Shown here piece by piece: positions 1 to 33,506 of a stretch of 33,506 nucleotides of DNA. The DNA is from Hydrogenophilales bacterium 28-61-23 (GTDB taxonomy: Bacteria; Pseudomonadota; Gammaproteobacteria; Burkholderiales; Thiobacillaceae). Both the position numbers and the translations under genes were made by a program. Position 1 is the stretch's first letter. Each line of letters opens with the position of its first letter. The stretch is from the NCBI GenBank assembly GCA_002281555.1, contig NCGJ01000019.1:1-33506 (forward strand), read 5' to 3'. The notes under the pieces are model-generated. The model did no database searches and was not told where the DNA came from. It worked only from the letters and a program-made list of their open reading frames with translations.

Positions 1-98
1 GTAGGACCTGCAGTTTGCCAGGTCGCCAGCTTTCTTCATCGTTTCAATGGCTTGCCGTCGCAATTCGCCAACACTGGGGCTTATGTAAGTGCCATTCG

Positions 99-455
99 GC
101 CCTGGCTGGCAAAGACATTACGATCTACGGTGACGGCACCCAGACGCGTTCGTTTTGTTATGTCGATGACATGATCGACGGCTTCATCGCGATGATGGCG
201 ACCGAGAAAGGCTTTACCGGCCCGATCAACATGGGCAATCCGGGCGAATACCAGATTGGCGAACTGGCCGAAATCATCGTCTCGATGTGCGGCACCTCGT
301 CCAAAGTCATCTACCAACCCCTGCCAGAAGACGATCCGTGCCAGCGCTGCCCGGATATCTCGCTGGCGAAACAAAAACTGGACTGGGAGCCCAAGGTGCA
401 ATTGAAAGACGGCCTGGAACGGACGATTGCGTATTTCCGTAACCTTGCTGACTGA
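99..455 (+). CDS. NAD-dependent epimerase/dehydratase, C-terminal fragment (UDP-glucuronate decarboxylase-like)
   Basis: This is the last ~118 residues of an extended short-chain dehydrogenase acting on nucleotide sugars. The segment with ITIYGDGTQTRSFCYVDD, then GPINMGNPGEY, then an RCPDISLAKQKLDWEP stretch is typical of the C-terminal half of UDP-glucuronate decarboxylases and dTDP-glucose 4,6-dehydratase relatives. The enzyme would supply a sugar nucleotide for the exopolysaccharide cluster that follows. The Rossmann half and the YxxxK active site are missing. Positions 1 to about 98 do not encode the expected upstream part of the family in any + frame, so the gene is truncated or joined to foreign sequence near the window edge. 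An ATG at 15 opens the same frame, but its first ~28 residues do not look like this family. The next gene begins 39 bases downstream. Confidence 0.75.
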   Translation, partial: ALAGKDITIYGDGTQTRSFCYVDDMIDGFIAMMATEKGFTGPINMGNPGEYQIGELAEIIVSMCGTSSKVIYQPLPEDDPCQRCPDISLAKQKLDWEPKVQLKDGLERTIAYFRNLAD

Positions 456-494
456 CAATCACCGGCTTTTCCGCCTTTCGTAACAGGGTGATCG

Positions 495-1706
495 GTGTCT
501 TCGCGCATTGCTTATTTCATCAACCAATACCCCAAAGTCAGCCACAGCTTCATCCGGCGCGAGATTCTTGCATTGGAACGGCAGGGTTTTGAGGTTCAGC
601 GCATCGCTCTGCGTGGTTGGGATAGCGAACTGGTTGATGCGGAAGACTTGCGTGAGCGCGAACAAACTCGTTATGTGCTGAAGGACGCTGGATTCGGCCT
701 TATATCCGCGCTGTTACGCTGCGCCCTGGTCACACCCAACCGATTTTTCTCTGCTCTCGCGCTGGCCTTGCGCATGGGGCGCCAGGCGGATCGCCCTTGG
801 CCATTTCACTTGATCTATCTGGCCGAGGCCTGCCGCATCCAGCCCTGGATGAAGGATTTCAATGCCTCGCACGTGCATGCCCATTTCGGCACGAACTCGG
901 CTGAGGTCGTCATGCTGGCGCATGTTCTGGGCGGGCCGGCTTACAGCTTCACCGTCCACGGCCCGGAAGAATTCGACAAACCCAAGTTCATCGGCCTGGG
1001 CGAAAAAATCCGCCGCTCTGCTTTCGTGGTCGCGATCAGTTCTTACGGCCGCAGCCAGCTTTACCGCTGGGTTGAACACGATCAGTGGCAAAAAATTCAA
1101 GTAGTGCATTGCGGATTGGAGCGCGCTTTCCACGCAGTGACACCCGTGCCGCTGCCCGAGACACCCCGGATGGTTTGTGTCGGGCGGATCTGCGAACAGA
1201 AGGGTCAGTTGCTGTTGATCGAAGCGGCCGGCCGAATGGCGGCCAAGGGTATCGACTTCGAATTGGTGTTGGCTGGCGATGGCGAGATGCGGGGCGAGGT
1301 GGAAGCCTTGATTGCCCGGCATGGCATCGGCCAGCGGGTGCGGATTACCGGCTGGATCAGCGCTGATCAGGTTCGCGATGAGATTCTGGCCGCGCGTGGC
1401 CTGGTTTTGCCGAGCTTTGCCGAAGGCTTGCCGGTGGTGATCATGGAAGCGATGGCCTTGCGTCGACCGGTGTTGACAACTTTTGTCGCCGGCATTCCCG
1501 AACTGGTCATGGCGGGCGAAAACGGGTGGTTGTTTCCGGCCGGTTCGGTGGATGCGTTGATCGAAGCGATGCAGGCTTTTCTGGCTACGCCACAAGCCAC
1601 GTTGGCGCGAATGGGCGAGGCGGGTTATCAACGCGTGCGGGCGCGACACGACATCGATATCGAGGCGGCCAAACTGGTCAATCTGTTTCGAGGATCCCGG
1701 CCGTGA
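495..1706 (+). CDS. GT4-family glycosyltransferase, exopolysaccharide biosynthesis
   Basis: This 403-residue, GT-B fold retaining glycosyltransferase would transfer a sugar from a nucleotide donor onto a lipid-linked exopolysaccharide intermediate at the cytoplasmic face of the inner membrane. The N-terminal domain shows FINQYPKVSHSFIRREI near the start and HAHFGTNSAEV around residue 128, as in WcaL/EPS-type enzymes. The C-terminal donor-binding domain has VGRICEQKG (~229-237), a GDGEMR turn (~261) and the E-x7-E signature as EGLPVVIME (E310 to E318). The start is a GTG. The stop overlaps the start of the following GT2 gene, so the two are translationally coupled. Donor and acceptor cannot be read from the sequence. 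Confidence 0.88.
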   Translation: MSSRIAYFINQYPKVSHSFIRREILALERQGFEVQRIALRGWDSELVDAEDLREREQTRYVLKDAGFGLISALLRCALVTPNRFFSALALALRMGRQADRPWPFHLIYLAEACRIQPWMKDFNASHVHAHFGTNSAEVVMLAHVLGGPAYSFTVHGPEEFDKPKFIGLGEKIRRSAFVVAISSYGRSQLYRWVEHDQWQKIQVVHCGLERAFHAVTPVPLPETPRMVCVGRICEQKGQLLLIEAAGRMAAKGIDFELVLAGDGEMRGEVEALIARHGIGQRVRITGWISADQVRDEILAARGLVLPSFAEGLPVVIMEAMALRRPVLTTFVAGIPELVMAGENGWLFPAGSVDALIEAMQAFLATPQATLARMGEAGYQRVRARHDIDIEAAKLVNLFRGSRP

Positions 1707-2881
1707 TCGTGTTCGAGATACTGATCGGCACGCTGACCGCAATCATCCTGACCCCGACCATCGTGCTGTTTGTGCAAGTCCTGCTGGCATGGACGCCAAG
1801 CCGAGGTCGCGCACTGACCGATAGGGCGCGTCCTCGGCTGGCTGTGCTGATTCCCGCCCACAACGAGGCAGCCGTCATTGCCGAAACGCTCCGGCCTCTG
1901 CTGGCTCAGTTGGTTTCATCTGACAGAATTCTGGTGGTCGCGGACAACTGTTCGGATGACACGGCGAAAATCGCCGCCGACAAGGGGGCGGAAGTGGTCG
2001 AACGCTCCGACCCAGACCATCGCGGCAAAGGCTATGCGCTGGATTTCGGAATCCGTCATCTGGCTGCGGACCCGCCGGAAACAGTCATCATCGTCGACGC
2101 CGATTGTCATGCCATGCCAGACGCAATCGATCGACTGGCACGCCAATGTGCAACTACCCAGTCCCCCGTCCAGACCTTGTACTTGATGCGCAACTCGCCA
2201 GGCGCCAGTCTGAAGCAGCGCATCGCCGAATTCGCCTGGCTGGTGAAAAACCGGGTACGCCCTCTCGGCAGCCATCGGCTCGGCGTGCCCTGTCAGTTGA
2301 TGGGCACCGGCATGGCATTTCCCTGGGCGCTGATCTGCCAGGCCAAGTTGGCGAATTCAGAACTGGTGGAAGACATGAAGCTGGGCATCGATCTGGCCCT
2401 GGCCGGGCATCCGCCGGTTTTCTGCGTCGAGGCCCTGGTGACCAGCCAATTTCCCGAGTCCGCCCCTGCGGTGGACAGCCAGCGCACACGCTGGGAACAC
2501 GGCCATCTGGGCATGATCATGCTGGAAGCGCCGCGTCTGATCGGCCGCGCCCTGATCCGTGGCGATTTACGGCTGCTGGCTATGGCGCTGGATCTTGCCG
2601 TGCCGCCGCTTGCCCTGCTGGTCGTGTTGATTTCGAGCCTTTTCGCCATTGCGTTTGCGGGTTATTGGGCTGGCCTGTCCGCCCTCCCACTCGTTCTGTC
2701 CTCGGCCGCGCTGGGTTTGTTGACCTTCACGGTACTGCTTGCGTGGCTGGGCTGGGGGCGTCGCATTCTGCCGTTCGCGGACTTGCTATCCATCCCGCTC
2801 TACGTTCTGGGCAAGGCCCCGATCTACCTGAAATTCTGGACCAAACGCCAGAAAGACTGGGTTCGTACCAGTCGCGACTGA
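1703..2881 (+). CDS. GT2-family membrane glycosyltransferase
   Basis: This ~392-residue family 2 glycosyltransferase belongs to the processive, cellulose-synthase-like branch. One N-terminal membrane segment (~1-30) is followed by the catalytic domain with VLIPAHNEA (~48-56), VVADNCSDD (~78-86), VDADC (~131-135), the ED pair of LVEDMK (223-224) and QRTRW (260-264). Together these give the D, DxD, ED, QxxRW set. C-terminal hydrophobic stretches (~290-370) look like two or three membrane spans. It likely elongates or primes an exopolysaccharide. I chose the GTG at 1703, which overlaps the stop of the preceding glycosyltransferase; upstream in-frame codons lie within that gene. A hairpin with a T tract lies about 33 bases after the stop. 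Confidence 0.87.
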   Translation: MIVFEILIGTLTAIILTPTIVLFVQVLLAWTPSRGRALTDRARPRLAVLIPAHNEAAVIAETLRPLLAQLVSSDRILVVADNCSDDTAKIAADKGAEVVERSDPDHRGKGYALDFGIRHLAADPPETVIIVDADCHAMPDAIDRLARQCATTQSPVQTLYLMRNSPGASLKQRIAEFAWLVKNRVRPLGSHRLGVPCQLMGTGMAFPWALICQAKLANSELVEDMKLGIDLALAGHPPVFCVEALVTSQFPESAPAVDSQRTRWEHGHLGMIMLEAPRLIGRALIRGDLRLLAMALDLAVPPLALLVVLISSLFAIAFAGYWAGLSALPLVLSSAALGLLTFTVLLAWLGWGRRILPFADLLSIPLYVLGKAPIYLKFWTKRQKDWVRTSRD

Positions 2882-2914
2882 TTCCGCGCGACCAGCGTCT
2901 TTAGCCCCCTCCAT

Positions 2915-2932
2915 ATGAGCCGTTCGGCTCAT
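2915..2932. repeat. 18-bp palindrome copy 1, with T tract (probable terminator of the GT operon)
   Basis: ATGAGCCGTTCGGCTCAT is a perfect inverted repeat followed on the + strand by TTTTT (2932-2936), 33 bases after the GT2 stop. Here it fits a rho-independent terminator. The same 18 bases recur at 18309, 24207 and 25320 (the central TT reads AA in the last two, which is the same sequence on the other strand). Confidence 0.85.
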
Positions 2933-3070
2933 TTTTCGCTGCCGTCTCACTCCATTGATTGTCATCTTGCGTCTGTAGCCTAGGCGCATAGGTCAAGGCA
3001 ACGACACGTCAAGCCACAGAGTCAATCCCTCCAAACACGTTTCAAGGTCGCGGATACGCAGCCCACCGAG

Positions 3071-4516
3071 ATGCAGACCCCCAGCATTCATACAAATTCT
3101 TGTTTAAGCGACCCGGAATCCTGTTCAAGCCCGGCTGCGTTCGATCACGTCAACGCCAATGACGCGAATCCCCATGACGAACGCCCTGTCGCCAACGACG
3201 ATCTTGCGCATCCGCACGCCACGGTGGTGTCGCTTTTTTCAGCGGGCAAAGTCGCGCGCGCCTCGCATCTGCCTGAAATTCCCAATTCGGAACTGAACAA
3301 AGTCGTCAGCATGCTGCAAGCGGTTGAGCATCAGACCGTTTCGGATTTCGATCGCAATGTTTACTGCCTGCTTGGCATTCCCATCGATGCGGTGAATATG
3401 GAGCAAGCCTTGCTGCATGTCCGGGATGCGGCCCTGCGCAGACAACAGTGCTTCCTGTCCACGCCAAATCTGAACTTCCTGATTGGCTGTCAGCGTGACG
3501 CCACATTTCGCGGCTCCCTGATCAACAGCAATCTGAACATCGTCGATGGCCTGCCCCTGGCATGGATGGCGCGGCGTCTTGGCATACCGGTGCTGCGTCG
3601 AGTAACCGGTTCGGGCTTATTCGAAAAACTGATGGCCGCGCCGGAACAATCCGGCCGCAAGTTGTCGGTTTATTTCTTCGGTGGCCAGGATGGCGTCGCC
3701 CAGACCGCATGCCGGAACTTGAACGAGGGTGCTTACGGCTTGAGTTGCGCCGGCGCTCAATCGCCGGGTTTTGGCTCTGTCGAAGCCCTCAGCACGCCGG
3801 AGACGATAGACCGCATCAACGCGAGCGGCGCCGATTTTCTTGTCGTGTCTCTCGGCGCGCGCAAGGGGCAAGCCTGGATTGAACACAACATGCACCGGCT
3901 GAATGTACCGGTCGTCAGCCATTTGGGCGCGGTGGTCAATTTCGTCGCAAAAACGGTGGATCGCGCACCCGATGCATTCCAGAAATACGGCCTGGAATGG
4001 TTGTGGCGCATCAAGGAAGAGCCGGCGTTGTGGTCGCGTTACTGGAATGACGGTATCGGCATGCTGAATCTGTTGCTGACGCGCGTTCTGCCCCATGTGG
4101 CTTATCGGAAACTGAGATGCGCTTCGATGTTCATGCGACCCGACTATGCCGCGGTCCAACTGGACAAAAGCCCGACCGAGTGTCGCATCGCGCTGTTTGG
4201 CGCGGTTCCGGATGTCGTCCCCAGCCAGATTCGGGAAGCGCTCAAAAACGCCGCGCTGATGGAAACCGATGTGCTGGTCGATCTGAACGAGACACACCAT
4301 CTGAGCCCGGCCGCCTTCGGCTTGCTGCTGATTTTGCGTAAACACCAGACCGCCGCCGGCAAGTCGTTGCGTTTCACCGGCCTTTCGCGCCGCATGCGCA
4401 GGCTGTTCCAATGGAATGGCGTGGAATACCTGTTGACGGATGCCGCAGCCACGCCCGCGTGCAAACCCGTAGCGGCCATCTCCACTCGCGCCGCCCTCGA
4501 AGCAACTTCTCTGTAA
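3071..4516 (+). CDS. WecB/TagA/CpsF-family glycosyltransferase fused to a C-terminal STAS-like domain
   Basis: The protein has 481 residues. Residues 1-90 are polar, rich in Asn, Asp and His, and probably disordered. Residues ~95-325 form a WecB/TagA/CpsF (GT26) domain, with STPNLNFL (~130-137), the conserved Asp in NIVDGLPLAW (D159), VYFFGGQDG (~200-208) and SLGARKGQAW (~260-269). These enzymes transfer HexNAc or related sugars to lipid-linked acceptors. Residues ~367-458 resemble a STAS/anti-sigma-antagonist fold: an ALFGAV strand, VDLNETHHLSPAAFGLLLIL, then FTGLSRRMRRLF. The residue expected to be a phosphorylatable Ser in antagonist proteins appears to be Ala, so a structural or partner-binding role is as likely as a switch. 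Normal family members are about 240 residues, so the length agrees with a fusion. No strong ribosome binding site precedes the ATG. Confidence 0.85.
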   Translation: MQTPSIHTNSCLSDPESCSSPAAFDHVNANDANPHDERPVANDDLAHPHATVVSLFSAGKVARASHLPEIPNSELNKVVSMLQAVEHQTVSDFDRNVYCLLGIPIDAVNMEQALLHVRDAALRRQQCFLSTPNLNFLIGCQRDATFRGSLINSNLNIVDGLPLAWMARRLGIPVLRRVTGSGLFEKLMAAPEQSGRKLSVYFFGGQDGVAQTACRNLNEGAYGLSCAGAQSPGFGSVEALSTPETIDRINASGADFLVVSLGARKGQAWIEHNMHRLNVPVVSHLGAVVNFVAKTVDRAPDAFQKYGLEWLWRIKEEPALWSRYWNDGIGMLNLLLTRVLPHVAYRKLRCASMFMRPDYAAVQLDKSPTECRIALFGAVPDVVPSQIREALKNAALMETDVLVDLNETHHLSPAAFGLLLILRKHQTAAGKSLRFTGLSRRMRRLFQWNGVEYLLTDAAATPACKPVAAISTRAALEATSL

Positions 4517-4531
4517 CGATGAGGGATTAGA

Positions 4532-6142
4532 GTGGATGGCCGTGCCAGTGGCACGCCCATCAACTCTTTGTTCGCCCCTCTTCGACCAGGCTCCTCTGTG
4601 TATACCGCGAAAATCTTTTCCCGCGCCGGCCGCGCCCCGGCCGCTTTATTGCTTGCCGCCCTGATGGCGCTCGCCGCCTGTTCATCGCCGACCGAAGTCG
4701 CCCAGCAGCATTACGAAAAGGGCATGGCGCTGTTCAAGCAGGGCGGCAAGGAAAATATCGCCCTGGCCGATACTGAGTTCCGCAATGCGCTGGAGATCAA
4801 GAAAACCCTGGCGCACGCGATCTACGGCCTCGCCCTGGTGGCCGAACAGCAAGGAAAAATGCCCGAGATGTTCAGCTATCTGAACCAGACCCTGGGGCAG
4901 GATCCGAATCATGTCGAAGCACAGATCAAGATCGGCAAACTGTTATTGAGCGCGGGTCAGATCGACCGCGCGGCCGAGGCCAGCGAAAAAGCGCTCCGGT
5001 TGAAACCCGACGATCCGGCCGCCCAGATGTTGCACGCCGCGTTGTTGCTGAAACGGGGCGATAGCGCCGGCGCAATTGCCCTGACCAACAAAGTGTTGGC
5101 CAAAACGCCCAACGACACCGACGCCATCGAGCTTCTGGCCAACGAGCGACTCATGGCCGGAGATACCGAAGCCGCACTGCGCCAGGCCGACTCGGGCCTG
5201 AAAATCCAGGCGAACAGCATTCCGTTGCTCGCCATCCGCATCCAGGCGCTGGAGAAACTGGGCCGCTTCGACCATGCCGAACTGGCGATCCGCGAGCTCA
5301 TCGCCAAGCATCCGGAAAACCCGCAATTTCAGGGCGCATTGATCCGCTTCCTGGTTTCCCACGACCGCAAGGACGCGGCCGAAGCGGAACTGCGCGCCGT
5401 CGCCGCCAAGGATCCGAGCAACACCAAGGCCAAACTGGAAATCGTCCGTTTCGTCAACGCGTTGAAAGGCCCCGCCGGCGCGCGCCAGGAACTGGAATCG
5501 ATGCTGGCCAAACAACCCGACAACAATGAACTGAAGTTTGCCCTGGCCGGCCTGCTGCAAGCCATGAACGATCGGCCGGCGGCGGAAACGCTGATTCGCT
5601 CGATCATGGCCAAGGCCGGAGACAGCGCCGATGGCCTCAAGGCCAAGGCGCAAGTGGCAACCTACCTGCTCGAAGACGGCAACAAAGCCGCCGCGACAAA
5701 ACTTGCCGACGAGATACTGGCCAAGGACAACCGCAATGAGCAGGCTTTGCTGATCAAGGTATCCATGGTTCTCGACGAGCACCGCGTCGATCAGGCCATC
5801 ACCGATCTGCGCGCATTGTTGCGTGACAACCCGGATTCCTTGCGCGCCATGCTGCTGCTGGGCAAAGCGCATGAAATGCAGGGCACGCCGTCACTGGCCG
5901 AGGATCAGCTCGTGCACGCCTATCAGGCCAGCAAGATGGAACCGGCCTATGGCATCGCTTTTGCGGAATTCCTGCTGCGCCAGAACCAACCGGCGCGCGC
6001 GGAAAAGCTACTGGCCGAAATGATCGCCGCCAAGCCGGGACTTGTTCCCGCCCTCAAACTGTTGGCCAAGGCCAGATCGGACCAGGGCAACTGGGACGGC
6101 GTACAGCAGGCGAACAGTGAAATTCGCCGTCTGGGCGGTTGA
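4532..6142 (+). CDS. TPR-repeat lipoprotein, PEP-CTERM system (PrsT-like)
   Basis: This predicted periplasmic lipoprotein is built almost entirely from tetratricopeptide repeats. Blocks such as GRFDHAELAIRELIAKHPENP and HVEAQIKIGKLLLSAGQ recur at ~34-residue spacing from residue ~55 to the end. The lipobox LAAC is at residue 50 if translation starts at the GTG at 4532, which has a good GAGGGA site just upstream. An in-frame GTG at 4598 would give a more normal signal peptide (Cys at 28) but a weaker site. TPR lipoproteins of this kind (PrsT) accompany exosortase/exopolysaccharide loci and are thought to scaffold assembly or export. At 536 residues it is shorter than the large PrsT proteins of about 900, so it may be a reduced relative. 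It lies 15 bases after the STAS-fused glycosyltransferase. Confidence 0.8.
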   Translation: MDGRASGTPINSLFAPLRPGSSVYTAKIFSRAGRAPAALLLAALMALAACSSPTEVAQQHYEKGMALFKQGGKENIALADTEFRNALEIKKTLAHAIYGLALVAEQQGKMPEMFSYLNQTLGQDPNHVEAQIKIGKLLLSAGQIDRAAEASEKALRLKPDDPAAQMLHAALLLKRGDSAGAIALTNKVLAKTPNDTDAIELLANERLMAGDTEAALRQADSGLKIQANSIPLLAIRIQALEKLGRFDHAELAIRELIAKHPENPQFQGALIRFLVSHDRKDAAEAELRAVAAKDPSNTKAKLEIVRFVNALKGPAGARQELESMLAKQPDNNELKFALAGLLQAMNDRPAAETLIRSIMAKAGDSADGLKAKAQVATYLLEDGNKAAATKLADEILAKDNRNEQALLIKVSMVLDEHRVDQAITDLRALLRDNPDSLRAMLLLGKAHEMQGTPSLAEDQLVHAYQASKMEPAYGIAFAEFLLRQNQPARAEKLLAEMIAAKPGLVPALKLLAKARSDQGNWDGVQQANSEIRRLGG

Positions 6143-6153
6143 TGGCACAGCCC

Positions 6154-6197
6154 GCCGGCAAGGCCGGACTACAGTAGGTCGGCAATCCCTTGCCGAC
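6154..6197. repeat. REP-like inverted pair (BIME-like) upstream of the ATPase gene
   Basis: 6174-6197 starts with GTAG followed by GTCGGCAA TCCC TTGCCGAC, a 7-8 bp stem with a short loop. This matches the layout of REP sequences. 6154-6172 is an inverted partner ending CTAC, with stem CCGGC/GCCGG. The 24-base element is repeated exactly at 18389-18412. It lies between the TPR lipoprotein and the ATPase gene. Confidence 0.7.
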
Positions 6198-6222
6198 ATC
6201 ACGCTGAAAATAGGTAAACCAA

Positions 6223-7047
6223 ATGTACGAATCGTTCTACGGGCTGACTGAAAAGCCTTTTTCCATCCAGCCCGACCCGGAGTTTCTGTATTTCGGCAAG
6301 CGCCATACGCTGGCCTATTCCATGCTCGAGTACGCCATCGAAAGCCAGGCTGCTTTCTGCGTCGTCACCGGCGAGATCGGCTGTGGCAAGACCACGTTGA
6401 TCCGCCACCTGCTCAACCATCTGCCGGACAGCCTCAGCGTCGGTCTGGTCGCCGGCCCGCACCGGGAGACGGCTGGCGTACTGGAATGGGCGTCTCTGGC
6501 GCTGGGTTTGCCCTATGAAGGCTTGTCCGGGTTGGCGCTATACGACGCGTTTCAGCGCTTTCTGATCAAGCAATACGGCGGCGGACGCCGCGTGCTGCTG
6601 ATCATCGACGAAGCGCAAAGCCTCACGCCGGAAGATCTGGAAGTTCTACGCATGCTGTCCAACATCAATGCCGACAAGGATCAACTGCTGCAGATCGTCC
6701 TGGTCGGCCAGACCCAGTTCCGCGCCATGCTGCAGCGCCCGGAACTGCAACAGTTCGCCCAACGCATCGCCGTGCATTTCCACATCCCGCCGCTGGAACA
6801 GGCGGAGGTCGAGACCTATATCCGGTATCGCCTGGCCATCGCCGGCAAGGATGAACCGCTGTTCAGCCCGGAAGCCTGCCAGCGCATCGCCGACGCCAGC
6901 CGAGGCATTCCGCGCGGCATCAACATCTTGTGCGACACCGCCCTGGTTTACGGTTTCAGCGGCGAGCTTGCGTGGATCGATGCCGCCATCGTCGAGGATG
7001 TCATCCGCGACAAGGCCCAGTACGGGGTTTTCACCGTCTCCGCCTGA
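6223..7047 (+). CDS. ExeA-like AAA ATPase, PEP-CTERM/exosortase-system-associated
   Basis: The protein has 274 residues and opens MYESFYGLTEKPFSIQPDP, the hallmark start of GspA/ExeA-like ATPases that accompany exosortase loci. Walker A is GEIGCGKTT (50-58), Walker B is LLIIDEAQ (125-132) and a sensor region IVLVGQTQF follows at ~158. The C-terminal lid includes PRGINILCDTALVYGF. The family is cytoplasmic and is thought to energise or organise surface polysaccharide or protein assembly; the exact role is not established. Length agrees with the family (about 270). It closes the exopolysaccharide block. The 259 bases after it contain a sigma-54 promoter for the next gene. Confidence 0.88.
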   Translation: MYESFYGLTEKPFSIQPDPEFLYFGKRHTLAYSMLEYAIESQAAFCVVTGEIGCGKTTLIRHLLNHLPDSLSVGLVAGPHRETAGVLEWASLALGLPYEGLSGLALYDAFQRFLIKQYGGGRRVLLIIDEAQSLTPEDLEVLRMLSNINADKDQLLQIVLVGQTQFRAMLQRPELQQFAQRIAVHFHIPPLEQAEVETYIRYRLAIAGKDEPLFSPEACQRIADASRGIPRGINILCDTALVYGFSGELAWIDAAIVEDVIRDKAQYGVFTVSA

Positions 7048-7197
7048 ATCTTTGCGCGCTCGATGTCCCGCGATGCGGATTCGGATCGAACAGGTCGCGC
7101 GCCGCCAGCAAAAATCGAGCGCGACATTGTCGGCACGCCTTACAGCCCCCCCACACAACGCACTTTAAATACCATTAAATACAACGAGTTAAATTAA

Positions 7198-7214
7198 CGG
7201 CATAAATATTGCTT
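7198..7214 (+). promoter_or_regulatory. sigma-54 (RpoN) promoter of the PEP-CTERM gene at 7307
   Basis: The sequence CGGCATAAATATTGCTT has GG at 7199-7200 and GC at 7211-7212, exactly 10 bases apart, with the flanking CA and TT of the TGGCAC-N5-TTGC consensus. RpoN control of PEP-CTERM genes is known in related bacteria (PrsK/PrsR systems). The predicted transcription start is about 80 bases before the ATG. Confidence 0.7.
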
Positions 7215-7306
7215 ATAAGCAAAGTCTTCTATTCCGGCGCTTTGCTCGCACCTAGGTTGACAAAGCTAAAGCCGGCATTCCATTTTTTAAATCCTGATAG
7301 CACATC

Positions 7307-8059
7307 ATGAAAACAACATCGACTCCCGCCAGCTCCACCCTATCCGCCCCGATTTCCGTCCTGACCCGTCTGAGCCTGGCCGCCCTGCTGGCTTCCCCCC
7401 TGGCCGTACATGCCGACACCATGATCGACGATTTCTCGGCCGGCACTATGGGCACACTCACCGGCGCGGGATCGTTCTCCGAGTCCGTCGCCAACGTATT
7501 GGGCGGTGTACGCGAGGTGGACTTCAGTTTTTCCGGCAACCCCAACGGCAACAGCCTTTACCTGGATCTTTTCGATCTTGGCCTGTTGTCCAGCGCCACC
7601 AAGAGCCAGATCGGTGTCTACACCCTGACCTATGACGGCCATGCCGGCAGCAACCCCGCCAATAGCGGACTGAACCTGGATCTTTCGACGGCGAGCGCCA
7701 TCGCGGTACGCGCCTCGGCGGACTTCTGGTCCATGGGCAGTTCGTTCAGCCACATGTCCGTTGCCCTGACCGACAACTCGGGCATCACCAAGACCCTCAG
7801 CCTGACGCCCAGCATTCCGTCCTATGATTTCGGCGACATCCTGTTCAATCTGAACGATTCGGCCTTCACCGGCCTGAACAAAAGCCATGTCGACCGCATC
7901 GGCCTGTCTTACGTTTCGGCCCTCAGCGCGGACACCGATTTCGACTCGATCAGCATTCAGGGAAACGCGGTAGCCATGCCGGTACCCGAAGCCGACACCG
8001 CCGCTTACATGCTGCTAGGCGTGGGACTGGTCGGCCTGTTGGCTCGGCGTCGCGGCTGA
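7307..8059 (+). CDS. PEP-CTERM sorting-domain protein, unknown function
   Basis: This 250-residue secreted protein has an extended N-terminal signal peptide (hydrophobic core ~20-33, cleavage likely after VHADT). The body is rich in Ser, Gly and Asp with predicted beta structure (LYLDLFDLG, IGVYTLTYDG). It ends with the PEP-CTERM signal VPEADTAAYMLLGVGLVGLLARRRG: the PEP motif, a membrane helix and a basic cluster. An exosortase (XrtA/XrtB type, not in this window) would cleave at the PEP motif and couple the protein to the cell surface or exopolysaccharide. No enzymatic motif was recognised. It is monocistronic, transcribed from the sigma-54 promoter at 7198-7214, and ends at the hairpin terminator at 8093. 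Confidence 0.85.
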   Translation: MKTTSTPASSTLSAPISVLTRLSLAALLASPLAVHADTMIDDFSAGTMGTLTGAGSFSESVANVLGGVREVDFSFSGNPNGNSLYLDLFDLGLLSSATKSQIGVYTLTYDGHAGSNPANSGLNLDLSTASAIAVRASADFWSMGSSFSHMSVALTDNSGITKTLSLTPSIPSYDFGDILFNLNDSAFTGLNKSHVDRIGLSYVSALSADTDFDSISIQGNAVAMPVPEADTAAYMLLGVGLVGLLARRRG

Positions 8060-8092
8060 GTTCGCTATTCGCCGCTATTCGCAATAGCAAAA

Positions 8093-8122
8093 CAAAAACG
8101 CGGCCCGACGGCCGCGTTTTTG
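8093..8122. terminator. Bidirectional rho-independent terminator
   Basis: A perfect 13-bp stem, CAAAAACGCGGCC / GGCCGCGTTTTTG, with a CGAC loop lies between the convergent PEP-CTERM gene and dsbC. The A and T tracts flank it on both strands, so it can end both transcripts. Confidence 0.9.
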
Positions 8123-8241
8123 TTTGAGGGTTAGCGAAGTAATCGACCCGCCACCTTAAGTCGCACCGACGAAACACGCCCCCCTTCGCGGCGACTTCGT
8201 GCCGCCCCGGTTTCTTGCCACCCATTTGCAAACCAGCGGCT

Positions 8242-8964
8242 TTACTTTGCCTCGATCTTCGCCTCGACCGGCTTGTCCAGCATCGCCTCCAGCTTGGCGG
8301 CGGGAACAGCGCCATCGAGCCTGCGGCCGTCCGGCAACACGATGGCCGGCGTGCCGGCGATGCCCAGGTCGTTTGCCAGAGCCGCGATGGCCTCGATCGG
8401 GTTTTCGCAAGTCTTGCCGCTTTCCGGTTTCTTGCCTTCCAGCATGTAAGCGCTCCAGGCTTTGGCGCGATCCGCAGAACACCAGATGTCTTTGGAAATG
8501 CCGACCGCCTGAGGATGCAAATCGGCCAAGGGCATCAAGAACAGATGCACGGTCAAATTGTCCATCTTGCTCAACTCGGTTTCCAAGCGCTTGCAATAAG
8601 GACAATCCGGGTCGGAAAACACGGCGATCCTGCGCTCGCCTTTGCCCTTGACGATGGCGATGGCCTTGTCGAACGGCAGGCTGTCGTATTTCACCGCGGT
8701 CAACACCTGCATGCGTTCTTGCGTCAGATTGTTGCGCGTGCGGGTATCGACCAGAGGCCCCATCAGCAGGTGATTGCCCGTTTCATCGACGTAAATCAAT
8801 TGACCGCCGCCATAGACTTCAAAGATGCCCGGGATGGGGGTCGCGGTCACCGACTTGATCGGCATCTTGGCATAGCGCTCGGCAAAGGCTTTGCGTATAG
8901 CCGCTTCGTCGGCGTGAGCCACGAGCGGAAACAGAGCGAGCAACAGGATGGACAAACGCTTCAT
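8242..8964 (-). CDS. dsbC: Thiol:disulfide interchange protein DsbC (disulfide isomerase)
   Basis: This 240-residue periplasmic protein has a signal peptide (MKRLSILLLALFPLVAHADE), an N-terminal dimerisation domain (~20-80, with GIFEVYGGGQLIYVDETG) and a thioredoxin-fold domain with the CPYC active site (121-124) and the cis-Pro loop GTPAIV (204-209). A second Cys pair (C162, C186) matches the structural disulfide of DsbC. It shuffles wrong disulfides and is kept reduced by DsbD. An AAGGA site lies 5 bases before the ATG. It lies downstream of the protease genes on the same strand, 150 bases away. Several secreted proteins nearby are Cys-containing, so local folding demand is plausible but not shown. 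Confidence 0.93.
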   Translation of the reverse strand: MKRLSILLLALFPLVAHADEAAIRKAFAERYAKMPIKSVTATPIPGIFEVYGGGQLIYVDETGNHLLMGPLVDTRTRNNLTQERMQVLTAVKYDSLPFDKAIAIVKGKGERRIAVFSDPDCPYCKRLETELSKMDNLTVHLFLMPLADLHPQAVGISKDIWCSADRAKAWSAYMLEGKKPESGKTCENPIEAIAALANDLGIAGTPAIVLPDGRRLDGAVPAAKLEAMLDKPVEAKIEAK

Positions 8965-9037
8965 GATGATCCTTAAGTAATGGGCGGGCGGGGTGCCCGG
9001 TTCGGGAGTTTGGCGCTATCGATGACGACTATCGACG

Positions 9038-9053
9038 GCTCTCGAAAGAGAGC
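9038..9053. other. Intergenic hairpin between the protease gene and dsbC
   Basis: GCTCTC-GAAA-GAGAGC is a 6-bp stem with a GNRA-type loop in the 150-base gap. No T tract follows on the - strand, so a terminator is doubtful. A processing or mRNA-stability element is possible. Confidence 0.3.
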
Positions 9054-9114
9054 GCGCAGTTTAAAGAAGGCTATGTTTCAAAAACAATCGCAATCGCGCG
9101 ATCACAAACCGCGC

Positions 9115-11448
9115 TCAGAGCGGGCGCGCGGCGCGACCCGACATGGCCGACAGCAAGCCACCCGCTAACAGGATCAGACTCCAGAGTGGCAACGGCACAT
9201 CGCCGTCGTTGCCACTGACGGCCAGGCTGACGTTGAAACTTTGTTGCGCCGACGTCGCCATGTAAATCGCGTTGCCGCCCTGGCTGGCCAGCAAGGCGCA
9301 GACGCCCGCGCTCAGCAGCGTGACTTGATTGCCGCTGACGGAGCAGACCGCCATGCTCAGCGAGGAGACATCCACCGGCAAGCCCGAGCTGGCGTTGGCG
9401 GTCGCAGCGAACGGCGCCGCGCCCAAAACCCGATCGGCGGGCGCGGAAAAATCGGTGATGTTTTGCGCGAGCTTGCCGACCGTGAAGCTGCGCGTAACCG
9501 TGGGCGCGGCTTCGTAGCCGGCATTGCCAGCCTGATTGGCCGCCAGCGAGCAAGTGCCCGCCGCGATCAAGCTGGCGACATTGCCAGCCACGGTGCAGAT
9601 GGCCGGCGTGTTGCTGCTGAAACTGACCGCAAGACCGGAACTGGCGCTAGCGCTTAGGGTGACACCGGCGTTCACCGACTGATCGGCGAGCGGGTCGAAG
9701 GCGATGCTCTGCGCCTGCGCCAGCGACCAGTTCAACGTGAGCGCGCCGCTGGCGGCCGCTTTCCCATCCAGCGCGAAGGCGTAGGCGACGCCGGACTGCA
9801 CCGCCAGACTGACGCCGCTGGTGCTGCCGGCCGCGCCGTCGTTGTCATTGGACGCCGCTGTGGTCAGCGTGGAAACCGAGCCACCGGTATAGATGCCCAG
9901 CAAGGTATCGATGGCGCTGCCGTGGCTATTCACCGTCAAAGTGCCGGCGGCCGGCGCGACCCATTTCCACCAGACCGATTTGCCACCGCTGTTGCCGGCG
10001 TGGTTGGGCTCGCCGGTTTCTTTCGTGGCGTTGAGGTTCCATCCGGTGCTGAGCCCGCCGAGGCCGGTCAAGGTCGAGGCGCTGGCGTAGGTGTCATTGG
10101 ATGGCGCGCCCTGTGCGGCGAGCAGGTTGATGCGCGGTTTGGCGATGCCGTTGAGCGCGTCGGCAATCTGCGCACCGGTGGCGGTGAGTCGATTTTGAAT
10201 CTGGGTCGGCGTCTCGCTCGGGAAGGCCGCCTTCAGCACCGCCACCGCGCCAGCCACATGAGGCGCGGCGAAAGAGGTGCCGCCAATTTCAATCGCGTCC
10301 GCCACGTCGATGAACGCGCCCGGCGCGAGCAGGGTCAGGAATGAGGCGCTGTTGGAAATGCAGGCCACCTTGTCCTTGGAATAAGGCTCCGCGCCATAGG
10401 TATCGGTACAAGCGCTCCATCCGACGGTCGTGTATCGGTCGTCGTAGGTCATGCCCACGGAAACCGCGTCCGGCACACAAGCCGGACTGGAAAGGCCGTC
10501 CTTGTAGCCGTCGTTACCGCTGGCGACGATGCTCAGGATGCCGTTGCTACGGGCGGTGGCGATGGGCGCGCTCAGCACATCGGCGGAACACGCGCTGGTG
10601 TTGTGGCCCGAGCCCAGACTCAGATTGATGGCGACGATGTTGTAGGTGCTCTTGTTGGCAATCGCCCAGTCGATACCCTCGGCGATGTCGCTATCGTAAG
10701 CGCCGGTGCCTGTGAACACATCGATGGCCGCGATTTTTGCGCCCGGCGCGACGCCGAGCACGACGCCAGCGACATGGGTGCCATGATTGTCGGGGCTGGC
10801 GTTATCCAGTTTGTTGTCATTCCGCGCCGTGTCCAGCGCCGCCACGACCTTGCAGGTGGTGGCCGGCACGCCCGGCGCGGTGCAGGAACCGAAGGCGGAC
10901 AAGGTGTAATCGACCCCGGTATCAAGCACCGCCACGGTGGTGCCGGCCCCGGTTCGGGCCATGACCTGGGCGACCGTCGGCTGGCCGATGATCGGCAAAC
11001 TCTGGGCCAGGAAAGGCCGGTGCAGCCGATCCCGATAGACCGCCGCCACGTCCTTGCGCGCCAGAAACCGCGCCAGCCCGGCCGGGTCGTTGAAGCGGAT
11101 CAGGCTCATGGAAAGATGCCGGTAGTCCTTGCGCAGTTCGGCCTTGTCGGCGGCCAGACTGGCCTGAGCCGGCGCTTTCAGGCTGCGCAACCGTTCCACG
11201 CGCAGCGCGCGGGCCGGGCCGTCCGGCTCAGCGAGCCGGCGCGTCGCGAGATGAACGCTCAGTTCGGCTTTCAGCGCCGCATCGTCGAAACGAACGATCA
11301 GATCGTGAATCTCGCCGGATTCCACTTTTTGCCAGGTCTCGGCGTCGACCTTGCCGGCCACGCCAGCGGGCGGAGCGGCGACGGCGACGGAACCGGCCAG
11401 CAGAAAACCGAGCAGGCAAAAACGGCTGAAAGCGAAACAGACCGTCAT
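9115..11448 (-). CDS. Secreted subtilisin-like (S8) serine protease with C-terminal VPLPxW sorting signal
   Basis: The protein has 777 residues. Signal peptide ~1-25. An N-terminal prodomain (~30-150) contains a VDAETWQKVESGEIHDLIV segment shared with the neighbouring protease. The S8 domain has D176 (AVLDTGVDY), H222 (DNHGTHVAG), N312 (SGND) and S392 (GGTSFAAPHVAG), so the catalytic triad is complete. A pre-peptidase-like domain follows (~455-585, GGKSVWWKWVAPAAGTL). Two ~78-residue Ig-like repeats come next, each with a Cys pair (~588-745). The C-terminus is GDVPLPLWSLILLAGG followed by a basic tail. This is not a canonical PEP-CTERM; it matches three other proteins here. The ATG lies one base after the stop of the upstream protease gene, so the pair is coupled. 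It likely degrades extracellular protein at the cell surface. Confidence 0.9.
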   Translation of the reverse strand: MTVCFAFSRFCLLGFLLAGSVAVAAPPAGVAGKVDAETWQKVESGEIHDLIVRFDDAALKAELSVHLATRRLAEPDGPARALRVERLRSLKAPAQASLAADKAELRKDYRHLSMSLIRFNDPAGLARFLARKDVAAVYRDRLHRPFLAQSLPIIGQPTVAQVMARTGAGTTVAVLDTGVDYTLSAFGSCTAPGVPATTCKVVAALDTARNDNKLDNASPDNHGTHVAGVVLGVAPGAKIAAIDVFTGTGAYDSDIAEGIDWAIANKSTYNIVAINLSLGSGHNTSACSADVLSAPIATARSNGILSIVASGNDGYKDGLSSPACVPDAVSVGMTYDDRYTTVGWSACTDTYGAEPYSKDKVACISNSASFLTLLAPGAFIDVADAIEIGGTSFAAPHVAGAVAVLKAAFPSETPTQIQNRLTATGAQIADALNGIAKPRINLLAAQGAPSNDTYASASTLTGLGGLSTGWNLNATKETGEPNHAGNSGGKSVWWKWVAPAAGTLTVNSHGSAIDTLLGIYTGGSVSTLTTAASNDNDGAAGSTSGVSLAVQSGVAYAFALDGKAAASGALTLNWSLAQAQSIAFDPLADQSVNAGVTLSASASSGLAVSFSSNTPAICTVAGNVASLIAAGTCSLAANQAGNAGYEAAPTVTRSFTVGKLAQNITDFSAPADRVLGAAPFAATANASSGLPVDVSSLSMAVCSVSGNQVTLLSAGVCALLASQGGNAIYMATSAQQSFNVSLAVSGNDGDVPLPLWSLILLAGGLLSAMSGRAARPL

Positions 11449-11449
11449 T

Positions 11450-13618
11450 TCAGGTTCGCTCTCTTTTCGCCGGCCGCAACATGCCCCCGACCAAGCCGCC
11501 GCCCAACAAAATCAGCGCCCACAATGGCAGCGGCACATCGCCATCGCCGGAAGGATCGCCGCCAGCCGGCGCGACCGTAGTGCTGGCTGTGGTGCTGTTG
11601 TTGGCTGGATTGCCGTCCACCGTGGTCGTGCCGACGCTGGCCTGGCTTTCCGCCACACCCGCGCTGGCCAGGCTGATCTGGACATCGCGGCTGAGCTGCA
11701 GGCCGGCCGCCAAGCTGCCCAGATTGCAGGTCACCACGCCGGCGGCATGGCCGCAGCCCGCGCCGGCCGAGATAAATCCCGCGCCGGCCGGCAAGGTCTG
11801 GCTGACCGTTACATTGCCGGCCGTGGCCGGGCCGCTGTTGCTGACGATGAAGGTGTAGGTGAGCGTGGCGCCGGCCAGCACCGGGTCTGGCGAGTCGCTC
11901 AAGGCGATGGACAGGTTGGCCGTGCCGGCGGCATCGGCGCTGAAGGCGCGGTTCAGATACAGATTGCCGCTGGCGCCGGCTTTGCCATCGATCTCAATGC
12001 GATAAGTCGTGCCGGCGTCGGCATGGAAACTCAACGCGCTGACACCACCGGAAATGCCGTCATCATCGTTGGCGGCGAGGCTCGTCAAGGCATCCACCGA
12101 ATTGCCGGTGTAGACCGCCAGCAAGGTATCGAAATTGCTGCCGTGCGTATCCAGCGTGGCGGTGCCGGAAGCCGCCGGCGTCCATTGCCACCAGACCGAA
12201 GTGCCACCCGCCACGCCGGCATGGAGCGGCTCGCCGATCTCCTGGCTGGCGAAATCATTCCAGCCCAGCGTCGCGCCGGTATTGCCGGTCAGCAGGTTGG
12301 CGGCGGCAAAGTTGTCATTGCCGGGCGGATTCGTGGCCGGATAGCGCAGCGCGGCAAACATGTCCAGCCGAGGCGTGATGTAGCCCAATCCGTTGGCGCG
12401 ATTGTCCGGCACCGGTTTGCCGGTCGCGGTCATCCGGTTGGCCCTGGCAAGCGGGGTTTCCAGCGGATAGGCTGCGGCCAGCACCGCGCTGGCGCCGGCC
12501 ACCAGCGGCGCGGCAAAAGAGGTTGCGCCAGCCGGCGTCAGCAGGGACAGATAGTCCGACACGTTGGAGAAGCAGGCCACCGTATCCTTCAGCCCCGGCG
12601 TGCAGCCGGCCGTGTTGGCTTCATAGACCGCGCCCACGGAAACCACGCCCGGTGTGCAGGCCGGCCAGAGCACGCCGTTGGCATAACCGTTGTTTCCGCT
12701 CGCCGCCACGGTGAGGATGCCGGCGGCTTTGGCATTCGCCACGGCGGTCTCCAGGCCATAACTGTTGCTTCCGGCGCAGGGGCTGGCATAGGCCGCGCCG
12801 CCGGCCAGACTGATGTTGATGGCGACGATGTTGTAAGTCGCCTGGTTGGCGATGGCCCAGTCGATGCCGGCGATGATGGTGACGTTGTTGCAGCCATTGG
12901 TCGGATCGCACACATCCACGGCGGCGATCCTGGCGCCGGGCGCCGCGCTCAATGCCGTCCCGGCCACGGCGGTGCCATGGCCGTTGTCGTCGCGCGAGCC
13001 GTCGTCCGTGCCGGTATCGAGCGCGGCCACCACCTTGCAGGTCGCCGCCGGCACGCCGGGAGCGGTACAAGCGCCAAAGGTCGAGGTGGTGTAGTTCACC
13101 CCGGTATCCAGCACCGCCACGGTGCTGCCTACGCCGGTCTGACCGAGCAACTGGGCGGCCTGCGGCTGACCGATCAGATCCAGATTGGCCGCCACGGGCT
13201 CGGCTCGAATCAACTCGTAAACCGCTTTCACATCGGCTTGGCGCAACAGACGCAACAATGCATCCGCATCCCGAACCCGCATGACATTCATTGGCAGGTG
13301 ATTGAAGTTCTGCTTGATTTCAACGTCGCCCGCGCCGAGCTTGGCAAGCGCGCGGGTTTTCACGCTTCGCAAACGCTCGCTTCTTTTGACCAACAGCGCG
13401 CGATCCAGCTTCCCTACCTTGGTGTCCGAGTCATGAAACTCGACCAGCAATTCACGCATGCCGTTGTTGTTGACCTTGGCCCAGGTCTCCGCGCCGATCT
13501 TGCCGGCCGCGATGTCAGCCGGAAGCGGCGCGCCCGGCGCGGCAACAGCGCTGGAAATCCAGACGCAGGCCAGCAGCACGATCAGGCTGTTGAAATAGCG
13601 CGTGGAATCAGAGCTCAT
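11450..13618 (-). CDS. Secreted subtilisin-like (S8) serine protease with DUF11-type domain and VPLPxW sorting signal
   Basis: The protein has 722 residues and is a paralogue of the adjacent downstream protease. Signal peptide ~1-27, prodomain with IGAETWAKVNNNGMRELLV, then the S8 domain with D171 (AVLDTGVNY), H214 (DNGHGTAVAG), N309 (SGNN) and S367 (GATSFAAPLVAG). A pre-peptidase-like domain follows (~430-555, GGTSVWWQWTPAASG). Instead of the neighbour's Ig-like repeats there is one DUF11-type beta domain (~570-670, SNSGPATAGNVTVSQTLPAG). The C-terminus is GDGDVPLPLWALILLGGGLVGG plus a basic end. A possible sigma-54 promoter lies ~43-56 bases upstream of the ATG. The different C-terminal modules imply domain exchange after duplication. 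Confidence 0.9.
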   Translation of the reverse strand: MSSDSTRYFNSLIVLLACVWISSAVAAPGAPLPADIAAGKIGAETWAKVNNNGMRELLVEFHDSDTKVGKLDRALLVKRSERLRSVKTRALAKLGAGDVEIKQNFNHLPMNVMRVRDADALLRLLRQADVKAVYELIRAEPVAANLDLIGQPQAAQLLGQTGVGSTVAVLDTGVNYTTSTFGACTAPGVPAATCKVVAALDTGTDDGSRDDNGHGTAVAGTALSAAPGARIAAVDVCDPTNGCNNVTIIAGIDWAIANQATYNIVAINISLAGGAAYASPCAGSNSYGLETAVANAKAAGILTVAASGNNGYANGVLWPACTPGVVSVGAVYEANTAGCTPGLKDTVACFSNVSDYLSLLTPAGATSFAAPLVAGASAVLAAAYPLETPLARANRMTATGKPVPDNRANGLGYITPRLDMFAALRYPATNPPGNDNFAAANLLTGNTGATLGWNDFASQEIGEPLHAGVAGGTSVWWQWTPAASGTATLDTHGSNFDTLLAVYTGNSVDALTSLAANDDDGISGGVSALSFHADAGTTYRIEIDGKAGASGNLYLNRAFSADAAGTANLSIALSDSPDPVLAGATLTYTFIVSNSGPATAGNVTVSQTLPAGAGFISAGAGCGHAAGVVTCNLGSLAAGLQLSRDVQISLASAGVAESQASVGTTTVDGNPANNSTTASTTVAPAGGDPSGDGDVPLPLWALILLGGGLVGGMLRPAKRERT

Positions 13619-13659
13619 GAGGCAACAGATTGGACGGAATAAAGTGGCCGAGAGACTAG

Positions 13660-13676
13660 TGCTTCAAGGTTGCCAA
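13660..13676 (-). promoter_or_regulatory. Candidate sigma-54 promoter of the protease pair
   Basis: On the - strand TTGGCAACCTTGAAGCAC has GG (13674-13673) and GC (13662-13661) exactly 10 bases apart, and a good TTGGCA half. The -12 half is AAGC rather than TTGC. It would start transcription about 30 bases before the ATG of the protease gene. Confidence 0.4.
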
Positions 13677-13692
13677 TTTGTTATTTCAAACC

Positions 13693-13703
13693 ATGAGCCG
13701 TTC
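13693..13703. repeat. Half copy of the 18-bp palindrome
   Basis: ATGAGCCGTTC matches the first 11 bases of the palindrome found at 2915, 18309, 24207 and 25320; the second half is not conserved. It sits 74 bases upstream of the protease start, in the gap shared with the divergent aspartic protease gene. It could be a decayed copy or chance. Confidence 0.35.
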
Positions 13704-13813
13704 TAGTCCTTTTGCCGTGCAACCCCTGTTTTCGAGCCATCCGTCATTCGTAACAATTCCGAGGCAGCATGTGCAATCCCGATGCCAACGCCTTGATCGG
13801 CGGGTTGAAATCC

Positions 13814-14209
13814 ATGTCAAAACGATTATTTCTCTGCTTACTGACTTTGCTTGCAGCCAATGGCTGGTGTGCCGAGATTCCCCGCGTCGACGGCTTTATC
13901 GCCGGCCAACCGGTGCGCTTCATTGTCGACACCGGCGCATCCGAGGTCGTCATTCCACAGCAACTGGCAACCCGGCTGGGCATCGCCTTCGAGCACGGCG
14001 AACTGGCGCGCTACGAAACCGCTGGCGGCACGGTGACCGGCCGGCGGATTCGACTTGAATCGATCAAGGTCGGCAATGTCGAAGCGCTCGGCATCGTCGC
14101 CCACGTGCCGACTCAAGATAACGGCCTGATGGAACCCCTGCTCGGCATGAGCTTCCTGAAGAACATCACCCTGATGCTGCACTCGGGCACGGTCTCCTTT
14201 CTGCCCTGA
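13814..14209 (+). CDS. Retropepsin-like (clan AA) aspartic protease, secreted or periplasmic
   Basis: The small protein (131 residues from the chosen ATG) has a signal peptide MSKRLFLCLLTLLAANGWCAE and one retropepsin-like lobe. The catalytic motif is FIVDTGASEVVIP, the flap region is YETAGGTVTGRRI, and MEPLLGMSFLKNI is the second family motif. Bacterial clan-AA proteases of this size act as homodimers in the envelope; substrates are mostly unknown. An ATG at 13769 (with a GAGG site) would add 15 polar residues before the signal peptide. I prefer 13814 because it gives a clean signal sequence. It is divergent from the S8 protease pair. It could process secreted proteins, but that is only inferred from position. 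Confidence 0.8.
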   Translation: MSKRLFLCLLTLLAANGWCAEIPRVDGFIAGQPVRFIVDTGASEVVIPQQLATRLGIAFEHGELARYETAGGTVTGRRIRLESIKVGNVEALGIVAHVPTQDNGLMEPLLGMSFLKNITLMLHSGTVSFLP

Positions 14210-14261
14210 CCGGCCCGCACAACCGTCTTCCCTGCCCGCCCCTTCTTTAGGAATCCAGCCC

Positions 14262-14621
14262 ATGAACCTGAAGACCACTCTTGAATCCCTGACCTTCGCG
14301 CTCGCCTGTGCAGCGTTTTTATCTCCCCCGGCATTGGCCAAGGAAGTCAGCCTGAATGCCGCCGACGCGGTTCCCTGCGCCAAGGAAAATTTCCGCGGCA
14401 AAGACGCAAAAACCCGCATTCGGGCGTGTATCGACGAGCTTCAGAAAAAGAAGCTGGCGCAGGAACAACGGCATCGGGAACAGATTGAAACCTGGCGTAT
14501 CCAGTTGCGCGAACACTGCGCCCAGGATCCGCGCACCTGCGAATCAAGAAGCGCGGAACTGGACGAAAAGATACGCGGCAACTGGCGCGACCAGGAGGGC
14601 GAAGGCCACGCCGCGCATTGA
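14262..14621 (+). CDS. Small secreted protein, unknown function
   Basis: I do not recognise this 119-residue protein. It has a signal peptide ending in ALAKE (~27) and a mature part that is mostly helical and charged (~50-100, KTRIRACIDELQKKKLAQEQRHREQIE). Four Cys in the mature region (VPCAKE, IRACID, REHCAQ, RTCESR) are spaced for two disulfides in a helical hairpin, a pattern like CHCH/Cx9C-type periplasmic proteins. An AGGA site lies 9 bases before the ATG. It follows the aspartic protease gene by 52 bases, so they may be co-transcribed. It ends at a strong hairpin terminator. Confidence 0.7.
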   Translation: MNLKTTLESLTFALACAAFLSPPALAKEVSLNAADAVPCAKENFRGKDAKTRIRACIDELQKKKLAQEQRHREQIETWRIQLREHCAQDPRTCESRSAELDEKIRGNWRDQEGEGHAAH

Positions 14622-14644
14622 TTCGACAATACGAAACACAGACA

Positions 14645-14676
14645 AAAAAACCGCCACCCGAAGGTGGCGGTTTTTT
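14645..14676. terminator. Bidirectional rho-independent terminator
   Basis: AAAAAACCGCCACC-CGAA-GGTGGCGGTTTTTT is a perfect 14-bp stem. It sits between the small secreted protein gene (+) and the convergent PEP-CTERM gene (-), and can serve both. Confidence 0.92.
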
Positions 14677-14694
14677 CGCTGACAAGTCTCGCGA

Positions 14695-15522
14695 TCAGGC
14701 CTGGTTACGCTTGCGGGCCAATACGCCAGTCAAACCAAAACCAAGCAGCATCAACGCGTACTGATCCATTTCAGGGATCGGCGCGGCAGCCAGATCTACA
14801 TAGCCATCGGCGGTAAATTTCAGATCGCTGCCAGCGTTATAGGTATGACTCTGCACGCTGTTTACGCTGTTGATAAATGAAGCATCGGACGGAAAATTCA
14901 GCCGCAGCGTAAAAATTCCGTCACCGCCCACAATCGTGTCCGGCTCAAATATCGCGGTATCGTAGGAATCGACGCGAATTTCAAGAACCGTGGCGCCGAA
15001 AGAAAGGGCGCCAAACGACGATACGGTTCCCGCACCGCCGACGATGGTTCCACTCAGGAAGTTATAACCATCGCTAAAGCCGGTGTCGCCAGCGAAATTG
15101 CGATCTACCCCCATATCAAGCCACAACTTGACTTGTCCACCGGTCACGCTAACGCCTGTACTCGTAACAACCTCTGAAAAGTTGGCCGTAACAGTCACTT
15201 CGTAGGAATTATTGAGTTTGGTCGACGTCAGCGGGGTTGGCGTCAGCTCATGGTTGGTAACGAAAGACTGATAGTAGCCGTCATAACAACTCGCCCCGGA
15301 AACGCAGGAAGCGACGCTTTCCAGCAACACAACGCCGGTACCGAAGTCGTACTTGTCGAACGGACCGACCAGTTCGGTTTTGGCCTCTTCAGCCAGATTC
15401 CCGATAATCCCCGGGGCCTTGGTGTAATCGGCCGTACCAACCCACGCAGACGCCTGTGCCGGCATCGCCGCAAACAGGCTGGCTACCATGCCGCCTAGCG
15501 CGGCCAGTTGTTGTTTCTTCAT
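14695..15522 (-). CDS. PEP-CTERM sorting-domain protein (possibly PepA-like)
   Basis: The protein has 275 residues: a signal peptide (~1-25), a beta-rich body with one Cys pair (SCVSGASCYDGYY, ~92-99) and the C-terminal signal IPEMDQYALMLLGFGLTGVLARKRNQA. The middle (NNSYEVTVTANFSEVV, QVKLWLDMGVDRNF, FLSGTIVGG) recalls flocculation-associated PEP-CTERM proteins of the PepA type, but I cannot confirm this. It would be exported, cut at the PEP motif by an exosortase and attached at the surface. The AGGGGA ribosome binding site is strong. It is the last of four tandem PEP-CTERM genes; a hairpin upstream (15637-15650) may separate its transcript from the previous gene. Confidence 0.85.
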   Translation of the reverse strand: MKKQQLAALGGMVASLFAAMPAQASAWVGTADYTKAPGIIGNLAEEAKTELVGPFDKYDFGTGVVLLESVASCVSGASCYDGYYQSFVTNHELTPTPLTSTKLNNSYEVTVTANFSEVVTSTGVSVTGGQVKLWLDMGVDRNFAGDTGFSDGYNFLSGTIVGGAGTVSSFGALSFGATVLEIRVDSYDTAIFEPDTIVGGDGIFTLRLNFPSDASFINSVNSVQSHTYNAGSDLKFTADGYVDLAAAPIPEMDQYALMLLGFGLTGVLARKRNQA

Positions 15523-15636
15523 ACGAATCCCCTGTTACCGCAACAAACCGTATCAATCGTTACCGCAAGGTTGATACATCCACCGCCAGCAACATTGTTA
15601 AAAAACGTTTCAGCAACCCATGCAATAAAACCCCGC

Positions 15637-15650
15637 GCTGGCTTTCCAGC
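15637..15650 (-). terminator. Possible weak terminator after the SdiA-regulated-like gene
   Basis: On the - strand GCTGG-AAAG-CCAGC is followed by GCGGGGTTTTATT. The stem is only 5 bp, so this is a weak or leaky site. The 146-base gap otherwise shows only the ribosome binding site of the next gene. Confidence 0.4.
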
Positions 15651-15668
15651 CACCGCTTTCACAATCCC

Positions 15669-16652
15669 TCAAGCTAGCTTGCGACGACGGGCCAGCAGAC
15701 CGACCAGACCCATGCCGGCCAGCATCAGGGCGTAAGTGTCGGCTTCGGGCACAGGCGCGGCCAAAACGATCAACTGCGATTTGGTGTTCGGGGTGCCATC
15801 CTGAATTTGCTCGGCGACCAGGTAAATTGTGCCCTTCTCGTCAACGGTAACGCCTTCGATGCCATTGTTGGGCAGGACGTTGGACAGGTCGAAGGAACTG
15901 AGCACGGTTCCGGCGCGGTTCACTTCGATCAGTTTGCGCGAATCCAGGCTTAGCACCAGCAGGTTATCGGCAGCAGCCGTGCCCACCAACGCATCCACTG
16001 AAGAGAGCGTTTGCACATCCGACAAACTCGCCACACCCATCAATGCCGGATTGAACAACTGCGCCATGGTCGACGTGCCGCCTGCGCCAGAGGCAAACGT
16101 GAGTGAACCGGCAAGAATGTCCTCGGCTGCCACCTGTTTGACCGTCACGAAACTGCCTGCGCCGCGTGCGTCGTAGCTGATGCCCTCCAGACCGTTGTTG
16201 CCGACGTTTGCATTGCTGATTGACACAAAACTGTTGGCCAGCGTAGCGCTACCGCCGTTGCTGTAGCTGAAACGATAAGCGTCATACAGGCGCTCTTCCG
16301 AAACGACCAGCACGCCGCCACCCAGATAGGTCAAGCCTTCGGTATCGTGTTTGCTGCTGCCGGTATTGGCCCAATCGAATGTCATGGAACCCAAGGTCGT
16401 ACCGGTCTTGGAAATCTCGACCACACCGGTGCCTTCGTCGCCGACATAGAACAGCGAGTTACGGTCGCGGGCGTAGGTCACCGCCGAGGCTTCCAGACCG
16501 GAAACCAAGCCGGCGTTCAAGTCGAGCGCGTAGGTGTTCTGGACGGCGTAGTTGCCCAGATTGATCGACGTAACTGCCGCCTGCGCGTTGCTGCCAGCCA
16601 TGGTGGCTACAGCGGCAAACAGGATGGAACCAAGTAAAGAGGTTTTATGCAT
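15669..16652 (-). CDS. PEP-CTERM protein with SdiA-regulated/esterase-like beta-propeller domain
   Basis: The protein has ~327 residues: signal peptide (~1-25), then a beta-propeller of the SdiA-regulated (YjiK-like) or phytase-like kind. The repeated blades are visible as SLFYVGDEGTGVVEISKTG, DTEGLTYLGGGVLVVSEER, LEGISYD, and GIEGVTVDEKGTIYLVAEQ. It ends VPEADTYALMLAGMGLVGLLARRRKLA, a canonical PEP-CTERM. The start at 16652 (ATG, GGAAG six bases upstream) is preferred over a TTG four codons earlier. The ligand or enzymatic activity cannot be told; propellers of this type bind or hydrolyse small molecules or are structural. The next gene upstream is 69 bases away, separated by a hairpin. Confidence 0.85.
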   Translation of the reverse strand: MHKTSLLGSILFAAVATMAGSNAQAAVTSINLGNYAVQNTYALDLNAGLVSGLEASAVTYARDRNSLFYVGDEGTGVVEISKTGTTLGSMTFDWANTGSSKHDTEGLTYLGGGVLVVSEERLYDAYRFSYSNGGSATLANSFVSISNANVGNNGLEGISYDARGAGSFVTVKQVAAEDILAGSLTFASGAGGTSTMAQLFNPALMGVASLSDVQTLSSVDALVGTAAADNLLVLSLDSRKLIEVNRAGTVLSSFDLSNVLPNNGIEGVTVDEKGTIYLVAEQIQDGTPNTKSQLIVLAAPVPEADTYALMLAGMGLVGLLARRRKLA

Positions 16653-16677
16653 TATTTCTTCCAATGAAAATTGAATA

Positions 16678-16701
16678 GACGGCCGTATGAAAACGGCCGT
16701 C
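16678..16701. other. Intercistronic hairpin between two PEP-CTERM genes
   Basis: GACGGCCGT-ATGAAA-ACGGCCGTC is a 9-bp perfect stem. On the - strand it is followed by TATTCAATTTTC rather than a clean T tract, so it may attenuate or process the transcript rather than fully end it. Confidence 0.5.
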
Positions 16702-16720
16702 GCAAACCGACCGCGTGAAA

Positions 16721-17395
16721 TCAGTTTTTACGACGACGAGCCAGGAAACCGACCAGACCCAAACCGGCCATCAAAAGCGCGTAGGTATCGGCTTCAGGGA
16801 CGGGGGCTGCATAAGACGTCGTGCCCGGATTGCCGATGTCGAAATTGGCGCCCGTGTTGGATTGGTATGAACCTTCAGCATCACCGACAGCGGACAACGC
16901 CCACAGGCTGGCGTTATTGGCGCCGATCGCAGCAAGGCTTCCGGGATTACCGCTGACGCCTTGGGTGCGGTAGGTATCAACGGTGCCAGTACCCTGATCG
17001 TTGTAAGTCAGACGATCGATCAGCGTGTTGGTAGCGTCATAGAGGTTGATTTCATCGCTGCGACCGAGGTTATTGGTGTTGCCACCGATAACCTTGACCG
17101 TTGTGGCCAGGTTCCACTGGCCGCGAAAAAAAGCGTCTGTGGTCTCGGTCAGGATCACCGATTCACCTGCTTGCACAATGCCGAAAGCCGACAGGCTTTG
17201 AGAACCCGGAGTCCGCGAGTTGTCATCGAAGCTCCAGCCGGTGAAGTCGACAGCGCTGTTGCCCATGTTGGTGAATTCGATGAACTCGCCAGAAGTCGCG
17301 GCAGGGTTGTACATCCATTCGGTAATGCGGATGTCGGCCTGCGCCGCATTGACCAGACCGGCGGACAGCAGCGTGGCGAGAAGCAGTTTGTTCAT
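16721..17395 (-). CDS. PEP-CTERM protein with lamin-tail (LTD) domain
   Basis: The protein has 224 residues: a signal peptide (MNKLLLATLLSAGLVNAAQAD), then a lamin-tail-like Ig fold (IRITEWMYNPAATSGEFIEFTNMG, VDFTGWSFDD, ESVILTETTDAF, DEINLYDATNTLIDRLTY), ending VPEADTYALLMAGLGLVGFLARRRKN. LTDs occur on extracellular nucleases and surface proteins and probably bind DNA or polymers. Here the domain is alone. The ribosome binding site AAGGAA lies before the ATG. Forty bases separate it from the upstream PEP-CTERM gene, so the two are likely one transcript. Its 3' end is nearly identical in DNA to that of the upstream gene. Confidence 0.87.
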   Translation of the reverse strand: MNKLLLATLLSAGLVNAAQADIRITEWMYNPAATSGEFIEFTNMGNSAVDFTGWSFDDNSRTPGSQSLSAFGIVQAGESVILTETTDAFFRGQWNLATTVKVIGGNTNNLGRSDEINLYDATNTLIDRLTYNDQGTGTVDTYRTQGVSGNPGSLAAIGANNASLWALSAVGDAEGSYQSNTGANFDIGNPGTTSYAAPVPEADTYALLMAGLGLVGFLARRRKN

Positions 17396-17434
17396 GGCGA
17401 TTCCTTGACAGTCAAAAGTAAGCGGTTGAAGGGA

Positions 17435-18160
17435 TTAGCCAACCCTGCGACGACGCGCCAGGAAACCGACCAGACCCAAACCAGCCAGCAACAGCGCGTA
17501 GGTGTCGGCCTCGGGGATCGGTGCGGCGACGGAGGCGCTGACGGTGAAGTTGTCGACGCGATCGGTGCCGGCGGTGGCAACGGTGCCGGCATTGGCGGAT
17601 ACCGTGGAGGTATCAGTCAGGCGGAAAAAGACATTGGCTTGGTTATCCAGCGCGGTGATGGCGCTGAGGTCGAACGCAAAATTAAAAGCAGAGTTGTAGG
17701 TCGCACTGGTCCAGGCTGTATTCGGAGTCCCATTGACCAACACGCTGTAGCTACCGAAATCCGTGTAGCCAGTGCCGTCCGTGCTATAGGCCAACTTGAA
17801 GTCCCTGGGACCGGTGCTGCTGCTGGTCTGATCCCAGGACAGCATCACATCGGCAAAACCGGTGGTGCTGGTCTGAAACTGGTAGTAGTCGCCAACAGTC
17901 CAGGTGTTGGAACTGAAGGAATTGGCCGAGCCATTTCCAACAGGAGTCGTCCAGTCGGTTGCAGCGTTGGCATGCACACCGCTGGCGTTGCCAGAGCCAA
18001 TGGACGGTGCAATTGCGTTGGGATACACAGCGAAGTTCGTGGCATCGGCGGGTGTCAAAGGACTTTCGAAACCCCATTGCACAACGGTGTCGGCACTCGC
18101 GCTGGCGGACAGAGCCATGGCCAACATTGCGGCAGAAAGAATGCTCCGTTGTTTGTTCAT
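17435..18160 (-). CDS. PEP-CTERM sorting-domain protein, unknown function
   Basis: This 241-residue exported protein has a signal peptide (~1-23, ending SASAD). The body is Ser/Thr/Asn-rich with the pattern of a beta-sandwich (VVQWGFESPLT, DFKLAYSTDGTGYTDFGSY, NVFFRLTDTSTV) often seen in PEP-CTERM proteins with a jelly-roll-like fold. The end is IPEADTYALLLAGLGLVGFLARRRRVG. No catalytic motif was seen. It is first of the four tandem PEP-CTERM genes. A 13-base perfect inverted repeat (18215-18227) and one copy of the 18-bp palindrome lie upstream. AGGGA precedes the ATG. Confidence 0.85.
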   Translation of the reverse strand: MNKQRSILSAAMLAMALSASASADTVVQWGFESPLTPADATNFAVYPNAIAPSIGSGNASGVHANAATDWTTPVGNGSANSFSSNTWTVGDYYQFQTSTTGFADVMLSWDQTSSSTGPRDFKLAYSTDGTGYTDFGSYSVLVNGTPNTAWTSATYNSAFNFAFDLSAITALDNQANVFFRLTDTSTVSANAGTVATAGTDRVDNFTVSASVAAPIPEADTYALLLAGLGLVGFLARRRRVG

Positions 18161-18214
18161 TTCAGTTTCCCTATCAAGTCAAAGTAAAAAAATTAACCTG
18201 TGTTGACCGGCCCA

Positions 18215-18227
18215 TTACCTCAGGTAA
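18215..18227. promoter_or_regulatory. Candidate operator upstream of the PEP-CTERM gene run
   Basis: TTACCT-C-AGGTAA is a perfect 6-bp inverted repeat with a single central base, 54 bases before the first PEP-CTERM ATG. Its form suits a dimeric regulator. No second copy was noticed. Confidence 0.3.
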
Positions 18228-18308
18228 CCGGGTGTGCAATGCGTTGTTGCTGTCAAGCAGCTTATTCACGTTTTGTTACAGAAACACCTGCCTCAGGACC
18301 GCATTTTT

Positions 18309-18326
18309 ATGAGCCGTTCGGCTCAT
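18309..18326. repeat. 18-bp palindrome copy 2
   Basis: ATGAGCCGTTCGGCTCAT, preceded by TTTTT on the + strand and followed by AGACAG. With the T tract on the wrong side for either direction, this copy does not look like an ordinary terminator. It lies downstream of the 1881-residue protein gene and 148 bases upstream of the PEP-CTERM run. Confidence 0.85.
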
Positions 18327-18338
18327 AGACAGACGACC

Positions 18339-18412
18339 GGCGGCAAAGGATTGCCGCCCTACGCCAGCCCCTCCGCTTAACGCTATGCGTAGGTCGGCAA
18401 TCCCTTGCCGAC
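18339..18412. repeat. REP-like inverted pair (BIME-like)
   Basis: 18339-18362 is GGCGGCAA-AGGA-TTGCCGCC followed by CTAC. 18389-18412 is GTAG followed by the stem GTCGGCAA/TTGCCGAC. The two face each other about 26 bases apart. The second is identical over 24 bases to 6174-6197. The GTAG head plus hairpin is the layout of REP elements mobilised by RAYT transposases; no RAYT gene is in the window. With the palindrome at 18309 they fill most of the 288-base gap between genes. Confidence 0.72.
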
Positions 18413-18448
18413 ATTCCCGGTCAATCTGCAACATCACAACCTGCCGCA

Positions 18449-21400
18449 TCACCCCAGCTTCCGCCGCATCGCGCCGACCAGACCCGCGCCCAGCATGAAC
18501 AAGGCCCATGCCGGCAGCGGCACATCGCCAGAATCGGCGTTGGTCGCGCCGACGACATTGAAGCTTTGCGCCACCGTCGCGGCCGGGGCGTAGCTGGCAT
18601 CGCCTGTTTGCTCGGCGGCGATGGTGCAGCTACCCGCGGCCAGCAGCGTCACGGTGGAACCCGAGACGGTACAGACCGAGGCGGACAGCGAGGCGTATGT
18701 CACGCTCAAGCCGGAACTGGCACTGGCGGTCAGGCTGAAGACGCCGCTGTCGACCGCGCGGTCAGCCAGAGGCGCGAAGCTGATGATCTGGCCGAGTTGC
18801 ACGCTGAAGCTCCGCACCACTTGCGACGCGGCAGAGTAGCTCGCGTTGCCGGCCTGGTTGGCGGCGATGCTGCAAGTGCCGGTGGTCAGCAGGGTGACGC
18901 TGGCGCCGGAAACGCTACAGACACCCGAGGTCAGCGATGAGAACACCACCGGATTGCCCGAAGCGCCGCCGGTAGCCGTGACCGCGAAGGGCGAGTCATC
19001 CAGGGCGCGGTTTTGCAGACTGGCGAAGCCGATGCTCTGCGCGATCAGGCTCGAGTTGTAATGCACGCTGGACTGCGCCAACAGCGGGGTCGGCTGGACG
19101 TTGCCTTCGTTGTCGGTCGCCACGCTGTAGAACTCGTAGTGGCCGGCGCCGTTGGGGAAGTTGAACGCCATGTCCCAGGCCGCCGGGGTGGTGTCGGTAC
19201 CGATTGATGTCCAGGCACCCCAGTTGAGGCCGTCAGCCGCGTAGCGGTAGAAGAACCGCACCGAGGCCACGCTGGCGGTCGAGAGGGGGGCGGTGTAATC
19301 CACTTCCAGCGCCGGGGCGTTGCTGCCGTATTCCTTGGCGTCGAAGGCATAGCCGAGCGCGGTGGCGGCGTTCTCGGTCACCGGCTTGGCGACGAAGCTC
19401 ACGGCGGACTTGCCAACGACGTAGCTGCCCACGTCCCAGCTATACCAAGTGTTGAGGGTGGACACGGTCTGGCTGGCCAGGGCGATAGCGTCGAAGGCGG
19501 GCTGGGTGTTCCAGGTGATGGCGGTCTCGGCCCAGGCGGTGTCGCCGCTGCCATGCACCGCCACCGGCAGGCCGACGCCGCTCGCCTTCCACTGGAACAG
19601 CTTGAGGCGGGCGCCGGTTGCGCTGGCCCCGGCGGGTAACGAACCGGTCAGGTCGAAACGCAGCCAGTCGCGTTCGTTGCCATAGCCGCTGGCCGCGCTC
19701 TGGATATACAGATTGGTGGTGTTGTAGTTGACGCCGGGGTAGCCGGAAGCCACTTGCGCATCGGCCGCCGGCGCGATGCTCAGGGTGCCATTGCCGCCGG
19801 TGGCGGCATCGTTGGCGGCGGCGGTCAGCGTGATCGGGCCGGTGGCGACCGGATCCGAGCTGACCGCATTGACCGCGGAGAACGGCAGATAACCGCCGTT
19901 GTTGCCGCCGGTCGGCACCACGCTGGCCTCGCGCAGGCGGAAGCGACGATCCGGGCTGCTGCCGGTGCGCTGGGTCTGAACGCCGACCAGTTCGAGCAGG
20001 TCGCCGTTGACGCCGGGCAGCTTGCCGACGGAGTAATAGCCGCCTTCCTTGTAGACATTGATCTGCACGCCGTTGGCATCGGTCACCTTCTGGTCACCGG
20101 TACGCACGGCGCGGAACTTGACCAGGCGGTTTTCGTGCGCCTCGTCGAAGAAGGCGGCGGTATCGGGCTGGAACTCGGGCTGGGCCAGGCTGGTGTTGTT
20201 ACCCAGGATGGAAAACTCCTTGCCCGGCGCGTAGACGGATTCCTGATCGACCAGTTGCGGGTTGCCGGCGAAGAAGCCGCCCTCGCCCCACACCTCGATG
20301 ATGTCGCCGACTTTCAGCATGCCGTCGGGGAAACCGAGATGCGCGCGGTAAAGCATGGTCTCGGCGAATTCATGATCGGCATTGATGCTGCCGTCGGCGT
20401 TGACCAGACTGGCCAGACCGTAGGACGCGCGGCGGGCGACGGTCTCCGGCAGGGCTTCGATCAGGCGGATGAAGACGCCTTCGAAGTAGGGTTCGTTCTC
20501 GGCATCGGAGACCATGGTCACCACCGCCTTGAAGCCGCCGGCCAGTTCGGTGTTGAGCACATAGCGCGGGCCTTCCACGGTCATCGGGTTGGCCGCGGTG
20601 AACTGGGACGTGTATTGCACGACCGAGTTGCGGATGCTCTGGGTATAGGCGGTGTTGGGCTTGGTACTGAACACGAAGCTGCCGCCGGATTCGTTGATCC
20701 AGTCGTCATGCAGGAACATGTATTCGCTGATGGCGACCTGCCAGGTGGTACTGGTGTCGGTCTTCGAGATCGCCACCGGGGCGCCGGGGCCGGAACCGTC
20801 GGCGTCGTAGGTGATGGCGGTGACATCGCCGTCGTTGGCGCTGACCTGCCAGCCTTTGGAGATGGAACTGCCGACGTAATGGCTTTCCAGGTAGTTCCAG
20901 ATATCGGCGCTGGTCAGCGTAACGACGCGTATCTGGTCATCGGTCCAGGGATAGGTTTCGTAAATATCCAGATAGGTGATCGGGCCGGCTTTCACATCGC
21001 GACGCACGCCGCCGCCGGATTGCAGGGCCAGTTGCGCGGACACGCCGAGCTGGCCCAGTTTCCACACGGTGGCGTCGGCGATCCACTCGCCGGCGGCGTT
21101 GTCGCCGCTCCAGGGGAACTCGGACAAGGTGAACCATTTGTCCTTGTCCAGCTTCAGATCGACGGCGGAATAACCGACGACATGCTCGAGCGGACAGGCC
21201 TGGTTGGCGTTCGCGCGGCCGGTCACCGAAGTCGGCAGCACGCAAGCCTTGGCCGGGTCGACCTGGGCGTCGTATTCGGCGATCAGCGTGTCGATCAAAG
21301 TCTGCACGCCGGCGTTGGGGGTGATTTCAGCCGCCTTGATCGGATGTTTCTGTGCGCTGAGGTACTCGCCCTTGGGCGTCAGTTGAACTTCACCCACGTA

Positions 21401-24094
21401 CTGGGCGTAGGAAGCCGCTTCGACCACCGCCGTGTTGTAGTTCAAATTGGACGGCTGCCAGACGGTCTTGCCCCAGGTATGCCAGTGGCCGGAAACGACC
21501 AGATCGGGCGGGGAAACGTCGCCGTCGCCAAGCAGAACCTCGTCGCCGGAGTTGTAGCGGCGATGGCCGACGTGCGACAGCAGGACGACGACGTCGGCAT
21601 GCTCGGTGTTGCGCAGATAGTCGACCCAGTCCTTCAGCTTGACGTGGTCGGCGTTGGCACTGGTCCAGCGCGTCTCCTTGACCGAGATCAGGGTTTCGGT
21701 GGAAGCGGACAGGATGGCCGAATCGTCGGTCAGGTAACCCAGCACTGCCACCTTGGTCGGGGTGCCGGCGGAGGAAATGGTGTCGACGATGACGTAGGGA
21801 CGGAATTTGTTGGCGGCGGGCCAGGCGGACGGCGTCGGCACCGTGGCGCCGAAATTCAGCATGTTCACCGCGATGAAGGGCAGCCCGGAAGCCTGCATGT
21901 TGGCGATCATCTGGGCATCGCGCACGTCGTGGTTGCCGATGACGATGGCGTCGATGCCGCGACCGCCGAGGCCTTTGAGCTGGCTGTCGATGTTGTCCAG
22001 ATAGTCGACCATGCCGCCGTTGACGCGCAGGTCGCCGAGCGGACCGCCTTCGGAAATATCGCCGGCATCCAGAATCAACGAATTCATGTTGGCCGACTTC
22101 AGCGCCAGAATCTTGGCCGCCATGCGCGCCGCGCCGCCTGCTTCCTCGAAGGCCGGCGATTCGCCGCTCGCGTCGGGGAAATCCAGATCGTGCGTGGTCA
22201 GACGGGAGTGGATGTCGTTGACATGGATGATGTTGATCTTGTCATCGGGCCAGACGCCGCCCGCGTATTCGATGCGCAGGCGCGGAGCCAGGCTGGCGTT
22301 GAAATCCTTGCTGTCGATGGCGTTGGAAACCCAGGTCGCGGCGCCTTCGGTAGCGGCCTTGACCATCAGGTTGATGCGGTTGCCGCTGGCCATGCGCGCC
22401 AGGACATGCGGCGTAACGTCGAACTCGACCCACTTGTACTCGCCGTTGGCGGGCAGATCGCCGCTTGCCACCGGGACGCCGTCGAAGGCTGGCTGGGTGG
22501 CCCAGGTGATTCCGGTCTCGGTCCAGGCGTCGTCGCTGCTGCCATGCACGGCCACCGGCAGATCGGTGGTGGCGGCCTGATAAACATACATGCGCAGCTT
22601 GGCGGAAGTGATGCTGGCGCCCGGCGGCAACTTGCCGGACAGGTCGAACGCCGACCAGATGCGCTGGTTGCCGTAGGTTCCGCCATTGGCGCTGGCAACG
22701 CGCATGCTGGCATCGGTGGCGTAATTGGTGGCGGCCAGGGCTTCAGCAACCTGAGCATCGGCGATGGGCGAGAAATCCTGGAAGTGGGCGGTGGTGTCCA
22801 GGCTGGCGGAACAACTGGCGGCCGCACCGCCATTGAGGCCGTTACAACCCCAGTTCCACGGGCCGGTGCCGATCACAGCGGTCGCGCCGCCGGTCGCGCA
22901 CAGATTGGCGGTCGGCGCGGTGGCGCGGGCCTGGCCGTTGGACGAACCGCACACGCCGACGATGGGCGCGTTGGTGAAATTGGCGGTGATGGTCTGGGCG
23001 GCGGTGACGTTGCCGACGGTCAACGGGTTGCTGCCGGTGGTGGCGAAGCCGCCGGTGCCGGTCCAGTTGCTGAAGGCGTAACCGCTGTTGGCAGTGGCGC
23101 TAACCGCTGTGGCGCTGCCGGCGAAATCGACGGTTTGCGACGTGGCGCCGGTCAGCGTGCCGTTGCCGTCGGTGGCGAAGTTCAGGCTGTAGCTCTGGAT
23201 GCTCGCCGAGCAACTTGCATTGGTGCCGCCGCCGCTGCCGTCGCACGACCAGTTCCAGGGGTGGCCGCTGCCGGTGATGGCGGAGGCGGTGCCGGCGATA
23301 CAGAGGTTGGTCGGGGCTGAAGCGGCGAGGGTCTGGGCGTTGTCGGTGCCGCAGGCGCCGTTCACGGCCGGTACCGAGCAGGTAACCGCGGTCGTCGCGG
23401 TGTTGCGGGGGGCGGGGGCTACCGCAGTGAAGTCGGTGTTGTTGTTGTCGGTGTCGGTACAGCCGTTGCTGGCGCGCAGGGCTGCGGTGGTGTTGCTGGG
23501 TGCGGGCGCTGGGCCAATACCCTCGTAGTTGTTGGCCGTGGCACCGAAGCCGATGTAGTCCTTGACTGCGGCGTTGGTGGAACAGGCGCTGCCACACGGG
23601 AGTGCGGTCGAGTTGGTTACCAGCGCAACCTTACCGGCCGTACCCGACATCGCAATGGTGCCCACCTTGTCGGCGGCTGGCAGACTGGTCGTGCCGCCCG
23701 TGCCCGCCGCTTCTTGTACCAAGTAGTACTGGCCCGGCTGCAAGGTGACATTGGTCAGGGCGGTGACCTGCCAGGAAGTCCCGGTGGCCGAAGCGTATTG
23801 CACCGACCATCCGTTCAGACTAATCGCGCTTGCGCCACGGTTATGCAGCTCGATGAAGTCGTTCTTGTAGGTGGCGCCAGTATTGCCGCCACCACCGTAG
23901 ACCTGGCTGATGACCACATCGGTGGAAGCAGCCATCGACGGCGCGGCGCAAGCCAGGGACAGGCCGACTGCAGTGACAACTCGCGCAATCTGGCTCCATA
24001 CACCTTGGCGGATACCGCCCGCGTTCAGGTCGGTCTGACGGTCGTCCCGACCATGGCTGGCGCAGGGAAACAGGTGGGCGGGCAGTTGAAGCAT
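18449..24094 (-). CDS. Giant multidomain surface protein: LTD + 5'-nucleotidase/metallophosphoesterase, VPLPxW sorting signal
   Basis: The protein has 1881 residues. A strong TAAGGA site before the ATG supports the start, which gives a long signal peptide (to ~A56). Domains: LTD (~57-235); two Cys-rich repeats with PWNWxC (~248-298, ~382-431) flanking an InlB-B-like repeat (~303-374); DNRLRE-type beta domain (~440-610); calcineurin-like 5'-nucleotidase domain (~619-910) with NDIHS (D627, H629), DAGD (~676-679), GNHD (720-723), LLSHVGH (H841) and GHWH (869-872); 5'-nucleotidase C-terminal domain (~965-1190); an OB-like region (~1200-1390); a second DNRLRE domain (~1430-1605); two Cys-pair Ig-like repeats (~1695-1853); and GDVPLPAWALFMLGAGLVGAMRRK. 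All metal ligands are present, so it should dephosphorylate nucleotides outside the cell. True ExeM-type nucleases carry a different (EEP) core, so I call it a nucleotidase, not a nuclease. Confidence 0.9.
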   Translation of the reverse strand: MLQLPAHLFPCASHGRDDRQTDLNAGGIRQGVWSQIARVVTAVGLSLACAAPSMAASTDVVISQVYGGGGNTGATYKNDFIELHNRGASAISLNGWSVQYASATGTSWQVTALTNVTLQPGQYYLVQEAAGTGGTTSLPAADKVGTIAMSGTAGKVALVTNSTALPCGSACSTNAAVKDYIGFGATANNYEGIGPAPAPSNTTAALRASNGCTDTDNNNTDFTAVAPAPRNTATTAVTCSVPAVNGACGTDNAQTLAASAPTNLCIAGTASAITGSGHPWNWSCDGSGGGTNASCSASIQSYSLNFATDGNGTLTGATSQTVDFAGSATAVSATANSGYAFSNWTGTGGFATTGSNPLTVGNVTAAQTITANFTNAPIVGVCGSSNGQARATAPTANLCATGGATAVIGTGPWNWGCNGLNGGAAASCSASLDTTAHFQDFSPIADAQVAEALAATNYATDASMRVASANGGTYGNQRIWSAFDLSGKLPPGASITSAKLRMYVYQAATTDLPVAVHGSSDDAWTETGITWATQPAFDGVPVASGDLPANGEYKWVEFDVTPHVLARMASGNRINLMVKAATEGAATWVSNAIDSKDFNASLAPRLRIEYAGGVWPDDKINIIHVNDIHSRLTTHDLDFPDASGESPAFEEAGGAARMAAKILALKSANMNSLILDAGDISEGGPLGDLRVNGGMVDYLDNIDSQLKGLGGRGIDAIVIGNHDVRDAQMIANMQASGLPFIAVNMLNFGATVPTPSAWPAANKFRPYVIVDTISSAGTPTKVAVLGYLTDDSAILSASTETLISVKETRWTSANADHVKLKDWVDYLRNTEHADVVVLLSHVGHRRYNSGDEVLLGDGDVSPPDLVVSGHWHTWGKTVWQPSNLNYNTAVVEAASYAQYVGEVQLTPKGEYLSAQKHPIKAAEITPNAGVQTLIDTLIAEYDAQVDPAKACVLPTSVTGRANANQACPLEHVVGYSAVDLKLDKDKWFTLSEFPWSGDNAAGEWIADATVWKLGQLGVSAQLALQSGGGVRRDVKAGPITYLDIYETYPWTDDQIRVVTLTSADIWNYLESHYVGSSISKGWQVSANDGDVTAITYDADGSGPGAPVAISKTDTSTTWQVAISEYMFLHDDWINESGGSFVFSTKPNTAYTQSIRNSVVQYTSQFTAANPMTVEGPRYVLNTELAGGFKAVVTMVSDAENEPYFEGVFIRLIEALPETVARRASYGLASLVNADGSINADHEFAETMLYRAHLGFPDGMLKVGDIIEVWGEGGFFAGNPQLVDQESVYAPGKEFSILGNNTSLAQPEFQPDTAAFFDEAHENRLVKFRAVRTGDQKVTDANGVQINVYKEGGYYSVGKLPGVNGDLLELVGVQTQRTGSSPDRRFRLREASVVPTGGNNGGYLPFSAVNAVSSDPVATGPITLTAAANDAATGGNGTLSIAPAADAQVASGYPGVNYNTTNLYIQSAASGYGNERDWLRFDLTGSLPAGASATGARLKLFQWKASGVGLPVAVHGSGDTAWAETAITWNTQPAFDAIALASQTVSTLNTWYSWDVGSYVVGKSAVSFVAKPVTENAATALGYAFDAKEYGSNAPALEVDYTAPLSTASVASVRFFYRYAADGLNWGAWTSIGTDTTPAAWDMAFNFPNGAGHYEFYSVATDNEGNVQPTPLLAQSSVHYNSSLIAQSIGFASLQNRALDDSPFAVTATGGASGNPVVFSSLTSGVCSVSGASVTLLTTGTCSIAANQAGNASYSAASQVVRSFSVQLGQIISFAPLADRAVDSGVFSLTASASSGLSVTYASLSASVCTVSGSTVTLLAAGSCTIAAEQTGDASYAPAATVAQSFNVVGATNADSGDVPLPAWALFMLGAGLVGAMRRKLG

Positions 24095-24206
24095 GGCAAA
24101 TCCTTAATGGGATAACCGACAACGGGAATGATGCTGTCGGCCAAAAACGGTCTGCGCATGGTTACAGTCGAACATCACAGTCGTATGACTGAAAGTGCCT
24201 CAAAAA

Positions 24207-24224
24207 ATGAGCCGAACGGCTCAT
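24207..24224. repeat. 18-bp palindrome copy 3 (terminator-like after the endonuclease gene)
   Basis: ATGAGCCGAACGGCTCAT is preceded by AAAAAA on the +, so on the - strand the hairpin is followed by TTTTTT. It lies 39 bases after the endonuclease stop, which suits a terminator, and 112 bases before the start of the nucleotidase gene. Confidence 0.88.
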
Positions 24225-24263
24225 ATCGATACCGAGGCTGAAGTCGGAAAGGGAGTGCCAGCT

Positions 24264-25208
24264 CTACGACTTACGCCTTGCCAGCATGCGCCAGCCCAGC
24301 AGACTGCCCAACAGCGGCACCACCCAGAACGGCAGCGGCACATCGCCGTCGTCCGGCGCGGGGTCGGCGGGTGGCGCGATGCCGCAGGCCGGGCCGAAGA
24401 TTTTCAGCGCGTATTCAGGATGATCGACGAAGGGGTTGCGATTGCCCTGCCAGGAATAGATCACCGCGTTACGCGCCTGCTCCGCGCTGGACACCGGGTC
24501 GCCCTGGTGCCAGGCGACCAGGTCGCACAGGTCGCCGAAATAAGGTTCGCCCGAGTTGGTCAGCCGATCCACCAGTTCCAGGTCGGGTGTGTTCCCATCC
24601 ACTCCGCCACCGGCGTAACGCACCGCCATATAGAACATGGCGCGGGCGATGTCGCCCTTGACCAGGTCCGGCGCTTCCCAGGTTTCCAGATTGTTGTCCT
24701 CCAGGCAGGCGGGGCATTCCGGATTGGGCGTGCCGCCGTAGGCGAAATCGTCGTTGGCCCGGTCGGCGTTGATCGATTTGTCGGCGGCGTAGAGGTGGTG
24801 GGCGTCGGTGTAAGCATGGTTGCCGCTGGACGGGAAGCCATGCGAATTGGCCCAGACGTGCTCCCGGTTCCATGCGTTCGGGGTGTTTCCACCGGTGTCC
24901 TGATCCGTCTTGGGGATCGAGCGCCGGGAGTAGATATCGATGACGTTGTTCGGGTTGGCCGGGTCTTGATCCGCCTCTTTCAGCACGTCCCAGACGCAGG
25001 TATAGGTCTGCGCGATATGGTTATCGACGATGTCATGCAGCGCGGATTTGAGTGCCGCGCCGGTCAGGCCGGCGGCTGGCGTGTAGTAGGTGGCGCTGTT
25101 GAAAACGGGTAGCGTCGGTTTCGCGCAAGCCGCGCCGACGGTCGAGATCGAAAGCCAGATTCCACCCAGGCAAGACAGGGTGGCGAACAGAATTTTCAGG
25201 CTGTGCAT
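24264..25208 (-). CDS. Secreted endonuclease I (EndA-like) with VPLPxW sorting signal
   Basis: The protein has 314 residues: a signal peptide (~1-28) and an endonuclease I domain with the His-Me finger motif NREHVWANSHGFP (114-126; H117 probably catalytic) and the downstream TDAHHLYAADKSIN-DRAND block. Both are diagnostic of the family, which cuts DNA (and RNA) non-specifically outside the cytoplasm. Several Cys (C71, and the PECPACLED pair) may form disulfides. Unlike free periplasmic or secreted EndA, it ends DDGDVPLPFWVVPLLGSLLGWRMLARRKS, the same tail class as the nucleotidase and the two proteases here. That implies surface attachment by a dedicated exosortase. The exosortase operon lies immediately upstream on the same strand, with a palindrome between them. 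Confidence 0.92.
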   Translation of the reverse strand: MHSLKILFATLSCLGGIWLSISTVGAACAKPTLPVFNSATYYTPAAGLTGAALKSALHDIVDNHIAQTYTCVWDVLKEADQDPANPNNVIDIYSRRSIPKTDQDTGGNTPNAWNREHVWANSHGFPSSGNHAYTDAHHLYAADKSINADRANDDFAYGGTPNPECPACLEDNNLETWEAPDLVKGDIARAMFYMAVRYAGGGVDGNTPDLELVDRLTNSGEPYFGDLCDLVAWHQGDPVSSAEQARNAVIYSWQGNRNPFVDHPEYALKIFGPACGIAPPADPAPDDGDVPLPFWVVPLLGSLLGWRMLARRKS

Positions 25209-25319
25209 GGCATGGCGCGTCTGGCTCGATCGTTTGAGCGGCGGAACGCTGGATTCATTCGGGATCGGGGTTTATATCCCGCGAAAATGACAGGGAATCA
25301 GCGCGAGAAAAGCGTTTTC

Positions 25320-25337
25320 ATGAGCCGAACGGCTCAT
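25320..25337. repeat. 18-bp palindrome copy 4
   Basis: ATGAGCCGAACGGCTCAT, followed by TTTTT on the + strand, 111 bases upstream of the endonuclease ATG and 19 bases after the end of the exosortase-associated membrane protein gene (-). The T tract faces away from - strand transcription, so a simple terminator for that gene is unlikely. The distance to the start is almost the same as for copy 3 and the nucleotidase gene (112). Confidence 0.88.
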
Positions 25338-25356
25338 TTTTCTACTCGAAAAGCGC

Positions 25357-25974
25357 TCAACTTGTCTTGGTACGTCGGAACGGGAACAAACCGTGCAGCC
25401 AGGCCGCCAGAAATGCGGCCGTTATACAGATGGCCGAGCGCGCACCGCCTTCCAGAAAGCGAACCCAGTCGATCGGTTTGGACACCAGATAACCGGCCGG
25501 ATCGTAGGTCTGCGCCAGCGCATCGTTGATCGAACTGAGCATGACCAACGGAATATCCATGGCTTCCAGCACGACCAGGATGGGTAGCGACCACAGCAGC
25601 CGGGCGATGCGTCCCCGCCAGGTCAAGCGCGGCCAGGCCAGCGCCGCGGCGGCGAGCATGATGGGATGGGTGACCGTGTAATAGACCGGCGCATGCACAT
25701 AGCCGTCCAGACCGGGCGGAACCATATTCGGACCGACGATCAGTACGCGCTCTATGGTGTAGGACGCCTTGATGACAAATTCCGTCGTCGTGCGGCTGAT
25801 CTCAAGGTCGGCGAAATGGAAACCGTACAGCGCAGCGCTCAGGACTTCCCGATACAGCGGCAAAAACATGCGCGCGTAGTCTTCGCCCCAAAGCCAGCCC
25901 AACCAGAGCAAGACCGGCAAGCCCAGCACCAGACGCAGGGCGATAGCCAGGATTTCATTGCGCGCGAGGTTCAT
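25357..25974 (-). CDS. Exosortase-associated integral membrane protein
   Basis: The protein has 205 residues from the chosen ATG. Hydrophobic segments at ~8-30, ~97-115, ~124-146 and ~177-196 suggest four membrane spans, with a soluble loop (~45-95: FADLEISRTTTEFVIKASYTIERVLIVG) on one side. It resembles in size and layout the membrane proteins encoded next to exosortase H-type genes; I cannot confirm the family without a search. The ORF extends 14 codons upstream, but the ATG at 25974 overlaps the exosortase end by 20 bases, so the two are coupled. A role as partner, chaperone or specificity subunit for the exosortase is inferred from position only. Confidence 0.75.
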   Translation of the reverse strand: MNLARNEILAIALRLVLGLPVLLWLGWLWGEDYARMFLPLYREVLSAALYGFHFADLEISRTTTEFVIKASYTIERVLIVGPNMVPPGLDGYVHAPVYYTVTHPIMLAAAALAWPRLTWRGRIARLLWSLPILVVLEAMDIPLVMLSSINDALAQTYDPAGYLVSKPIDWVRFLEGGARSAICITAAFLAAWLHGLFPFRRTKTS

Positions 25975-26506
25975 GCCGGGCGAGAAAAACCAGGAAGAAG
26001 GCCAGGCAGCCGGCAATCATGGCCAGCGGCAACACGGTGCCATGCAACATGCCGAAGATCGCTTTGTCATGCTTGAACGCCTGCCAGAGCAGGATTATCC
26101 GGGCCTGATTGAGCACGAAAACCACGCCCACGCCCAAGGCGATGCCGAGCAACCGGGCGCGCCAGGCAAACGGATAAGCGACAAATGCGGCGACCAGCAA
26201 AAACAAGGTCTCCAGCCCCTCGCAGCCATTGAGGATGTTGAGCCGGCCCTTGGGCGCCACCAGACGATGTTCTTTTGCCAGCACGCCCGCTTCGGGCCAG
26301 ATCCGGTTAATGGCCCAGGCCGAGGGCTGTACCGTCAGATCGTGGATAACGACGCGCTCCAGGGCGGTGCCCCGGCTCATCTCCCAGCCGTATTGCAGCA
26401 CCAGGAAAGTGGCCAGAAACAGCAGCAACAGCCGCAATGGCCGGCGCCGGCGGACTTCGGTCCTGGCATCGGAGGCCAGGAATTCTTCGTAACTCTGATC
26501 AGGCAT
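25955..26506 (-). CDS. Exosortase/archaeosortase family transpeptidase (XrtM/XrtH-like)
   Basis: The protein has 183 residues, compact for the superfamily (EpsH/XrtA is much longer and usually carries extra domains). The predicted active site is complete: Cys in LNILNGCEGLETLF (C95), Arg in VLNQARIILL (R136) and His in MLHGTVLP (H155), each at the edge of a membrane helix. Exosortases cut a C-terminal signal of exported proteins at the outer face of the inner membrane and transfer them to a surface acceptor. The short form with NGCEG and the paired membrane protein gene recalls XrtM/XrtH types rather than the PEP-CTERM-specific XrtA. Its likely substrates are the four VPLPxW proteins nearby. 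The start could be 26560 (18 residues longer); neither start has a clear ribosome binding site. Confidence 0.87.
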   Translation of the reverse strand: MPDQSYEEFLASDARTEVRRRRPLRLLLLFLATFLVLQYGWEMSRGTALERVVIHDLTVQPSAWAINRIWPEAGVLAKEHRLVAPKGRLNILNGCEGLETLFLLVAAFVAYPFAWRARLLGIALGVGVVFVLNQARIILLWQAFKHDKAIFGMLHGTVLPLAMIAGCLAFFLVFLARHEPRAQ

Positions 26507-26585
26507 GGAAAAACACTTTGACTGTTCTCGGGATGGATCTGAAGCGGCGCATCGGATCATGCGGAGAACGCGAACGACAGCGCGC

Positions 26586-27350
26586 TCAGATTCCCTTTTG
26601 TTTAGACTGGATGATGGTCAGCCGCATCGCTTCCGCCACGGCTTGGCCGCGGGTGCGCACGTTGAGTTTCTTGCGAATGTTCTGCAAATGATTTTTTGCC
26701 GTCATGGCCGAGATATTGAGTCGCTGGGCGATGTCCAGATTCGAGCAACCGTCGCGCACCAGTTCCAGAACTTGAACTTCCCTGCGCGTGATCGCCCCGT
26801 TCATGCCCACGGCCAGCATGGAAGCACCCGCCTCGTGGCTCAGCATCCTGGCATAGGTCGCGGTAATGCAGGGCAGGAGGATCTCGAGCAGCAAGCCAGT
26901 CCGGAAGTCCATATCCGCGACCCGGAAAAAACCGAACCAGGCGTTCAAGCCGCCCTGGGCGGTAAGTTGGCCGTGCGCCGCCATATTGCGCAGCTCCAGA
27001 CGCTGCATCAGCGCCTCCCACTCCGGGTCGCAGGGCGCGGCATCCGGCGGGGGCGGAAACAAACAGGGCTGCCGCGTCGACTTCCAATGATTGACGATCT
27101 GGGCGAACAAGCCGTTGCGGGGATTGCATGCGGCTTCGAAGTGCTCTGCCTTGAAGTAATGCGTCGCGGTGAAATAGCGCATGCGCAGTTCCTGGCCCGG
27201 CCCCTCGGCCATGCCGCAGATCATGATTTCATGCGGCAACACGTCTTGCAGCGGCCCCTGAGTCCAGGCGAAGAACTGGCTGGGCTTGAATACCCGGGTT
27301 GCGCTTTCAAGCACATAGATCAGTCGGTCGCGGTTTTCACTGACTTCCAT
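26586..27350 (-). CDS. epsA: LuxR-family transcriptional regulator, EpsA-like (exosortase/PEP-CTERM associated)
   Basis: The protein has 254 residues. The N-terminal ~180 form an EpsA-type sensor region (RLIYVLESATRVFKPSQFFAWTQGPLQDVLPHEIMICGM). The C-terminal LuxR helix-turn-helix (~188-245) is ITRREVQVLELVRDGCSNLDIAQRLNISAMTAKNHLQNIRKKLNVRTR. EpsA proteins control exopolysaccharide and PEP-CTERM gene expression in methylotrophs and other betaproteobacteria. Here the gene is the first of an apparent operon with the exosortase and membrane protein genes (80 bases or less between the first two). It is divergent from the nik operon across a 206-base gap. Whether it acts on the VPLPxW genes, perhaps at the 18-bp palindromes, is an inference. 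Confidence 0.85.
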   Translation of the reverse strand: MEVSENRDRLIYVLESATRVFKPSQFFAWTQGPLQDVLPHEIMICGMAEGPGQELRMRYFTATHYFKAEHFEAACNPRNGLFAQIVNHWKSTRQPCLFPPPPDAAPCDPEWEALMQRLELRNMAAHGQLTAQGGLNAWFGFFRVADMDFRTGLLLEILLPCITATYARMLSHEAGASMLAVGMNGAITRREVQVLELVRDGCSNLDIAQRLNISAMTAKNHLQNIRKKLNVRTRGQAVAEAMRLTIIQSKQKGI

Positions 27351-27556
27351 ACTTGCAGCTCGCCTTATCTGTCATGCTTTTCAAGCCGCGATTTATAGCG
27401 GTTCGATGTGACAAAAAAGTGATCGCTTCAGGCCGAAGGTATAACTTTCGTAACAGAAGATGCGCGCTAGGCCGTCGATATGTATTACGTATTTTATTTT
27501 CCGCTTACAGGCAATTAAGATGCGTGCATCTCCTTTGCCTTTGGATATCGAGATTC

Positions 27557-28252
27557 ATGTCCATGCAATTCCGCTTCATCGTTTGTGCCAGCCTGTTGCC
27601 CGCGCTGGCATTCGGCCATGACCTCTGGATCGAGCGTTCCGGCCCTTTATCAAGCCTTGCCTACGGCCACGAGCGTTCTGGCCACGAAGGTTCAAAGCGG
27701 CTCGAATACAAACCGGAAACCGTTAAGCAGGCCGTTTGCCACGACGCATCGGCTCGGATACTGAACGCCGAGCCGAGCCGCGCTTACCCGGTCACACTGA
27801 AAGGCGACTGCGCCGTGTCCTGGTTTCTGCTGTCCAGCGGTTATTGGAGCAAGACACCCTACGGCACCAAAAACCTGCCCAAAAGCGAAGCCGGCGCGGT
27901 CATCGCCAGTTGGCAGTCGATTGAGTCGATCAAGCGCATCGACCGCTGGAGCGAGGCACTGGCCAACCCGCTGACGCGCGAGCTTGAACTGGTCGCGCTG
28001 GAGAGTCCGACAAGCTTGAAGGCCGGCGCAAAACTGCATCTGCGCGCCTACTTCCAGGGCAAGCCGGCCACTGGCGTCACCGTGGCCTATTTCGGCAAAC
28101 CGCGCGGCGTCACCGGCGCCGATGGCGCGGTGAACATTCGCCTCAACGAAGCCGGTGTCCAGTTGATCCAGGCCAGTCTGGAATTGCCGCTGGACGACGG
28201 CAAAGCCGACAAAGCCATACACAGCACCGCGTTGCAATTCGAAATCGAATGA
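27557..28252 (+). CDS. nikK: DUF4198-type periplasmic component of a nickel/cobalt ECF transporter (NikK-like)
   Basis: The protein has 231 residues: a signal peptide (~1-21, ending ALAFGH) with the mature protein beginning HDLWIER, the usual start of DUF4198 proteins. An N-terminal beta domain (~30-150) and a C-terminal Ig-like domain (~150-230; LKAGAKLHLRAYFQGKPATGVTVAYFG, GADGAVNIRLNEAG) are seen. NikK-type proteins accompany nikMQO in proteobacteria and are thought to bind or deliver the metal outside the inner membrane; His at the mature N-terminus and the HERSGHE stretch (~36-42) could bind metal. I chose the ATG at 27557; the open frame starts far earlier but lacks a signal there. The stop overlaps the next ATG by four bases. 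No NikR-like or riboswitch element was seen in the upstream 206 bases. Confidence 0.8.
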   Translation: MSMQFRFIVCASLLPALAFGHDLWIERSGPLSSLAYGHERSGHEGSKRLEYKPETVKQAVCHDASARILNAEPSRAYPVTLKGDCAVSWFLLSSGYWSKTPYGTKNLPKSEAGAVIASWQSIESIKRIDRWSEALANPLTRELELVALESPTSLKAGAKLHLRAYFQGKPATGVTVAYFGKPRGVTGADGAVNIRLNEAGVQLIQASLELPLDDGKADKAIHSTALQFEIE

Positions 28253-28686
28253 AACTCGCCCGATTCCCGGCATTGGCGGCCCTCTTGATCTCAGCCAGCG
28301 GCAGCCTCGCGCACGACCTGCAATACAGCGTCGACAGCGGCCAAGCCGTGGTGATCCGGATGTTTTATCTGAACAACACACCATTCACTTTCGAGGGCTA
28401 CGAGATTTATCGCGAGGGTGAAAAGCTGCCGTATCAGGTCGGCCGCAGCGACAGCCAGGGCCGCATCGCCTTCCTGCCCGACCGCGCCGCCGAATGGCGT
28501 ATCAAGGCCATCTCGGAAGACGGCCACGGCCTCGACTTCACGATCCGCACCGATGCCGCCGCCGTGCTGTCCGGCGCGGAAAAACCGTTCTATGAGCGCT
28601 ACGCCCGCATCGGCGTTGGCGTCGCCGTCATCCTCGGCCTGTTCGGTTTTCTCAGCCTGTATATCAAACGGAAGCGATCATCGTGA
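28249..28686 (+). CDS. nikL: NikL-like membrane-anchored periplasmic component
   Basis: The protein has 145 residues: a signal peptide (ending SGSLAHD), a periplasmic beta domain (~22-110; VVIRMFYLNNTPFTFEGYEIYREGEKLPYQVGRSDSQGRIAFLPD) and a C-terminal membrane span (~117-138) with a KRKRSS cytoplasmic tail. The layout agrees with NikL/CbiN-like auxiliary proteins. The mature N-terminus again starts with His-Asp, a feature shared with the NikK-like protein. ATGA and GTGA overlaps on both sides show translational coupling. Metal identity (Ni or Co) cannot be fixed from the sequence, but the NikK/NikL pair favours nickel. Confidence 0.78.
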   Translation: MKLARFPALAALLISASGSLAHDLQYSVDSGQAVVIRMFYLNNTPFTFEGYEIYREGEKLPYQVGRSDSQGRIAFLPDRAAEWRIKAISEDGHGLDFTIRTDAAAVLSGAEKPFYERYARIGVGVAVILGLFGFLSLYIKRKRSS

Positions 28687-29681
28687 AACGCCTGCTCCCT
28701 TTTGTTCTGCTCTTGGCCAGCCCCGCCGCTCTGGCCCACCACGGCGTCGCCTCGCTGGGCGCGGCCGGCCTGGAAGGCCCCGGCGCGCCGATCGAAACGT
28801 CCAGCTCCGCCACACTACCGGAAGGCAAATGGCTGGGCTTGGTGAAACTGGATTACGCCAAGTTCAAAACCTACGACCCGCTCGCCGTGGAGACCGACAC
28901 CAACGCCTACTGGATGGCCGGCATCGGCTACGGTTTCAAGCCCTGGCTATCGGGCTACGCGTTCCAGCCCTACAACGTGAAAGTGGACGAAACGGGTGGA
29001 CTGAATTCGCGCGGCCCCACCGATCTCTCCCTGGCGATGGTGATCGGCTTCAAATACGACGAACGCTTCATGCCGGTGCCGGCCAACGAAAGCCTGGACG
29101 ACCTGCGCGACTGGCATTTCACCGTGAATCTGGGCATGAGCCTGCCGACCGGCGATGCCAACCATCGCCTGAGCGACACCAGCATCGATCCCGGCAAATC
29201 GCTCGGTTTCGGCAAAGCCAGCTTCAACTATGGCCTCACCGCCACCAGGCAGTTCACCGACGACGACACGGCGGTGTTCGAAGTGAGCCAGATCCGCTTC
29301 CAGAAGTATCGCTACGATCCCGACCCGGTCGGCGGCTTCCCGGCTGGCGTCAGTGTCAAGTTCGGCACCGAAACCCGCGTCAACGCCGCGATCTCGCACC
29401 GCCTGATGACCAATCCGGACAACAAATTCCGCCTCGACGGCAATGCCGAGCTGAATTTCCTGAACCTGCAGCGGGACGTAGAAAACGGCATCCCCGGCAC
29501 AGCCGGCGGCGGCGACATGCTCTATGGCGTGCTCGGCCTGCGTTTCTACCAAGGCGTCACCAGCGTAGGCGTGGCGGTCAAAAAACCGATCTGGACCCGG
29601 CTCAACGAAGCAGCCCAGCAGCAAGGCTCGGAAGGCAAAGAAAAATACCGCCTGGTCACCACGTTCTCGGCCATGTTCTAA
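28683..29681 (+). CDS. Outer-membrane beta-barrel protein within the nickel/cobalt operon
   Basis: The protein has 332 residues: a signal peptide (MKRLLPFVLLLASPAALA) followed by HHG, then amphipathic strands alternating through the whole length (WLGLVKLDYAKFKTYDP, YWMAGIGYGFKPWLSGYAFQPYNVKV, LSLAMVIGFKYDERF, YLRVTTFSAMF-like end KYRLVTTFSAMF). It ends in Phe, the signature for BAM-mediated outer-membrane insertion. It resembles the MetA-pathway/transporter barrel family. Starting with a GTG overlapping the upstream stop and lying 9 bases before nikM, it is an integral part of the operon. It probably lets the metal, or a metal complex, cross the outer membrane, but no TonB box is apparent. 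Confidence 0.75.
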   Translation: MKRLLPFVLLLASPAALAHHGVASLGAAGLEGPGAPIETSSSATLPEGKWLGLVKLDYAKFKTYDPLAVETDTNAYWMAGIGYGFKPWLSGYAFQPYNVKVDETGGLNSRGPTDLSLAMVIGFKYDERFMPVPANESLDDLRDWHFTVNLGMSLPTGDANHRLSDTSIDPGKSLGFGKASFNYGLTATRQFTDDDTAVFEVSQIRFQKYRYDPDPVGGFPAGVSVKFGTETRVNAAISHRLMTNPDNKFRLDGNAELNFLNLQRDVENGIPGTAGGGDMLYGVLGLRFYQGVTSVGVAVKKPIWTRLNEAAQQQGSEGKEKYRLVTTFSAMF

Positions 29682-29690
29682 ACGCCAGAC

Positions 29691-30338
29691 ATGCATATTC
29701 CCGACGGCTTCATCTCGCCGCAAACCTACCTGCCCGCCTACGCCGTGGCGGCAGGCTTATGGGCCTACGCGGCGCGGCGAGTGAAACGCGATCTGGATGC
29801 CGATACGCTGCCGTTCCTGGCCGCCTACACCGCGCTCTCCTTCGTCTTGATGATGGTCGCCCTGCCCTTGCCCGGCGGCGGCACCGCGCATGCCGCCGGC
29901 ATCGGCCTGCTCGCGGTGAGTTTTGGCGGCTGGATGGGGTTTCTCGCCATCTCCCTGGTGCTGGCCATGCAGGCTTTGCTATTTGGCGATGGCGGCATCA
30001 CCGCGCTGCCGATCAACGCGCTGGCGATGGGTTTCACGGGCAGCTTCGCCGCGCTGGCGGCCTGGAAGCTGTTCGGCCGCCTGAATGAAAACGTCGCCCT
30101 GTTTCTCGCCGGCTGGATTTCCATCGCCCTGCCCTCGGTGCTGGTCGCGCTGGTGCTCGGCATACAGCCGCTGATCGCGCAGAGCGCGCAAGGCGCGCCG
30201 CTATTCTTCCCGTTCGGGCTGGAAATCACCCTGCCCGCCATCGTGCTGCCGCACCTGCTGGTCGGCATCGCGGAAGGCGGGCTGACGGTTCTGGGCTATC
30301 GCTATTTCGCACGCCTGCGGGCGAAACTGGCGACATGA
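29691..30338 (+). CDS. nikM: Nickel/cobalt ECF transporter substrate-binding membrane subunit (NikM/CbiM)
   Basis: This 215-residue membrane protein is the S component of a group I ECF transporter. It begins MHIPDGFIS, the conserved N-terminal loop that inserts into the metal site; Met1, His2 and a second His (H67, in GGTAHAAGIG) match the ligands known for NikM/CbiM proteins. About six or seven hydrophobic segments span the rest. It confers metal specificity and works with NikQ (T component) and NikO (ATPase). The stop overlaps the start of nikQ by ATGA. Confidence 0.92.
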   Translation: MHIPDGFISPQTYLPAYAVAAGLWAYAARRVKRDLDADTLPFLAAYTALSFVLMMVALPLPGGGTAHAAGIGLLAVSFGGWMGFLAISLVLAMQALLFGDGGITALPINALAMGFTGSFAALAAWKLFGRLNENVALFLAGWISIALPSVLVALVLGIQPLIAQSAQGAPLFFPFGLEITLPAIVLPHLLVGIAEGGLTVLGYRYFARLRAKLAT

Positions 30339-30889
30339 ATCGCGACCGCGCCGCCCTGTTGCTCTACCTGATCGCGGTATTGGCCGCGACGCTGATCCAT
30401 GACCCAGTCTGGCTGGCAGCCGGACTCGGCCTGGCTTTGCTGGCCAGCGGCCGCGCGGCCGCCGGCATCCTGCGACGTGCGCTGCTGGCCGTGCTGGCTT
30501 TCAACCTGGCGATCAGCCTGAGCTACGCGGTCATGGCCTGGCTACAAGATTTTTCGCCCTGGCAAACCCTGATTCGCCTGAATTTGCGCGTGCTGCTGCT
30601 GACCGTGCTGAGCTTCCTGTTCATCGCCCGCGCCAACCTGTTCCGGGCGCTGGATTTCTCGCAAGGCCTGACCTACGTGCTCGGCCTCGCCTACAGCCAG
30701 GCGCTAATTTTCCGCCGCGCGCATGAGGATTTCCGCCTGGCGCTGGACAGCCGCTCGCTGCGCCGCCCGCGCCTGATCGACCGCTACCGCGCCAGCGCCG
30801 CCGCCACTGCCTGGTTCATCGAAAAATCGCTGCACGCCGCCACGCAATCGGCCCAGGCCTTGCGTTCACGCGGGTTTTTCAATGACTGA
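30335..30889 (+). CDS. nikQ: ECF transporter transmembrane (T) component (NikQ/CbiQ)
   Basis: The protein has 184 residues with four hydrophobic segments (~10-45, ~48-70, ~85-105, ~118-140) and the coupling region carrying two Ala-Arg-Gly-like motifs (ALDSRSL at ~145 and AQALRSRGF at ~175) that contact the ATPase. It is shorter than typical CbiQ (~225-250 residues), with a compact cytoplasmic end. Position between nikM and nikO with overlaps on both sides (the next start lies 8 bases before this stop) agrees with the role. Confidence 0.87.
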   Translation: MNRDRAALLLYLIAVLAATLIHDPVWLAAGLGLALLASGRAAAGILRRALLAVLAFNLAISLSYAVMAWLQDFSPWQTLIRLNLRVLLLTVLSFLFIARANLFRALDFSQGLTYVLGLAYSQALIFRRAHEDFRLALDSRSLRRPRLIDRYRASAAATAWFIEKSLHAATQSAQALRSRGFFND

Positions 30890-31727
30890 TATCCGCTATC
30901 GACCGATTGGCGCGGACGCGCCCGCGGTGCTGCAATTGACCGACGTGCAACACCGTTATGGCAGCAGTGTTGGCAACGCCGCTGGTAACCCCGCCGAGGT
31001 ACTGCGCGACATCAACCTGACCTTGCGAGCAGGCGAGAAAAGCGTGCTGCTCGGCTGCAACGGCAGCGGCAAGTCGACCCTGCTGAAAATTCTCAACGGC
31101 CTGATCGCCCCGACCGCCGGCCGCGTAAGCTACCAAAACGAAGAAATCACCCCGGCGCGCCTGAAGGAACCCGGCCTGCATCGGCGTTTTCGCGGCGAAG
31201 TCGCGCTGCTGTTCCAGAACCCGGATGCCATGCTGTTCAACCCGACGGTATTCGACGAGATCGCCTTCGGCCCGCGCCAGCTAGAACTGCCAGACATCGA
31301 AGCGCGCGTGCGGCATTGGGCTGAACTGGTCGGCGTCGACACCCATTTGCGGCGGCCGCCGTTTGGACTTTCCGGCGGCGAAAAACAGAAAGTCTGCCTG
31401 GCCGCGTTGCTAGCGCTGGAACCGAAAGTGCTGCTGCTCGACGAACCCAGCGCCGCGCTCGACCCGCGCTCGACCGGCTGGCTGATCGATTTCCTGGCCG
31501 ACCTGCCGGTCACCACGCTGACCAGTACGCACAACCTCGGCCTGGCGCCGGAACTCGGCAGCCGCGCCCTGGTGCTGGGCGAAGATCACCGCCTGATCTA
31601 CGACGGCCCGATCCAGGCCTTGCTGGGCGACATGGACAAACTCGCCGCCGCCAACCTGGTTCACACCCATCGACATCGGCACGGCGACATCGAGCATCGG
31701 CATACCCACGTCCACGATTGGCAGTAG
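30882..31727 (+). CDS. nikO: ECF transporter ATP-binding protein (NikO/CbiO) with His-rich tail
   Basis: This 281-residue ABC ATPase has Walker A GCNGSGKST (58-66), a Q-loop FQNPDAMLF (111-119), signature LSGGEKQ (163-169), Walker B VLLLDEPSAALD (183-194) and a switch His in TSTHNLG (H217). It powers metal uptake with NikM and NikQ. Residues 261-279 form a tail with eight His (HTHRHRHGDIEHRHTHVHD), absent from ordinary family members, likely to bind or buffer Ni/Co or Zn. The last gene of the operon, it ends 36 bases before the convergent FKBP gene. I see no clear terminator in that gap. Confidence 0.93.
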   Translation: MTDIRYRPIGADAPAVLQLTDVQHRYGSSVGNAAGNPAEVLRDINLTLRAGEKSVLLGCNGSGKSTLLKILNGLIAPTAGRVSYQNEEITPARLKEPGLHRRFRGEVALLFQNPDAMLFNPTVFDEIAFGPRQLELPDIEARVRHWAELVGVDTHLRRPPFGLSGGEKQKVCLAALLALEPKVLLLDEPSAALDPRSTGWLIDFLADLPVTTLTSTHNLGLAPELGSRALVLGEDHRLIYDGPIQALLGDMDKLAAANLVHTHRHRHGDIEHRHTHVHDWQ

Positions 31728-31763
31728 CCGCTTGCCGAATCGACAAACGGCCACCACCGTTGT

Positions 31764-32108
31764 TCAACGTACCGCGAGCAATTCCACGTCGAACACCAGC
31801 GTCGCATTGGGCGGAATCACGCCACCGGCGCCGCGCGCGCCGTAGCCAAGATCGGGCGGAATGGTCAGTTTGCGTTTGCCGCCGACCTTCATGCCCGCCA
31901 CGCCCTCATCCCAGCCGCGAATGACATGGCCGCGTCCGAGCGGAAAATCGAACGATTCGTTGCGATCGACGCTGGAATCGAATTTGGTGCCGTTGGTCAG
32001 CCAGCCGGTGTAATGCACGCTCACCATCTGTCCGGCGCGGGCTTCATCGCCCTCGCCCAGATTGATTTCCTCAATTACCAGCCCGCTGGCGGTCGTCGTT
32101 GTAGACAT
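31764..32108 (-). CDS. FKBP-type peptidyl-prolyl cis-trans isomerase
   Basis: This 114-residue single-domain FKBP has family motifs [54 protein letters not shown] and [13 protein letters not shown]. Aromatic and acidic residues of the FK506-binding pocket (Y, F, D, W, I, Y, F) are present, so it should be active. There is no signal peptide, so it is cytoplasmic. AGGAG sits five bases before the ATG at 32108, which is preferred over the GTG two codons earlier. Its link to neighbouring genes is not obvious. Confidence 0.92.
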
Positions 32109-32138
32109 GAACACTCCTGTAAAAAATCACAAAAAAAA

Positions 32139-32163
32139 CGCGGCACGTAGGCAACGTGCCGCG
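32139..32163 (-). terminator. Rho-independent terminator after the OmpA-like gene
   Basis: On the - strand CGCGGCACGT / ACGTGCCGCG form a 10-bp stem with a 5-base loop, followed by TTTTTTTT (32138-32131). It ends the OmpA-like transcript 15 bases after the stop and lies upstream of the FKBP gene. Confidence 0.9.
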
Positions 32164-32177
32164 CAATGAAAAACCGC

Positions 32178-32867
32178 TTACTGGATAACGACCAGCACCA
32201 CGCGGCGATTCAGCTTGCGCCCCGCCTTGACGTGGTTATCCGCAATCGGCTCGGCCTCGCCGTAAGAGATCGCGGCCATGTGGTGCAGCGGAATACCGCC
32301 CTTGATATTGAGATAGCGCATCACCGCCTGCGCCCTCGCCTCGCCCAGTTTCAAATTCAGGGCGGCGTCGCCGATGCTGTCGGTATGGCCCTGAATTTCA
32401 ATATGGACGCCCTTGTTTTCGCTCTTCAATTTGGCGACAAACTCATCCAGAGCGGCCTCGCCCACGCCGCTCAACTCGGCCCGATCCGGGGCAAATTTCA
32501 ACTTGTCGTCCGACAGCACCACTTCATAAGTCAGCTTTCCTTCCGCCAGCTTGCCCGCCACGCTGGCACGTTCGACGGCTTCTTGCGCAGTCTTCGACAA
32601 TTGCGCAATGTCGGCCTCGTTTTTCGTCATCCGGTTGGCATGCACGCGCAGCGTCACCTGAACTTCCGCGATGGCGGCATCGAACTGCTGCTGTTTCGCG
32701 GCATGCGCCTTGAGTTCCGACTCCGCGCCGCCCAGGCGGCTATCCAGCGCATTCGCGCGGGTATTCAGCGGCGCCATCTGGCTTTGCATATACTCGTGCA
32801 CATATTCACGACTGGCGCATCCGCTCAGGCTGATTGCTGCTAATGCGACGAAAAATAGAATTTTCAT
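32178..32867 (-). CDS. OmpA-family outer-membrane lipoprotein
   Basis: The protein has 229 residues. A lipoprotein signal MKILFFVALAAISLSGC (lipid-modified C17) is followed by a helical, probably coiled-coil region (~25-105, TRANALDSRLGGAESELKAHAAKQQQFDAAI). The C-terminal OmpA/peptidoglycan-binding domain (~112-229) carries IQGHTDSIGDAALNLKLGEARAQAV and KAGRKLNRRVVLVV, i.e. the Asp and Arg that bind diaminopimelate. It tethers the outer membrane to the wall, like Pal with a longer spacer. AGAGGT precedes the ATG. Confidence 0.9.
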   Translation of the reverse strand: MKILFFVALAAISLSGCASREYVHEYMQSQMAPLNTRANALDSRLGGAESELKAHAAKQQQFDAAIAEVQVTLRVHANRMTKNEADIAQLSKTAQEAVERASVAGKLAEGKLTYEVVLSDDKLKFAPDRAELSGVGEAALDEFVAKLKSENKGVHIEIQGHTDSIGDAALNLKLGEARAQAVMRYLNIKGGIPLHHMAAISYGEAEPIADNHVKAGRKLNRRVVLVVIQ

Positions 32868-32978
32868 GAAACACCTCTGGTAACTGGTTAATTTTATTGC
32901 CGGTATTTTCGGCGCAACAAATTAAATCTTGAATACACCCGTTCAACAACGAACAAAAAACCAGCGCGGCCCGCTTGA

Positions 32979-33506
32979 TTACATTTCCCCCGGCGGGCGC
33001 AAATAAGCATCGGTGCCGGAATCGAGCTGAATCTCCATCATGTCGTCAGACACCTTTTCGACCTCCGCGCCGACCAGGTCGGGGAAGGCCAGAACCAGCG
33101 CCACCATGATCAGTTGAATGAGTACAAAGGGAATCGCGCCCCAGTAAATATCGCTGGTGCGCACCGACTTGGGCGCGACGCTGCGCAGGTAAAACAGCGC
33201 GAAACCGAATGGCGGATGCATGAACGAGGTCTGCATGTTGATGCCGAGCAAAACGCCGAACCAGACCAGGTCGATACCCAGTTTGGCGGCGACCGGCGCC
33301 AGCAACGGCACGATGATGAAGGCGATCTCGAAGAAATCGAGGAAGAACGCCAGCACGAAGACCAGCAAGTTGACGGCGATCAGGAAGCCGAGTTCACCAC
33401 CGGGTAACCCGGTGAGCAGATGTTCGACCCACAGATCGCCTTCCAGCAAACGGAACACCAGCGAGAAAACCGTCGAGCCGATCAGGATGAAGATGACGAA
33501 GCTGGT
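32979..33506 (-). CDS. TRAP transporter large permease subunit (DctM-like), C-terminal part
   Basis: The reading frame is open to the right edge (33506), giving the last ~175 residues. Membrane segments (TSFVIFILIGSTVFSLVF, GFLIAVNLLVFVLAFFLDFFEIAFIIVPLLAPVA, PFVLIQLIMVALVLAFPDLV) and the GINMQTSFMHPPFGFALFYLRSVAP motif are those of the DctM/TRAP large permease C-terminal half. These sodium-coupled importers work with a binding protein and small subunit, which presumably lie beyond the edge, and take up organic acids or similar anions. A soluble ~30-residue tail with acidic residues ends the protein. The 111 bases to the OmpA-like gene hold only its promoter and ribosome binding site. Confidence 0.88.
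   Translation of the reverse strand, partial: TSFVIFILIGSTVFSLVFRLLEGDLWVEHLLTGLPGGELGFLIAVNLLVFVLAFFLDFFEIAFIIVPLLAPVAAKLGIDLVWFGVLLGINMQTSFMHPPFGFALFYLRSVAPKSVRTSDIYWGAIPFVLIQLIMVALVLAFPDLVGAEVEKVSDDMMEIQLDSGTDAYLRPPGEM

Follow-up and report, generated by a model that had tools for sequence, protein, structure and literature searches.

In a window of 33,506 nucleotides (the whole stretch of DNA that was analysed) from Hydrogenophilales bacterium 28-61-23, four predicted exoenzymes share the C-terminal motif DVPLPxW and are encoded near a small exosortase. This raises the question of whether the tails are sorted by this exosortase, by one of the PEP-CTERM type, or not at all. It is rather likely that the locus encodes an exosortase system devoted to sorting the DVPLPxW enzymes and belonging to a subtype without a name that is related to XrtM.

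Enzymes with DVPLPxW tails

The four enzymes, all encoded on the minus strand, are: (i) an endonuclease I (24264..25208; Pfam Endonuclease_1, 141 bits) with the tail GDVPLPFWVV (tail match 24267-24356), (ii) a 1881 aa LTD/5'-nucleotidase-type/CBM96 protein (18449..24094; Pfam matches to LTD, Metallophos, 5_nucleotid_C and CBM96) with the tail GDVPLPAWAL (18455-18538), (iii) an S8 subtilase with DUF11 (11450..13618; Peptidase_S8 72 bits, DUF11 64 bits) with the tail GDVPLPLWAL (11462-11551), and (iv) a further S8 subtilase (9115..11448; Peptidase_S8 109.5 bits) with the tail GDVPLPLWSL (9121-9213). In each case GDVPLP-x-W is followed by a hydrophobic helix and a basic end at the true C-terminus; the preceding residue is D in three tails (9115-11448, 11450-13618, 24264-25208) and S in that of 18449-24094. 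The tail HMM scores of 45.9 (endonuclease), 57.4 (nucleotidase-type protein), 56.8 (DUF11 subtilase) and 51.4 bits (other subtilase) are not independent, the model having been built with all four window tails included. Among 177 window ORFs of at least 60 aa, only these four carry D[VI]P[LIM]PxW near the end, and the DNA pattern GAYGTNCCNYTNCCNNNNTGG (DVP[LF]PxW) has four matches in the 3.5 Mb genome, all in the window at the four tails; the reversed pattern has none in the genome. The N-termini read by eye as signal peptides, suggesting secretion of all four enzymes. The four secreted enzymes of this tail layout described in the first-pass annotation are confirmed, and, as it also noted, no PEP motif occurs in the tails.

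A hydrophobic helix with a basic end would suffice for holding a protein in the inner membrane, and the tails could in principle be plain C-terminal anchors which are never cut. Such an anchor needs neither a conserved motif before the helix nor co-occurrence with an exosortase subtype; P, P and W before the helix are invariant in 26 aligned tails (selected for having the motif), and we regard the anchor explanation as very improbable.

Five other proteins (7307-8059, 14695-15522, 15669-16664, 16721-17395 and 17435-18160) carry the PEP-CTERM-like tails that had been described as canonical. All five are present, but they read VPEAD, IPEMD or IPEAD, and only the tail of 14695-15522 exceeds the cut-off of a curated NCBIfam model (PepA, 122 vs 80).

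The strings VPLPxW, VPLPLW, GDVPLP and VPLPAW did not occur in the literature searched, which was mostly without subscription papers; a printed mention is possible. The terms "IPTL-CTERM" and "exosortase-associated" occur in PMC8671808 and PMC8205485, respectively.

A small exosortase and its companion

The exosortase (25955..26506, minus strand, 183 aa) matches the family signature TIGR04178 with 37.7 bits (curated cut-off 23). Its residues C95, R136 and H155 (C113, R154 and H173 of the long ORF), which we take to be the catalytic triad, are invariant in 16/16 and 26/26 aligned sequences, the window protein being counted in both sets. No curated NCBIfam cut-off for an exosortase subtype is reached, neither that of XrtM (TIGR04300; 65.3 vs 125 bits) nor that of XrtH (TIGR04177; 50.2 vs 86 bits). 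The Pfam cut-off of PF09721 (Exosortase_EpsH) is also missed (23.8 vs 25.7 bits); the protein is nevertheless retained in the wider family, because this model was built on the larger EpsH type. The Pfam and NCBIfam scans yielded exosortase-type models and no rhomboid model. Judged from model scores, XrtM appears to be the nearest curated subtype, the subtype of the window enzyme itself being without a name. Setting the tail apart from the XrtH and XrtD signals, as originally proposed, is in keeping with the missed cut-offs; the curated subtype nearest to the enzyme is XrtM rather than either of these. XrtH, XrtD and XrtA/B were rejected as identity of enzyme or tail on account of their model scores.

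A 205 aa membrane protein (25357..25974, minus strand) is encoded next to it, the start of its gene overlapping the 3' end of the exosortase gene. The residues and positions given previously for the exosortase and this companion near the endonuclease gene hold. The companion has no match in Pfam or NCBIfam, and 23 aligned relatives have scattered weak matches only (best E 0.0068); it adjoins the exosortase in 25/25 loci found via the exosortase alone. NF041730, the XrtH-associated membrane protein found beside true XrtH in one locus (L079, 176 bits), matches none of 24 companions. A relationship of the two was rejected after profile comparison (hhalign probability 0.7, E 0.082), which is weak evidence either way due to a two-row profile. 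AlphaFold2 models were obtained for the exosortase (pLDDT 87) and for the companion (pLDDT 91.7; a long helix, a beta domain and more helices). Sequence searches of the PDB gave no match for the exosortase and one for the companion (E 0.61), and fold searches of the PDB with both models gave none below E 0.3.

Directly upstream of the exosortase gene lies epsA (26586..27350, minus strand), encoding an XrtB/PEP-CTERM-associated LuxR-type regulator (TIGR03020, 206.8 bits, cut-off 170), a possible regulator here. Of 20 relative loci scanned, only L062 has an EpsA homologue (67% identity), located about 2 kb away from its exosortase.

Co-occurrence and phylogeny

Tail and exosortase subtype were compared across two overlapping samples, i.e., 149 genomes (exosortase model A1 >200 bits, next best 88.5 from a fragment; tail model A2 at least 30 bits, next 25.3) and 399 genomes of the order (exosortase >100 bits, tail at least 30 bits). 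Models A1, A2 and A4 contain sequences from the sampled genomes, and the looser tail patterns were adjusted after the data had been seen. The 149 genomes contain the subtype exosortase in 15 and the tail in 16 cases (both occur together in 12, the exosortase alone in 3, the tail alone in 4 and neither of them in 130; Fisher p = 4.8e-12, ignoring shared ancestry as do all co-occurrence p-values here). The exact DNA pattern is present in 20 genomes, nine of which were dropped since it lies outside a C-terminal tail; 8 of the 11 with a true tail have the subtype exosortase (p = 1.9e-7). Among the 399 genomes, the subtype was found in 21, the tail in 10 and both in 9 (p = 4.4e-12), absences being soft since at most 8 exosortase and 20 tail first-look candidates were scored per genome. 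Tail-model matches of about 20-27 bits were excluded; among them, those of G144 and G742 read as PEP-CTERM tails, those of G639 and G675 as long-form tails, and second matches as internal (G435) or variant (G625).

The first-pass annotation had proposed to examine whether the tail tracks this exosortase and not XrtA; the subtype is seen in 12/16 and 9/10 tail-bearing genomes, EpsH-type exosortases tracking poorly. Tails without the subtype, which it had regarded as contrary evidence, do occur, in 4/16 (G010, G012, G018, G021) and 1/10 genomes (G523). G012, G018 and G523 are 58%, 71% and 99% complete, respectively, and G010 and G021 each comprise >300 contigs; exosortase matches in the four genomes of the smaller sample are EpsH-type or sub-threshold only. 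Conversely, the exosortase occurs without a short tail in G002, G117 and G118 of the 149 genomes and in 12 of the 21 subtype genomes of the larger sample. Five of these 12 (G117, G118, G639, G675, G691) have a long or variant tail, and six others have no tail within the stretch examined (the flank of G442 was left out). At the 25 loci found by the exosortase alone, many of whose contigs also entered the 149-genome count, a tail-bearing protein is encoded in the examined flank of 22 (16 strict [DE][VI]P[LIM]PxW, 4 looser variants, 2 long-form). Denitromonas iodatirespirans and Thiobacillus denitrificans are examples of species with tail-bearing strains.

Processing of the tails by EpsH-type exosortases (XrtA or XrtB), with a different function of the small exosortase, would be compatible with the TIGR02602 matches at three places in this genome and in each of the 15 subtype genomes among the 149 (14 over cut-off), and with G010 and G021, where tails occur alongside EpsH-type exosortases and the subtype exosortase was not detected. 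None of the TIGR02602 matches in the genome lies in the window or at the small exosortase gene, and of 88 genomes in which an EpsH-type exosortase exceeds the cut-off, 75 are without the tail (13 both, 3 tail only, 58 neither; p = 0.047). The Pfam PEP-CTERM model (PF07589, cut-off 20.7) matches 11/26 tails at E up to 10 and is barely passed by 3/10 trimmed tails (20.8, 20.8, 21.0). One of these is the window's nucleotidase tail (20.8), the other three window tails giving no match; as full-length proteins, the nucleotidase (12.7) and two relatives (14.7 and 13.8) fall under the cut-off. The tails lack PEP, and the tailed genes adjoin the small exosortase. EpsH-type processing appears improbable. 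Sorting of the VPLPxW proteins by the small exosortase instead of the PEP-CTERM enzyme, as first suggested, is supported by co-occurrence, from which we infer the sorting itself.

In an exosortase tree of 50 rows (the fragment L075 was left out), the short VPLPxW tails concentrate in one 25-row branch (support 92/92) with 20 short and no long tails inside versus 2 short and 8 long outside; with each locus taken once, the numbers are 18/0 and 2/7 (p = 4.1e-5). A VPLPxW exosortase branch is thus moderately supported. Tails at sister loci read DVPTLPEWG, DIPFLPPWA or DVPLLPPWA, and DVPLPxW is, as judged from these sequences, probably a shortened IPTL-type signal. The tail, first noted as similar to, yet distinct from, the XrtH and XrtD signals, forms one end of a series reaching IPTL-type tails. 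The two XrtH rows lie on the far side of a 99/93 branch. At 18 loci around XrtM-model matches, a tail was recognised at five (L114, L115, L116, L117, L123) and none alongside the remaining 13; the tail matched by the pattern at L138 is of the PEP-CTERM kind and was left out of the count.

The continuum in this tree would also suit a plain XrtM (or XrtH) acting on IPTL-CTERM targets, in which case there is no separate subtype and the cut-offs set by NCBI are too tight. Among the named subtypes, XrtM gives the highest score with the window exosortase and is matched by 26/26 aligned exosortases at E <1e-3, and L070 comes close with both enzyme (XrtM 115.8 vs 125) and target (IPTL_CTERM 19.7 vs 20.5). 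However, the window exosortase remains far under both cut-offs, the strongest XrtM E-value that any of the 26 attains (2.5e-28) is weaker than the 2.2e-33 corresponding to 115.8 bits, not one of 10 tails compared with NCBIfam cut-offs passes them (the other 16 have no bit scores), and the XrtH companion model NF041730 does not match the window-type companion. We therefore consider a plain XrtM or XrtH system unlikely.

Possible sorting route and comparison with known systems

Sorting by a dedicated exosortase is based on the genes, the motif, the common triad, the gene neighbourhood, the genome co-occurrence and the exosortase branch matching the tail type, and we infer recognition, cleavage, chemistry, acceptor and destination of the tailed enzymes. 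For export, these enzymes would use their signal peptides, and the C-terminal helix would keep them anchored in the inner membrane with DVPLPxW facing the periplasm. This motif may then be recognised by the small exosortase and its companion, Cys95 attacking nearby with the help of Arg136 and His155, so that the helix would be removed and the new C-terminus passed to a membrane or surface acceptor, or the protein released. Nuclease, nucleotidase and proteases could thereby arrive at the surface of the cell or in the matrix. DVPLPxW itself would be a shortened descendant of the IPTL-type D-[VI]-P-x-L-P-x-W used by sister exosortases.

One may tentatively consider that the exosortase plays the part which rhombosortase has for GlyGly-CTERM proteins, readying exoenzymes for type II secretion and for attachment to the surface; this is compatible with sorting by a dedicated exosortase and adds a route. 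The cargo kinds (subtilases, nucleases) are those of GlyGly-CTERM proteins according to PMC3237569, and VesB requires both rhombosortase and the T2SS according to PMC6219818, which counts in favour of the type II route. Furthermore, the exosortase pair of G002 (L137) is oriented divergently to an operon that includes GspG and a secretin, a similar operon adjoins the pair in G430, and G184 has a GspC-like gene close to a companion and a fragment of an exosortase. On the other hand, a homology scan of 84 stretches (several overlapping) revealed a Gsp operon at only two places (L062/L137, which are one place, and L294) and a partial ATPase match at L122, and no such operon was seen in the window.

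In five genomes, all with the subtype exosortase (G050, G435, G573, G639, G736), long RHS/YD-repeat proteins contain a VPLPxW-type signal in their interior, immediately ahead of a second stretch that resembles an export signal; the internal signal of G639 is long-type, as is the C-terminal tail in that genome. Proteins may therefore also be cut mid-chain by the exosortase. A mid-cut protein class is named by NCBI for XrtH. It is a rather speculative thought that the branch left an exopolysaccharide/PEP-CTERM role for surface attachment of exoenzymes, maybe tied to the T2SS, with stepwise shortening of the signal alongside the enzyme and with mid-protein cuts as well.

If true, sorting by a dedicated exosortase adds an exosortase subtype and a signal, both without a name, as well as a companion family that is undescribed; the cargo (nuclease, nucleotidase-type protein, subtilases) is of recognisable kinds. 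The enzyme-tail pairs with their graded signal form a good set for studying exosortase substrate choice, and the assayable cargo enzymes render acceptor and final location testable.

Among known systems, GlyGly-CTERM/rhombosortase likewise combines secreted subtilases and nucleases, a C-terminal tripartite signal and a dedicated membrane enzyme (PMC3237569), but rhombosortase is a rhomboid serine protease, whereas the window enzyme belongs to the exosortase family. The PEP-CTERM systems with XrtA and XrtB (TIGR02602, EpsH) share the tripartite tail and the exosortase family, and the window has the EpsA regulator and exopolysaccharide genes nearby; they differ by the PEP that the window tails lack, and TIGR02602 does not pick the small exosortase. 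VPLPA-CTERM (TIGR03370), which pairs with XrtD, has the letters VPLP in common, whereas the aligned window-type tails have an invariant W two places after VPLP; against its cut-off of 25.35, one window tail scores 7.7, three give no match, and the best of ten tails reaches 9.7. XrtM (TIGR04300) is likewise a small exosortase and the best-scoring named subtype, and downstream in the two over-cut-off XrtM loci, L110 and L111, reading by eye shows a membrane protein that includes a GGGR stretch. The window enzyme differs in score (65/125 bits) and in its short DVPLPxW tails; neither L110 nor L111 has a recognisable target tail beside it. XrtH/IPTL-CTERM (TIGR04177, TIGR04174) differs in enzyme score (50/86 bits), in a companion for which no relation was found and in a tail longer by one residue, IPTL_CTERM (cut-off 20.5) matching none of the four window tails and scoring at best 16.1 among 10 tails tested. 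It shares, however, a compact exosortase with a companion as well as P and W before the tail helix, and IPTL-like tails are found at the sister loci of the window exosortase.

Gene organization of the exosortase locus

The window represents positions 1–33506 of contig C12 in a 3.5 Mb genome (98 % complete). Encoded on its minus strand are the XrtB/PEP-CTERM-associated regulator EpsA (from 27350 downward; TIGR03020, 206.8 bits), a small exosortase of 183 aa (26506–25955), a companion membrane protein of 205 aa (25974–25357) whose start overlaps the exosortase gene, an endonuclease I (25208–24264), an LTD/5'-nucleotidase-type/CBM96 protein of 1881 aa (24094–18449) and, beyond four PEP-CTERM-like proteins, two S8 subtilases (13618–11450 and 11448–9115). 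Four of these gene products, namely the endonuclease, the nucleotidase-type protein and the two subtilases, share the C-terminal sequence GDVPLP-x-W, followed in each by a hydrophobic helix and basic residues. These are the only four of 177 window ORFs (at least 60 aa) with the C-terminal motif, and the DNA pattern DVP[LF]PxW has four matches genome-wide, every one inside the window (reversed pattern: none in the whole genome), confirming the first-pass observation of four such enzymes together with an exosortase.

A flocculation-associated PEP-CTERM protein, PepA, is encoded at 14695–15522 (NF033554, 122 bits, cut-off 80). An inverted repeat of ~18 bases (ATGAGCC-GTTC-GGCTCAT) is found at 2915 and 18309 (plus strand) as well as 24207 and 25320 (minus strand), and also in relatives' loci (G041, L060:8714; G018, L078; G050, L073). 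Two sites of this repeat score terminator-like, terminator-like matches between 9000 and 27600 being about as frequent as in shuffled sequence (20 vs 18.3); the repeat may represent a terminator or an operator.

With 37.7 bits against a cut-off of 23, the exosortase passes the general exosortase/archaeosortase signature; it stays under every curated subtype cut-off (XrtM 65.3/125, XrtH 50.2/86, XrtX 45.1/170 bits) and just below that of the Pfam EpsH model (23.8 bits, cut-off 25.7). The EpsH model TIGR02602 has three matches elsewhere in the genome, the window exosortase not being among them. Cys95, Arg136 and His155 are invariant in all 26 aligned exosortases, each of which matches XrtM below 1e-3; even the best of them (E 2.5e-28) lies under the XrtM cut-off, since 115.8 bits corresponds to 2.2e-33. 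The AlphaFold2 models are confident for the helical exosortase (pLDDT 87) and for the companion (pLDDT 91.7; a single long helix, a beta domain and more helices), and neither had a match in a PDB fold search. The companion lacks a family match in Pfam and NCBIfam scans, and comparison with the companion of XrtH gave no relation.

Truncated or interrupted exosortase copies were observed in L075 (G126), L238 (G442, with an internal stop), L288 (G561) and L111:3598–3897, which suggests loss in some lineages.

Co-occurrence of exosortase and tail

According to the first-pass annotation, this exosortase, and not the PEP-CTERM enzyme, sorts the GDVPLPxW-tailed hydrolases, and co-occurrence across genomes was proposed as a check. 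Among 149 related genomes, an exosortase model built from 16 sequences scored above 200 bits in 15, the highest score elsewhere being 88.5 (a fragment) and the remainder 81 or below; the same 15 were found with the window exosortase alone. A tail model built from 26 tails reached at least 30 bits in 16 genomes (next 25.3), 12 of which also have the exosortase (G000, G041, G050, G051, G060, G065, G070, G075, G081, G083, G087 and G105; Fisher p = 4.8e-12). When the exact DNA pattern was used in place of the tail model, 20 genomes matched, 11 of them with a true C-terminal tail, and the exosortase was present in 8 of these 11 (p = 1.9e-7). Among 399 genomes of the order, where scoring covered up to 8 exosortase and up to 20 tail candidates per genome, the subtype exceeded 100 bits in 21 and the tail reached at least 30 bits in 10, nine of them with the exosortase (p = 4.4e-12). 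These p-values are descriptive, since the two samples overlap (G000, G105, G117, G118 and others), the models include sequences from some sampled genomes and the tests ignore ancestry.

EpsH-type exosortases exceed their cut-off in 88 of the 149 genomes, among them 13 of the 16 with a tail (p = 0.047); all 15 subtype genomes have such a match, that of G050 being partial and under the cut-off. Often, the subtype exosortase shares its contig with an EpsH-type match, ~1 to 50 kb away (G002, G050, G060, G065, G070, G083, G105).

Counting against a strict pairing, tail-only genomes exist, and many exosortase genomes carry other or unrecognised tails. The tail occurs without a detected subtype exosortase in G010 (98 % complete with 6 % contamination, in 310 contigs; 241 bases separate the start of the tailed gene from a contig end), G012 (58 % complete), G018 (71 %) and G021 (93 %, 340 contigs), and, among the candidates scored, in G523 of the order sample. 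Searched with the general exosortase signature, G010 has a single match over the cut-off, G021 has three, G018 has a partial one and G012 has none. Conversely, G002 has the exosortase with no tail found, and G117 and G118 have long (IPTL-type) or variant tails beside it.

Neighbourhoods and tail forms in relatives

When named genomes were searched with the exosortase alignment, 25 loci were recovered, several on contigs already in the genome samples; their records include Thiobacillus, Gallionellaceae, Hydrogenophilaceae, Rhodocyclaceae, Azonexus and Denitromonas. L141, from the cultured Denitromonas iodatirespirans IR-12, has three tailed genes surrounding its exosortase, and L129, from the cultured Thiobacillus denitrificans RG, is another environmental carrier. 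The companion adjoins the exosortase in all 25, and a tailed protein is encoded in the fetched flank of 22 (none in those of L137, L138, a 5.8 kb contig, and L140, a 7 kb contig). The tails conform to [DE][VI]P[LIM]PxW in 16 of the 22, are looser in four (GDAPLPLW, GDGPIPLW, GNGPLPLW, AEVPAGPLW) and long in two (DVPTLPEW, DVPLLPPW). In the order sample, the companion is present at 12 of 15 exosortase loci and was not found at L292, L293 and L294, the last of which stops at the exosortase. One group of relatives combines the exosortase with a single protein of ~500 aa that has an Ig-like domain (He_PIG) and cyclase/TED-like matches, most of them weak; the window encodes four tailed hydrolases. 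Tail-bearing proteins of ~440–520 aa in L196 and L198 (G012) and L076 (G010) are encoded near large genes judged RHS-like by alignment or reading.

In a 50-row tree, limited by long branches and six open forks, the short-tail (DVPLPxW-type) loci fall into a 25-row branch (support 92/92, under the 95/80 mark) composed of two groups (100/99 and 97/93); both XrtH rows are separated from it by a 99/93 branch. No long tail occurs inside this branch, and 8 of the 10 outside rows typed as short or long are long. Some rows are repeated (L073 and L150 are one contig; L133 and L134 have two exosortases each per single tail); counted per locus, the tails are 18 short/0 long inside and 2 short/7 long outside (p = 4.1e-5). 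The long tail of L070, DVPTLPEWG, scores 19.7 bits with IPTL_CTERM, just below the cut-off (20.5), and that of L073 reads DVPLLPPWA. Tails at XrtM-model loci are AEIPTLSEWG (L115), DIPFLPGWA and EIPALPQWG (L116), EIPFLPIWG and DIPFLPPWA (L117), SVPLPPWS (L114) and DIPTLSEWA (L123); 13 of the 18 such loci, including both over-cut-off XrtM loci, have no recognised tail. On the simplest reading of these sequences, DVPLPxW would be DVPxLPxW minus one residue, paired with one enzyme branch.

The single-contig genome G573 encodes two exosortases and has tail-model matches at seven places dispersed along the chromosome, two as C-terminal tails and five within RHS/YD-repeat proteins (L280, L281, L282). 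In those proteins, a second stretch resembling a signal peptide lies in frame behind the internal signal, and more YD-repeat-like sequence comes after it. G736 has two instances of this arrangement (L284), and G050 (L199), G435 (L268; reading frame extending past the end of the sequence examined) and G639 (L261; long form, DVPTLPEWG) have one each. All five genomes have the subtype exosortase. These RHS/YD-repeat genes may have separate internal translation starts.

Proposed function and relation to known sorting systems

Under the general exosortase model, an exported protein remains in the inner membrane, retained by its tail, until it is cut close to the motif by the exosortase. By analogy, the exported enzymes would most likely be anchored in the inner membrane by their tails and cleaved near GDVPLPxW. 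Exosortase substrates are described as having a signal sequence, a C-terminal motif, a helix and a basic end (PMC12188702). Among the points against this reading, 3 of 10 tails scored in trimmed form exceed the Pfam PEP-CTERM cut-off, by margins of 0.1 to 0.3 bits; full-length proteins with this match stay under it, and none of the ten passes an NCBIfam cut-off. Overall, the comparative evidence supports the small exosortase as the probable sorter of the VPLPxW proteins.

At L062/L137 (the same place in G002), an operon encoding GspG and a secretin, both matched to PDB, adjoins the exosortase pair. The other operon genes, and a similar operon beside the exosortase of L294 (G430), were assigned by homology to L062 only; L111 (G184) has a gene for a GspC-like protein near the exosortase. 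These three neighbourhoods provide a lead towards a link with type II secretion. For GlyGly-CTERM proteins, rhombosortase, T2SS and surface attachment go together (PMC6219818), and the kinds of cargo encountered here resemble those of GlyGly-CTERM proteins (PMC3237569). The locus probably encodes a variant form of exosortase sorting, closest to XrtM.
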